Source of the DNA: Paramacrobiotus metropolitanus
Lineage: Eukaryota; Tardigrada; Eutardigrada; Parachela; Macrobiotidae
Length of the DNA: 64,000 bases
NCBI RefSeq assembly: GCF_019649055.1
Contig: NW_026570237.1
Span: 1,116,001-1,180,000, forward strand
Direction of reading: 5' to 3'
Of this stretch, positions 1 through 64,000 are shown piece by piece (positions within the stretch are counted from its first letter, which is position 1; every line of letters begins with the position of its first letter). The notes below the pieces were generated by a model that saw only the letters and a list, made by a program, of their open reading frames with translations, made no database searches and was not told where the DNA came from. The position numbers were made by a program, and so were the translations under genes.

Positions 1-555
1 TAATTCCATTTAATTGAACTGCAATTCATTGAAACGATTTTCAATTCACTGAAGTTTTTCGCGCAAATAGGTAAGTACATATTAATCAAATGCTTATTGC
101 ACTTCAAACTCGAACAATTTTATTTTATTCATTGATCAGTCCATCCCAAAACAGGGGGCATTGACAAAGAACAAATATTTTAACTGATTCCTGACAGGTA
201 AAACCATCATAGCTATACAAAAACTTCGAAATCCCTAAAAAACCGTGTTCAAAATCGTAATAAAAATCGGCAGGAAGCATACGCATGAGACATAAATAAA
301 AAGCAGAGATTACAAACATACTGTAACATACATACTCGCAATATGAAATATCCACAGCGTCCATGCTATAATTTACAGCGATATGTGCATTCTGGGCAGG
401 AATTTCGAGAAAAATGAGACCCATATTTCAACAGAAACAATCGCCAAACAGCTGCGTAGAGGGAAAAATGTCGGCCAAAATACAGATTCCTGCGAGGCTA
501 CTCCGTGGGAAAAGGCGTAAAACGGTGAGCGTAGAATCCCGCAATCCAATCCATC
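1..555. other. Intergenic, no gene recognised
   Basis: AT-rich flank before the last exon of the first FLYWCH gene. Short open frames exist on both strands, but none has a recognisable domain or splice context. The 3' UTR of the neighbouring minus-strand gene must lie here. Confidence 0.5.
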
Positions 556-2535
556 CTACTCGTACTCCTGCATCTGCACATCCCCGTGACCATCCACCGC
601 CTGCATGTCCAGCTGGACGATCGTCTTACGAATGGCGTGCATGTACTGCTGTTTCTGCTCCGTCGACAGCATCTCCAACATGGCCGCAATGTACAGAACT
701 GCAGCGAAGACAAACGGTAAAACAAATGCATAATGATTATTCCATTTAATTTGTTTTAACTCGAGTCGCGATTACAGTATCTATACGCGCCAAACAGCGT
801 GCCAAATACGGACAGACTTTCGAAGATATTTGCTAAAAAAAAAACCATAAAAGCAAAACAATGCATGCACGGAACATTAGTAATTAGTAAGTGATTCACA
901 CGTTTAATCACAAATTATTTGAGTATTCAATGTCAGAATTCATGCATTACATAAGAATTTAACTGAATTGCTTTATACAAGTAAATACTCGTATGCAAAT
1001 TACGAGTACTAATGCATATGCGCAGCAGCGGAGGTATGCATTTCTTATCCATAATTTCCAGAATTTAATAGTGCAAGTATTTAAGTTCTGTATTACAGTA
1101 TACAATAATATAATTCAAAAGTGACGAACAGTAACGTCTTGCCGATAATCTACAAAATTTAATACTGCAGTTTATTACTGTCTCGTCGCAAAGTAGTGAT
1201 GCATACCAAATTTCGCTTCATCGTAAAGCGGGGCGCCGGCGACACCATTCTGAGCAGCACTCGATTGCACACCGTTGGCCATTTTTCGGGAGGATCGCGG
1301 AGCAGACGGCGGATAAGGCGGCATCAAATCCATACTCTCCATGCGTGTCGCTGAATGTTGCGCAGTCGACGTCCCGGCCACGCGCGGAGTGCTGTATGAT
1401 GACATAACTGGCATGGCAGGCGTTTTCTTCAAGCCCTTCTTGGGCGCCTTTCTCCCCTTGAAACGCGGAGCGCGGGGTCTTGCTGGACGGCCTACGCAAG
1501 AGACACAGTAAATATTAAATAAATTTGTGCATTACAAATGTCATCCCATGATGAAAAATATGTCAGGTTCAATGCAAAACAGGCACAACGGTAAAGCACA
1601 AATTAAAGTAAAGCCAAGTACTTGTACACGTCAATCAAAAATAAGCTGATTCAAGTTAACTTCTTTTCAATTTCTCAAAGGTGTACAATTTTTATTCACG
1701 CGCTAGAAACAGCCAGCTGCAATCTTAGTCGTAAAATTCAACTATTTTTTGTTTTTAATAATTTCATTTCCTTTCAAAAGTTGGGTTCTTCCATTTGCTG
1801 GGACATGCAGTTATGCAAATATAGTTCACACTTACGAGCGGTGTGTGCAAAGACAAAATGATAATAAACGACGATGCCAAAAATTATTAGATTAATATCT
1901 AATAATCCAGAATCAATAATTCGGAAAATTATTTAACGATTTAAGCACTCGAATTCAAGTTCAAACACGAGCAAATTCTGCAGTTGATTTGCCACGTCAA
2001 TATCCGTTTAAATTATATAAATTCCTTATCAAATTTGATAAAAATTACAGATCCTGCTGATGAAATTAAATTTTTAAAAACAAAAAAATCAATGAAATCA
2101 ATTTTGAGGACACTTACGAGCCATACTCCCTTTGGCCTTGGCGCTAACGGTGCCATTGACGACGTGGTCCGCGGTCGTCACGGCCAGCGCTGGCGGCAGT
2201 TCCGCACTGAATTCCTCCTCCGCCGGCTGCGCCGAACGGGCCTGCGGTTTCTCCATCAGTTTATCGATCTTCTTCTCCGGCGTCTTGAGGCCGTTAGCCA
2301 CGGGCGTCTCGGCCGTGGCCAGCGCAGGCCGCTGCGGTCCGTGGTTGTGGTCCTTGCTGAGGACGGCCACATTATCCTGCAGACGCAGTCGTACACTGCA
2401 CTTGGTCGGCCCTGAGACGCGCCGGCACCGCCAGCCACCGATGGCGTCACGCAGATACTCGTAGCCCTCCAGGATCATCACATCGCCGCCCATCTGCGAC
2501 TTGGTAAACTGGGGAACACTGGGCGCTTTCTCCAT
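556..2535 (-). CDS. FLYWCH-type zinc finger protein, copy A (three exons)
   Basis: The model joins exons 2118-2535, 1207-1491 and 556-698, with phase-1 GT-AG introns and 281 residues in total. Residues about 10-70 form a FLYWCH-like zinc finger: a GGDVMILEGYEYL strand, then W35, C37, C46 and the HNH motif with H63 and H65. FLYWCH fingers bind DNA or proteins and occur in animal regulators and transposon-derived proteins. The middle exon is basic and proline-rich (several KK and PR clusters) and looks like a nuclear tail. The last exon carries the motif YMHAIRKTI, which is conserved in copy B. The start ATG is chosen because it aligns with copy B; the open frame extends 23 codons further upstream. 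The gene is divergent from copy B at 3301, with about 0.8 kb between the two starts. Its target is unknown. Confidence 0.8.
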
Positions 2536-3300
2536 CGTGTGCCCGCAATGTGTCAGCGACTCGCGATCAATTGAAATTCGAAAGCTGTGGATGGAAGGCA
2601 ACAAATACAGAACGATAGGGCCTTCAAGATCAGGACTTGAAATTTGTGAACTTCGGTGAAATTCGTGAGACCTGGCGCAAGAAGGGCAAATTTGTCAAAT
2701 TTTTACGAAAAACCGATTTCTAATTTTATGGCGAACTCCGAAATGGCGCCGTGTACAGAGAATTTATTTTGCACAAATCAGAAAATCAGATATAAATATA
2801 CCATGAAGGTAACAGCCGCCCCAGGCGGCATTAGCCACCGGAACCGGAAGTGACATTAATTTCACATTTTCCTTCCCACATCCACATGGTTTCGGGGCCA
2901 GATGAAACACTGAAGGATAAGAACGGATTAAAAGATAAAAAAATTTCGAAATTTCCTGAATCTTGCAAATTGGCATCTTTAATGAGTTCAATCCGCGATA
3001 CATGCATGCTTCGTTGTGCGCCTGGCAGCCCGCTCATAACGCCAACTTTGTGAATACCAACCTCCCGTTGGTGGCGGTGCTGTTTGTGGATGCCGTTTTC
3101 TTGGCAGACCGCAAAGTGCAGACCAGCGCAGTTCTCGATGCGCGCTGCAGCCTGCAAAACTCAAAAGGCAATTTGATTTCGAATTCACAAGTTTTCGGTT
3201 TTCTCTTTTAATTTTCTCTTGGTCTGGAAAAGAAACTGTTTCTGCTGATATAAGTAATAATATTTCTTCTGTGCCGTTGAAGCCAATCGGTTGCGCAGAA
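2536..3300. promoter_or_regulatory. Divergent intergenic region of the FLYWCH gene pair
   Basis: The 765 bp between the two divergent FLYWCH start codons must hold both promoters unless upstream non-coding exons exist. I see no clear TATA box. A possible FLYWCH fragment lies inside it at 2960-3156. Confidence 0.4.
2960..3156 (-). pseudogene. Possible FLYWCH-like fragment
   Basis: On the minus strand a frame reads CAGLHFAV, then a basic stretch ending in HKQHRHQREV. This resembles the second cysteine and the closing histidine pair of a FLYWCH finger. It lies between the two intact FLYWCH genes and an AG acceptor (TTTTGCAG) precedes it. The first half of the finger (the GYEYL and WRC part) is not visible, so it is either a third exon set in decay or a chance match. 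Low confidence. Confidence 0.3.
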
Positions 3301-5129
3301 ATGTCTAATGTACCAATCTTCGAAAAAACGTACCGCGGTGGCGATGTGATGATCCTGGAAGGCTACGAATACTTGTCTGATCGACGAAGGAACTCATCGT
3401 CAACAAACGATCAAGTCTGGCGTTGTCGTAGTTTGAATACCTGCACGACGCGGCTACATCTGAGCGGCGACATTGGCACGCTGAACAAGTTGCACAATCA
3501 CGCACCTCAGCGGCCACAACTGGAGAACAGTTCGCCAGCGAACGTGAAGAAGCGCCATCGGGAAGTGATAGACGCCAACATGATGTCGCGGGCTCGCTCG
3601 GAACATCCACAGCAACGCGCACATCTGGGATTGCTGCCGCGCGCGGTCTCCGTTAATCAGAAAATGCAGTCGGGTTCGTCGATTCGCTATACATGCGGTT
3701 AGTCCCTCAGTAAGAACTTTTTCTGGTTATTAATTAATTTAATTTTTCACTTATACGCTTGGCGAAAACACCTCGGTGGAAACAGTGCAACAGGTTGTGC
3801 ACATTGTCGTTGTGGTGATATTGTTGCTGACAGTTCAGTGTATTCTGACATTGTCCAATGATAAAAATAACTATTGTCCAATGATAAAATTCATAAAAAT
3901 AATTTTTTTGTAAAAAAATTTGTCTTTTTTGTAATTAATAAAAATGACAAGCATATGACAAACATACGTACAGATATAAAAGTACAGATATACAGGTCTA
4001 TAAAGTACAGATATACTTTATAGACCATAAGTTATCCATAAAAATTATAGGCCATAATTTTGTGTTGACCAGAAATTATCCGTAATTTTGTGCAACCCTT
4101 GTGTCTTGTGTATGAATGTTAAAGTGCGAAATTTTTCCGGTTCGGTCTTCAATATCACATTTATTTTGTTTTTAATTTTATTTACGTAAATTGTTTGCGC
4201 GCAGAATTTGGTCACTAGTAAGGCTTATGCTCTATAGTTACAGCGCTTTTTGCGACTTTTCTCCCGCGACACTTTTCTGAATATTCCACATATCTGTAGC
4301 GACTGTGCTGGCACTACATTTTACTCACTTTATTTTCTTTAAATCTTTCGATTTGTCGTACAGGTTATCTGATTGAACGCGCAGGTTTTGGTTTGGATGT
4401 TAGGGTGTACAATCGTTACGGTCGTTACCTACACTATAATTTGAATCTGTTGTCTGGTTGGTTCCGTAGATCAGTCAGAATTGCGTCCAAAGCCCAAGAA
4501 AAACACAGCCAAAAAGCCTAAAACTGAAACGGCAAAAAAGCCGAAGGGAGAAGCGGAGATTCCTGCTGCGGCATTCGCCTCCGACTACGATGACCAGCAG
4601 ATGTACGCGCCTGCTCTCCCGCAAACCATCATGCACCGTTCGGCCAACCGGGAAAGCGAACGGGAGTATGCAGACGCCTGGTCGCGGCCGGAACGCAGCC
4701 ACAGCACAACTGCGGACGCCCGTGTCAAAGGCAGCTCATCGGGATCGAATACGGCGCCGGCCGAAGAAAAATTCGGTAAATGCTACGTGAATTAACGTAT
4801 GACCAAGTACTTACTATAGTGTGAGAAGGACTGGTTACCAACCGTTTGAGCTGTCGTGGTGACAGATTCGCGTTTTTCACGGTTTTATGCTATACCAAGT
4901 TCTTGGTATGGCTTATATCGTTTAGTCGTATGCTGCGAGCACGGGTCAGTTGATAGTTGATACCACCACTGTACAACGTTTGCGATTTGCAGTGCATTAT
5001 ATCTCGGCACTTCTGAAAATGTTCTCAGCCAAGAAAAAACGCCGGTATATGCAGGCCATTCGCAAGACCATTATCAAATTGGATATGGAATTCGTCGATG
5101 ATGATTCGGATATCGAAATGCTGGAATAG
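3301..5129 (+). CDS. FLYWCH-type zinc finger protein, copy B (three exons)
   Basis: Exons 3301-3697, 4470-4775 and 4993-5129 give 279 residues with phase-1 introns, the same layout as copy A. The finger lies at residues about 12-70: GGDVMILEGYEYLSD, W40, C42, C48, and H65-N-H67. Exon 2 is a lysine-rich tail starting with alternating KPKK and KKPK blocks, then polar sequence. Exon 3 ends the protein with the block YMQAIRKTIIKLDM, closely matching copy A. The shared exon structure and conserved short last exon show the two genes are duplicates that kept all three parts. Likely a nuclear DNA- or chromatin-binding protein; partners cannot be read from the sequence. An in-frame GTG lies 30 bp upstream, but the ATG is used because it aligns with copy A. 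Confidence 0.8.
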
Positions 5130-5633
5130 CAGACATTATGGTGTTAGCAGCGTTCCGCTGCAGTGTTTCTCTCGCTCAGGGGTACCGTTACGCTAATCAA
5201 TCTGGATTTGATGTGTTTCGTTAGTTTATTGATACGGTGCCGCATTTCTGTGTTGAGACGATATGGATCTGCAGGAAGATTGGAATAGATTTTGTTTTTG
5301 TACATGCTGAGATTTATGACGTTTACATGATGAGTTTCATTCACATTACTAGAGACGCTTATAATAACCGGAAGTCCATAACTTCTTGCAGTAATGTAAT
5401 CATGAAACTTTGTTTCTTTCATGTACGAGTAGTCTAGTAAACTTGTAGGTACTCGCAACCAGCATTAAACAAAACCTGCAAATTCTTGATTTCAAAAATA
5501 TCTCTCTTGCAAAACCATCTAGTTTCATTTAAAACACCCATTTTCAGAGTCAGTCGTGTAGCAAACGTCACACATTACGGATTTAACATAGCGATCATGA
5601 TTGTCATCTTTACGACAAAATGCACTACTGCCG
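5130..5633. other. Intergenic between FLYWCH copy B and M1, no gene recognised
   Basis: About 500 bp separates the two convergent genes. Open frames here have no domain signal. It should hold both 3' UTRs. Confidence 0.45.
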
Positions 5634-7708
5634 TTAACTGCCATAGAACTCTTCCTCCAGTGTTTTGGCGCGTCTGTGTATTGGCGCTTTGTGGTCTGTT
5701 TTGGCGCGTCTGTGTACAGTAGTCGCTTGTTTGTTACAGCGCGCGATTTGTTGAGTCTTCCACGCATTCATAATCCTGATGACCGATTTACCTTTGGTGG
5801 GGAGACCAATGCTGTCGGCATATGCTGAAAGCACACAAAATGCAATAAATACCTGCACGGTAAGACAGATTTGCGTTACGCGATAAAATCAGGTTACCTT
5901 TGATAACTGCCGTGAATTCTTTGCCAAACATGCGCTGCATCCCGGTATCCTTCAAGCCTTCGTCCTTGCAGCTCTTGGCACGCTGGTCCAGCTGCTCCAT
6001 TCCTTCCGCATTCGCACCCAGGAAGAGACAGTTGCACAGATACGCAATGTAGGATCCTTTGGTGCCGCGGCGATTTTTAACGGCCCACTCCAAGTAGCGC
6101 TTCTTTCCGGATTCAATGTAGACTTCACAGTGCTCAAAGCCGTCGAGGAGGAGCTCCTTTTTTGTTCCGGGCCGCTGAAACGGGAACTTGTATCCTGTAA
6201 GGCAAGCCGTTCTTTTTTTAAACATACAGTAATTTACAGATTTAGGAACTAGGAGAACGTGTAATAAATAATTCTAATCTTATTCCTGTAAGCACGGGCA
6301 GATAAACTGGATTGTACATTCGACAAAAAATTATTCCATTTATTCACGCCTGATACAAATGAAAAGCATGGTAAAAAATCCTCGCAAAAATTGAATAAAG
6401 ACTACACGAACCGGTCGAGCCATCTCCACGGTTTTGACCGCTATCCGTTGGCTCGTTTGTATCCGCATTATCAACCCCGGGATCACCCGTTCCTGCAGAC
6501 AAACATTATACTCGTGCACCATCATTCCGCTGTCGGGAGTAAACACAATATAATTGTATTTGTATCCATACCGTCCATTTCCGATGGCCCAGGAAGAACG
6601 GAATCGAAGTCCACAGCGAGATCATCGCTAGCTTCTACAACAACAGCACAGCACGGCACTCAAAGGAGTTTACAATAAACAAGACCGGAGCAGCAGTCTT
6701 ATACCATCAGCAACGGGGAGGCCGCCGGTATCGTAATCACTCTCCATGGGAGTGTCCTCTTGCGGTAGCGACGCATTGGCGTTTTGGGAGGATACTGCGG
6801 CATCGACAGCATCCGGGACGAACAGGGCGTTGAGATCAATCGGTTGACGACGGCCACTACCAAGCGCACTGCTGGCGACATTGTTTTTGGCAATGTTGCC
6901 CGCAACCGAAGATCTGGCAACATTACACGCATATTTGATATCTATTATCTCTGCTGTAAATAACTAAAAATTTTCAGAAGCAGAACGTTAAACCAATAAA
7001 GTGCACAAAAAGGCAACGGTCTCGTGGATATTGACGACAACCATAAGGAAACCCAAAAACAATCGAACTCGCCACAAAATAATACGTGTAAGAATATTTT
7101 GATTACCGTGTCATTTTGGTTCGCTGTGTTGGTGCGGAATTCGGTGTCATTTCGCGTTTATCCTGCTGTTTCTGCTTTTTTGCTGCCGGTTCCGCAACAA
7201 ACAACTCATTCTCCGCCGTATCCTCATCCCACTGTGCATTATCCCTGTCCTCCTCCTTCTCTTCCGCCAATTCTTCGTTTTCCTGCAGAATGCCCGCGTG
7301 CTCCAGCAGTTTCATGAGATCGTCCTCGTCGGCCAAGAATCGTTTTCCGATGATGGTTTTCACGTAACTGCCGCTCAGCAGCGTGTCCCCGATGTACACT
7401 GAAGGGACCAGCAGCAGCTGCTGGTTCTCCTCCGCCTGGCAGATGCGCACGCTCTTGCACATGCGGGGCAGTGTGCCGCGCAGATCCACCTGGAAGAAGA
7501 CCACTGTCTCCGCCGAGTGATCGATCGCTTTGCGCCAGTACAGAGGATTCGACTCCGGATCCACGCCGACCACTTTCACCAGGTCTTTGTAGGACATGGC
7601 TGCTGGCACGACTCGGTTGAATCGGGTGGAAGAGCGGAGAACGGGGCGGGCGCTGGTCACAGTGATACCCGTTGGAAGCGTCGCAGGAATTGCTCGCTGT
7701 CGCTTCAT
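5634..7708 (-). CDS. M1: N-module plus BEN-like regulator, family copy 1
   Basis: Six exons (7107-7708, 6705-6913, 6572-6634, 6412-6492, 5898-6194, 5634-5824) give 480 residues with the frame closed. Exon 1 starts MKRQR and holds the family N-module at residues about 38-142 (MSYKDLVKVVG through LLEHAGI), then an acidic tail and a KKQKQQDKR basic patch. Intron 1 is phase 2, all later introns phase 1. Exon 2 carries the linker motif GRRQPIDLNALF; exons 3 and 4 are short, acidic and multiples of three. Exon 5 (from residue about 319) is a BEN-like domain: GYKFPFQ, VYIESGKKRYLEWA, then YIAYLCNCLFLG. Exon 6 ends with a repeated HRRAKT block. BEN domains bind DNA or chromatin factors, so a nuclear regulator is inferred. 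The BEN call is by pattern only; the N-module family is not recognised. Confidence 0.82.
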
Positions 7709-7955
7709 GATACTGAGTGAGTGCAGCGCTTAAGAACGATAAGATCATAGAGCGTCCAACACTGCTATCACGCGGTTAACAAATCGTCCAAACAAAATCA
7801 AAGAGTATTAACTAAATTAATGGAATCCCTTCGTTCAAAGCCTAAAATAGATCGTACACTTCTACGCGAAGTTTAGAAACATGAAAAATCCTGTCTTTCG
7901 TTTCTGAATCAGAAATCTGATGGGATACATCTCCATCCAGGGTCGAACTGAAGTT

Positions 7956-7962
7956 AACCGCC
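7956..7962. promoter_or_regulatory. AACCGCC element upstream of M1
   Basis: AACCGCC lies about 250 bp before the M1 start codon, as the left arm of a short palindrome at 7955-7976 (TAACCGCC, then GGCGGTTA). M2 and M3 have matching palindromes at similar distances, within a longer block starting CATCCAGGGTCG. A promoter or 5' UTR element is inferred from this conservation. Confidence 0.5.
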
Positions 7963-8412
7963 ACTTGGGGCGGTTACTGCGTGGTCACAAAATAAACCGC
8001 TTGCTATGGGCGCTCTGTTCATAACTTCATATTCACGATCAAATAATTCAATCGTACAGATTTCTTATACATAACGCCATTATCCCTTCGCTTTGGCAAG
8101 GATATCCCGCAGTCTCCAAGCCCCGTTTAACGTAATATGTTGCAACAGAATTTACAGATGTAGATATTTACAGTTAATACCCAGCACATTGGAGAACATG
8201 GTGACTTATTTGCACAGGTTGCGAACAACTGCAATGAAATACTGCAGTAAAAGAATTTCCAACGCCGCCCTGCACAGCAGAGCATATAACATTTTATCAT
8301 TGGCCCTTATCAACCATCGAGTTGCTTTGGACAAATACGGTAGCATTTATTTACTGAACACCAAAAACTACACAAAGGTGACCATTCTGCTTGTGACCAT
8401 CCAAGACACCTG

Positions 8413-10755
8413 CTACTCGGGCTTCGTAGTGCGGCTCTTTCCGGTGGTCGATTGTTTGTTATAGCGTGCGATCTGGATAGTCTTCCACGCGTTCATTGCT
8501 CTGGAGAACGCATCACCTTTGGTTGTCAGACCAACGCTGTCGACATAAGCTGAAAATACAAGCAAATATTAACGTTTATTTCAAGTATTTGTTACTACAT
8601 AAAAACTCTCGTGTAATGTCGCTTTTGATACTTGATACAAAAAATAAACTGCAATAAATTACTGAACTATTAGGGGTAAAATCAGGATAGAGCGCAGTAC
8701 CTCTTATCGAGGCAAGGACTTCTCTGCCAAACATACGCTTCATCCCGGTGTCAGCAGATCCTTCGTCTTTGCAACTCTTTGCCAGCTTGTCAAGTTGCTC
8801 CAATCCTTCCAAATTGGGACCCAGGAAGAGGCAATCACACAGATAGGCCATATACGTATTTAGTGTTCCAAGTTTTCTCCTAATTTGCGACTCCAAATAC
8901 CGCGTCTTGGCGGATTCGATGTAGACATTATCGAATGCGTCGATTAGAAGCTCTTTTTTGGCTCCGCGGCACTGAAACGGGAACTTGTATCCTGTAAAAC
9001 GATCATTGTAAGGACATGATCCACAGAGTCAGTAGAGCGCAGCATCGCGACTCTATTTTTCAGTACAAAACCAAATTGCATAAACTGCGAAGCGGAAAAA
9101 GAGGTGGCTTATTTCATTTGATTATATCGTACAGTTTATAGTGTAGATAAAACAGCAAAAATTTATTTTAAGATTAAAAATTATTTTTTTGAAAACGGAA
9201 ATGGTTAAATATGGCATATGGCCGTAATGGCCCTACAATTTTGATAGCTTTACCTTCACAGGCAACAGTCACTGAACTAACGATTGCTGGTACACTATTT
9301 CACTGTTTAAAAAATTAAACATAGCAAAAACAACCAATATCTTTGCGGCTTTGCCTAACCCATATTCCGGTTCGCTTACAAACAAGCCACGGCCGAAACT
9401 GGAGAATCGAATACTTATCCACATATAAAACTGAACAAAATTGCACGAACCGGAAGTCGAGCCATTCCCACCGTTCTGACCGCTATCCATGGTTCGCCTA
9501 TTTCTGGACTGTCCACAGCGTGATCGTTAGGGTCTGAAAAAACAAACACAGTACAAAAACGTTCAGTTCTCAGGTAATTACGATGTCCGCATGCGTACCG
9601 TCTATTTTCGAGGGGCCTGGAGAAAGAGACTCGAAGCCCAGGGAGAGATACTCGTTGTCTTCGAAACAACGAAAGTGAAGCGCAAAAGAATCAGTAAACA
9701 AGCACAGCTGTATTAATGCTTACCATCAGCAACGGGGAGGCCGCCTGTTTCATAATCACCGGCCATCAGATTGTCCTCTTGCGGTAGCGACACATGGTCG
9801 TTTCTGAAGGAAGCTTCGGCCTCGACCGCCTCCGGGATGAAGAGGGCGTTGAGATCAATCGGTTGTCGACGAACATTAACAGCCGCACTGCCGGCATCAT
9901 TGTTCGCAAACGCAGCTGACGATGATCTGCAACATCACAGACATATGTATTTCCGTAGAAAGCACAATTTTCAACAGCATAACGTTAAGCCGTTCAAATA
10001 CAAGTGCAAAAAACAGACTACTAAAATAACCAAAATTTAAAATGCAACCGTGGTACCGTAGGGCGCAGATATGTGTGAGATAGTTTAGCAAGTCGCGAAA
10101 TCATCCTAACTGAAATATGTAGACAGAAGTGAGTCGTGCATCTCGATTACCTTGTTCTTGTGGTTCGTTTTCCTGGTGCGGAAGTCAAATGTATTTCGCG
10201 CTTATCCTGCTGTTTTTGCCTTTTTGCTGCTGGTTCCGCATACCCGTTCCCCGCCGCATCTCCACCACCCTCCTCGTTACCCCTGTCCTCCTCTTTCTCT
10301 TCCGCCAATTCTTCGTTTTCCTGCAGAATGCCCGCGTGCTCCAGCAGTTTCATGAGATCGTCCTCGTCGGCCAAGAATCGTTTTCCGATGATGGTTTTCA
10401 CGTAACTGCCGCTCAGCAGCGTGTCCCCGATGTACACTGAAGGCAGTGAAGGGACAAGAAGAAGCTGCTGGTTCTCCTCCGCCTGACTGATGCGGACGCT
10501 CTTGCACATGCGGGGCAGCGTGCCGCGCAGATCCACCTGGAAGAAGACCACTGTCTCCGCCGAGTGGTCGATCGCTTTGCGCCAGTACAGAGGATTCGAC
10601 TCCGGATCCACGCCGACCACTTTCACCAGGTCTTTGTAGGACATGGCTGCTGGCACGACTCGGTTGAATCGGGTGGAAGAGCGGAGAACGGGGCGGGCGC
10701 TGGTCACAGTGATTCCCGTGGGCATCGTCGAAGGGATTGCTCGCTGTCGTTTCAT
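8413..10755 (-). CDS. M2: N-module plus BEN-like regulator with a one-base shift
   Basis: Exons 10151-10755, 9724-9926, 9599-9658, 9451-9533, 8701-8991 and 8413-8549. Start chosen at MKRQR, as in M1 and M3. N-module, linker motif (RRQPIDLNALF) and BEN-like exon (GYKFPFQ, VYIESAKTRYLE, YMAYLCDCLFLG) closely match M1, and the last exon reads AYVDSVGL and ends in TKPE. Exon 4 is 83 nt, whereas the M1 and M3 counterparts are 81 and 84 nt. One base is missing near position 9490, before the block DSGQNGGNGS, which is in frame only after the shift. With that base the total would be 460 codons; as written, the BEN exon is out of frame. This is either a real break or a sequencing error. The rest of the gene has no stops, which favours an error or a very young lesion. 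Confidence 0.75.
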
Positions 10756-11051
10756 GGTCCTGCAGATTGTAGCGCAACACCGCAAAGAATGGAAACACGG
10801 TTATCACAAGGTTAATAGATAATAGATCCACACAATATTAATGTCAGCGGGATTCCGTTGTTCAAAGCCAAAATTGATCGTACGTAAAGTCCTGAAAGTC
10901 AAAACCTTAGAAATATAAAATTTTAAAAGTAACAAACTTGTAAGTTAAATGGTGTGAATGAAATCTGCAAACTTATAAATCCAATCCATCGCTTCTGAAA
11001 TCTGATGTGAAAACTGGAAAGTAAATCTCCATCCAGGGTCGGACTGAGAGC

Positions 11052-11058
11052 AACCGCC
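11052..11058. promoter_or_regulatory. AACCGCC element upstream of M2
   Basis: GAGCAACCGCC about 300 bp before the M2 start, followed by TTGGGGTGGTTG, which forms an imperfect palindrome at 11051-11072. The flank CCATCCAGGGTCG is shared with M1. Confidence 0.5.
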
Positions 11059-11644
11059 AGTTGGGGTGGTTGCTAAATGGCCACAAAACTCGTACCGCTG
11101 GCTGTGGTCGCTCTGCTCATTCGTACAACTCGCGCGTAACCCCATCATCCCCTTAAATTTTGGAAATTTAAAACAGAAGCCGCTTCAACCAATTTGTGTT
11201 TAGAATAGCGTCCAAAATTAACTCAAGAAAATTAGACTTATACTAGCCGAAACCATCGACGTGAGCAATGGCAGTCAATGCCAGCCATCAAAGCATACGA
11301 GTAGTCGTCCGAAGTTGACATTTGGGCACGGCACGGTTAGAATCCTTCTCACGATAACTGTTAACTGGGATAAAATTTTATACAGTATATAGAGCGTAAA
11401 TAATTATTTTTTTAACTAAGGTTACAAACTGAAGGAACTCTTGCAGATCCGTCTAATTTCTAACAAATGGATTTTCAGAGTGGGCATTAAATGCCGATGT
11501 AAACCATTCACTGATATTATAAAAAGTTAAGAACATGGAAATTATGGTCGTACAGAAGTAAAATACTACAGTTTAAAAAACCCATTCGCTCCGTAGTTTA
11601 CACGGTAGCTTATATTGTACACCACATTCCATCAATCTCATTCT

Positions 11645-12377
11645 TCATTGATCCTGATATTTTGGCCGGCTACGATAGTAGTACAGTTTCCGGCTGAAAG
11701 ACTGCAACAGCTGTATTTCCGTTAAACCGCGTGCTTTCTTGGAGACGACAGCCGGGTGATAGCCGTTGATATAAGCTACAAAAAGAGGAAAAGAAGCAGT
11801 AACTTTCCGTTGATTCGTAAGTACATAAAATAAATTCATTAATATTAGTTTCCGCGAACTGCGTAATACCAGCAATTAAGTAGCAGCTGCATTAATTACC
11901 CTCAAAAAGATCTTCCACAACACAAACTCACGTCATATTATAACGATAAACAAACGATACCCTAAAGTGTTATATACTTTTATATTTTCAACAGTTATTA
12001 TATCTTGATTATATCGTTACTAATATTAAAATTAATAATATTGTTGCGCTAATATTCCTTCAAAAATTAAACGCGATAAAGCAGAACGACCTTACATAAA
12101 ACATCCTGGAGTTGCTCTCGGCCCAAGGCGTGCTTCAGACCGAACCGGTCGCCGGTGAACAACGCCAGCATGTTCTCCGTGGTGCCGAACAGCAGCTCAG
12201 CCAAGTTCACCGCGTCAATCCCCGGCCGGTTGGGGTGCAACTGCACTTTGAAGTTGTCCCAGATCGCTTTAGGTAGATAGGTGCGTGCTCCCGGGAAGAG
12301 GGTCACCGTGCCGGGCGTGCGACCGTTCCACACCTGGCGCAGGTTGTGTAAGATCTTTTTCTGGGCATCCGTACGCT
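11645..12377 (-). CDS. BEN-like terminal cassette without its own N-module (behind M3)
   Basis: Two exons, 12096-12377 and 11645-11775. The first begins after a phase-1 acceptor (CCATAG) and includes VTLFPGARTYLPKAIW, LAELLFG and GREQLQDVL, the same pattern as the BEN-like exons of the complete genes. It ends at a strong GTAAGG donor, again phase 1. The second reads SYINGYHPAVV and stops after KYQDQ. No N-module exon lies between it and the last M3 exon at 13228. Its length (282 plus 131 nt) keeps the frame if spliced to M3 exon 4 at 14763, giving 498 codons in total. It is either an alternative end for M3 or an orphan left by duplication. Confidence 0.6.
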
Positions 12378-13227
12378 CTATGGATCACAACACCGGTCGA
12401 CAAAGAAAACACAATGGGCTGGCACTCAGCCTGAATAGACGGTTGTACGCCGTACGAGTAAGGGAAAGCGTGCCGGTACTTAGCACAAATTCGTAAACAA
12501 GTACTGCACTTTCGCACACTCCCAAACAATTTTTTGCGGAGTTTTACGGCATTCTGTATCCGAATAATTTGTGTGCAAAGGCGTGAAAACTGCACAAGTT
12601 TGCGCCGAGGATTTTATTTTGCCATATAATTCCCCAACTATATAGAAGCGGCTGCCGATCGAGGCGATAAAAAGTAAAACAATCTACTCGTACCGGCAGA
12701 GAAGTGAGTCCGTTTCTCGCGTCAATGGGTGTTTCTTCTGTTTTTTTTTTGTTCTGATGGATTCCTTTCACTTGAATGAATTATTTAGTGTTGTCAGTTT
12801 ACAAAAAGTTTTCTGAAATTAATGGAGTCCTTTAGATTTAAATTCAAGCGTCGTGATTTAAAATCAAGGGGAATCGATTTTTTGTTTTCAGACGATGTTT
12901 TATGAAACATTCATAAGTAAGCTCAAGAAACTTTTTTTGAAAACTGAAAACGCCAATTAAATGACTCAAGTCACACGAAACAAAAAATCAAAAGGAACTC
13001 ATCGGAGACACGATAAATCGAGTGTCTCACTTCTCTGCCTGTACGAGTAAATCTGAAAGGTCTGTGCACATGACAGATCTAAAGTCAAGAATTTATTGTT
13101 ACACGACTGCGAAATCATGAAATTGTAGTGCAGGAATAAAGAAAAAAGAAAACAAGAACAACAATTATGTATGTACAGACTTGAAAGGTCACTGTATCGA
13201 AATCGTTAGCCACGGAGGATGAGGGCG

Positions 13228-16125
13228 TTACGGCTGTTTGCTGCGATTGCGGCGGTCAAATGCGATTATCTCTTGACTCTTCCAGTTATTCATGCCTGTC
13301 GTGATACTATCGCTTCTTGTAGATAACCCAACGGATTCCGCCCACGCTGCAAATAGTTCTTCGTAAATCCGTGAAGTAATAAACTGCTAAATGCAAGTTC
13401 CAGTTCGTATTTTGCAAGGTATTATTTTATTACCTTTTATGACGTCGATGAATGCACGACCAAAAATGCCCTGGACTCCAGATTTTCCCTTCTCTTGCTG
13501 ATCGGTGAGTTTTTTCAGCTCTTCAACCCCTTGATAGGGCGTGTCATCCTCGAGAAACAGATACCGGCAGAGATCCGCCATATAGGAGCCCTCCGTTTTA
13601 TCTCTTTTTCTGATGCTGGATTCCAGGAATTCCTTCTTGCCGATTTCGATGAAGATTCTAGTCCCCGGAAATCCTTGGATCAACAGAACTTTCTCGTCAC
13701 CGTCGATCTCGAATGGGAAACGATATCCTAAAGCAAGCCTGGCTATTTACACCCAAAATGTATCAAGAAACGTTCCAACGCCAATTCAGATAAAAAGGAA
13801 GCTCGATTTCTAATACCTGCATGCACTGGCTCAAGAGGAAGGAATGCTCTGACAAACAGCGATTTTGTAATCCCTCAAAGCTGCTGTTCCCTACTTACCT
13901 ATTTTTCCCTAATACGATCCGCTAAGAAAGGAAAGCACTAAAAGGGGTAAAGAGATCCTTGACGAAATTTGTCTGCCTACTGACTCCCGCCAGACTACAG
14001 CTAACTTGCTTGTGCCAAAATGGCAAACCGCTGCACTATATAGTATATAATTTATGCTTGAACCGAATTATGCTATTTTCGCATTAATGTCCGGCAAAGC
14101 AGCATGAGATTTTCGGTGAATTTGTATACGAATAAAAAAAAATACTTGAGATCGTTTTCCTTTTTGAAGACACAAAAGTCAAGTGTTCCGTCAGAGGATA
14201 ATTTGGGAAAGTGGATAATTCGATCAGCCTCGATCGACTTAGCAAAACGGCGGATAACTTCGTAAGACGTCGGAGCAAACCGACTCACAAAGTGAAATTA
14301 TTTAGACTCCTTACTGCTTAATCTGGCGGTACCATCACTTGGCTCCGATGTACTGGTGTGGTGTGGTGCGGGCTTCCGAGGTTTGACTGATGTACCTACA
14401 GTAAGCGGCAAATCGGACTTATTCAACATCACATGCAAACCATCACCTGTAGACTTAGTTTTGAGTCTCATTAATAAATCTCATTCACAAAATAATTTAA
14501 ATGCAAAAATCTGCGTTATAAAGGTACAAAAATCCGAAACTGCATATACTAGAATAACAGTTTTGCGTCTCTAATGATTAATTTTACTGACAAAGATCAT
14601 TACTGTCATCATAATCATAATTGTTGCCGACACCTAAAATCATCATAATTTAATAATAATTAGGATGAACAATTAAATATTCAGCAGAATTAGACAAAAA
14701 GCAGAAAACGAAATATCCATCGCCTTAGAAAACTGCACAAAATATACAACCACTGAACTAACCCGAAGCTGAACCGCTTCCACAATGTCCGCTGCCGTCT
14801 ACGGGTTCGTTCACTTCCGGGCTATCAACAGCGCCGTCGCCAGTGTCTTAAAACGCAACCAGATACACAGTCACAAATATAACTGTATGGTAATAATGGT
14901 AAGATAGTTGTACGATAGTATGATAGGCTTTCAAAAATAATTGTACGATAGTTATCCGCACCGTCTGCTGTGGATGGACCAGGAAGTTCAGCATCGAAGC
15001 CCAGTGCGAATTCATCGTTATCTTCTACAAGAACAACACGGACATTAGCGGAGTACAAGAAACACAACAGCCACCAGCGATCTCGTACCATCAGCAACGG
15101 GGAGGCCGCCGGTATCATAATCACTCTCCATGGGAGTGTCCTCCTGCGATAGCGACGCATTGGCATGTCGGGAGGATGCTTCGGCATCCACAGCATCCGG
15201 TACGAAGAGGGCGTTGAGATCAATCGGCTGACGACGACCATGAACAGGCGCACTGCCCGTAGCATCGTTTTCCGCAGTGGTATGCGCAGATCTGTAAATG
15301 ATAGGTTCCGTAACAGAAATACTAATCGGAAGATGTCGGAAGCAAAACGCAAATCAGCGCTACAATAAAAAACTTTAGCATGTTATGGGGGTACCTCGCT
15401 CTTGTTATCCGCGGCGCTGTTGTGGCACTGGCCTGTGTCTTCCGTTTTTCCTGCTGCCTCAATTTTTTGGGCGGAGTTTTTGAGCGTCCGGGCCAGTCGC
15501 CAGGCACACCGGGCAAGGCGCTGTCCGACTCCGAGTCCCACTGTGCATTCGCCGTTAGATCGCGCTTCTCTCTCTGTTTCATCTTCTTAGCCACTGGTTC
15601 CGCCACAAACATGTAGTTCTCCCCCGTATCCTCATCCCCCTCCGCAGTAGCCCGGTTCTCCTCTTTATCTTCTGCCAACTCTTCGTTTTCCTGCAGAATG
15701 CCCGCGTGCTCCAGCAGTTTCATGAGATCGTCCTCGTCGGCCAAGAATCGTTTTCCGATGATGGTTTTCACGTAACTGCCGCTCAGCAGCGTGTCCCCGA
15801 TATACACTGAAGGGACTAGAAGCAGCTGCTGGTTCTCCTCGGCCTGGCAGATGCGCACGCTCTTGCACATGCGGGGCAGAATGCCGCGCAGATCCACCTG
15901 GAAGAAGACCACTGTCTCCGCTGAGTGGTCGATCGCTTTGCGCCAGTATGAAGGATTCGACTCCGGATCCACGCCGACCACTTTAACGAGATCTTTGTAG
16001 GACATGGCTGCGGGGGACGCTGGTACGATCTGGTTGAATTTGGTGGAGGCGCGGAGAACGGGACGGGCGCTTGTCACAGAGATTCCCGTTGGAAGCGACG
16101 AAGGAATTGCTCGCTGGCGTTTCAT
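13228..16125 (-). CDS. M3: N-module plus BEN-like regulator, family copy 3
   Basis: Exons 15395-16125, 15089-15291, 14962-15024, 14763-14846, 13434-13727 and 13228-13346 give 497 residues in one frame. Exon 1 is about 130 nt longer than in M1 or M2: its basic tail is duplicated, with KKMKQREKR followed about 40 residues later by KKLRQQEKR. The N-module is otherwise nearly identical to M1 and M2, even at silent sites. The linker exon has GRRQPIDLNALF and exon 3 has FALGFDAELPGPS. The BEN-like exon reads GYRFPFEIDGDEK, RIFIEIGKKEFLES, YMADLCRYLFLE, and the last exon AWAESVGL with a KSQEII helix. A nuclear regulator is inferred. A second BEN-like cassette at 11645-12377 is phase-compatible with exon 4, so two protein ends are possible. 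Confidence 0.82.
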
Positions 16126-16433
16126 GGTACACGGTTACAGCCAAAGAATGGAGCAGATTTTCAAACGGTAATTTGCTACTACTGTGCGCACTATATGGAG
16201 TAACTTCTGTAATGGAATCCAAATGTACAATAAATTTTATAACACGGGCAATGATACGACCGTACCAGTACACGAGAAGTCAAAAAAAGTTGAAATCAAA
16301 ATTTTCAAAACCAACAATAAAAATTCAGAAAGCGTTTGATTACAGTACGGGCTTGTCACAGCTTGTGAGTCTGACTGGCAGCGCAAAGCCTCAGACTCAG
16401 CTGCACGAGAAATCCAGGGTCGGAGATGATAGT

Positions 16434-16440
16434 AACCGCC
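16434..16440. promoter_or_regulatory. AACCGCC element upstream of M3
   Basis: TAACCGCCAATCGGGGGCGG about 310 bp before the M3 start, a palindrome at 16433-16455 like those of M1 and M2. The sequence AATCCAGGGTCGG precedes it, also shared. Confidence 0.5.
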
Positions 16441-16882
16441 AATCGGGGGCGGTTGCGTTTGGCGGTAATTGCATAAAACGGAATTTTTACGAATCCTCTG
16501 CTATGGTCGTCAGTCGTGTTTGTGCCATTCATCGGTTAAAATGTTAAAAATGCAAGGCTGAAACAATTCCCTAATTTATCGAACGGTGAATAAAATCAAT
16601 ATTATGACCAAGTTCGGGACAATATCAATACTTAACACAAGCAGCCACGTATAATTCCACAATTACTTAAATGAAATAAAGTTAATTACAGATACACCGT
16701 AATTCTGTTTTACGTTACTGTATCCTTTCTTCGAACACGAACAAGAATACTGACGAAGAAGCAGAGAAATGTTTTTAAAATATCCAGCTGCAGACTCAGT
16801 GCAGGGTACAAATGGATAGTGGAGACTGGCATGTGTGCAGAATGCAGATATCCTGTGTGATTACGCCTCTTCTTCACCGTTG

Positions 16883-17354
16883 TCAGTTTTCTGGCTTCTG
16901 CCGTGGCTGTTTCTTATAGCCAAAGCGGGCTCGATACTTGGACAGATGGGAACCGAGAGTCTGCCCGAAACTCCGCGGGACTGCTCCCGGGCACTGTTTA
17001 TCCGACAATTTGGAAACGAAATCTACAAGCCGAAAATAAGAAGAACAATTTATTCAACAGGGCGATACATCCATCTGCTGGAGCGAATCTGTAGGCACTC
17101 ACGTTGAATGGCCTGTACCATTCGCTTATGGCACTGCGTGAGTCCCCGCTGGTCATTCTGCGCCGCGCTGGCCAAGTACCGGTGCACTCCGTCCTCGCCG
17201 CCCAGCAGAAATACGGCCAGGTTGCCGGCCAGATTCGATTTGGATTTGGCGCGGGATATTATGGCTTTCAGATCGCTGGGATCGATGTACACGCCGCTGT
17301 AGGGCGCCAGTTCCCGTTTGCCGGCACGCTTGATCTGATACGGATATTTGTCTC
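16883..17354 (-). CDS. BEN-like terminal cassette without its own N-module (behind M4)
   Basis: Exons 17103-17354 and 16883-17022. The first opens in phase 1 with GDKYPYQIKRAGKRE, then GVYIDPSDLKAIISRAKS, LAGNLAVFLLGG and HKRMVQAIQ, and ends at a GTGAGT donor in phase 1. The second reads HFVSKLSDKQCPG and stops after RQKPEN. This is the clearest BEN-like sequence of the window, with the VYI...L..A pattern typical of BEN domains. It lies downstream of the M4 MADF exon and has no N-module of its own. Joined to M4 exon 4 (19027), the frame closes at 435 codons, so it could be an alternative 3' end of M4. Confidence 0.6.
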
Positions 17355-17872
17355 CTTCAAACAAGAATTAATACTGTTTTATGTATAATATAAGCAGAAA
17401 AAGAAATCAAATCCGCAACAAAATGCGTTTTTATCCACATAAAATACGGGTACGGTAATGATCCGCATTGAAAGTTGGTCGGAGCAAGCATACCATTGTT
17501 CGTTGTAATCGGAAGCAAACCATACCAACTTCTGTGTATTCGTCACTTTCATCATGATTTTATTATGCAACAGCAATATACAATACAAACATATGCATGC
17601 CAAACTTCGAAAAGATTTACCAGCAGAATTTAAAGCAAGGAAGTCTTTTAAACAAAACATACACAAAAGGACAGGTAATCAGAAGTATGAGCACAAATCC
17701 AGCAACTCGTCATCCCATTTCGCCAGGTTCAGTTTCCTGCAAAAATGCCTGCTATTAATGCATGGATGTACTTAATAATAAATACAGCTTAAAAGCGATA
17801 ATAAGATCCAACGTCAGAAGTTCGTTAAGGAAGGAAACAAAAACAGCATCCGAGAGACCTTGTAAGTTGTAA

Positions 17873-18015
17873 CTAACTGTATGTGTATATCGTCAATTTT
17901 CTTAGCTAACTAACTGTAACTTTTTAAACTAACTGTATGTGTATATCGTCAATTTTCTTAGCTAACTAACTGTAACTTTTTAAACTAACTGTATGTGATT
18001 AGCGTCAATTTTCGT
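17873..18015. repeat. 56-bp tandem repeat, two and a half copies
   Basis: A 56-bp unit starting CTAACTGTATGTG is repeated at 17873-17928 and 17929-17984, and a diverged partial copy follows. It lies between the M4 MADF exon and its downstream BEN-like cassette, on an otherwise AT-rich spacer. Confidence 0.85.
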
Positions 18016-18129
18016 ATCACCATTTTTAAAAAAACTGCATTCAAAAGTACACTGGCAATTTCGATCTTGTATAAAATCGGGGGTAAAATAGCTCAACCTA
18101 GCGCGTACCTATAATGCCACCCGCCGTCC

Positions 18130-20428
18130 CTACGCCAGCTGCTGGTGGCGCAGACCGTGGTTTTTCGTACCCGACCATCGGTCCAGCACCACGCGAACGG
18201 CGTTCTTCGCACCCTCGCGTTTTCCTTCCGGCAGCTGCTCCAGCGACGACGAGATCATGTGTCCAAACGCAGATTCGGTAGCTTCCGGTTGGCCTGGTGC
18301 TTGTATACTATACGAAACTGCCGCCTCAGAACGCTTGTCTCGAGGCTTTGTCGCGATAGAATCACTGGAAATGCCAGCCGAGGCATTAGCATCAGCCACA
18401 ACGACATCCTTCGTCGCTCCAGGCACCAAAAACGGCTTAACAAACTGCATGGCGCGAGCGTGCGTCCATTCCGGAAACGGTGCTCCCCGCATGTCTTTTG
18501 GTGGGCGCTTGCAGGCGTGCCGGAAGCAATTAGACAAGGAATGCCATTTCTTTTTGCACTTATCCACGGACAACCCGGTACTTTCAGAAATCGTCTTCCA
18601 GGCTTTCACTTTCACTGGCAGTCTCCGGTATCTGGGATCGTTTCGGTGCCAAAGACAAGGATGAGCCCGAATAAGTCCAATCAAACTAGTTTCAAACTGA
18701 AGATCCTCGTCGGCATCCAAAGCTAACAGAATATTCGGATTGCTGGCCTGATGTGCGTTAACGAAATCCTCTAAAGAATTAAAGTTGTCGATGGCGCAAT
18801 ACCCGAGCACGTCAACGGAATTCTTAAGAAAGAAGAAGTGGATGCCAAGTACTCGAAATGGTCCCACAAAGCAGCTACTGCGCCATCGTGCAATACTTTC
18901 ACTTGTTTTTTTTTAAACACAAACATTTTTTTTCGGAAAAATCACGAAGTACTGTACTTTATCACAAACTTTTTCTCAACTGCGGATGGGTTATTGGTTT
19001 CACTTAAATCTCGTTTCCTCATTCACCTTGTTCAAGTCCTGAAGTCTCCTCCACTTCCGCTCCAGCTCTGTTCACTTCAGGCTCGGGAAGAAAATCGGTT
19101 GTTTCTTCGCCAGATTCTACACAAAACAGTCGTGTTCACCGCGCGTTCAAAATTCAAGTACACCAGTTTCGTTGCATAAAGAATAATTACCCTCCATTTT
19201 GGATGAGCCGGGTATGTCGTCTCCCAACGGCAAATTATCGTCATCTGAAAAGTACAGAAATTCCAAAAAAATTTCGATGAGAAAGAAAATCGCCACTGAC
19301 CATCGGCCACAGGTAAAGCATCATCATCGAAGTCGCCAGCCATGAGCGAGTCATCAGCCGGAAGCGCGTCGATTTTCTCCATCATGAGAAGCGGGGAGAG
19401 ATCAACGGGCTGACGTCCGCCACTCACTGACGATTTTGGCTCCGCTGCTTTTTGGGAGACCGGCGCTGCGGTTGACGATCTGCGAAGAAAACCAAACCAT
19501 AGTTGCACCACTTGAAAATGACTGAAATTCAACAGCCTCAAGGTAAACCCTCCTTGCACAAGATAACTACCAAAACAATGGGCAACCAGAATACTGCATA
19601 AGTGAAATTGCGCAAAAAGTGTTCGTATTACTATTACTATTACCCTGTAGTTTGTACTCCTGCCATACATAATAAAAGCACGCACCAAAACTTGCTTCTG
19701 TGATTTTACAAGGCGCAACTTTCATGCAAAACTGCAAAAATTTCAAAATCATAATCTACGGTTAGAAAAACAGTCCATATGCGTAAATATACGCAGTATC
19801 GAACTATGTCGTCAACAAAAAAATATTCGAATTTCTACCTTGTCGTGCGTCGTCCTGAAGACTGTGTAGATTCCAAAACAACTCGGGGTTTCTCCGCCAC
19901 CCGCGCTCTTTTCGGCTCTGGTTCAGGCTCAAGTGGCTCATTCTCGCCTGCTTCATCTTCCCCATGGCCGCCGTCCCCATCTTCCGCGTTTTCCTCGAAG
20001 AATTCCCCGTCCTCCTGCAGAATGCCCGCGTGTTCGAGCAGCTTCATGAGATCGTCCTCGTCCGTTAAGAAGCGTTTTCCGATGATGGTCTTGACGTAAG
20101 TGGCGCTGAGCAGGCTCTCCCCGATGTACACCGACGGCACCAGCTTCTCCTCTTCCTGGCAGATGCGCACGCTCTTGCACATGCGCGGAGTGCTGCCGCG
20201 CAGATCCACTTGGAAGAAAACAACAGTCTCCGCTGAATGATCGATCGCTTTGCGCCACGACGACGGACTCGCCTCGCAATCCACACCCACCACCTTCACC
20301 AGCTCTTTGTACGACATGAATTCCGGGGCAACTATGTGGATCTGGTTCAGTCTAGTGGAGGGCCGAAGAACGGGTCTTGGTCGGGCAACTATTGGTATCG
20401 CTGACGTTCCAATACGCTGTCGTTTCAT
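18130..20428 (-). CDS. M4: N-module plus MADF-BESS regulator
   Basis: Exons 19839-20428, 19301-19479, 19191-19244, 19027-19116 and 18130-18770 give 517 residues in one frame. Exon 1 begins MKRQRIGTS and holds the N-module; the tail has the basic block PKRARVAEK. Exon 2 has GGRQPVDLSPLL, exon 3 DDDNLPLGDDIPGSS, exon 4 a glutamate-rich segment. The terminal exon carries a MADF domain at residues about 334-415 (LIGLIRAHPCLW, then WKTISESTGLSVDKCKKKW) and a BESS-like helix near 472-502 (FGHMISSSLEQLPEGKR). MADF binds DNA and BESS mediates protein contacts in insect Adf-1-type factors, so a sequence-specific nuclear factor is expected. A downstream BEN-like cassette (16883-17354) is phase-compatible. 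The same layout recurs in M5. Confidence 0.85.
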
Positions 20429-20666
20429 TTTTGAATGTTGTCCTGTTGTCCGGACGAAATCAAGAACCTGAATAGACTGCAGATTCAAGCCAGAGACTAC
20501 GTGACCTAACACTTAAAGGAATATCCACAATAATTGATTGAAAAAACCCTTTTCAACTTTCACTTGGAAAAATAGAAGGCAAAGTCACAACTTCAAAAAG
20601 TCAGATCTGAAAAGTAAACGAAAATGAAATTCCAAGACTGTCTGCAGAAAATATTTACTTGCCTAC

Positions 20667-20732
20667 CGACGTAGCTGACTGCTAGAGGGGGCACCATGCG
20701 TTTAAAACAACGCGCCATCTGCTCGACCGCCC
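20667..20732. promoter_or_regulatory. Conserved upstream block of M4
   Basis: The block CGACGTAGCTGACTGCTAGA at 20667, continuing into a G run and GCACCATGC, is almost repeated upstream of M5 at 26650, and both lie about 240 bp before the start codon. A variant GACCGCCC motif follows at 20725-20732. Confidence 0.5.
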
Positions 20733-21360
20733 TTGAGCACCGTCTGCTGATGGCAGCACTGTTTTTGGCGCTCCCCTGTTCACGGTTATGGTTTTTTCGG
20801 TTCGCAATTTCGCATCGGTACGAGAACTGGCTACCTGCCAGTTTGTACCTCGTAGCCAAAGCAGTTATGCAATGCCAACAACAAACAAACTTAAACCGGT
20901 AAACCAGATGAGAAATACGGCTGCGATTCTCCGTGAACTGCTTGATAAGAGGGCACGAGATGAGTAACAACGATATAAATCATAAGATCAATAAGATCAA
21001 TGCCGTTTTTGGAAACGCCAACACACAGGACAATCCTGTGTAGTTAATTATTTATTGCGGCTATTTTGTATCGGCACTTGTGCTCAGATGCCTTTAAAGT
21101 TGCAGGTGCTGAGTGCTGACTATTTCTCAACGCGGTTTTTCCTCTCTAGATTGCTTTATAAACTTGTTATTATTGCATGTTATTGAAACTAAAGAAACAA
21201 ATTCCGCAACCACGAAAATAACAATTAGAACAGTTATCAGTTACAAAATCGGCATCGGGCAAAATATTCCAGTGCGATCTCAAACAGTGCAGCCAAAATG
21301 CATGTTATAATACCATAAAAGATTTTCAACAGAGAAATAAACCAGAAATTTTCCATCAGC

Positions 21361-22013
21361 TCACTTCGCAGCTCCTTCAAACGTACGCAGCCGGTCAGAA
21401 TAGCTCTTACGTAATTTCCCCTGGATCTTTTCCACATCCAGAGCCTCTGTCCATTTCGAGTCGGGATGCTTCCTGATCATGCAGCGCTGATACCATTTCA
21501 CGTGATCTGTCAATTATCACAATATATAATTTGGCTAATCAACTGACACTGTTGCCCTAACAAAGAACGGTAAATTCTCGATTAACAGGAAAGCCAAAAA
21601 AACTCTCACTCCAAAATGCCACCCAGTTCTGTCTGCCTAAGACCTTGGCCAGCCCGACTCCTTTCTGCTTGTGTTTATGCGCAATGGCAATATTTTTATT
21701 ATCCATGATGACTTTCATCAGCGCTTTGGCATATTTGGAAGCCTTTGTAATTCTGGCATCCGCTCTCAGCTCACCCAGCTTGACAGCGCTAACGTAAAGG
21801 TCACCTTCTGCATCCAGTTTCACGCAGCCGTACTTCTTGGCCTCTACGTCGGTCATCAAGAAAGTGAATGGGACAATGTTGACAGCTGCCGAATAAAACA
21901 GCATCTTAGAACATAGCAGACCTTTCGTGTATTTGAATTTTTTATTTCACCCATTTTCGGGTTATTCCTGGATAGCGGAACAGGCAATGTCGGTCTTTCG
22001 TTGTCCTCCAGAT
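21361..22013 (-). CDS. Second BEN-like terminal cassette behind M5
   Basis: Three pieces: a short linker exon 21951-22013 (DLEDNERPTLPVPLS), a BEN-like exon 21610-21885 and a last exon 21361-21506. The BEN-like exon reads AVNIVPFTFL, DLYVSAVKLGELRADA, YAKALMKVIM, KVLGRQNWVAFW; the last reads NHVKWYQRCMIRKHP and stops after EGAAK. All junctions are phase 1 and all internal exons are multiples of three. No N-module exon belongs to it: the nearest upstream is M5. The cassette joins in frame to M5 exon 4 (24951). The domain call is weaker than for M1 because the start (GYKFPF in others) has changed to AVNIVPF. Confidence 0.5.
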
Positions 22014-22536
22014 CTGTAAACCACAAAAAATACTTCATCAGTAACTCTCTACAGCTATTTTTGACGAAATTTTACGCTAAAAACTATAAGAGGATAATAT
22101 CACGCATTATTAAAAAGGAGGTATATGTGTGTGCCTTTACATCGTAGAAATTGGGACTGTTTATCGAAAGGATTTAAACTACAATAACACAGCTACACAG
22201 TACACAGGCACTTATACAGTAATTAAATCGTGCGCCAGTACCATTTCTTACAAAACTAGATTTTAGCAAGTCGATGCCTCGGCTAGCTGGGAATCAACGA
22301 TTTGAGTACTTAGTTCCCGTGACAAAGTTACATTTGCTGTTATGGTTTTCTCGGTTCGCAGCAGTCGTAAAAAAATTAGAACAGTAACCAAACTAAACAC
22401 AAGAATACCACGGATACGCTGATCTCTTCGTAAACTGTTTAAAACAACAGGGAACAATACAGGAACAACGAATATACGTAATATTAATCATTAACATCAG
22501 TGCCGTTTATGGCTTCCAAACCAATAAAATTAAAAA

Positions 22537-23396
22537 CTAAATTTGATCTTCTTCGTCGATTTCCTTGCCGTCCTGCTTCAACTTTTTAACCCACAAGTTC
22601 ATTTTTTCAGTGAGAGAAGTGGGGAGGCTGGCCGGCATTTTGTGGACTCCAGTCCGGGCGGGATGACGCATAATGACTGCAAGATGACCTTTAGAACGGA
22701 AACACGGTCATAACGAGCGTTCTGTCAGGGAAATTCAGTCTAAAACGCCTAGCTGTCATTTAAGACTCAAGATCTACTTGAGATTTATGAATTAGAGATG
22801 CGTACTTTGTATCGCCTTGAAAAATTCAGTTCCCAGTATCTTTTCCTGTCCGCCGTAGCATTGCTTGTTTTTCGCAATCTTTGTCGCTTCTCTCTGCAGT
22901 TCGAAGAGGGACGCCAGCCGCCGTAAGCCGGCTTCCCCACCGATCATCCGCAGCATCAAGTACCAGATGTATTTAGTCAAAGTCAGGTCCGCGTATAAAT
23001 AATTATCCAGCAAACGTTTATGGTCCAGGTCAACATACACCGCATAGTCGTCATGCAGTCGGCGCTTTGTACTCGGGTCGGGAATTTGGAAGTACCATGG
23101 TGCGGTGCGATCGAACAGAGCCACGCAGTTCAGAGGAACGAAAGAGGGGGTCTTCTTTAATACGTCCTTTTTCTTTGCCACGGTGATGCGGAAAAGATAC
23201 GCGTACTTAGTTCCTACAAAACGGCAATCGCATAAATGACAGCTGAGGAATACGAGTTTTAACATGCATTAATTAAACGTTCGATAAACGAGTTTAAAGA
23301 ACTATAAAAAGTTACCATAAAGCTCCATTAACGATGCATTTCCAAGAGCCTTCCTAATGTTATCCACATCGGCAGTATCGGCATTCTGGACGTGAA
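22537..23396 (-). CDS. First BEN-like terminal cassette behind M5
   Basis: A linker exon 23316-23396 (VHVQNADTADVDNIRK), a 408-nt domain exon 22806-23213 and a last exon 22537-22676, all joined in phase 1. The domain exon opens GTKYAYLFRI, as other BEN-like exons open GYKFPF, then has DDYAVYVDLDHKRLLDN, LMLRMIGG and ILGTEFFKAIQ. The last exon ends in EIDEEDQI. It is longer than the other BEN-like exons and diverged. It lies between the M5 MADF exon and another cassette and has no N-module. It keeps frame with M5 exon 4, so M5 may have three alternative C-termini. Confidence 0.5.
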
Positions 23397-24101
23397 CTGC
23401 AGTCAATACTGTAGTGATATTGTCAAAACAGAACAAGGAAGTTTTCAAAAATTAGTTCGATTAACTCTTCTAAATTTCTAATACGGTATATTGCAATCAA
23501 TGCTGCACTAATCAAACCGCACAATTTAATTCGTACATACGATGGTATTGAATTACGTACTACCAGTAGTTTTCTGCCAATATAAACGCGAAATTCCTCA
23601 TTTAATTTTCACTCTTTATGAGATGTGTTGTTTGTTTGGATATACGAAATTTCGTGCATAAAACGGTAGATAATAAATCAGAGATACTGTTTTTAACATG
23701 AAATACATTTGATCGTGCCAAACGTGGAAAATGATGGCAGTCAAAATCAGTGAATCTGACAGAAACCCATCTTTATTTACAACAACAAGTGTGCGAATAC
23801 ATTTCAGGGAGTACAGTACATAACTGTGAAGCGCCAAACAATTACAGCGCTTTCGGGCAAAACGAACAGTAAGAAGATCGACCATCACTCGGAAGTGCAG
23901 CTTGCCTTTTCCATTTCGTCAGGCACACACATCCCTGCAGCATTAAAGCCAGAATATGACACAAGGTTAGTTAAGGAAATAAAAACAGCATCGGAGTAAG
24001 TTATCGTCTAACTGTTTGTAATTATCGTCCAGAAAATTTTTTAAAAAAACTTTAAAAAAAACTGCAATAAAAAAAATTGCAATAAAAATTACACAAGTAA
24101 T

Positions 24102-26405
24102 TTAAATTTGCCATAGAAAATCAAGAATAAAACAGCTGAACTTAGCGTACCTAATACCAACCGCCGTTCGTTCGCAAGCGGCTGGTGGCGCAGAACCGCG
24201 GGTATTGGTACTGGACAACCGGTCCAGCGCCACGCAAACGGCATTCTTCGCCTCTTCCCGTTTCCCTTCCGGCAGTTGCTCCAGACACGAAGAGATCATC
24301 TGTCCAAACGCAGATTCGGCCGCTTCCTGTTGGCCCGGTGGTTCTACACTATTCGAAGGCTGTGTCTTAACGGAAGCAGCCACAACACCGCCTTTCTTCT
24401 TGCGTGACGTCAGAAAAGGCTTCAGAAAGCGCATGGCGCGCGTATGCTTCCATATCGGAATGGGCTCTTGGGAAGCGTCAGTAGGTAGCCGTTTGACTGC
24501 ACGACGGAAGCTACAGTACAAGGTCTGCCATTTCCTTTTGCAGTTATCCACGGGAAGCCCAGTGCTTCCGGAAATCGTCTGCCAGGCGTCTACCCTCACC
24601 GGCAGTAACGGGTAACCGGGATCGGTCCGGCACCACAGACAAGGATGCGCCCGAACAAGGTCAATCAGAGCAGCTTCGTCAATATCATCGGCGGCATCCG
24701 AAACATTCCGGTTTCGCGGCCGATGATCGCTAACGAAATCCTCTAAAGAATTATAGTTCTCGAAGGGCTAAACCCGAGCACGACAACGGTCAAGTGACAC
24801 TCCACGTGCTCGAAATTGAATGCAACAGTGGCTGCGTAAATTTTTTTAATGTTCGGATCATTTCACAAACTGTACGCAATATCATTCGACTAGAAAATCT
24901 GGAAAAATTTAACGATTTCCCAGAAAAGGCTGCCTGCCTAATTTTCCTACCTGGATCAAGCCCGGAAGTCTCCTCCATTTCCGCTCCGCCTCGGTTCGAC
25001 CCAGCGTCAGGAAGCACGTCAGTCATTTCTTCGCCGGATTCTACAAAAATGATCGTGTTCATCTCGCTTTCAGTTATACATGTTCCCTTCGTAGACAAAT
25101 ACCCTCCATTTTGGATGAGCCCTGCATGCCGCATACCAACGGAAAATTGTCAACATCTGATAAGTACAGAGAATCAAAATAAATTTTGTTGACGAACAAA
25201 CTCCCCACTGACCATCGGCCGCAGGCAAATCCTCATCATCGAAGTCGGCAGCCATGAGAGAGTCATCTACCGGAAGCGACACTTGCCGAACTCGACTGCT
25301 GGAGGGCAACATGCTGTTTGGTTTGTCCAGCAGGAGAAGAGGGGAGAGATCAACAGGCTGGCGCCCACCACTGGCTGACAATGAAGGTTCGGCTGTTATT
25401 TGGGAAATCAGCGCTGTGGCTGAAGATCTGCAGAAAACCCATAAACACTTGATATAAACTTCGCTTTCACAGAAACGGGCTGCATACGAAAATTAGCATG
25501 CAAAATTATTAAGTCATCTTTTATTACACAAGAAATCAACTATTAACAAACGAATATTTCACAAACGAAGCATCCGACAAAATGCACTCGCTATATTCTT
25601 TGCTCACGCTATGAAAATAAAGCACGTTCGGCACTGACGAGCCATGCTCAAGCCAAGCACAATTTCATCAAAAAGCTCGAACGCTAAAAATCCCAGCACC
25701 ATTTCCCCAGCCAGCGTGCATTTACGGTGCTGGGTTCATGTCTTGTACAACTGAGTTGCACTTGCATAGTTGCATTCTGCTCGACAACAGCAACGTAACA
25801 GTACCGCATTCAAACTCTTACCTGGTTATTCTTCGTCCTGAAGACAGCGCAGATTCCACAACAACCTGTTCTTTTTCCGCCACGCGCGCTCTTTTCGGTT
25901 CAGGCTCAAATGGATCATTTTCGCCTCCTTCTTCTGCGCCATGGCCGCCGTCCCCATCTTCGGCGTTTTCCTCGAAGAATTCCCCGTCCTCGTGCAGAAT
26001 GCCCGCGTGTTCGAGCAGTTTCATGAGATCGTCCTCGTCCGTCAAGAAGCGCTTTCCGATGATGGTTTTGACGTAAGTGGCGCTTAGCAGGCTCTCCCCG
26101 ATGTACACCGACGGCACCAGCTTCTCCTCTTCCTGACAGATGCGGACGCTCTTGCACATGCGCGGCAGCACGCCGCGCAGATCCACTTGGAAGAAGACAA
26201 CGGTCTCCGCCGAGTGATCGATCGCTTTCCGCCACGACGAGGGGCTCGCCTCGCAATCCACGCCAACCACTTTCACTAACTCCTTGTACGACATGCACTC
26301 CGAAGCAGTAACCTGCATCCGATTCAGTTTCGTAGAGGAGCGGAGAACGGGTCTCGCTCTAGCAACAACTGGTATCGCCGAAATTCCAATTCGCTGTCGT
26401 TTCAT
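24102..26405 (-). CDS. M5: N-module plus MADF-BESS regulator
   Basis: Exons 25822-26405, 25213-25427, 25103-25156, 24951-25040 and 24102-24742 give 527 residues in one frame. Start MKRQRIGIS aligns with M4. The N-module is followed by an acidic tail and PKRARVAEK. Linkers: GGRQPVDLSPLL, FPLVCGMQGSSKMEG, and a Glu/Gly-rich exon 4. The terminal exon has MADF features (LIDLVRAHPCLW, WQTISGSTGLPVDNCKRKW) and a BESS-like helix (FGQMISSCLEQLPEGKR). The MADF exon aligns with that of M4 over its full length, so the two genes arose by duplicating the whole unit. The last residues after the BESS helix differ from M4 and run to a later stop. Two further phase-compatible cassettes lie downstream. Confidence 0.85.
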
Positions 26406-26649
26406 GTTGATCGTCGTCTAGCAGCTTTTGTCCGGATGGGATTAAAAATCACTGTAGATTCCAACTACTTATTCTAACGCTGTTAGTGAATACCGAAAAT
26501 AACGTACTTAAAAGACCCCTTTAAACTGCAAACAAAAAGAAAACGAAGTAAAAAGTTGTGAAAACATCGCAAAAAACGAAAATTTGGAGAGTGGAGAAGT
26601 AAAGCTGGAAGTTTGAAAAAACCTGCACTTGCAACTGCAGAAATTTCAT

Positions 26650-26713
26650 CGACGTAGCTGATTGCTGAAGGGGGGCACAATGCTACTGGCACATAGGTTT
26701 TTTACAACCGCCC
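26650..26713. promoter_or_regulatory. Conserved upstream block of M5
   Basis: CGACGTAGCTGATTGCTGAA followed by a G run and GCACAATGCT matches the M4 upstream block. AACCGCCC follows at 26706-26713, 300 bp before the start codon. Confidence 0.5.
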
Positions 26714-27123
26714 GCGAACGCGATATATCGATTGGGGATGCCTACGGTAGTTTGGCGCTGTAATAATTGTGCTTTTGTTTGTTCTGCGATGTTTAAATTT
26801 CAAATTACGAAATAGTGCCACCATGATTGTACCTTTATTCTTGTTACTTTGGTGCTGCTATATAATAAAATTACCGCAGTCTGCTTTTCTGCGGCTGCTA
26901 TGCTTGCAGTACTGCATATTACGACGAAAGAGAGGAGTAAATCAACAGCAAGGTTTCCGAAAAAATTATAACATGGATCCAGTTATTATCGGGAAACACA
27001 AATGTAATTACGTGAACTGTGAACAAATTGCCATTCGCAATCGACAAGGGACAAACAAAATACAACTAACAGAGGCAAAAAGGAGTGAACGTGTTACGCA
27101 GCGATTTCGCGTTGACTAGGAGA

Positions 27124-30020
27124 TCACCACGGAAGATTATGTTTCTTGGCGTAGGCCTTGATGTGATAATCCTTCCAGGCGTTAAAAGCCGCAGTCACCA
27201 TACCACCCTTAAACCCCTCTTCGCGGCCTTTCACGTGAGCGGCAGTGAAATAGGCTGTAAGGAAATTTTACTAATAAATATATTTCCGTCGTCGTTCCAG
27301 CAGAACTTACATTCAGCCGCTAAAATAAATTCGTCGCCCAGGAGGGCCTTAATCCCGGGCTGTTGTTTGTCGTTTTCCGCGAGAAACTGCGCCCGTTTCT
27401 CGTACAGCAGTCGCAGGCCATCGCCTTTGTAGTCGGAGGTTCCTTGGATGAGGTAGGCAAGCAGCTGCTTCAGCCATTTGCCGGGTTCGAAATCGCGACC
27501 GGACGTGACTAGCCGGTCATGGAGAACTTTCTCGATCCAGATCGGTTTACCAGGCAGATTGGGCACCAGTTCTACTTTCTTCTTTTCGGTCCCCTTAATT
27601 TCGTAAGGAAACAGTGTAGCGTGATCTGCAAGAACCAGAAATGTAAAAACTATTAAGTGCGATAAAAAAAGTGCCTTCAGCGGCGTCAGAACTTTTCCGA
27701 GCTTTATCAGCTATTCAGCAGCCATAAAAACCGAAAAATATTCACGAAATTAATATGGAAAAGCATCCTACGTTTGTGATTTTTCAATAAATACGAACAC
27801 TAGCATTAACCGATACGTAAGCCAAAAACCTTTACTACTCTAGAATTTGTAATACTGTTTTCTAAAATGCGACCGACAGTGGTCCGACACTATAGGCGTT
27901 TCCATTTCCTAACGCATACTCTCATAGTCAGTCAGATACACAGTATATCGGTGGAAAACGGCTTGTTCCAAATCGCCTGTCGGACGTGTATAAGTTTTCA
28001 ATTTTTAACCTATTATTTCACAAAATGAGAAAGGGAAAATCGGGGATAGATACAATCATACAAAGAACATCTGGGATGTATGGCGATCATCCGAACATAT
28101 GCATTTGTTCTCTTTCGAAACAGTGCGATTTGTCATACTGTGACTCATACATATAGACTGATATAGTGCAGAATAATCCGAAATTCAATAAATATTGTAC
28201 GTAAGAAAGACTGCCCTCAATCACCTTGAACAGGGTCAGAACTATCATCCCTTTCCGTTTCCTTTCTGCTTAACGGACTCTGGGGACTGTTGGCTGCTCC
28301 ACAATCAGCCTCTAAACAGTCAAGACTTCAGCAATATCTGACAGTAATGTGCCTCTAAAATGTGCCCATTACACACCAGATTCCATGTCGGAAGAGTGGC
28401 CCATGTCGCATCCCAGTGGCAAATTGTCCTCATTCACTGTAATACACAGTACACCGATGAGTCAAAAAACAATAATTCTGATCAGTAGAGCAATCGCAGG
28501 CCTTACCGTCAGCACCAGGCGAGCCATCATCATCGACATCGGTAACCATAGCAGTATCGTCTTCCGGCAGTGAGACCTTCTCAACACCGGACGACAACAG
28601 GCCGCCGGTGTTGCCGAGCATGAGAAGCGGGGAGAGATCAACAGGTTGGCGTCCGCCATTCACTGGCAATTTCCGCTCGGCTGCTTTTAGTGAGACTGTG
28701 GCTGCTGCTGCTGAAGATCTGGAAAAAGTAAAATGCGCATGAAAACAAATAATCACGTCCACATCCCACCGACTTCTCCACAGCTTCATCTGCACTGAAC
28801 AATAACAGCATATCAAGTTCATAAATAAAAATGAATAATCTGCCGAAAAATATTCGCAGTGCTATACATGCTTGGCAAAAGGTACTGCAAAAAAGAACGA
28901 ATAACAATGTCTTTAGCTTTTTGGAAGGGGGGTGCGCAAAACCTCGCGCCAGCAGGGGGTTGCGCAAAACCTCGCGCCAGTTGGGAAATGGCCGAAAATT
29001 TCAGGAAAAACGTAGAAAAGTGGCTAAAAAAAGCCACTTTTCTACGCTTTTCTTCTATTGTAATTTTCGTTGCGCCAGCGCCAGTCGCATTTTCTTGCGC
29101 CAGCGCCAGCTCCCGGCACACCTTTTTCCCGTTTTCTCCCTCCGGGAGAGGGGGAGGGGCGCGCGCCAGTGCCCCCCCCTTAAAGACGGGCCTGACAATG
29201 TCAATTAGACAATTACAGAGAAAATAACAAATACCGCTTTTTCCTTTCATTAATCCACACAAGATGATACAAGCACGGCGGGGCATATTACTGTACCTAT
29301 AGTTATAACCTAAATACAGTGCTCGCAGATACTCATGTATGATGTATCGCAAACCCGTACTATATTTAGCAATCAAATTTTTCCATGAGTAACAGCCCAT
29401 TCAAATTCTAACCTGGTTGTTCTTCGTCGGCCCGAAGACTGCGCGGGTTCCATCACAACTTGTCGTTTTTCCGCCACTCGCGCTCTTTTCGGGTCTGGTC
29501 CAGGCTCATTTGGCTCATTCTCGCCTGCTTCATCTTCACCATGGTCGCCGTCCCCATCTTCCGCGTTTTCTTCGAAAAATTCCGCGTCCTCGTGCAGAAT
29601 GCCCGCGTGCTCGAGTAGTTTCATGAGATCGTCCTCGTCCGTCAAGAAGCGCTTTCCGATGATGGTTTGGACGTAAGTGGCGCTGAGCAGGCTCTCCCCG
29701 ATGTACACCGAGGGCACCAGACGCATCTGATGGTTCTCCTCCTCTTGACAGATGCGCACGCTCTTACACATTTTTGGCACCGTGCCGCGCAGATCCACTT
29801 GGAAGAAGACAACTGTCTCCGCCGAGTGATCGATCGCTTTGCGCCAATATAAAGGATTTGATTCCGGATCCACTCCGACCACCTTCACCAGCTCTCTGTA
29901 CGACATTGACTCCGGAGCAGCTACTTGAATCCGGTTGAGTTTCGTGGACGGCTTAAGAACGGGCCTCGCTTTGGGAGCTACTGGTATTGCCGAAGAAGTT
30001 CCAATTCGTTGTCGCTTCAT
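27124..30020 (-). CDS. M6: N-module plus BEN-like regulator
   Basis: Exons 29413-30020, 28507-28718, 28377-28436, 28225-28311, 27311-27625 and 27124-27254 give 470 residues in one frame. Exon 1 starts MKRQRIGTSS; the N-module uses the VDPESNPLYW form and the tail carries PKRARVAEK. Exon 2 has GGRQPVDLSPLL, placing M6 with M4 and M5, yet its C-terminus is BEN-like rather than MADF: HATLFPYEIKG, KPIWIEKVLHDRLV, KQLLAYLIQG, ALLGDEFILAAE, with last exon SYFTAAHVKGRE and a FNAWKDYHIKAYAKK helix. So the end module was exchanged within a subfamily. Intron 1 contains a hAT-like MITE at 28912-29194. M6 is divergent from M7, with 493 bp between start codons. Confidence 0.82.
28904..29202. mobile_element. 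hAT-like MITE in intron 1 of M6
   Basis: The 8-bp direct repeat ACAATGTC lies at 28904-28911 and 29195-29202. The right end reads as CAGGCCCGTC inward from the repeat, typical of hAT ends; the left end has lost or changed its first bases. Inside are a tandem TGCGCAAAACCTCGCGCCAG, a hairpin with 15-bp arms at 29011-29025 and 29032-29046, and repeated GCGCCAGC units. No transposase frame. A non-autonomous element. Confidence 0.65.
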
Positions 30021-30513
30021 TTTGGTCGTCCGACTGTACGGATAGGAAATAGTCACGTAGATGTTGCTCCTTGTTACTCTTAGAGTCTTGACACTAATGA
30101 TGCACAGAAATATTTAAAAAGAACCAGAAAATCAAAACTCAGCGAATGATTAAAGTGCAAAAACAATTTGGAATGCAAAGACAAAAGTTTTGTCACAAAA
30201 CTGTCACAAAAGTCACAAAACTGCAAATAGCTCAACAGCTGCAAAAGTTGCACCGCTGCGTTCATGTCGTTTGCACAACCGCCCCCAAATACGGTGGACG
30301 CCTGAACCGAGCTCCCAAGTACCTACGTACAGTGCGAGTCATTCTCAAAGTCAGTTGTTTCTGTAGGTCTCACTGCGAGTGTTTTTGTTTTGATTTGTAA
30401 TAATTTGTGTACATTTTAAAACCATTGGTTGTGATTTTTGAATTGTGAGTTTTGATCGTTATTAGTGCTTACTTACTTTTTAGCAGTTGACTCGGTTGAG
30501 TTATTATCGGGAG
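30021..30513. promoter_or_regulatory. Bidirectional promoter region of M6 and M7
   Basis: These 493 bp separate two divergent family members. AACCGCCCCC lies near the middle (30277-30286), about 256 bp from one start and 230 bp from the other, matching its spacing in single-direction copies. Short TCACAAAA repeats lie at about 30180-30222. Confidence 0.5.
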
Positions 30514-32970
30514 ATGCACAAACAACGGATTTCCAAGGCGCCTGCAAGGCCAGCCAGAACATCGGTGCTGACTTCCATCAAGACCATCGCTACCCGATCG
30601 ACGCTGAGACCGTCCACCCGATTCAACCAGATGCAGCCGATCGCCATTCCCAGCATGTCATACAAAGACCTGATCAAAGTGGTCGGCGTGGATCCGGAGT
30701 CGAATTCTTCATACTGGCGCAAAGCGATCGATCACTCGGCGGAGACAGTGGTCTTCTTCCAGGTGGATCTGCGCGGCACGCTGCCCCGCATGTGCAAGAG
30801 CGTCCGCATCTGCCAGGAAGAAGAGAATGCCTGCATCCGTCTGGTGCCGTCGGTGTACATTGGAGAGACGATGCTCAGTCCCGCGTACATCAAAACCATC
30901 ATCGGACGGCAGTATTTGGACGATGAGGATGATCTGATGAAACTGCTGGAGCACGCGGGAATCCTCGAAGTGGAGGCAGTGAGTGAAGACCTGGAGGAAG
31001 AAAGGGGGTGTGATGAGGATGAGGCAGCCGCGGAAGAAGAGGAATATACGCCCTCCGCAAAGAGAAGGAAATGTGCGACGCAAGTTCAGACGCTGACAGT
31101 ACCGCGACCAGATCCGGTTGTCAGTAAAAGCAGGTACCGCTCAGATTTTTTCTGTACTTTTTCCTATAATTTCTAATATTCCTGTGTATTTTTTTAAAAT
31201 TTTTTCTGTTCTCCCGTATTTTTCCCTTTAATTTTCTTGTAATCGGTGTATTGTTTCTCTGTAATCAGTAATATTTCATATTTTTCTGTATTCCTGTTCC
31301 CATAATTTGTATTTTGTTATCTAATTTAAACGAATTGATTTTATGATAGCTTTTTACATAATTAAAAGAGTACTATCAGTGACGGTATTTAGCTCCTTAT
31401 GAAATATGAAAGTACATCTTTGCGCTTTAGAGCTGCTTATTAAAATGTAAAAGCGAAAAATGTTTTAAAATGTTTGATTATATTTAAAAACGTTTAAAAT
31501 ATTAAAAAATGTTAAAAAAAAGTTTTATAATGTTTAACAGCAAAATGTATTTTACCTTCGGTATTACAGACAAGCAGCAAGTAACTTTTCCCTGATTATG
31601 TAGAAGCGCGTTTTCGGAACGCTGTTATGATTTTCTAGACCGCAGGTTGTGTATCCATCAGGGAAGATCTCCAACGTGTACAGCAGTACAGTTAATCGTA
31701 AAGTTCACCAGTCGCGGGATGCCTCCGGAGATCTCCCAGGCCAGGGTGCGGCAATTAAACTGCCGTCCTCCGGCATTCCGCGGTCTTCTTCGCCGGAACA
31801 CGACGCAATGGATACTGATGTGGACTTTGATGAACTCTCCGATGGTGGTAAGAATGCGGTCAGTTCGAAATTTTTCTGCATGATTATCGCGGTTTTTAAT
31901 GCCTCCGCTCTCCCCTTAAGAAAATCCGCTGACACCAGCTGGCAACGAATGCTCCCTGGAATCAACGGAATGCAGTGTTCCTGGATCATCCAAACCTTAC
32001 GGTGCGTCCGCGATAACCTGTTTCGGCGATAAAAATAACAATGTGCTTGAACCGGTCTTGACTGATTTTTAAAGATATTGTTATTTTGTGCAGAGTCCAA
32101 TGGAAAACAAGTGCGTACAACGGATACCATGCAGGACGGAACAGATGAGGAAGGCGATTTAGGCAAGAAATCAGGTTGGAATGTTTTGAAAGACGGTGAT
32201 TGCGTGTTATATGCACAAATTTATTTAACTGTCTACCCGGCACGATACAAAAACTCGTACTCGTAGAAGTCGTGGTGAATTACAACAATCCAGTTAGAAC
32301 TTCGAATAAATGTTTTATTATACAATTTTTTAACTGAGAATTAGTATCTGTAGTAGAATGTTGCGGTGAGTGTTAGAATAAAAGTGGTTTGTTTTATTAC
32401 TATCTCTGTCGTTGCAAACACAAAGAAATTTACGTTGTTTATTAAAACACGCACAGTTTTTACGCCTCTTCCTAACTATAAAGCGATTTGAAATGGGTGT
32501 AGCTGCTTCGAGAAACTTCCGATAATTACTTTTCCGAAAGCTGTTACCCTTTTGCAGTTTTGCTTAAAAAACCAAGGAATCCAACCCAATCTACCGGCAG
32601 CGAAACCGCCATTTGGTTTTCCCATGACGAAGTGGGTGTGTTGATTGACACCGTGGCAACCCTCCCCGTTCTGTGGAGCGGTGAAGTGACCGTGCCGGGC
32701 CGCCCAGCGGACGTCAAACAGCGTGCCTGGGATACCGTGGCGGCTGCCGTCAACCGCGTCGCCGTGGAGAACGGCGAGCCCATCAAGAGCGGTCTTCAGT
32801 GTCAGAAAAAGTGGCGGATTGTACTGAGTGTTTTCCTGCGGATCGTGCGGACCCATGGGAAGGCCGGCAAGGTCATCACCACCTGGGTGTGGGCTCCCAA
32901 GATGATGTTCGTCCTCTCGGAGTCCAGTTTGTATTTGAAGAACGTACAAGAGCATCTGTGGAAGGAGTGA
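30514..32970 (+). CDS. M7: N-module plus Myb/SANT-like regulator (only + strand copy)
   Basis: Exons 30514-31133, 31639-31847, 31921-32001, 32094-32174 and 32558-32970 give 467 residues in one frame. The start MHKQRISKAP replaces the usual MKRQR. The N-module is conserved (SYKDLIKVVGVDPES, LMKLLEHAGI), followed by an acidic run and KRRKC. Intron 1 is phase 2, the others phase 1, as in the rest of the family. The linkers are diverged: exon 2 lacks the RQPVDL motif but keeps the MDTDVDFDELSDGG end. The terminal exon is a Myb/SANT-like DNA-binding domain: FSHDEVGVLIDTV, LPVLWSG, AWDTVAAAVN, CQKKWRIVLSVFLRIV, TTWVWAPKMMFVL. This matches the ends of M8, M9 and M11. No second cassette is seen downstream on this strand. 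Confidence 0.82.
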
Positions 32971-33481
32971 ATTACTACATGCGTCCATGATTATTCTCTT
33001 TGATTTCTGTTCTTTGTTCATGAATTTTGGTAGTTACTTCTGTTGGCATAGCGTTGTTTGTTCATGTAAATAGTACTAAATACCAAACATTTTCAGAGAT
33101 TATCGGTATACTACGGGCACAATACCGTGTATTATGAATCTCGTAGTAAATCGAACAAGTTTACTGCCCTTCGTTATGCGTAATTGCACACACCTGCCGT
33201 CTTTAAAATACATTTTTGCGGACGTTATTCCAAATACTTTTCCGAGTTGCCAAGAACAGAACCAGGTATGAGATAATGCGACTATGAAAGCAAAATATAT
33301 TCATAATCCATGTGAGAATCATAGCAGTTTCAACTGCCAAAAAAGAGCAAAATACTGCATTCGTTGAATAATCGTGTTCCCTTGCTCCATATATGTCCGG
33401 CAGCGTGGAAATTATGCAAACAGGAAAAAAGCGCAGCCGGAGACTATGCCCCATTCAAAAGATTTTTCCATGGTTGACGAA
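32971..33481. other. Convergent intergenic region, no gene recognised
   Basis: AT-rich spacer between the M7 stop and the last exon of the minus-strand cassette behind M8. The short open frames on both strands have no domain signal. Confidence 0.4.
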
Positions 33482-34221
33482 TCAAGACATCCTTTCAAGC
33501 CACCGACTTTTAGCAGCACAAGAATCCTTTGCAACCAGAATTGGCATCTTGGCAGATTTGGCTTTATTGGACTCCTTTATTGCATTTTTGATACGCCATG
33601 AGGCGAACCGCGACGCCAGATGGGTACTCAAGGAACATTTTAATTTCTTCTTTGGCATTGCACTTTCCAGATGACCTATCGGAAATTGTCCAAGTAAGGT
33701 TAATTTTCTCCAAAAAGGTATTTATTACAAATGTATATACAATACATGCCAAACTGTGGATACGTTACAGCTTATGGTTAGTCGTAATATTTTATGACAG
33801 TAATCAATGGAACATGTACACGTTCTTTTGATACGGACAATTTTACAAACAATTACTTGGTATTGCAGCTTACGTTCTAAAGATTCCAGAAACTTCTTGC
33901 CAAGCAAATACACGATTTGCCGTTGCTGTCTGGCATGCCACAAGGATTCCAGCCGGTTCATGCCCTTTATGCCGCCCACCAACGTGTAGAACATGCTCCA
34001 CGAGTAGAAGTCGATATTGTTGGTATGATTTTTGTACCACGGCAGAACAGCCTCTTCAACGTACACATCCGGCACATCCGGATGCAGGAGAATCTTTCCC
34101 GGACCGGGCTGCGAGAAATACCATTTTCCTGATTTGTCACCCAACCGCACGAGTTCCGGTGGAACAGTATACAACGGTTCCTTGACGCATTTGGCATCAG
34201 TACCCGTTTCGTCTTCTTCGC
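33482..34221 (-). CDS. BEN-like terminal cassette behind M8
   Basis: Exons 33874-34221 and 33482-33675. The first begins in phase 1 at GEEDETGTDAK and contains GKWYFSQPGPGKIL, DVYVEEAVLPWYK, WSMFYTLVGG and YLLGKKFLESLE, then a GTAAGC donor. The second reads HLESAMPKKKLKC, then RFASWRIKNAIKESNKAK and stops after RWLERMS. The order of motifs matches the cassette behind M5 (WYFQIPDP, YVDLDHKRLL, LMLRMIGG, LGTEFFKAIQ). There is no N-module between this and the M8 Myb/SANT exon. The cassette keeps frame with M8 exon 4, giving 500 codons. A plus-strand frame over 33393-33674 is its shadow. Confidence 0.55.
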
Positions 34222-34631
34222 CTGGAATTATGTACAAACATAATTATATGTGCGTATGTGGTTGAAAATGGTTTCATCAAATCTATGCATTTTTAAGAAA
34301 AGACAAAGTTAACAGCCACCAACGAAATGCAGCAGGGTGATTTTATTTCGCAATCCCATGTCGTCAACCGGAAAAGTATTTTCAAGGACATATTAGCAAA
34401 CAAATAATCTCGAATGCAAAATGAATTGTGCACATTATAGCACCCACATAACTTTAGCTTAAAACAGCAGAGACCAGAACTTCGTTTCCTCATATTAGTA
34501 ATAGAGTCAAATAAAAACAGCAGTAAGCGGCAGTAGTCAATGTCGCGAAATGTGTACAAAAATACGCTCAAAAATAATATTATAACTATGTATTGCATAA
34601 TTTTCCGCCTACATCACCGTAAAACGGGATG

Positions 34632-37159
34632 TCAATCCGGTGCAGCTTGTAGCACAAGCCTCTCGCCGGTTCGAGAGCGCACCACCGGTAAGACGAACAG
34701 CATTTTCGCGGTCCACTGCCATTTCGTCGTTAACTGTCCGTCGTCGTTCTGGTGCTTGACAATCCGGCCGAACGTCCGCATCAAATTTCTCCACTTTTTA
34801 TAGCACTCGTCCCCGGTTTTCACGGGAGCTCCGTCCAATCTCGCTGTGCTAACCACCGCGGCCACCTGCTGCCAGCCGCGCTGTCGCGCCTGGGCCCCCT
34901 GCACCCCAGTGGGGCCGGCTTTCATCTCGCCCGTGGTGCGCCACAGCAGCGGATTGGCCTGCACTTGGTCCAGTAATACACTGATTTCATCGGAGCAGAA
35001 GCCCAGTGCATCCGGCATCCGCGAGGAAATGAGGCGAGCCATGCGTATCTGTCCGTCTGTCGTTAAAAGGAGAGAAACGCTAGGCGCAGACTCAATGGAA
35101 ACTCATCGTCTTTTGCGTGAATACTGCTCAAACGCATATACGCGAAAAACAGGGACTCCACAACAACCAGAAGCACCGAAATATTGTGCCCAGAAAATTG
35201 TATCAAATGTTTACCAAATTTATTAAACTTTTTATTTAGTGTTGGGACTCACCAGACTACGATTACTGTCCTACAATCAATTATTCTTTTTGCTATTCGC
35301 AAAAGGGACTAGCTTACTTTTAGATAAATTTAGACACTTATTCGCGGAGATTTGCCTACAAATATTCACTTTTCCCAAGACACTGTTTATAAATCTTTGC
35401 TTTGCTGTTAGATAAAAATGTGAATCCCTCCATAAAGAACTGCCACGCTAAAAGTACGGACTGACGCATCACATTATTCTATCAGGCACAACGCACGCAC
35501 ATAATAAGTTCTCGAAAAACGCTGTACCACTAATCCCACTATGTACATAATTGTATGTGCGTATGTGGTGGAAAATGGTTTCATCAAATCTATGCATACC
35601 TGAATTATTTGCCGGATTATCTTCGACGGCCGGGTGCGGCTGGCTATGTCGAATAGGCGGCATTTTCCCGGTAGGACCATCCGCGTTTTCTACAAAAACA
35701 GTGGGGGAGACTGTCGCATTATTCTCGATTTATATAAAAGTAAACGATCGAATATACCGAGCGATGCGGATGGTCCGGGAACATCGTCTCCCAATGGTAA
35801 ATCATCCTCATAATCAGCGGCTATGAAACACACAATCAGCAAAATCACTGTTGAAGGATGTCTGGAAAACAATAGCCTCACCATCGTCAACAGGAAGGAC
35901 GCTCATTTCGAAGTCTGTTTCGTCCGGAACATCCTCCGGAACTCCCGTCTCTATAGGAGCTTTAACGCTGTTGTCCATTGGAAAAAGTGGCGCGAGATCC
36001 CGGGTATGGCGACCGCCCGTATTACCGAGATCCGTGTTTCGATGATCAGGCGTTGCGAGAGTCACCGTGCGATGGGAAGTCGGACGGCGATCGTGGGATC
36101 TGCAAAGTGCGAACCGAATAAGAATTACGTACTTACTGCTCAATGTCAAAACATGCAGTCGATTAACTATATATATGCTGTAAAATGTACAAATCACATT
36201 TCCGCATCAGATGGCCCCTGTGCACCAGTTCGTCATTGCACAATCGCGAAATTCCCTGATCCACGGGGATCAAAGGGAATTATCGCTTCGGAGTGCACGT
36301 TATCATCACAGCGGAGAGACGCACGATCACGAGCATTTGTAGAATCACAAGCACCACCGCCAGTGCAAATTAGTTTCAAGAAAGACTAACATCCTGCTTG
36401 CTGCTACGGTCATTAAAAATCGCATTCATGGCATGGAAAGAAATAAAAATTGAATAAGTACATTATTATTTCTATTAGCAATAAAAGAACACAAATACCA
36501 ACTAATCAGAACCATCCTCCCGTTCTTCACTATACCGGAATACATGAAACGTACTTAGTACTACTTACTTACATGATTCGTGTGGTTCGTGGTGCCTGCA
36601 GTTTCTCGCCAAATCTAACTCGTTTTGGCACAGGCTCCGGACTACCAGCATCATCCTCCCTTTCTTCACTATACGAATCACCATCCGCGTTCTCCTCATC
36701 CTGTTCCTCCACAACCGGTTCCTGATTTTCCTTCAACACTCCCGCATGCTCCAGCAACTTCATCAGATCGTCCTCGTCCGCTAGATATCGCCTGCCGATG
36801 ATTGTCTTCACGTAATCTCCACTGAGTAGCGTCTCCCCAATGTACACGCGCGGGATCAGGCGCTGCCTGTCCCCTGCCTCCTGGCAGATGCGGACGCTCT
36901 TGCACATGCGGGGCAGTGTGCCGCGCAGATCCACCTGGAAGAAGACCACCGTCTCCGCCGAGTGATCGATCGCTTTGCGCCAGTATAAAGGATTCGACTC
37001 AGGATCCACGCCGACCACTCTAATCAGGTCTTTGTATGATAGAGCTGCGGGCGTTGTTGGCACAATCTGGTTGAAACGAGTGGAGGATCGGAGAACGGGT
37101 CGTGTGTTGGTCACAGGCACAGCGATACCTGTCGAAGGAATCGGTCGATGTCGTTTCAT
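34632..37159 (-). CDS. M8: N-module plus Myb/SANT-like regulator
   Basis: Exons 36573-37159, 35882-36099, 35758-35820, 35600-35689 and 34632-35056 give 460 residues in one frame. Start MKRHRPIPS; N-module in the ALSYKDLIRVVG form; tail with PKRVRFGEK. Exon 2 carries GGRHTRDLAPLFPMD and EDVPDETDFEM, a form shared with M9 and M10. Exon 3 reads DYEDDLPLGDDVPGPS. The terminal exon is Myb/SANT-like: FCSDEISVLLDQV, NPLLWRTTGEM, CYKKWRNLMRTFGRIV, TTKWQWTAKMLFVL. Such domains bind DNA in many transposon-derived and host factors. A BEN-like cassette 0.4 kb downstream is phase-compatible, so M8 may make two proteins with different DNA-binding ends. Confidence 0.83.
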
Positions 37160-37395
37160 GATGCTAACAACAACAACAGCTAACAACTCCCCTTCCTACA
37201 CTGCTGAACAAACGAACAAGTTTTCAACACGGTAGTAACTTGGTAATACCGAACAAACGTGCAATCTAAAAACACTTTTGATTTTAAAAGAAAACACAAT
37301 AACAGTTAGAAAAAATTTTGTAAAATTGTAAAAATCGTTGAACTGAGTTTCTAGAGTGGCGTACGACAAAAACGCAATATGCTTGTCCTGTGAGC

Positions 37396-37402
37396 AACCG
37401 CC
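37396..37402. promoter_or_regulatory. AACCGCC element upstream of M8
   Basis: GAGCAACCGCCGCGTGAAGG about 240 bp before the M8 start. M9 has the close match GAGCAACCGCCACGTGAGGG at 41216, and M2 shares the first 11 bases. Confidence 0.5.
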
Positions 37403-38174
37403 GCGTGAAGGCAGCCAGTAGGCACTCACGTTCACGTTCACTGTCTCGTAACGTAGTAGAGAATTGGCCGCTCGTAACATTTCCGGTGGTATAAAACATT
37501 ATTTAATTAACCATGAAAAAGGTAGAGTTGGCATTGATTCCTGTGCGCGATGGTAAGGCCGATGTGTGAGACTGGGGCTGTAGCCGCGCCAGCTCTAACC
37601 GGTAAGAAAAGCTGGTAGTGTTGCATACTAATGCAACTACTGCACACTGCACAGCTAGCCGAAGACAGCAAGCGCCGGATCGGAAGTAAGTATGCATCGT
37701 CGAGAATTTGTGTTACTTGTTTTAACTTTTACCCACTGGCAGTTGAGACGTTGGGAACATTAATTTTGGAACATTCTTTGAAGAGTTGATACGTTGCGTC
37801 GACCGGGAGATCGTTGAAATAACCCGAGAACCTTGATCAACGGTCTTCTTGACGCAACGTACGCCTGAGTTCGGCGTAGTCAGAGGAAATGCAGCAGCTG
37901 TTTTTCGTTCTTGGAATGCAAGACCTACCCGGGTAGGACTTCGAACGATGCAAAGCACTACTTAATTTAACCGGCATTTTATTTCGATCAATAATTTTTT
38001 GAGAGCTGAAATTCGTTTCTTATCAGTGATAAAATCAAATAAAAATAGTAGAATCAACATGACAGCAGGAGTAGTAAATGCGGCGAAATGTGCATCAACT
38101 AAAGCTCAATCACGATATAATTATACACTGCAGAAGCATTCGCTGTCATCCACCATATAACGACTGACGGGATG

Positions 38175-40962
38175 TCAGTCCGGTCCAGATTCCAGCGCTA
38201 GTCTCTCTCCTGATTTAAAGCGCAGGAACGGTAAGACGAAGAGCATCCTGGTGGTCCACTGCCACGTGGTCGACAGCTCTCCGTCTTCGTTCTTCTGCTT
38301 AACAACCCGACCGAAAGTGGCCACCATATTTCTCCACTTTCTATAACACTCGTCGCCGGTTTTAACGGGAGCGCCACTCAATCGCGCTGTGCTGACCACA
38401 TTAGCCAACTGCTGCCAGCGACGCTGCCGCTCCTTCCTCCCCCTTCACCCCACGGGGTCCCGTTTTCATCTCGCCCACCGTGCGCCACAACATGGGATTG
38501 GCCTCCACTTGGTCAATCAATACACTGATTTCATCCGAACAAAACATCCGGGGCGCATACGACCCCCGGGAGGAGATGCGGCGGCCGGGGCGGACGTCTG
38601 CGGTTAGAAAGAAGAAACGCTGGGCGTGGCTGAATAATAAATGCTTTTCTGCGTACACACTACATTACTTTACACATACTCCACATATTCGGGGCAAAAA
38701 CAGACTACGTAGCAAAATATTGTTTACCCAAACCGTATTAAACATTTCGTTCCAATTTAAATTATTTTTTAATCAATGTTGGACAGTAAATTCCCTACCG
38801 GTTTATTTATTTTTACCTAGTTCTTAAATCCTGGACACTTCTACGCAAACTTCTGCTTTTACATAGGCACAAGGTGTGTTAATTACTAAACGCATTTAAT
38901 AAATACTTTGAAATGAACAACGTTAATTCGAATTCTTTCCGAAATAACTTTTTTTACTGTTCAACTGAACTTTTTCATCAACCATAAAAAATGCCACGCG
39001 AGAAGTAGTGATGCAGCACGTGAAAGCCATAAATTCCCCAAAACCATTTTTTATACCTGAACTATCTGCAGGATTATCCTCGGCTGCAGGTCGTATCTTA
39101 ACACGAGGCCGTTTCCCGGTAGATTCATCCGTGTTTTCTGCAGAACAAGACAGCATTGGTCTTGCCGCACTAGCCCCGGTTTGACGAAAACACAAATATA
39201 TACCGTGCGGTGTAGATGGTCCGGGAGCATCATCTCCCGATGGTAAATCATCATCCTCATCACTACCACCTCCTGCTGTACACCACACAACTATTTCCAC
39301 GCGGCGCCTGGTTGCCGAAGAATTCGCTTACCATTATCCACAGGGAGACCGCTCATTTCGAAGTCTGTTTCGTCCGGAACATCCTCCGCAACTGCCGTCT
39401 CTATAGGAGCTTTAACGATTTTGTCCACTGGAATAAGTGGCGAGAGATCCAGGGTATGGCGGCCGCCCAAGCTACTGCGATCATCGTCTGCCTGATCGGG
39501 CATTTCCAGGGTAAACGGCTGATGGGAAGTCGGTCGTTGAGATCTGCAATGGAATAGTAGAAAATTTACTGTCCACTTTGTAATATCAAATCCATTACAG
39601 TAATAATAAACCTGCTATAAAATTTATAAACCACATTCCGCATCAGATGGCCCCTGTGCACCAACTCGTCATGATAGTACTGCAAAATTCCCTGATCCAC
39701 AGGATCAAAGGGAGTCTTCGCTTCGGTGTGCACGTTATCATCATAGCGGAGAAAGATTCACGAGAATTCCATATTAAATTGCAAACAAACCCCGCTGCCG
39801 GTGCTAAATATGAAGCACCAGTGTCCTGATTACCGCTGTAACCATTATAAATAGAATTAAATGCTGTTTTTTAACGTTTAAAATTTAATCTTTTTGATTA
39901 GTCTTCATCTGCGCAAGCGTATTGCTCTATGTACTGGCTGCTGCCGAAATAAAGAACTAACAGAATTAAATATACAGAAAACAAAATCAAACGGCATGCA
40001 ACAACCGGAAACCGCGATACAATGTAAAACGAAAAAGAGACAGAGGTGAAATCTTGAAAGCTAGGCGTATGAAATCAATAATGAGTACACGAAATTTATT
40101 AATCTGCCAATCTGCATACTTTCTACAATTTCTAAATATACGTATCTGTTTCATTCTGCTTTCTAGGTGCTTACATTTACATATTTTCGATTCTTTCATT
40201 TTATTGATTTCATTCGTATTCGATTTTTCATTTATTATTTTTAAAAATTCTTCTGTTTTTCCTTTCTATTTTCTCTAAACCATTATTCTACAAATCACAT
40301 CATCATTATCTGAAAACGTACAGTAGAATTTTTTATTGGTGAAAAATGCTACAAGTAACTAAAACGTACCGTGTGGTTCGTTGAGGCTGCGTGTTCTCGT
40401 TAGCTTTAACTCGCTTTGGCTCAGGAGAATAATATTCCGGACTACCAGCGCCATTCTCCCTTTCCTCGCTATACGACGTATTCTCCATGTTCTCTTCATC
40501 CTGCTCTACAACAAGTGGCCCCTCGTTTTCCTTCAACACTCCCGCGTGCTCCAGCAGCTTCATGAGATCGTCCTCGTCCGCCAGATATCGCTTGCCGATG
40601 ATTGTCTTCACATAATCTCCACTGAGCAGCGTCTCCCCGATGTACACGCGCGGGATCAGCCGCTGCCTGCCCGCGGCCTCCTGGCAGATGCGCACGCTCT
40701 TGCACATGCGGGGCAGCGTGCCGCGCAGATCCACCTGGAAGAAGACCACAGTCTCCGCCGAGTGATCGATCGCTTTGCGCCAGTACAAAGGATTCGACTC
40801 CGGATCCACGCCGACCACCTTGATCAGGTCTTTGTAGGACAGAGCTGCGGGGGATGTTGGCACGATCTGGTTGAAACGAGTGGAGGATCGGAGAACGGGT
40901 CGTGTGTTTGTGGCAGCGATACCTGCTGAAAGCGGCGCAGGAATAGCTCGATGTCGTTTCAT
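38175..40962 (-). CDS. M9: N-module plus Myb/SANT-like regulator with a one-base shift
   Basis: Exons 40370-40962, 39332-39543, 39204-39272, 39057-39137 and 38175-38597. Start MKRHRAIPA; N-module intact; tail PKRVKANEN. Exon 2 has GGRHTLDLSPLIPVD, exon 3 DEDDDLPSGDDAPGPS. The terminal exon closely matches M8: MFCSDEISVLIDQV, NPMLWRTVGEM, then VVSTARLSGAPVKTGDECYR and LFVLPFLRFKSGERLAL. Between these two parts the frame shifts by one extra base at a run of five G on the coding strand near 38445, so the exon is 423 nt where the other copies are 2 mod 3. As written, translation stops soon after the run. A length error in a homopolymer or a young lesion are both possible. No second cassette is recognised between here and M8. 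Confidence 0.75.
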
Positions 40963-41219
40963 GATGCTAACAGGTAAGTACCAGTAACAGCAACAACGCA
41001 CTTTCTCACAGTGCTGGAAAAACGAATGTCTTCGACACAGTTAGTAGCTTGGTAATACGAACATACAAAATAGGATAACGTGCAGTCTAAAGGTACTTTT
41101 AAAAGTTAAAACTCATTTTTAAAAAAATAATCAGTAATCATGCAATGCTGTTTAATGGTAAAAATCGTTTGTATTGTAGTCGAGAGTGGCAAAAAGGCAA
41201 TGCTGGCCGTGCTGAGAGC

Positions 41220-41226
41220 AACCGCC
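41220..41226. promoter_or_regulatory. AACCGCC element upstream of M9
   Basis: AACCGCC about 258 bp before the M9 start, in a block shared with M8 (see 37396). Confidence 0.5.
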
Positions 41227-41239
41227 ACGTGAGGGTGGC

Positions 41240-42570
41240 CAGTAGCTGCGTCAGCTGTTTCCGTTGTTTGTCGTTTAGTTTAGTGTGTCAGTGTCAGTGG
41301 CCGCTCCATAAGACTTCCGGTTGGAATAAAACATTTTAAAAAGTCTATTAAACTGTGGCAAACTATCGACTGTGACAAACTGATAAAAAGAAAACACTAT
41401 AACGCCGCACTGATAAGAAAGCGTAATGACCGTAGCGCGAATTATCCTATATTGCCACGAATGGGATACACCAGAGCCGGCAAACCAGAAAAGACTGACC
41501 AAAACCAATCCGGCATTATTGGATACGAAAAACACAGCCGGTACTTTGCGATTGCTTTATGCGGCTAGTTGTTTCGAACCAAAACCAATATTATATTCTG
41601 AAATCCCGTAGTCGAAAACCCGGCCACACAGTATTCATTTCTGTCAAAACCGCTCCCGCTTGAACGCCAAAGCGGAAGAGTTCTGACTACGCTCACCAAA
41701 TGCAACTAAATTATTGCATGAGTAATAATAATTATCATCTTGATATTTTTAACCAGGCAATATTGCCACGTAAACCAACTAAAATACTGCTAAAAAATAA
41801 AAGTCATTTCTAGTTTCTACTACATATTTGAATTATCTGAATGAATTTAATTAGCAGACCGTATTACGACAAGAATGACGACATATGTAACGTCAAATGT
41901 AATGGCGGTGCTGTCAGATGTACGGGATCCGTTAGGTGAGCGGGTGACCGAGCAACCGGTACTGTCTAGTGTACGGAGACCGTTTGGTGAACGGGGGACC
42001 AAGTTGGCACTACTGTCCAATACACAGATGACAGATCCCGTCAAATGAACGAGTGACCGAGCTTCGACTACCCAGATTCATTAGGCTGAGGAACACAGAT
42101 TCATGAATTCAGTTGTGACTCGTGAGAATTCATGGTGATCTGAGAGAATCATGAAGTGATTAAAAAAATTACATAAGGATAAAATCCGTGTTTTTTTTGC
42201 GTTAATACGATGTATCTATTATGTTTCGACGAAATATATGATTCTAATAAATATTCTTTGAAAACTAAATAAAGTGGCCGTTGACCACAAGAAACGCGGA
42301 GGCGAAGCCGAGGCTGTTTCTTGTATCTTAAATGTACCAGTACCAGTCTTTAAAGATTCCATGTTTTGACGCCGGTTTTTATTTGGAATATTAATTATGA
42401 CCGCATGGCGCATTGAATCTCATTAATGTTATGTGGATTTTGGCAGAGCGAAAAATAACCATACAGTTTAGATTCTGTGAAATTCTTGCTGCCGAAATCC
42501 ATGAGCAGATTCCTAGAGTAGTACTAGTGATCATGCGGTACGAAAGCGCAGCCAGCGAAAATCAAAATGA
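41240..42570. other. Intergenic, no gene recognised
   Basis: Spacer between M9 and a MITE. At 41910-42065 a degenerate repeat of about 55 to 60 bp occurs, each unit containing a form of GGTGA(A/G)CGGG(T/G)GACC. Nothing else is clear. Confidence 0.4.
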
Positions 42571-42901
42571 TGTCCATTCAGGGCCGGCACAAAGGGGGGG
42601 GGGGGGGCGGTCCGCCCCCCCTGTTATCGATTTTTGACCGCCGGGGGGGGCGGACTGGAAAACGTGGCTGCAGGTGAGCCGCCAGGGGGGCGGAATAAAT
42701 TTTAATTTTTTTCGAATTTTTTTAATTTTTTAAAAAAGGTTTTCCAGAAATTTTTATTAAAATTTTTCAAAAATTTCCTTCCGCCCCCCGGCGGACGGTT
42801 CAAAATCAGACTGCCCCCCGGCGAATTTGGCGCGCTCGACAGCCCCCCGGCGGCCTTCCGCCCCCCATCCAAAAATTCCTTGTGCCGGGCCTGTGTCCAT
42901 T
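42571..42901. mobile_element. hAT-like MITE with perfect 8-bp target duplication
   Basis: The element spans 42579-42893 (315 bp). Its ends are CAGGGCCGGCACAA and, inverted, TTGTGCCGGGCCTG, and it is flanked by the exact direct repeat TGTCCATT (42571-42578 and 42894-42901). The interior is rich in long G and C runs around an AT-rich centre and has no transposase. Terminal CAGGG and 8-bp duplications are characteristic of the hAT superfamily. Confidence 0.9.
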
Positions 42902-45265
42902 ATTACCGAAACCATTCTGTCTTCGACAAGAACCGAAGTCAATGTTGACCAGCAAGTTCAAAATGTTACAGTTAATCCCGTATTCCCTTTCTACATCCAG
43001 TGAAAACCTTTTGAAAGGTACCATCCGACGCAGCCGACCCTTTGTTTGAAAACGAAGCTGAAATTTCCAATGTATGGATGCCGCACATCAAAGGTGCCGA
43101 CCAGTGGAAACCCCCAACCCAACACCGCGCCAATCGCATGTGAGCACAAAGAGGCCAGCCAGTCTAACGCACTGAGCGCACACCGCAGCCATCGTTCAGC
43201 AGTGCAGTTAGTCCAGCAGACAACCATTTTTTGACTTCCGATGTAGCAGAAGAAATTTCCTCAAGTTTACCTTGTTCCCCCTCGATCCCATCGATCTCAC
43301 CTGATTTGCTCATCATGGACAGCCAACCCACACGTTTCGCCCGTAAATACCGGGAAGAAAGAGAGCGCATCCCTTCTTATGTCTAGCCACCCAGCCGTGA
43401 TCGCTTGGCAGCGGCCGCCCAAACTGCATCCGGATGGCGTGTCCTCAGTCTTCCGTCCGACGACCAACTATGATGATATCGATTATCGACGGCAATATCA
43501 TGCCGTCTTTTTTTCCTCCTCGCCATCGACCGATCACCGCGCCATCTGTCTTCCAGCGCCGCCTTGACCTGTTTCTGCTGTGGCAAAACTGGTCCTTTTG
43601 CCACAGCAGAAACAGGTCAAGGAAATTGCCCTCGAAACCAAATTGCCCAAGTGCAAGCGGACCTGGCGAAACAACCGCAACGAAAGCGAGAAGATGCGAA
43701 CGAATATGATGATTTCTAATGAAGCAGTATGCGCCCACCGTCTGACCGTAATCCAAGAAACTCTTGAGGACGAGATGCAAGCGCGGACGAGATGCAAGCG
43801 CTGCAGCCAAAATCGCCATCAGATGGATACCGCTTCGACCTCGGTGAGGTGGAAATGAATATCTCCGATGTCTACTCCAAACCTCGCCCTGGACGCCGAT
43901 TTACTGTGGCCGATCGCGCTTGTAGCGGCAATCCTGACGAGCATCCCACCTACACATTCGCTGACATCATGGGCGTCGGTGCAAAAATTGCCGTTTCTGA
44001 GGACCGCCTGCGCCGATTTTCTGGAAGATCCGCGAGTCCGTCCGGGAGAGCGAAATTTGATTGGGCTGGGTGACATTGTGGAGGTGATTCACCGGGAGGG
44101 ATATCACCAGATGACCTCCATCAACGACGGCCCACCAGGAGCTGAAAGCGAGTTTGTCCGGGCCCACCCCTGTTTCTGCACAACCAGTTCGTTCACACCG
44201 TGCCAGGTCAGGCGCCGTTTGCTATCCATTAGCTAAGTGCCCGTGTGCGTCACCATGCATGGACAGTCCGCCGTGTGGCCCCTTGGATATGAGCCGAATA
44301 AGGGGCGCAAATGCGCCAAAGCGGCAGCCGAAAATCCGGAACCGACCCATATAGAGGCTGGACTTTCCCTGTTTCGATCTCCTTATCGGCATATGCGATC
44401 GAGTCGAGTGGGCTTTTTCGACATTAACATAATCACATTAAGATATTTTCCTTGATTTACGATTTTTCCCAGCGCAGTACCATCGCGCAGATTTTGTCTT
44501 CCGATGTTGTTCCCACAGTGAGAACTTAACAACATCGGAAAACATAATCTGCGCCGTTTCGGAGGACTGGAGGTCTCACTTCTGATTAAAACCGCAGTCG
44601 TATTCTCGTTTGTATTTTCTGCCCGATCTTCCCTTTACGGGACCGTTATACACACCGCCACGCGTAGCAATAAATACTTTTTTCACTGAATTTGTCTGGT
44701 GAAGTCGCCGCTTTGCTCTTCCGTAATGAGCCAATTTCACAAACGAAATCGAGTAATCGGAAGAAAAACAATCCCCACACAAACACAACAACTGCAACAC
44801 GGAACAGACAAAATAATGCGAAACATCCAGTGAGTCTGGCGACATCAATCCTGCCATCCGGTGGCCTTTGGCCCGAATTTGTACACCAGGGGACGTCTAA
44901 GATCAAACGGGAAGTACAAATTCGGTTTTGTAGTGAAGCCTGTCAAACAAACATTCTGCTTCTGAACACGTAAAACTACGTTTAAACCGGCAAACAGTCC
45001 CAGATAAACCAATTAATACAAATTGCAAACCAGTGTTCAATTATTTCTGCGGAAAAGCGGACCCAAAAATACGAGCCGTACTCGTACCTTACATCATTTG
45101 AAAAAATGTTGTCAAACTAAGAAAACAAAATAAAAACTGAAGACGTAAGAAGAAATCTAAAACATAAAATAAGTTTGTCGCGTAAATAAGATTTACGCGA
45201 CAGAACGCACGCAGTAATATGTATTTTGCATGATTGGATCGTTTGTTGCATGGCGTCTGCTAACC
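42902..45265. other. Region of decayed frames, no intact gene recognised
   Basis: Several overlapping frames on both strands between about 43.0 and 44.4 kb are broken by stops and shifts; composition is GC-rich relative to the flanks, as if an old coding or mobile insert has decayed. The long hairpin at 43562-43622 lies inside. Around 44.6-44.7 kb a minus-strand frame has a basic end (KGRSGRKYKREY) but no domain match. I can assign no family. Confidence 0.35.
43562..43622. repeat. Long perfect hairpin
   Basis: An inverted repeat with arms of about 27 bp: CCTTGACCTGTTTCTGCTGT plus seven more bases on the left, mirrored on the right up to CAGGTCAAGG, separated by a loop of about 7 bases. It lies in a region of decayed frames. 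Confidence 0.85.
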
Positions 45266-47951
45266 TCATCGCCCGGGCAAGTTTTCATAATTCTTCCGTG
45301 GATTACATTTCTTGACGCCCCACTTGTCAGCTACCGCTTTCGAGTCGACTATGCGAAAAATTCCCGCCCTTTTGTCGTCCCATCGAATAATGGTGGGATT
45401 GCACCTGGAATCTTTCAGCAAATCCCGAATAAAATTCCCATAAATGGTTGCCTTCTGATCCTGCAGGAAAGTCGTATTACACCAAGAAGCAAATCTTAAC
45501 GGGGCCAATATCTGTACTCATACTGTACTGTCTGTACATACGAGTACTCGTACTTTTCCCTTTTCGGAGGCTAGCCAGTTCATGATGCCGCAACTGCGCA
45601 TTGTCATCTTCAATTTCCTCTTCCCCCGAGGTATCGTCGAAACCATCCGAATCCCTGTATTCACATTCGTGGTCGGACATGCATGAACCTGCAAACGCAT
45701 TCGAAAAAAAACAGACTTATATTTAATATTGATCACCGGTCAAGCTAAAAAGGTTAAACATTTTCACCATTGGCGAGCTGCCAACGTCTTACCAAACTGT
45801 GGCAATCATAAATGATTATTCGGAAATATTGTACTTCGAGTAATTCTCATACGCTGTACTTGAATTATCTGCAGAATTATCTTCGCCGGCAAGCCGCCGA
45901 TCAACATGCGGTCTTTTCCTGGCAGACTTATCCATGGTTTCTACAACAGCACGTTACGAAAATTGTCGAATGAATTTGGCCTTTATGAGAACACATGTAT
46001 ACCGTGCGTTGTGGATGGTCCGGGAACATACGTAGTCTCCTAATGCCACTGGTACTGTAAATCATCGTCATCATTGGCGGCTATAAACTACAAAATACGC
46101 GCAACGCGATGACTGGTCGCCAAAGCATTATTCGCTTACCATCATCAGTCGGAAGTCTGTCCATTTCGAAGTCGGTGCCGTCTGGAACGTCATCCGGAAC
46201 TGCCGTCTCTGTTGGAGCGGTGACACTGTTGTCCACTGCAAAAACTGAAGGAAGATCGAGGGTATCGCTTCCGCCCGTGCTACCGTGATCATTGTTATCA
46301 TGATCAGGAATTTCGAAAGTTACCGCCGGATGGGAAAGCGACCGTTGCGATCTGCACATGGAGAACAGAAAATTGATCGCTAACTTTGTGATATCGAACC
46401 AATTGATCACAAATCTGCTATACAAGTAAAAAAAAATTTTATCAACTATAGCAAACCGGAAGTCGCGACAAAAATGGAGGACACAGTCGACAACGTGAAA
46501 TAGGTCAAAACCCTGAAAGCTAACGAAATAGATAAAAATAACTAATATTTAAAAATTCAGACATATAATTTCCTATATTTTTTGTACTATTTTATAAAAT
46601 AATTTATTTCTATACTTATTTATTTCTGTTTCAATCCCGAAGCATTTTCTAATGTATTATGTACTTGTATTATTATACTTTGAATGACTAAACCTTTAAT
46701 AAGTATCATGGTACGAGTACAAACTATGCACCAGAACAAAACAGCATTTACAAAAGAAACACTTCCTCTATGCTATCCTGATCGGGGATCGTACCCATTA
46801 CACAAATCGCGTTTCCCCGTTGTATTTGCATAGAAATTCGCTGTTTAAAAAACTCTTTCGCCCGCTTTTGGCCAGTTGAAGTCGCTATACCGTTTCCAAC
46901 CGTTTCCACTAGCTTTTTAGTACCGTCTCCAAAAGGTCCGTAAATTTCGAAGGCTGCAGCAACGAAATCGTATCTTGTTTGCATCCAAGCGTGTTTCGCT
47001 AATTTCTTCCTTTCAGCAAGCTCGGCTGCTGCGCCGGCATTCACGGAAGTGCGGTCGATATACGAGGCTGCCAGCGTGTCCACGCAAGTAACATCCAATG
47101 CCAGCGGTTTTCCGCGCTTCCACGGAATGAGGGTGATCACATCCGGCCTCTTCTTACCTTTGAATTACTTTCTATACTTTCTAGTATTTCTATACTTTCT
47201 TATAATTTTCAGATATTTTCTATTTAATTTTCAATATCTTTGTAATTTTTTATAAATAATTATATTACGGTTTTTACCTGAAAACCCAGATGTCTACCAT
47301 GATTTTATATCAGTGGAAATTAGGAAAAAACAAACAAATCACCGAAACTAACATGGTCCATGCGGTTGGTCCAGGTTGTGGTTGCATTTTCTCGCCAAAT
47401 TTTGCTCGCTTTGGTATAGGCTGCGGACTAGCAGCGCCATCTTCGCTTTCCGCGCCACACCAGACGTTATCATCATTGTTCTCCTCATCCTGTTGTTCCA
47501 CAACCGGCTCCTCGCTCTCCTTCAACACTCCCGCGTGCTCCAGTAGCTTCATGAGATCGTCCTCGTCAGCCAGATATCGCTTGCCGATGATTGTCTTCAC
47601 ATAATCTCCACTGAGCAGCGTCTCCCCGATATACATGCGCGGGATCAGCCGCTGCCTGTCCCCGGCCTCGTGGCAGATGCGCACGCTCTTGCACATGCGG
47701 GGCAGTGTGCCGCGCAGATCCACTTGGAAGAAGACCACAGTCTCCGCCGAGTGATCGATCGCTTTGCGCCAGTACAAAGGATTCGACTCCGGATCCACGC
47801 CGACCACCTTGATCAGATCTTTGTAGGACAGAGCTGCGGGGGATGTTGGCACGATCTGGTTGAAACGAGTGGAGGATCGGAGAACGGGTCGTGTGTTGGT
47901 GGCAGGGACACCCGTTGGTTTCGTCGAAGTGATTGTTCGATGCCGTTTCAT
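45266..47951 (-). CDS. M10: N-module plus truncated ETS-like domain, damaged linker
   Basis: Exons 47353-47951, 46140-46351, 46003-46080, 45860-45940, 45554-45688 and 45266-45516. Start MKRHRTITS, N-module intact, exon 2 of the M8/M9 type (DVPDGTDFEM). The terminal exon is ETS-like: FIRDLLKDSRCNPTIIRWDD, then GIFRIVDSKAVADKWGVKK and KNYENLPGR, where ETS proteins have the recognition helix. The stop falls just after this, so the rest of the recognition helix and last strand are absent. Exon 3 has an in-frame TAG relative to M8 and M9, caused by small insertions; its length stays a multiple of three, so skipping it would keep the frame. Intron 1 contains a retrotransposon fragment. M10 may be a decaying copy or a skipping isoform; the ETS call is by pattern. 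Confidence 0.68.
46748..47157 (-). pseudogene. 5'-truncated non-LTR retrotransposon tail in intron 1 of M10
   Basis: An open frame of about 135 residues reads RPDVITLIPWKRGKPLALDV, then TCVDTLAASYIDRTS, AGAAAELAERKK, FEIYGPFGD and QRISMQIQRGNA. This order matches the segment found after the reverse transcriptase domain in many animal non-LTR elements. The reverse transcriptase and endonuclease are missing, as in a 5'-truncated insertion. It lies on the same strand as M10, inside intron 1. Confidence 0.7.
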
Positions 47952-49059
47952 AATGCCGGATAGTGGATAAATAAAAATACCAATTATCGCAGAAAAGTCG
48001 GGTGGCCGTCGGCAGTTTCCTTTACGTATGCTGCAGTTCTGCAGGAACAGATGAAGTTTTGGCAACTTTGTAATACTAAACACCCACAAACAAAATGAAA
48101 TAAACGTTGAATACTTATATAAAATCGGAAAATGTATAATAAATTTGTTTTACTTTTAAGTTTTGACTGCAAATGACCGATTTTTATGATCTGCGCGAAT
48201 CCTGCAAAACTACCAGCGATAGCACATTGCTTTGTGTATCTCATAATATCTGTATAGTACACCGCTGAAATGCCACGGCCCACGTGGTGCGGACTGCGGA
48301 CACTTTTAAAACTGGCACGACCGTAGCTCAAGGCACTCTCGGTTGGCGACAGATCGAAATTCGCTTACGAGTACGTACGTATTTGTCTGCCCAGGTGCCG
48401 GTCACCGTCTCGCCGTGCTCGTGTGGTCAAACACGAATTTGAGGGTCAATTAAAAGTATTGTATACTTGTACTGTAACTGCACCTGTGTTGTATCTATAT
48501 ACCGAACGGTACTGCCATGCTGTAATTATTCTGCTAGCAACAGTATACGTCCTGGAATAGTTTTTTGGATTTGGAATTGGAACTAGTTTTTTGGATCAGC
48601 CGATTAACTGCCATCGGATAAATTGTCAAAATGTTAATGAAATGTACCGGGCTATACCGATGGTTCCAAGAAGAAAACTGCTAAAGGTCACTGGTCAGTT
48701 GTACCACGTAAAGGTGTTGCCATTATTTGTTTGCAAAAGCTTTTCAGTTACAATTTCCCAATAATTCACGGTCACCGGTGTACATACTTCTACAGAAGCA
48801 TCAACGGAAAAAACAAAGAAATAAGAGTGGTATAGTTGCTGCTGCTGCTGTCGGAAACGGTTAATTGATTTCCCTGGCTTTTGTGAATAATTTCAGACCA
48901 AACTCGGCGATAAAGCAACATTATAGCAACAATAGCAACATTTGTATAGCAACATTCGTTATAGCAACATTTGTACTATGCCAGCACAGGAATACCGTTG
49001 ATGGATACCGGCAATCCGACGGGATCCACCACGTACCGTTGGCAGCTACGCCTGGTTTC
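47952..49059. other. Intergenic upstream of M10, no gene recognised
   Basis: This spacer should hold the M10 promoter. Unlike other copies, I do not find AACCGCC at the usual distance; the nearest candidate is CCCACGTGGTGCGG near 48280. A GCTGCTGCTGCTG run lies near 48840. Confidence 0.4.
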
Positions 49060-51810
49060 GGCATAACCTTTCCACTAAAGCGCCACTTCAGCTCTTCCGC
49101 CTCGATCTCTCCTATGCGACAGAAGAGCGGTCCCGGTGCGCCGATTTTATGTCCAGCGTCTAAGTGACATATCATATTTTTTGCCAGATAGTAACTATCC
49201 GGATCCGGCACCTGCAGCTGCTTCGAATAAGCAACACGCTAATAAAGTTTAATGGGCAATAGCCGCCAAAGTAACAAAGATCGCAAGCGCCGGTGCACTA
49301 CATGAAAGTTAAAATTTAAACACGCTAATATGTGTACATGTATCGGTAGATTTTTACTATAGTGCGGCATAAATGGACGCAACATAATGGACAGCTGTTG
49401 ACTGATATTAACAGCCGATCCAATCACGGTTGCAGCCCGGATCTTTTGCGCTTCGGTGCCGTTGACCAGTGTCCAGGTTGAAAGGATTGTATCTGATTGG
49501 CTAGACGCGACGCTGCCAAGACGTCACGCAGTCCCTCTTTTAAACGGACTTCTTCCATATGTTGTAGATAGTTGGCAATCCCGCGGTTGACGGCGGAAAG
49601 CAGTTGAATGTCCTCGTCCAGCAGACGCATTGCGGGGACGATCCCAGCGAAATGCTTGTCCAAAAGGTCAACGGCCAGGTGGATAAGGTGACTAACGTTG
49701 TCGACCAATTGCATGTTGTTCTGCAGCACGAGATCGTTCCAGGAAAACGATGCATCTTGGTTTTCGGGGCGCACTAATAGTAGATAGAAGCGGTAGATAT
49801 CGGCATCGATGCCGGTGGACATGGCGTCCGTGCCGAAGACGCCCACTCCGCGACTCTTGGAGAATTTGTCGTTTTCGTAGTTCAAGTAATCCGTGGCACA
49901 CATGAGCGTGACCATGGTGTGGTTGTCGTCCGCTCCCAGTTGAGTGCAGGGAAAAATCACACTGTGAAAGGGGATGTTGTCTTTTCCAATGAAATAATAG
50001 CTCTCCACCTGGTTCAAAGAGCTGCAGCGTTAATTTATTACGATAATAATTATTATGTTAACATAAACAGATATCTAAAGCTATACAGGTAATATACAAA
50101 AATAGATACACAAGGATCTATATGTGAAAAATTATATAAGTACAAAAAAGTATATAGATTATAGAATATGTAATTTATATGACGTACAAATACTTGTATA
50201 CAAAAATGGATGCACAAAAATACTATATAAAGATTATAGATTACAGAAATGACAGATTACAGTACAAATATACAGTCTAATACAGACCACAAAAATATGC
50301 ACACAGTACGTTTACAAAAATGTATAAAAAGGCAAAAAATACGCTTATAAGTCGCTAAACAGTTTGTCTGAACAAGTGCTCACCTGTGTTCTTCCACCAC
50401 TTCTCCCAGTCCTTTGTATAGTTAGCCGTAATGGACATACACTGTATATCCAATGGGCGTGTCAAACCAGACATAAAAGATCTTGTCCGTGTACCCATCC
50501 AGCGGCACAGGTGTTCCCCATGTCAAATCTCGCGTAATGCACTTCGGCGTCAAACCCTCGCGGAGCAATGCCTGCGTTGTTTGTTTGGAGTTCTCGGTCC
50601 ACACACCGGTGGCGAAAGCCTTCTCCAGATACTTTTCCAGTGCCGGTTGGAGTTTGGGAAGATCCAGGAATAAATGATCGGACGGCATTACACTGATGCC
50701 TGCTGAACCACTGTTGCCGCACTGCTTGCACTGTGGGTTGAGCAATTCGGTGGCATTGACCGATTGTCTGCATTTGTCGCATTAATTGGTCTCCACGGCA
50801 CTGCGGGTACGCACACAAAGGGCAAATGCCTTCTACGTACCGGTCAACCAGAAATCGATTGCAACGCCCTAATCAAAAATGAAAATAAATGTTATTACTG
50901 GTATACGAGATGCGAGATATATTTTTGTACCTATATACCCTATATTTTTGCACTTGAACTTGATGTTACAATACATCTATATACCACACTAGTACTGTGG
51001 AACGTTTTAATAATTATTCATAGTATGTTATATTATAATAATTTCTGCAAAAGAGGCATCTTCGTTATAAAGAATTAAAGAAAAGTGCCGGAGCATGTCA
51101 CAATTGGTTATTTGACCATGGAAGCCAGGATTCCGTAAACCATCCTCAAAAGGGCTAATTTTATTACTGCGAGTCAATAAAATCAAAGATCACAGAACTT
51201 TTGTCCTGCGGAAATGCGGAATATCACGAAGTGAAGAATGTTATCAGCATGACTTATGATCGATTACGTTATGAATTCACAACTGCAGGAAGACGAAAGT
51301 GATAATTATCATAGTCCTATCTATTAAACCGGTTCTGTATCGTACAATGTGCATATACATACAATACAACATTTTCCTTAACTGCAACATGTGTTGCTTC
51401 AGTGCAGGGTGTGCTGTGTCGCAGATCATGAGTAAACACAATACACATACAGCAGTAGCTGCTGCTAAAGTAAGCCTATCGAAATCATGTTTTTATCAGG
51501 AGCGGACCATCTCTTTGGGAAGGGAACCCGGAAAGCGCGGAAATGACTAAGTTTTCTAGCCCTAACAATCAACAGATTCTACTACGCCCAGCCTTGAAGT
51601 TTTACGTGACATATCGTTTATCTTAAGTAGAAGTATATATAAATTTAGCGACTCAAATTATTTACCGAAAGTCGTTCGCACGATTTGCTTGTCGAAGATC
51701 GTGCCTAGAAAGCTTCGAAGCAGTACTTACTAGTGATTTTCTGTGCACTATAATTCCAACAGACTAAACTTGCGGGTATACTTCGCTAATCTGATTACTG
51801 ATGACCAAAA

Positions 51811-54800
51811 ATGGACACCACACCGGTTTATTCGGTTAGATTATCCGACACCGAGCGTCGCACTCTCCAGAATTTTGAACACGCACTGGACTACACATTT
51901 TCCGAAGAGGATCTACAGTTCCTGGAGACCAACGGCTACCTGGTCCTGCGCGGCATCATCCCGGCGGAAGACATCGACCAACTCGTCCAAGAAGCCTTAA
52001 GCTACGTCCGCAAAACCGGTATAAACATCCAGGATCCCTCCACCTGGCATTTAATGCCACAGGGTCTTGGCGTCTTCGACATCTGGCACACTCCCACCTA
52101 CAACCGGCTCCGACAGCATCCGCTGCTCTATTCGGTCTTCGCGCAGCTCCTGAAAACCGGCAACCTGACCGTCAGCGTCGACCGCATCAGTTTGAAAGCG
52201 CCGTGTGTGGATGAACAGCAGGCTGCGCAACACGCCGACACTAATGCGAATCTGCGGTTGCACACCGATTTGAATTTCTGGCACGCTGATCCCCAGCAAC
52301 CGGTGTATCAGGGCGGGTTGTGTCTGCAGGACTGCCCCGTGGGAGGTGGCGGGTTTTTCTGTGTTCCAGGTTTTCACCGGCCGGAAGTGATTGAGCAGTA
52401 TAAGCAGCGGGTGGAAAGCGGGGAATACGGTCATCCAGGTAGGGTGGACATCCAAACAGTTTTGAACAGTTTTGTAGATTATGATTTCAAACGAAATTTA
52501 GTTTAAAAAATTGGATTTTTTAAATTTATTTTCTGCATATTTTTTTACGAAAGTGCTATGCGCCAGGAAAATTCCTGGCGCATAGTCAAGTTGCTGTGCG
52601 CCAGGAAATTTTCCGCAAAATTAAAATTTGAGTGTTTTTAAGTTGTTAATATCACTTTACGAAGTCTAATCATAAGTCCCGCACATTTGATTAAATATAA
52701 ACTTAATGTTTAAATCAGATACGCTTCAATTCCAGCTGTCAATAAGTACAGCACACCGTTCTTTTTTCGTCAAGAGATTTTCTCCGGGACGCTTCTGCGC
52801 TTTCGAATTTCATCGATCTCTTTTGAGGTAACACACTGAATTTTTTTGCGGCTCAGGCTTTGTGTGATTATTAACGCCTCATTTTCTTGGCGGCTTTTTC
52901 AACGTTTCCGTTCCAATAATTTCGTTTAGCCATATTCGAAATGTGGATTCTTCGGCATAATTGGCTCTTTCGATATTAGCGCTTTTTGAAAGGACATGGT
53001 CGACTTTAAACGCTGCTGCATATACCCCATAATTATTGTAACCAGTCCCTTGTTGCGGAACGGGAGGACACCCAAAGTGCGTTTCATTTCCTCGACTGCA
53101 AAGTATCCGGTTCGCAGCTTTTGCTTAATTTTGAGAATTCGCCAAAACTGTACAGCGCTGTTTTACTTCCCAACGCGGCCATAACAACATCAATGCATTC
53201 CCGCGGGAGCATTTTCTTAGGTGTTCGCCCCGGCCTTATCCTCTATTTCCGCTTTTACCACGGCAAAAAAACGTTCGCTTCTATTTGTCGTGCTGTTCTC
53301 GAGCAAACGCAAATGCTTTCCAGGTGTAACGCCCATCGCCCATCACAAGTATTACTGGTTTCCAGTTCATAACTTTACGTAAAAATTGAGTTATTCGAAA
53401 GGGTGGTTTGTACCTTTTGTAATGAATCTCATGCATTTTTATGCTGGCTATGCGAAAAGTACTGTCACAAAGTCACAGTGGGCCAGGTCAATTACATTTG
53501 GGTAACCATTGCGCGTCGGATAACGGAGAAACGCGTAAAAATCTGTCCATAACTCAGCGAAAAATTTATCGTCCAATCGTAAGTCGAGTACGCTTCCGTG
53601 GCATGAAAGAAATTGAACAATTGAAAAACTGAAGTGGAACCGAAAATTTTATTTTTGATGCTTCAATGTGGTAATACGTCAAAAAAGTTAATTCTGAGTT
53701 TACGAGTGTGAATCTGGGTCGCTGGATGCACTTTTGGTTCAAACAAACAAAATTTTGTTCATCTGTGCAGGAGAGTACGAGTTACTCGTAGTTTGGGTAA
53801 CGGTTGCGCTTCGATTTCGAAGCGCAACGGTTACACGCACGGGTAAGCTGAAAATCCATCCCAGAATTCTGGTTTACCAATCAAATCGTTTACCTGCTTA
53901 CGCGCCCTGACGTCATGATTTTTTACCCGACTGCCTCTTGCGCGTCGCGTAAGACTTACACAGAGCAATTGACCTAGCCCACTGGGCTAGGTCAATTGCT
54001 CTCTGTAAGTCTGGGGTGTAAGTGTAAGTCAATTGCTCTGTGTAAATCAGATTATAAATAACTTAGAACGATAAATTTTTGTTTTGCCGGCGAATTTCCG
54101 GGCGCATAGCAAAACGACTATGCGCCAAGAATTTTCCTGGCGCATAGCAGATTGACTATGCGCCAGGAAATTTCCTGGCGCATAGAAGTGACCATTTTTT
54201 TATTATAAACAAAGCAGTGAATACCAGATCAGAATTTTCGAAATGTATTTTAACTTTTAACAGTTAATCCGTTGTATTTTATATAATCTGATCGTTTTCC
54301 CCACCTAAATTATTTATATAATAATTTTAACATTAGTGTTATTATTTCAGACCGCTTTGAATTCATGAAGCCCGGTTTGATTTTGAAAATGACTTGAAGC
54401 AAAGTTGATCTGAAGCAAAATAGAATGAGATCTCTAAAAAATACCTTTTTATATTCATTTTCCCATGTTGTTTTCTGTTATGGCCAAAGAAATCGAAAGG
54501 TATATTGGATAGTTATGATGAATCGTTATTTTCAACGGTTATCCCGTTGCACAGTAAGTTTTTTCGAACCGGCATACAATCTGTTCAATTTCTCTACCTA
54601 AAATTATGTAGATAATAATTTAAAAAATAAGGTTTTCATTTCAAATCGTGTTTCAAATTTCGAAGCCCGGTGTGATTTAAAAGATTTAATTTGAAGCTTG
54701 AAATGTGAAACGTGAGAAATCGTGATCTGAACTATACATTCAGGGAGCGTCAAACCGCCGCCCCGGATTACGTTTTGCCGGTTTTGGGATCAACACCTCG

Positions 54801-55334
54801 CTAATGCAGAAAAGGTGGAAGTTCCGATGAACAAGGGGGATTTTGTCATCTGGAATAACAATTTACCACATAATGGCGGAAGGAATTCTCTGCTGATGCC
54901 GTGGCCGGCCGACCAAGCTAAGAACCGGTTAAAAAACTGGCGAATGCATGCGTTTATCATGTTTGTTCCCCTGGATGGCCCGTTTACGAATCCCGATAAT
55001 CTGGAGTTTTATACGCAATATCAGAAGGAAACACGCGATGCGATTCTTTCGGGAGGCACGCCCGTTCACTTTGCGACGATGAACAGCACGGAAGATTCGG
55101 GCGGGAAAGAGATTCCCGGTGGGTTCACAAAGGTCAACCCGGCAGATTTGACGGAGCTGGGAAAAAGATTGCTGGGAAATCCCAACAGGTTAGTTAATAC
55201 AGCGCAGTTACGGCAGTATGAAAATCTTTGTTTATTACAATACTTAAAAATTAAATTAATGGTAAACGCGCAATACTTTTGCGTTTTGCAGTTCTGATGC
55301 TAGAGGGAAAAGTACATTCCGGCCAAAATCTTAA
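51811..55334 (+). CDS. Phytanoyl-CoA dioxygenase (PhyH)-like protein, nested in MARS1 intron
   Basis: Three exons, 51811-52438, 54744-55188 and 55292-55334, give 371 residues. The family is Fe(II)- and 2-oxoglutarate-dependent oxygenases. Residues 30-60 have the typical opening (FSEEDLQFLETNGYLVLRGI). The iron ligands are H151 and D153 in LHTDLNFW and H252 in LPHNGG; an arginine-containing segment (NRLKNWRMHAFIMF) follows for the oxoglutarate end. The substrate cannot be told: many relatives act on small molecules or lipids. The first 20 residues of exon 2 (SVKPPPRITF and on) are unusual and another frame is open for a similar length, so a small frame error there is possible. Intron 1 (2.3 kb) contains a 1.6-kb repeat element. 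No signal peptide is visible. Confidence 0.75.
52551..54190. mobile_element. 1.6-kb element with palindromic terminal repeats inside the PhyH-like intron
   Basis: Both ends carry hairpins of the type CTATGCGCCAGGAA ... TTCCTGGCGCATAG: one perfect hairpin plus a half copy at 52556-52620, and two plus a half copy at 54090-54185, in inverse order. AAGTG occurs directly outside both ends (52551-52555 and 54186-54190), as a 5-bp target duplication would. The interior has broken minus-strand frames near 52.75-53.4 kb that I could not assign. Two further palindromes lie inside, at about 53795-53835 and 53954-54010. Confidence 0.65.
53954..54010. repeat. Near-perfect 57-bp palindrome
   Basis: Arms of 28 bp starting ACTTACACAGAGCAATTGAC, with a single mismatch to the reverse complement, meeting at CCCACTGGG. 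A third, partial copy of the arm follows at about 54020-54055. It lies within the 1.6-kb element. Confidence 0.85.
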
Positions 55335-56110
55335 GCGGCCAAAAAAGCCATATGGATGATCTGACAATTTGCAGTCAAAACGAACAAGCAGTCTTACCAA
55401 AGTTGACCACAATTCCAAATGTTTGCGAAAAAAGCCGGTGGAAAGACCGATTACGTAATCTTTTTTTACCGGAAAACGAAAACCGATCGCATTTCCTACG
55501 GCTGATGCACACATACACGTCGTATAAGATGCCATAATAAAACTGACCCCTAGCTACAGAGGCAGCTGTTATTAACTGAATTAACCTTTTTCTGCATATT
55601 ATCCTGTTGTATAAAATCAATTTTGGTACTGCATCGTGTTAACAATACAATTTAATGTACGTGTTTACTAATAATTTACCAATAATTCACTGTGCATGCT
55701 CCACATCTTTTTTACGCTTTTGAAGCTACAGTCAGAGTCCATTAAATCTGGATGGTTTCCGCCATCCTACCGTTACGTACGGAAAGCCGGTGCTGTTGAC
55801 CGTAATCGTATTAATTGTCTTACCGCAATGGAGCTCTTCAATACTGTCGGCAAATAACAGCCCATTCCGGTGCAGTCTCCAGCAAAAATCCTGTGTGATT
55901 TTCGTCTGCTCCTCCGAATCCGTGCGGAAGAACGTGTGAAAATCAATATTAAACCAGTCATAGACCTGTTTGTTGATAGCGTTGTACTTGCACACACTTG
56001 CCGCGGTGTCAGTCCCTCCTCGATGGCTTTGGTTTCCGTTGCGGACCGTAGTCATCCGTGCCGCACAGGAACAGCGAATTATATCCGTGCAAACGACAAT
56101 AACGCGAGAA

Positions 56111-57922
56111 TCAGTGTAATCAGAAAACAGACTGGTCCCGAAAAGTCACAATACAGTACATTTGCATATACAATACATTTGCAACTGCACGTTGTGATCG
56201 CAATTATTGTTCTTCGTAATAACGCCTCACCTCAGTCTACCTCGTTCGCAACGCCTTTGGCCACTGAATTAATTTTCCTGACCGCCAACGCTGTCAGTTA
56301 GCTCTGAAAATTAAAAATGATGCTGCAGCTTAATTTTTCATAAAAATTTACTTACAAAACTTTACTGTCTTTGTCTGCATATAACTTGTCGCGACGGTAA
56401 CATTACGAGCCGACATGAACAGAAACTTCGTACATAATTTTTTTAAATGCACAAAATATTGCACCGCAACGGCAGAAATAGCCGTAGAATGTATGTAGTT
56501 TTACTTTAATCAAATTTTTAATCAGTGTAATTTGCGCAGAGGTATTGATAATGTACGTATACTTCAGATGTACTTGGTGATTTTTGATTTAATTGTATTA
56601 TTTTAGTTAGTGCTTTATTGTTTCCACTGTGTATTATCCACTCCTCACTGCTGTTATAAAATTGGACGGGCTAAAGGAAAGTACGCAAGTAAATAACTGT
56701 TCTTGCTATTACATTGCAAAGATTGTTTAACGCATGCGAAATCTTCAGTTAAAATTATTTTTCAAAAAGTTTATATTATTACTGCTGTAGTTTAATGTAG
56801 TTTATCACGTATGTACAATACGTAAGTATGTACGCAGTACGAACACTACATGAACCAGCAGATGTACAAGCCGGTTGGTGCACAGGGTTTGTTACTAGAG
56901 AATAAAAAATAATTCGTTATTATCTAGCTAAATTGACCAGAGATAATAACACAACAATCGTAAAAAACGTTGCTTAACGTTAGCGGGGATCGCGGTTGGA
57001 AGTTACCTGCTAAATTATGGGATTTGAATATAACAGGATTTTGAATTACGTATTTAGAAATATTTCGAATGATGCTTCACTAGCCGGCTTAAGCCGGCAT
57101 AGGAAGCACGGAAAGCCCCAGACAACTGCTATATAAAAGCAAAGATCAAAACAAAAAAGTAAAAATGAACGAAAAAGCAAAGTACAATCACATATAAAGG
57201 CCAAACATATCATCATTCTATCTGTATGCCGAATTTTCGAAATTTAAACTTTCTTCATCATCACTACTTTCTTGTATCACTGGATACTTCAATACTTCGA
57301 AGTAACGCACAAGCGCGCCCAGAAGGAAGCGACGGGGATGGGCGCCTGTTTCCGGTACTGATATGCATGCACCGGATATATGCCGGACATATTAAAAATA
57401 TATTTATTGGAATATACCGGATCAGGCATATTTATTGGAATATACCGGATCAGCCGGTACTGCTGGCAGGCATCAATGCATGGCGTATTCGCCGAACATG
57501 TTAATTACATGTAACAGGCACCATTAATTTTTGCTGGTCGTACCGCATACATTACATACTCGCGCTACTGCATACTACGTTAAAATACTGCCGGTTGCCT
57601 TGTGGTGCTGCGGTCAGTACAATGTCGCAGTAAATTAGTGATGCATCATTTTGTATTGTATCAGTAATTTTTCATACATTTTACCACTTTCACGTCACAA
57701 AACACAGTTAAAAACTGCGCAATACCGATATGCGCTAACTGCGAGGCAAAATCGTGCCAAAACGCCGTTGGCATCACTGAAGCACGATATCGAGGGACGT
57801 TTCTTGTAGCGCTATTTAATGTCCCACAAAATAAAACACATCGGTAGTCGGTACTGAGCCTGTTTTCCAGAACATCATCACATTACTTTTCACAGCTTTT
57901 CCACGTCTGTTCTTAATTCACC
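56111..57922. other. Intergenic, no gene recognised
   Basis: AT-rich spacer. I looked for the missing N-terminal exons of the methionyl-tRNA synthetase here and did not find them. A 26-bp sequence (ATATTTATTGGAATATACCG and six more bases) is directly repeated at 57400-57425 and 57428-57453. Confidence 0.4.
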
Positions 57923-58667
57923 ATGTTGCAGTTCCTCGCTTTCGCCTGCCTCCTGGCGACCGCCCTCGCCGGTCCCGGCAACCGGAAGCCGAACCCGGAC
58001 AGCGTGACCCGCGACGTCGGCAGCTTCACCGGCATCAGCATCCTGGAAGGCAACAACGTCCAGGTGGTGGCCATCCTCGGCGACGAGGAATCCGTCACCA
58101 TTGAGGGCACACCGGAAGTCCAGGAGGCCTTCAGCACCGTCGTCGACGCCGAGGGCGTCCTGCAGATCACCATAACCCGCCTTATACGCCAACCTGGCGA
58201 CCACCGCATCGTGGTGCGGGCTAAACAGCTGACGCGGCTGTCCACCGCCGGGTCATCAGAGATCATCATCCAGACGCCGTTCACGGTCGACCGGCTGGAG
58301 CTGACGACAAAGAGCTCCTCGCAGATTATACTGCAGGGTGCGGTGACCGCGGATGTGTTCACGGCCACGGCGAAGGGGTCATCGCGGATCATCGCCTGTT
58401 AAGCAGTCCGGGCAGTGGAGGTGTCGGCAGATAAGACCGCGTCGGTGACCCTGACCGGAACGGCCGCGGCGTTGTCGCTCAACATTGTCAATGATGGGTC
58501 GTTCCGCGGCGGGTTGGTGGTGGATAAGATCAATGCAAAGGTCACCGGGAGGGGCAAGGCTACGTTGACGGCGAGGAAGACCATCAATGTCGATAAGACC
58601 AGCACGGCCGGAAGTCGTCACCGGGGGTCCGGCGAAGGTGACCATCATCATCATAACCCAAGAATAA
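57923..58667 (+). pseudogene. Secreted protein with GIN-like (DUF2807-like) beta-repeat domain, broken
   Basis: The frame opens with a signal peptide (MLQFLAFACLLATALAG) and continues with FTGISILEGNNVQVVAILGD, GTPEVQEAFSTVVDAEGVLQ and a string of short beta-like repeats (LTRLSTAGSSEIII, LTTKSSSQIILQG, FTATAKGSSRII). This order resembles the GIN or DUF2807 head domain, mostly known from bacterial outer-surface proteins. A TAA at 58400-58402 interrupts it, yet the same frame continues with matching sequence (VEVSADKTASVTLTG, FRGGLVVDKINAKVTGRGKA). A later one-base shift near 58615 separates the final segment (VTGGPAKVTIII), which ends at a TAA at 58667. The codons are strikingly GC-rich compared with the surroundings. 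Two lesions make a pseudogene the simplest reading. Confidence 0.65.
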
Positions 58668-59206
58668 GCGGGAATCGTAAATTTTCTGTTAATTTAGGTA
58701 AATTTTCACTAATTTTGCTACGAGTACTTTTTTATTCCGTTGATTAAACATTTTCCGGATAAGTCCAAGAATGAACAAGTAACAACAAGATGCGTTCATT
58801 GTGCACTGAAAACTTCTTAAATACCGCTAAAAAAAACTTGATGAGCAAAACTCACCCAACTGGAATCGTCAATAAACGAAAGAAATATCCATCTGCACAC
58901 ATTTACAGGGAAACTTAAAAATGTAACTTATAAATATAACTTAAACTGTAAATAATATGTAGATAAAAAGCACAGACAGAAGTTTTATTAAAGGGTGATA
59001 CAATCCTTCCTTCATCCCACTTGCCAAAGCAGGAAACTAGACCGTAAAGAATGATGAAACAGGAATTATTCATAATCCAGCAAACGCATTTCTAACGGTA
59101 AGAAAAAGGACAAATCCGTGATACGGTGAGATAATACAAACTACTCGGCACTGGATGTACGACACCAATCGTCCGCATCCTTCTGACCCACCGGATGGAC
59201 ATCCTT

Positions 59207-61303
59207 TCAGGTTGTACTGGGAATTTTTTTGGAATTATACACCCGCCGTTTTCGTCGCTGCATAATCTCCGGTTTGGTAAAGGCCAGTTTCTCGATGAAG
59301 GGCCAGGTGGTTGTCCGTTCGGCGTTGGTGCGGACCAGTCGCCGGTAGGTGGCCCGCACATTCTCCCATTTCCACATGCAGTCCTGACAGGATTTCGGGA
59401 CCCCCGTGCCCGTCTGATTGACCATCTCGGCCACGTTCGCCCAGGCCACGCGGCGCTCCTGGGTGCGGGCAGCTGTTCCCAGGCCCGCTATGCTGCTCTT
59501 CTGCCAGAGGAACGGCTGGGCGTGCACGCCGTCAATCAACGCCAGCACCTCCTCGAAACTGAAATCCCGGCCTTCGTAACTGGTGGCGGCGGTGTGCGTC
59601 CGTGGTTCTATCGCAAAAAGAGCGCCACAGTAGACAAACATCTTGGGCTATATTCTTTTCAAAGTTTCTGATCAAAAACAGCTGGCGTACGTTTTGAAAA
59701 TTACAGATCTTTGCGGACAACGAAATGTGTTAGCGCAACGCCGCAAAATACTTCAAATTTTTCATACCTGATGCATCACCAGGATCGTGTTCCCCTTCCA
59801 GTCCAGCCTCTGCATGCTCATCCTCGCTGTCTACAAAAATACAGAATTTAGGATTAAGAGAAGACAGACAACAGAAAAATTTAAAAAAATAACTGAGAGC
59901 GAATGCAGAGAAAGCCAGAATATGACACAGAACAGATAGAGAACAAGAGCAAACAAAAACAAAATAAAAGCAGAGAAAACAGAATGTTATTACAAAGAAC
60001 CGATTAAGAGCATCACTCTTGAGCAGCTCGTACCGAGTCTCGGTGATCCAGTCTCATCGTATCCCAAAGGCATGTCATCCTGGTCTGATAAATTAACACT
60101 ATTAAATACTACTTATTACTTCATCATACAGACGCCTATTAAAATCCCACCTACCGTCGCCGGATGGAAGACCGCTCAAATCTACGTCGGCGTCTTCTTC
60201 CGCAGCGGTTTCAGCGCTGCTCGTCGATGGCTTGTCCAATGCGTTCACTAAGACATCAACGGGCCGGCGACTGCCACTGACGTCAGTATGCGATTCAGCG
60301 TCTTTTTCCACAAGTGAAGCTTGCGATCTGCAAATCGGAAAAGCCATAAAAATGCGTAAATGTCAGAAAATCTTCTACAGCACGATTTATATTTCAAGTA
60401 CTTACGGTAAAGACACCGACACGGTACTTAGTTTTCCACGTTAAAAGCAAAATTTGAAAAAATCATTAAAATTTAAAACTTTCTGGATTTAAAATTAATA
60501 TTATTTCAAAATTTTATAGCCAGATTAAATTAACTAATACAAAATAATAATATTCACTCACGCATATTATGGCGTTCGATTCAGGGCGATATTAAAAACA
60601 TAATCAAAAATTCAAAATCACACGAAAGTAAAAGCACAGCTGAAAATAAGAAAACCATAGGGAAATTCAGGTAGTAGTTAAATTAAATTTGCACCAGGTA
60701 GGCAAGTACCTTGATATAGCAGTTTTTTGTGGCAGCCCTGAATGTTTCTTCCCCGATACTTTCCTTCGTTTCGGAACGGGCGCAGCCCTATACGGTTCAT
60801 TTTCCACCTCCCCTTCGTCCCACTCCTCATCTTTCCTCTCCTCGTCGTTCTCCTCGCCTGCTTCTTCATCCGCCTGCAGCACTCCCGCGTGTTCCAGCAG
60901 TTTCATCAGATCGTCTTCATCCGCCAGGAACCGTCGTCCGATCACCGCTTTCACATAATCCGAACTCAGCATGGTATCGTTGACACACACTGGGAATCAG
61001 ACGGCCCTGCCTGCTGTCCCCATGGGCCTGTTCACGACAGATACGCACGCTCTTGCTCATGCGGGGCAGTGTGCCGCGCAGATCCACCTGGAAGAAGACG
61101 ACTGTCTCCGCTGAGTGATCGATCGCTTTGCGCCAGTACAGAGGATTCGATTCTGGGTCCACCCCGACTACTTTGATGAGGTCTTTGTAGGACATGCAGG
61201 GAGTGGAGGGGGATTTAATCTGGTTGAATGCAGTGGAGGAGCGCAGCGCGGGTTTCGCGCTGGCTGCTGGAACTGCAGCGGATGCAAAGCGCCGACGTTT
61301 CAT
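59207..61303 (-). CDS. M11: N-module plus Myb/SANT-like regulator with a shift in exon 1
   Basis: Exons 60710-61303, 60155-60327, 60034-60084, 59768-59830 and 59207-59607. Start MKRRRFASA (a second ATG lies directly upstream). The N-module is conserved through GRLIPSV, where the frame shifts near 60990; the other frame resumes with VNDTMLSSDYVKAVIGRRFL and LMKLLEHAGV. One extra or two missing bases explain it. Exon 2 has SGSRRPVDVLVNALD and the ending VDLSGLPSGDG; exon 3 DQDDMPLGYDETGS. The terminal Myb/SANT-like exon reads FSFEEVLALIDGV, QPFLWQKSS, CMWKWENVRATYRRLV, TTTWPFIEKLAF. With the shift corrected the total is 427 codons. The four later exons have no lesions. Confidence 0.75.
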
Positions 61304-62052
61304 CATCTCCCACACCGTATTGTGTAGTTTACCAAATAGTCTAACTAGCTGATAAACGACAAGCAACAAGTACAAGAAAAAAGAATCACAAAAATTCTGC
61401 CAGCTGATTCGAATCTTTCTGACAAGTAATAAGTTACCGATATGCCCAGATTACAAAATACAAAAATGAAAAACGTTTACAACACAGCAAAGCTGATGAA
61501 CCATTCTGTCAACCGCCCAGGGAGATATCCACGTAGTAAAATGGTTGAAGCGCGATCCCTATCATGTCCTATGAAGATGTTGGCGCTAAACCGGAAGCAG
61601 ATGGACAAACAAGATTAAATCGTTTAGTTGACCGCTCGTTTTCCCCCTTTTAACGTTCTATTGCCGATTTGTAGGCACTATGACGGAGCAGCAGAACTCC
61701 AACGTTTTTGCATGAAAACACAACAATCGTACTACTAGTCGCATAAACTCGACACCCCTGTCAGGCCCTATGTATTTGAATTTTTAAAATATGGACAAGT
61801 CAAGGCAGACGGAAGTGATGGAAAACTTGCAGAGCTTATTAAAATACTTCACCAAAAAACATATCAACCAATTTTATTGACGATTCGGTACGTCTAAAGC
61901 TTCAACGCGTGCTGAAAAGTCGTGACACATGAGCATGTGCATCAGTCACTATCAGTACAATTCCGAGGGGATAATCAAGGCTTTTAGAATTACGCATTGC
62001 ATATAGATATACTGATTACAAGAGCATCGCAGATGCACGAACGGCCACTAGG
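61304..62052. promoter_or_regulatory. Upstream region of M11 with AACCGCCC
   Basis: The 750 bp between the M11 start and the BED cassette behind M12 show no gene. AACCGCCC at 61511-61518, about 208 bp before the M11 start, is the same motif seen upstream of the other copies. Confidence 0.45.
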
Positions 62053-62381
62053 CTATCGGTGACGCCGCTTTACGCTTTTATCGGACTGACAAATGGACGT
62101 ATGATGCGTAAAGGCCGAAGTTCCGGCATGTTCGCCGCGGCTGAATACTTTCGAACATCTCCGACATTGGGCAAACGGCAACTCCTTCCCCGCCTCGTCA
62201 AACACCGTGTAAAAATATTCCCAGAATTTCGCCCTGGCGTTCTCTTTGGGCTTCGTATAGTATCGTCCCGCAGCAATATTCGCTGCGCAGTCATCTTTTC
62301 TAATGACATAGACCGGAGTGGATTTTGCCTTCTTCATCCCTTTTGTTTTTCTGCTGTCACTCGGCTTCAAAGCAGCCCCAT
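62053..62381 (-). CDS. BED zinc-finger terminal cassette without its own N-module (behind M12)
   Basis: A single terminal exon beginning at a phase-1 acceptor (GATTGTAG) and ending in TAG after VKRRHR, about 109 residues. It carries a BED-type finger: FWEYFYTVFDEAGKE, then CRRCSKVF with two cysteines and FTHHTSIC with histidine and cysteine ligands. BED fingers bind DNA and are common in hAT transposases and chromatin insulators. A basic lead (KTKGMKKAKS) precedes it. There is no upstream N-module exon before the M12 FAR1-like exon, and the reading phase fits M12 exon 4, so it is probably an alternative end of M12 or an orphan. Confidence 0.65.
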
Positions 62382-62882
62382 CTACAATCGCAATACAACT
62401 TCAGTAACGCTTATTTCAATTTAGAAGTACATCTTAATAATTCGTCACCATGTTCCTTCACAACTTATTTATTCATTCACAGTTGAGTGGCGTTTAAATG
62501 GACCACCACAGTTCGTTATTTGCGCAACGCAGAGTCCCATGAAGTTCGGTTGAACATAACACAGTGCGTAAAAAATTACAAAACTGGTTTATACACAATT
62601 TAGTGGAATGTCTTTATTGTAGATGCACTCTCCGTCAACACGAGGAAACGCTGATATACAATTGTTCATAAGGCAATATCCTTTTTTGGGTTTACGAAGA
62701 CAACTTCACTGGTTCTGGATCGCTTCCGCACAACACCCTTGCAATAAAGGTCATACGGCAAAATTCTCGCGATACAACAAGCTCGATTGCTGTTGCACCG
62801 GGCCTTCAGAATGCCGGCTGCTTTCGGCAGATGGCCCAAAACACTTCCGCTACTTCTGCTCAGCGCCCATATATTCTGGAAG

Positions 62883-64000
62883 CTAAACATCTTCGGACGT
62901 TGTTCCTCTTCCAGTATCTTTCCTGATTGACGGAGGAATGACCATTGTTGGCATACGGCTGGATTGCAGCGCTCTGACTTTTTCTCGCTCACCACTATCC
63001 CGCTGGCGTTTGTACATATTATGGCGTTGGTGCGGGGCTTCCCTGAATGGATGTGTGTGCTCGCCATGTCTGCTCATATGGGATATTCGCATGATATGCT
63101 CGCGCTTGTACAGCGTGACGGTGAGGGTGAACGGGCATCCCGTCAACTTGGGAGTGGTCGGTTTGCGCTTGCCAGTAGACCCCCCACGGTGACTGCAATG
63201 GTAGATGACGCGCCGGAATTTGTACACTTCCTTGTCGGGATCCAGAGCCGGCAGCGGGACGGAGCGTTTCACGGTCAGGGTGGTCGAGGTGTCGGTCTTG
63301 TACCGCTGCAAGGCTGACATGAATTCAATGTAGGAATGGAATGTGGCACCTTGGTAGAGAGAATCGTGCTCTCGCGCCACCGCGGGTGCTGCAAGGTCAC
63401 CGTCGTCCAACTCTATGTCGTGCGCTGTATTAAGAGTCTGGTGCATGTTTGTCGCTACTCTCTAGCTATCGCCGTTATTTTTACCTCTTTCCTCTTCGAA
63501 ATCGGGATCATCTTCCAACCCAGGTTCAGGATGTTCTTCGTCACCTTCTGTACAAGCAAAAAAAGCCGATTTGCATACCGAAATACCCATTACACAGGAA
63601 GGAAAACATTGTGGAAAGTACTTACCGTGTGCAGAGGAACCGGCAGTGTATTGGGCGTATTCGGATAAAGGAAAATTCTGATTATCTGCGAAATTCAAAG
63701 CACGCCTTACCATTGCTTCAAAAGCCTTTTAGACGCTGCACTGATTAGAAGCGTACTTCTTTGTTAAAAATTAGCTACGCGCTTGCGAATTTTCAAAAAA
63801 ACACGAAAAAGAACGAAAAAATAAAGTATTAAAAATAAGACGCAAATAGTTTAATAGTTTCATCTCGGTAGCAGGTAACCCATTAACCTGAAATAGCTGA
63901 AATAAGACGATATCATAGTTTTGACTAACCATCTTCAGCGGCAACCCCACTCATTTCCGTATCTGCATCCATTACATCGGCTGGATTTCCTCCCAAAGCG
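62883..64000 (-). CDS. M12 (partial): linker exons plus FAR1-like zinc finger
   Basis: The upstream part, including the expected N-module, lies beyond the right edge. Visible exons: 63930 to the edge (end of the exon-2 type linker, DTEMSGVAAEDG), 63626-63685 (DNQNFPLSEYAQY), 63485-63547 (Glu/Asp-rich) and the terminal exon 62883-63457. Junctions are phase 1, as in the other copies. The terminal exon resembles the FAR1 or MULE-type (WRKY-GCM1 fold) finger also seen at the start of ZSWIM proteins: YQGATFHSYIEFMSALQRYK, then YHCSHRGG, LTGCPFTLTV and HMSRHGEHTHP with the paired Cys and His. Such fingers bind DNA and descend from Mutator-type transposases. Membership of the M family rests on the linkers and phases, because the N-module is not visible. 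The first residues of the terminal exon are uncertain. Confidence 0.68.

Follow-up and report, generated by a model that had tools for sequence, protein, structure and literature searches.

A tandem tardigrade gene family that may join one N-terminal head to different putative DNA-binding ends

A cluster of genes in the tardigrade Paramacrobiotus metropolitanus raises the question of whether a single N-terminal module has been joined to interchangeable DNA-binding ends. We analyzed a stretch of 64,000 nucleotides (the window), in which a sequence-only reading had described eleven complete genes sharing a conserved module of about 105 residues. A homology search of the window bore out the eleven copies of the N-terminal exon at this place as well as the conserved module in the heads. 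Ten copies lie on the minus strand and one, belonging to gene G, on the plus strand (30514-31133). Genes are labelled A to L in window order; M, N and O are further copies of the N-module, and C12, C19, C22, C67, C90 and C109 are other contigs. Gene L, which is cut by the right edge of the window, has its own N-exon, the twelfth, immediately beyond that edge. Genome-wide, two queries recovered an identical set of at least 29 N-module loci, at least 15 of them on this contig, a count that is a lower bound and in which the frameshift-split gene K appeared as two rows. The locus is probably a lineage-expanded tandem family of putative chromatin or transcription-factor genes, in which heads have been recombined onto different DNA-binding cassettes.

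On the minus strand, exon 1, carrying the N-module, spans 7107-7708 in A, 10151-10755 in B, 15395-16125 in C, 19839-20428 in D, 25822-26405 in E, 29413-30020 in F, 36573-37159 in H, 40370-40962 in I, 47353-47951 in J and 60710-61303 in K; the plus-strand exon of G has a weak donor. Although all eleven N-exons are present, not all of the genes are complete: the head of K and the MADF exon of I are frameshifted, no downstream end was recognised in J, and in H no last exon was found. The frameshifts in K and I are possibly assembly errors.

What the head does is a matter for conjecture, because its structure could not be modelled usefully (AlphaFold pLDDT of only 42); most likely, it is a protein-protein interaction or oligomerisation module. 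Searched against Pfam, the N-module gave nothing above cut-off (best sub-threshold matches TSA, E 0.057, and LRRC37AB_C, 0.19), and 22 members of the family gave only sub-threshold matches (DUF444, 0.2; DUF6678, 0.22). A profile of the module found no relative in the PDB, where the best match, lin-9 (E 0.74), was treated as chance, and yielded 38 pattern matches in IMG/VR, of which 0 were confirmed. The pattern may resemble that of a small domain that some invertebrate proteins carry next to THAP and transposase domains. A tree of the module, computed with copy O omitted and K entered as part, is weakly resolved, with good support for 5 of its 25 inner branches.

Downstream of the head, exons 2-4 would encode acidic linkers between head and end. 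In gene A, exon 2 (6705-6913, phases 2-1) carries a D-L-[NS]-[AP]-L linker and is followed by an acidic exon 3 (6572-6634); exon 2 lies at 9724-9926 in B and 15089-15291 in C, all on the minus strand. The rule proposed earlier, phase 2 after exon 1 and phase 1 thereafter, holds in large part. Introns between exons 1 and 2 are in phase 2. Downstream exons were initially sought in phase 1 alone. A later comparison of all nine phase combinations for 29 of them (from A-F, H, K and L) gave the best score to phase 1 or 1-1 in 25, including the BEN-like exon of B, which has no acceptable donor in that phase. The exceptions are exon 3 of K and L and, in D and E, the MADF exon, which has a phase-1 acceptor conserved between the two genes. 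Such phase-1 symmetry would let cassettes splice in without breaking the frame. PolyA hexamers after the stops of both MADF and BEN-like exons are too frequent to be informative.

The shared head and the different putative ends are as first described, and exchange between them is indicated (see below), but the claim of at least five unrelated end types did not hold up. Two main kinds remain, MADF and BEN-like, plus the FAR1-like/BED end of gene L. MADF (PF10545) scores above the gathering cut-off in D, E, G, H, K, M and N, and also in I and O; six window genes are represented, with I matching in part on account of its frameshift. The exons lie at 18130-18770 (D), 24102-24742 (E), 34632-35056 (H), 38175-38597 (I, frameshifted) and 59207-59607 (K, terminal) on the minus strand, and at 32558-32970 (G, terminal) on the plus strand; in D, E and H the exon includes a stop. 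Ends that had been separated as MADF-BESS and Myb/SANT-like are both MADF by Pfam score, with Myb_DNA-bind_4 slightly ahead of MADF in K. No Pfam BESS model matched D or E at E up to 1. By eye alone, the C-terminus that follows MADF in these two genes looks similar to BESS. No ETS-like end was found: across 40 protein Pfam scans, some of them of non-end sequences, neither Ets nor BESS models were matched.

The FAR1-like and BED cassette is confined, within the window, to the partial gene L. There, downstream of exon 3 (63485-63547, minus strand), the FAR1-like exon (62993-63424) occupies the MADF position and narrowly exceeds the cut-off for ZSWIM3_N (28.1 versus 27.8 bits), the FAR1 model itself giving no match. 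The BED zinc-finger exon (62053-62381) is clearer, with zf-BED (PF02892) scoring 26.6 bits against a cut-off of 20.6 over 62053-62400. Downstream of M, a BED copy does not reach the Pfam cut-off.

The second main kind of end comprises nine terminal exons, two from contig C67 and seven from the window, the latter all on the minus strand: A (5898-6194, phases 1-1), B (8701-8991, weak donor), C (13434-13742), D (17103-17354), E (22806-23213), F (27311-27625) and H (33874-34221). Basic tail exons follow in A (5634-5824), B (8413-8549) and D (16883-17022); one was sought in H, and none was found. In leave-one-out tests, each of the nine ends ranked first among ORFs outside its own training set (E 4e-27 to 3e-6; 5,391 ORFs in all), the nine having been chosen beforehand as those that iterated profiles had joined or nearly joined, with D and F borderline. 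Second end-type exons on the minus strand in C (12096-12377) and E (21610-21885) were not placed in the family by HMM. Orphan copies of BEN-like ends were found at C90, C12, C22, C109 and C19.

The name given to these ends fared less well at the level of sequence. Pfam BEN matched none of the window ends A-F and H (E up to 1), none of the spliced versions of A, D, F, C2 and E2 (E up to 10), and only once, below threshold, across the whole genome; the single sub-threshold Pfam match of the E exon was to FAM177 (E 0.012). Alignment of the family profile with four BEN fragments from the PDB using hhalign gave nothing significant, and the best match of the profile among PDB sequences, MDY2 (E 0.3), was treated as chance. 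A structure model of the family's terminal exon, with the last part left off (pLDDT 83), retrieved nothing at E < 0.001 with Foldseek, and BEN was not listed. Among 25 aligned chains, the best structural match of this model was the BEN domain of NACC1 (61 residues, 2.8 Å), at a Z of 3.7 that is far below the range deemed distinctive by the alignment tool. By this weak fold match alone, the family looks BEN-like. The ends look to be under purifying selection, with dN/dS values of 0.22 for C versus its C12 copy and ∼0.19 for A versus B; for the ends of E and its C90 copy, dN is 0.17 and pS 0.84.

In D, E and H, where the MADF exon includes a stop, a BEN-like cassette lies further downstream, and the two would be alternative ends of one gene. 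One could instead regard these BEN-like cassettes as remnants of separate genes that have lost their heads. The stops of the MADF exons, the D/E homology that extends ∼100 bp or more past the stop, and the existence of orphan copies on other contigs all fit such an origin. However, the BEN-like exons of D, E and H begin with phase-1 acceptors, and their reading frames are open. No methionine precedes the domain in D or H, and the single one in E lies upstream of the acceptor. Moreover, E and the C90 copy have in common an extra internal exon upstream of the BEN-like exon (23316-23396 in E, minus strand), with acceptor and donor aligned and conserved. We consider headless remnants rather unlikely, at roughly one chance in four.

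Because several 3' ends differ in history from their own heads, heads and ends appear to have been recombined. Three comparisons support exchange, each pairing recently diverged heads with ends that are much older or of different origin, and the breaks in homology at these swaps are sharp. In D and E, dS is 0.45-0.76 across exons 1, 2 and 4 of the heads and 0.60 in MADF, and homology continues through MADF and ∼100 bp beyond the stop, followed by one weak further piece and then none. The BEN-like ends of the same two genes are saturated at synonymous sites, where estimates become unreliable, and have a dN of 0.86. In the second comparison, exon 2 of A is less diverged from C (dS 0.29) than from B (dS 0.41), with exon ends accurate to a few codons, whereas the end of A is 65% identical in amino acids to that of B versus 46% to that of C. 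The end of C is itself nearer to the orphan copy at C12 (76% nucleotide identity) than to that of A or B. Finally, the heads of L and M are 89% alike in exon 1, and homology ceases 10 bp past exon 3, after which L has the FAR1-like exon and M has MADF.

Much of the presence and absence of ends can be explained without exchange, by loss from a two-ended ancestor, and swaps are indicated in some genes only; for A, B, F, G, I, J and K, it is enough that an ancestor carrying the two ends lost one of them. If extended to the whole family, this becomes a history of plain duplication and loss, from an ancestor with a head, MADF and a BEN-like end, in which one end was lost and BEN-like ends evolve fast. 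MADF and BEN-like ends are indeed scattered across the family; A and B are collinear through the BEN-like exon and tail (identity is 73% both across exons 2-3 and within the end), and H and I are collinear through MADF. Such a history does not readily accommodate D and E, since the ends look to be under purifying selection in A/B and C/C12, and a dN of 0.86 is far more than a head dS of 0.45-0.76 would allow. Nor does it account for the end of E, 77% identical in amino acids to the copy on C90, a contig without an N-module match, or for the replacement of the L/M end exactly at an intron. As an account of the whole family we judge it unlikely, at slightly longer odds than headless remnants.

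Within the head exon, distant copies are unusually similar to one another over a block of ∼140 bp. Between the groups ABC, G and HIJ, this core shows 1-6 synonymous differences in 40-43 codons, compared to 19-28 in 50-60 codons for the remainder of exon 1 (Fisher P values 1e-5 to 2e-3, from 15 pairs that are not independent). Gene conversion is the most likely source of this likeness, but only one of 78 pairs (A/G) passes Bonferroni correction in a longest-run conversion test. The core is less diverged than the rest of exon 1 in control pairs with D, E and F as well (8-14 of 36-41 versus 17-28 of 47-56), and constraint may therefore cause part of the effect. Selection on synonymous sites, for an RNA or DNA element, would suit these controls and the confinement of synonymous identity to the block but is improbable as the explanation in place of conversion, given that the same block in D, E, F, K, L, M and N differs from the homogenised group at ∼20-50% of comparable codons, against 2-15% within the group.

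In the account favored here, the sequences support tandem duplication of the copies, homogenisation of part of the head exon among some of them, and recombination of heads with ends. The putative DNA-binding end would be encoded by at least one 3' cassette, entered in phase 1: MADF, BEN-like with a basic tail, or FAR1-like plus BED. The proteins would contact DNA through this end, while the head would engage a shared partner or the head of another family member. A more ambitious version treats the repeated, self-homogenising head exon as a platform, on which gene conversion, phase-1 splicing to downstream cassettes, two alternative ends per gene and exchange with orphan copies would together make an evolving generator of nuclear regulators. 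This we offer tentatively, as a possibility with less than even odds.

Several known systems bear comparison. The ZAD-ZNF and KRAB-ZNF families are lineage-expanded, and in their proteins a linker separates an interaction domain at the N-terminus from a DNA-binding part at the C-terminus (PMC7655104). The tardigrade family resembles them in its lineage expansion, single type of head, linker and putative DNA-binding C-terminal end; it differs in that their ends are C2H2 fingers, while those of the tardigrade come from different families and follow a head without a Pfam match above cut-off. In the Drosophila BTB gene lola, a common N-terminal region is spliced to many alternative C-terminal ends, according to PMC5127561. 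The common head and varied ends are alike, and alternative splicing in the tardigrade is putative, but lola is a single locus whose common region occurs once, whereas the tardigrade heads are repeated in tandem with each end.

Host-transposase fusions were reportedly treated by Cosby et al. in 2021. The FHY3 domain is of FAR1 type. In an extract of PMC10027918, the domains MADF, BED and FHY3 are attributed to PIF, hAT and MULE transposons. A host head gaining such an end would parallel what that extract covers, a likeness drawn here from Pfam domain names alone. Relative to MADF proteins, with which six window genes (including the frameshifted I) have the domain in common, the tardigrade MADF is C-terminal, lies behind an unrelated head and has no Pfam match to BESS. 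The ends share with BEN-domain proteins the weak likeness of their fold model to NACC1 but have no sequence-level BEN match.

Insects (ZAD, BTB) and vertebrates (KRAB) each evolved their own families of nuclear regulators with a shared head and changing DNA-binding ends. If our reading is true, the tardigrade family is a further case, and one whose head has no Pfam match above cut-off. Homogenisation of heads and replacement of ends can both be traced here at exon resolution within ∼80 kb. Were the generator reading to hold as well, the locus would be a tandem, recombining counterpart of lola. It is a possible example of how one lineage builds new gene regulators.

A search of the whole genome (169,799,020 bases in 533 contigs) placed the N-terminal exon, which encodes the conserved head of the family, at 29 loci, with an identical set from two queries; this count is a lower bound. 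Eleven copies (genes A–K) lie in the window, where GC content is 39–50%, and another (L) just past its edge. The contig that holds the window, C17 (the window being 1,116,001–1,180,000), carries at least 15, among them M, N and O, and contig C67 at least 8 (C67a–h included), with at least one each on C41, C48, C2, C156, C42 and C6. The putative DNA-binding ends assigned to these heads differ. A BEN-like end only was assigned at ten loci (A, B, C, F, C67a and C67c, plus C67f, C67g, C67h and C42, tentative because of weak profile scores), MADF plus BEN-like at three (D, E, H), MADF only at six (G, I, K, M, N, O) and FAR1-like/BED at one (L). For J, C41, C48, C2, C156, C6, C67b, C67d and C67e, no end was found within the fetched stretch.

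MADF exceeded the Pfam cut-off in D, E, G, H, K, M and N, with Myb_DNA-bind_4 slightly outscoring it in K. A genome-wide MADF search gave 29 matches at E ≤ 0.01; the eight on C17 belong to D, E, H, I, K, M, N and O, which adds I and O but leaves out the domain of G. Gene L matched ZSWIM3_N, which is FAR1-like, at 28.1 bits versus a cut-off of 27.8, and also BED by Pfam; a BED-like exon downstream of M is 61% identical to that of L and falls below the Pfam cut-off.

The sequence-only reading had listed a BEN-like type among the ends. Leave-one-out profile tests, in which the model for each end was built from the other eight, group the ends of A, B, C, D, E, F, H and two C67 genes in one family: each ranked first among ORFs outside its training set (5,391 ORFs in all), with E values from 4e-27 (B) to 3e-6 (D). 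C and E each have a second end exon, which this test did not assign to the family (ranks 51 and 27). Pfam scans of the seven ends from the window gave no match above cut-off. AlphaFold, given the seven window sequences, modelled the A exon with a mean pLDDT of 83; Foldseek returned nothing for this model at E < 0.001. Of 25 chains compared by a structural aligner, the best was the BEN domain of NACC1 (Z 3.7, rmsd 2.8, 61 residues), a Z score that, according to the aligner, may reflect just a common arrangement. Because this match is weak and the BEN-like profile showed no significant alignment with any of four solved BEN fragments, we call the family BEN-like rather than BEN.

It had also been claimed that phase 2 after exon 1 is followed by phase 1. 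Exon 1 does end in phase 2. Exon 2, which encodes D-L-[NS]-[AP]-L in most copies, ends in phase 1, and between it and the ends lie short acidic exons. Downstream exons were initially sought in phase 1 only, but scoring of 29 such exons in each of the nine possible phase combinations still gave phase 1 or 1-1 as the best candidate for 25, including the BEN-like exon of B, for which there is no acceptable donor. The other four are exon 3 of K and of L and the MADF exon of D and of E, the latter two with a conserved phase-1 acceptor in common. As the codon scores were trained on open frames of the same family, they are biased toward expected exons, not toward any phase.

Some observations speak against an exchange of ends: A and B align collinearly as far as the BEN-like end and through it, H and I do so through MADF, and loss by itself suffices to explain several genes. 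Other comparisons point to exchange. D and E have dS values of 0.48 in exon 1, 0.45 in exon 2, 0.76 in exon 4 and 0.60 in MADF, versus pS 0.83 and dN 0.86 in the BEN-like end; their DNA aligns through MADF and ~100 bp beyond the stop, with one weak further piece up to 300 bp past the stop of D and nothing after it. At the protein level, the BEN-like exon of E and a copy on contig C90 are 77% identical; upstream of both lies an additional internal exon whose splice sites are conserved between them, and the genome search found no N-module match on C90. Fast evolution alone does not explain the D/E difference, since the ends are constrained (dN/dS ~0.19 for A/B and 0.22 for C and its C12 counterpart; dN 0.17 for E and its C90 counterpart, where synonymous sites are saturated). 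In exon 2, A is nearer C (dS 0.29) than B (0.41), while its end is nearer that of B (62/96 residues) than that of C (42/91). A stretch on C12, whose BEN-like exon lies away from the array, matches the end of C and the sequence following it (76% nucleotide identity over 540 alignment columns). L and M are 89% identical in exon 1 and 71% in exon 3 plus the preceding intron; homology stops 10 bp beyond the exon 3 donor, followed by FAR1-like in L and MADF in M, and the MADF of M is common to O (72%). Genes of another type on C22, C109 and C19 carry BEN-like exons as well (L018 3408–4352, L019 and L021, all outside the window); on these contigs, the genome search found no N-module match.

The core of the head was probably homogenised between some copies. 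Between the groups ABC, G and HIJ, it shows 1–6 synonymous differences per 40–43 comparable codons, versus 19–28 per 50–60 in the rest of exon 1 (Fisher p 1e-5 to 2e-3 in 15 of 15 cross-group pairs, which are non-independent). The cores of D, E and F differ from A, G and H at 8–14 of 36–41 codons and that of K from the homogenised group at 8–11 of 39–41; L, M and N show similar or larger differences. Since these pairs of D, E and F with A, G and H are also less diverged in the core than in the rest of exon 1 (17–28 of 47–56), synonymous sites may be under some constraint, but the similarity falls short of the near-identity between ABC, G and HIJ. Gene conversion would be the simplest explanation of the homogenised block, which spans ~140 bp; in a longest-run permutation test, one of 78 pairs passed Bonferroni correction (A/G, p 0.0003).

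Further open frames and repeat-like pieces lie in and around the array and elsewhere. Two with FLYWCH zinc fingers adjoin it (2098–2694, minus strand; 3040–3702, plus strand), with a third similar frame in the outside stretch L002 (5138–5464), and C2H2 zinc-finger frames adjoin both the array and its outlying copy O, which also lies on C17 (L001 712–1362, L004 1358–3184). Open frames of the stretches at 43401–44236 and 44579–44896, in the 3' region of J, resemble L002 6396–8130, and those of the second stretch also L003 ~4538–4877; the stretches are probably dispersed repeats. By eye, pieces like a non-LTR retrotransposon reverse transcriptase lie in intron 1 of J (46748–47164, minus strand) and right after the C90 BEN-like exon (L017 4837–5046), with nothing above the Pfam cut-off. 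At 57917–58402 (plus strand), a frame with a signal-peptide-like start, as judged by eye, matches DUF2807 (E 7e-15), described as a putative auto-transporter adhesin, head GIN domain; in an animal genome, this could possibly reflect horizontal transfer.

The BEN-like exons of D, E and H lie downstream of a MADF exon with its own stop. Those of D and H have a phase-1 acceptor at the start and no methionine ahead of the domain; in E, the sole upstream methionine precedes the acceptor. On the simplest reading, a single transcription unit would end in either the MADF or the BEN-like exon, in the manner of lola (PMC5127561); alternatively, the BEN-like exons may be separate genes or dead cassettes. 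The head matched no Pfam model above cut-off; by analogy with the ZAD (PMC7655104), it may have an interaction role. Among the matches listed from the open-licence PMC literature, there was no account of a family of such build. PMC10027918 assigns MADF, BED and FHY3 to families of transposons, and capture of transposon-derived domains would thus fit the make-up of these genes.

Follow-up and report, generated by a model that had tools for sequence, protein, structure and literature searches.

The window, i.e. the whole stretch of 64,000 nucleotides analysed here, carries a tandem array of genes which have a common N-terminal exon, the N-module (mapped by tblastn), and which are all on the minus strand except M7. 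Behind the terminal domain of M3, M4, M5 and M8 lie further terminal cassettes, and the question is whether these are alternative 3' ends of the gene upstream or parts of something else. The locus lola of Drosophila offers a model: one set of 5' exons is combined with a choice among several 3' terminal exons that encode DNA-binding domains. The preliminary description of the window predicted a comparable arrangement, with one start and several DNA-binding ends. The best single reading of the sequence is that the extra cassettes indeed serve the gene before them as alternative 3' ends, although its probability seems only just above even. This reading would be strongest at M8, then at M5b and M5c, and weakest at M3b.

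In each gene of the array, the N-exon is followed by the linker exons E2, E3 and E4 and then by a terminal cassette, whose domain occupies one or two exons. The primary terminal is a BEN-like cassette of two exons in M1, M2, M3 and M6, a MADF domain in M4, M5, M7, M8 and M9, and an ETS domain behind M10. M1 and M2 have a single recognised end each, and they contain exons homologous to the linker exons of M3. When the whole genome (169.8 Mb, 533 contigs) was searched with the N-module of M3, there were 30 match rows, of which 16 are on contig C17, eight on C67, where they form a second cluster, and six on other contigs as singles; all but one of the 16 rows on C17 belong to the array, including its rightward continuation. 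The exons of the four genes that bear extra cassettes are the following.

15395-16125, minus strand: N-exon (N-module) of M3, from tblastn and the exon model, with a phase-2 donor
15291-15089 (E2), 15024-14962 (E3) and 14846-14763 (E4), minus strand: linkers of M3, with the E4 donor at 14763
13727-13434 (C1) and 13346-13228 (C2), minus strand: M3a, primary terminal, BEN-like, with 42% identity to the cassette of M1 and 37% to that of M2
12377-12096 (C1) and 11775-11645 (C2), minus strand: M3b, extra terminal, which has matches at 15 other places of the genome
20428-19839 (N), 19479-19301 (E2), 19244-19191 (E3) and 19116-19027 (E4), minus strand: N-exon and linkers of M4
18130-18770, minus strand: M4a, primary terminal exon, MADF (PF10545, E 2e-19), with its own stop
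17354-17103 (C1) and 17022-16883 (C2), minus strand: M4b, extra terminal, with relatives on C87 and C168
26405-25822 (N), 25427-25213 (E2), 25156-25103 (E3) and 25040-24951 (E4), minus strand: N-exon and linkers of M5
24102-24742, minus strand: M5a, primary terminal exon, MADF, 61% identical to the M4 MADF, with its own stop; ends set by eye
23396-23316 (linker, 81 nt), 23213-22806 (C1) and 22676-22537 (C2), minus strand: M5b, extra terminal
22013-21951 (linker, 63 nt), 21885-21610 (C1) and 21506-21361 (C2), minus strand: M5c, extra terminal
37159-36573 (N), 36099-35882 (E2), 35820-35758 (E3) and 35689-35600 (E4), minus strand: N-exon and linkers of M8
34632-35090, minus strand: M8a, primary terminal exon, MADF (PF10545, E 2.3e-7); acceptor approximate, ends set by eye
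34221-33874 (C1) and 33675-33482 (C2), minus strand: M8b, extra terminal, found at E 1e-5 by a profile of primary cassettes only
35545-35597, minus strand: repeat R1, 53 bp, beginning at base 3 of the intron that follows E4 of M8
34238-34290, minus strand: repeat R2, a copy of R1 which ends 16 bp before the M8b acceptor

The five extra cassettes behind M3, M4, M5 (two) and M8 are all present where the preliminary description had placed them, none has an N-module belonging to it, and the E4 donors (14763, 19027, 24951 and 35600) agree with the exon models. A sixth cassette, said to lie behind M12, outside these coordinates, is not confirmed: BEN-like profiles found none in 48-61 kb. For M5c, an acceptor at 21843 was dropped in favour of 21885 after its relatives had been aligned.

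Each of the five cassettes begins with a phase-1 acceptor and, when fused to N-E2-E3-E4, gives the whole number of codons announced earlier, stop included (498 for M3b, 435 for M4b, 497 for M5b, 455 for M5c and 500 for M8b). The values of M5b and M5c are those without their own linker exons, obtained by subtracting 27 and 21 codons; these linkers are multiples of three, as had been noted, and the fusions that retain them have 524 and 476 codons, stop included. Each fused frame has one stop, which is terminal. In all five cassettes the length of C1 is divisible by three, the C1-C2 junction is in phase 1 and the stop is in C2.

The sums are therefore correct, but the argument that was drawn from them is weaker than claimed. 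The N-exon donor is in phase 2 and E2 shifts the phase, so that the donors of E2, E3 and E4 are all in phase 1. It follows that the cassettes fit any of these three donors, but not the N-exon directly, and that the arithmetic cannot single out E4. In addition, the C1 acceptor is at the identical aligned position in seven of seven M5c relatives and in three of eight M3b relatives, the other five having a shifted AG which would also be in phase 1 (by eye). Since the acceptor phase recurs in the relatives, the five frame matches are not five independent coincidences; the match was rejected as plain chance, and the recurrence also speaks against taking it as strong evidence. A match is to be expected from shared exon ancestry, and frame fit alone is weak evidence for joining.

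The acceptors of the seven extra exons have 9-11 pyrimidines per 17 positions, which falls inside the range of 8-12 measured for 11 primary or linker acceptors. The M5b linker resembles E3 of M5 (none of 500 shuffles is as good), and the other four E3 exons are not clearly matched. The homology of the M5c linker to E3 is unsupported, as 6.8% of the shuffles are as good as the best of five comparisons.

The domains found at the ends bear on the second half of the prediction, DNA binding. Pfam recognises MADF (PF10545) in the primary terminals of M4 and M8, with 70.1 and 31.5 bits for a cut-off of 22, and there are homologues in M5, M7 and M9 and in another exon at 59.2 kb. With the ETS domain behind M10 (45451-45269, minus strand; PF00178, E 2.7e-15), the N-module carries DNA-binding ends of a third kind. 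According to these matches, the firmly identified DNA-binding domains, MADF and ETS, are primary terminals and not extra ones.

The extra ends are at best BEN-like, and "BEN-like" is a working label. Pfam BEN matches none of the spliced cassettes scanned (M1, M6, M4b and M8b), PF10523 exceeds its cut-off nowhere in the genome, Foldseek with a cassette model had no match at or below E 0.001 in the PDB or in viral libraries, and a spliced-cassette profile had no match in the PDB better than E 0.92. A profile made of primary cassettes only finds M5b (2e-10), M8b (1e-5) and M4b (0.25); leave-one-out profiles find the same three (2e-12, 3e-5 and 0.003) and neither M3b nor M5c; the exon layout is common to all five. 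DNA binding by the extra ends is therefore a prediction.

The N-module itself has no Pfam family over cut-off. No BTB domain appears when the frame of the M3 N-exon is scanned with Pfam, though the genome contains at least 150 BTB matches; a profile search of the PDB gave one unconvincing match (enolase, E 0.047), and the AlphaFold model has a pLDDT of 45.

Searches of the genome with the C1 exons, self rows excluded, show how the extra cassettes are distributed. For M3b there are 16 match rows, which fall on 15 places and show 34-63% identity; three of these places have an internal stop. M4b has two relatives (50% and 53%), and M8b has six, all at 26-33%. M5b has eight: one on C90 at 77% and others at 33-49%, among which are M8b and an N-gene of C67. 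M5c has nine: one on C149 (81%), seven at 60-73%, one of these with internal stops, and a weak one (E 0.9). The only relatives of the M1-type primary cassette are M2, M3a and one place on C12, and seven of the eight further rows of the M8 MADF type lie behind N-modules on C17 (two of the seven are the split M9 exon). As these searches depict them, primary and extra cassettes differ in their dispersal. M5c-type cassettes on C3, C32, C54, C235 and C251 have mutual dS values of 0.02-0.22, which correspond to recent spread or to haplotype copies; several near-identical places may be haplotype copies.

At the places inspected, C1 and C2 occur together in the M5c relatives of C149 and C251 and in the M3b relatives of C116 and C29; C90 has a linker and a C1 of the M5b type, and a C2 of this type was not found there. 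The genome search found no N-module on the contigs that bear relatives, except C67. Relatives of all five types are thus on other contigs, all but one of them without a recognised N-module, which makes it likely that the extra cassettes derive from 3' parts of other genes.

One link between N-genes and cassettes of the extra type is on C67, where the N-module of locus L040 (7528-7199) is followed by an M5b-type cassette with the two-exon layout of M5b; tblastn searches of this locus for MADF, ETS and FLYWCH exons were negative. L035 has a weaker BEN-like match behind its N-module (full profile E 1.5e-8, primary-only profile 2.6e-4). The remaining N-gene stretches retrieved at length, L039, L041 and L042, showed no recognisable terminal of such kinds. 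A Tudor-like partner of the dispersed relatives was suspected by eye at L047 and L050; there is no Pfam match, the two loci find neither each other nor the window, and such a partner is not claimed.

If the cassettes came from other genes, they might still be the 3' parts of independent genes of the dispersed family, whose first exons are short or unrecognised. This explanation, which we regard as unlikely, has the distribution of the five types on its side, since the contigs of their relatives have an N-module only in the case of C67, and also the fact that the M3b relatives on C116 and C29 share conserved, exon-looking blocks upstream of the cassette. However, no such blocks are detectable before M3b, the intervals upstream of the extra cassettes are just 413-927 bp long, and a copy of the E4 intron precedes M8b.

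The start codons divide the cassettes. In-frame ATGs are found just upstream of M5b and M5c (by eye), which is consistent with independent genes, whereas in M3b, M4b and M8b no such ATG stands between the domain and the in-frame stop before it (by eye). A scan of the upstream intervals for first exons (ATG, at least eight codons, a phase-1 donor that matches at least seven of nine consensus bases), which would miss very short or non-ATG exons, gave no candidate before M3b, M5b, M5c and M8b and a weak one of 13 codons before M4b. The scanned interval before M5b ran to 24140 and took in the last bases of the M5a exon.

The poly(A) signals say little either way, because the primary terminal M4a has none of the hexamers sought. 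AATAAA is present within 400 nt past the stop in one of the five extra cassettes (M5c), the other four having variant hexamers only, and M3a has its own AATAAA 131 nt past the stop.

A second rival, somewhat more doubtful still, sees in the extra cassettes remnants of tandem units or of captured exons which are not expressed as protein. They have no N-modules, and some members of the array look damaged, such as the rightmost N-module with its frame change and the M9 MADF exon, which is split. On the contrary, the five extra cassettes are free of stops over 129-182 codons and their splice dinucleotides are present. In a neutral simulation with 0.1 substitutions per site, the probabilities that the five frames stay open are 0.205, 0.29, 0.112, 0.179 and 0.094; their product, the joint survival, is about 1e-4, a value that leaves indels and splice sites out of account. 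Five open frames are more than chance.

Selection is directly visible in one case. Between M5c and its closest relative, on C149, dS is 0.74 and dN is 0.10, hence a dN/dS of 0.14 (bootstrap 95% interval 0.07-0.27), whereas neutral drift of one of the two cassettes since their split would give about 0.5 by our estimate. This comparison was run on the shorter C1 exon, with the acceptor at 21843. In a three-taxon analysis the M5c branch has a dN/dS of 0.16, with a wide bootstrap in which 9% of the replicates are at or above 0.7. M5c is under purifying selection. For M5b against C90, pS is 0.84 and pN 0.15; for M3b and M4b against their relatives, the synonymous sites are saturated and pN is 0.30-0.39; and the distances from M8b to its relatives are too large to exclude recent loss. 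With such saturation, a recent loss of function in M3b, M4b, M5b or M8b would be invisible.

A second link between an N-gene and an extra cassette is at M8. R1 and R2 are identical at 51 of 53 bases (96%, E 1.8e-20), the genome search found this sequence at no third place, and the M8a MADF exon sits between the two copies. GT followed by R2 and by the bases up to the M8b acceptor makes an intron of 71 bp, similar to the E2-E3 and E3-E4 introns of M1, M3, M4, M5 and M8, which measure 56-115 bp (from the coordinates). As one copy is at the E4 donor and the other at the M8b acceptor, with this implied intron, a former adjacency of E4 and M8b is the simplest account: only the 71-bp intron would once have lain between E4 and M8b, whose copies of the repeat are now separated by the MADF stretch.

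The order of events may have been either of two. Because the MADF type is at home in the array, it is as likely that M8b came later through recombination of two gene copies, bringing along a duplicate of the intron start, as that the MADF exon was inserted. A duplication of a 53-bp patch, E4 and M8b never having been adjacent, would also yield R1 and R2. No direct repeats joining donor to cassette were found at M3, M4 or M5; M4 has one local repeat of 46 bp (18016-17861).

Taken as alternative ends, the extra cassettes would work as follows. M3, M4, M5 and M8 are tandem copies of a gene with an N-module exon, three short linkers and a terminal domain, and each would bear one or two more functional cassettes past its first terminal (BEN-like in M3, MADF in M4, M5 and M8). 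If splicing passed over the first terminal, the donor of E4 (or of E2 or E3) would be joined to a later cassette at its phase-1 acceptor; one start would then give proteins which share the N-module and differ in their C-terminal domains. The cassettes would probably have been gained through 3'-exon capture, and at M8 the duplicated start of the intron would be the scar of a former short intron between E4 and M8b. Of this picture, the anatomy, the frame, the intact exons, the selection on M5c and the repeat at M8 are seen in the sequence, whereas the use of the junctions, the order of events and the binding of DNA by the extra ends are what we infer.

Trans-splicing, in which cassettes with promoters of their own are joined to N-module transcripts as at mod(mdg4), appears the least likely route: the formal anatomy is alike (common 5' exons and further 3' cassettes), the M7 N-gene is on the opposite strand (30559) and cassettes without start codons require a donor, but all five extra cassettes are on the same strand as an N-gene and behind it, so that cis splicing suffices.

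PMC12692577 describes, for mod(mdg4), common exons combined with alternative 3' exons, and trans-splicing from independent promoters. The array is similar to this locus in its common exons and alternative 3' exons, trans-splicing from independent promoters being a feature of mod(mdg4). As in lola, shared 5' exons are in frame with several 3' terminal cassettes, a likeness that is seen here at the level of sequence only, and a lola-like reading is plausible. Several features set the array apart from lola: BTB is not recognised in the N-module, BEN-like or MADF domains stand at the ends in place of zinc fingers, the number of ends per gene is only two or three, the gene itself is tandemly repeated, and the use of the ends is a prediction. 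The cassettes also differ from BEN-domain proteins such as NACC1 by having no Pfam BEN match, and the primary terminals, which are like those of MADF and ETS DNA-binding proteins, are joined to an N-module without Pfam family.

If the extra cassettes are alternative ends, the principle of lola and mod(mdg4), one start with several DNA-binding ends, would operate on another N-terminal module. The array would also display the process at different ages (the scar at M8, the close relatives of M5c and M5b, and the single-ended M1 and M2), so that comparisons inside a single genome could test how multi-ended loci originate. It is conceivable, though less likely than not, that an undescribed N-terminal platform module in the array, in which BTB is not recognised, goes on acquiring phase-1 terminal exons from dispersed genes, and that new DNA-binding ends build up in this way behind one start. 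M8 would be a recent step, the repeat of the start of the E4 intron marking the point at which a terminal exon was placed between E4 and another end. Multi-ended transcription-factor loci would then evolve through 3'-exon capture independently of BTB genes.

Some other features of the array are of interest. The M7 N-gene (30559-30987, plus strand) is head to head with M6 (30020, minus strand) and has its own MADF exon at 32617-32916. The M9 MADF exon (38544-38178, minus strand) is broken across two frames near 38440; unless an intron is present, the sole recognised end of M9 looks damaged. Around 48900-50900 (minus strand), frames that resemble a methionyl-tRNA synthetase gene break up the array (by eye). 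The rightmost N-module (61246-60874, minus strand) has a frame change around 60990-60986, which corresponds to a pseudogene or to an assembly error.

FLYWCH ends are known from mod(mdg4), and three FLYWCH exons (2490-2320, minus strand; 3331-3522, plus strand; 2405-2229 of locus L020, minus strand) were considered as further cassettes. They were rejected because in each an in-frame ATG stands directly before the domain. Pfam FLYWCH matches the exon at 2490-2320, the only one of the three that was scanned in this way, and all three look independent of the array.
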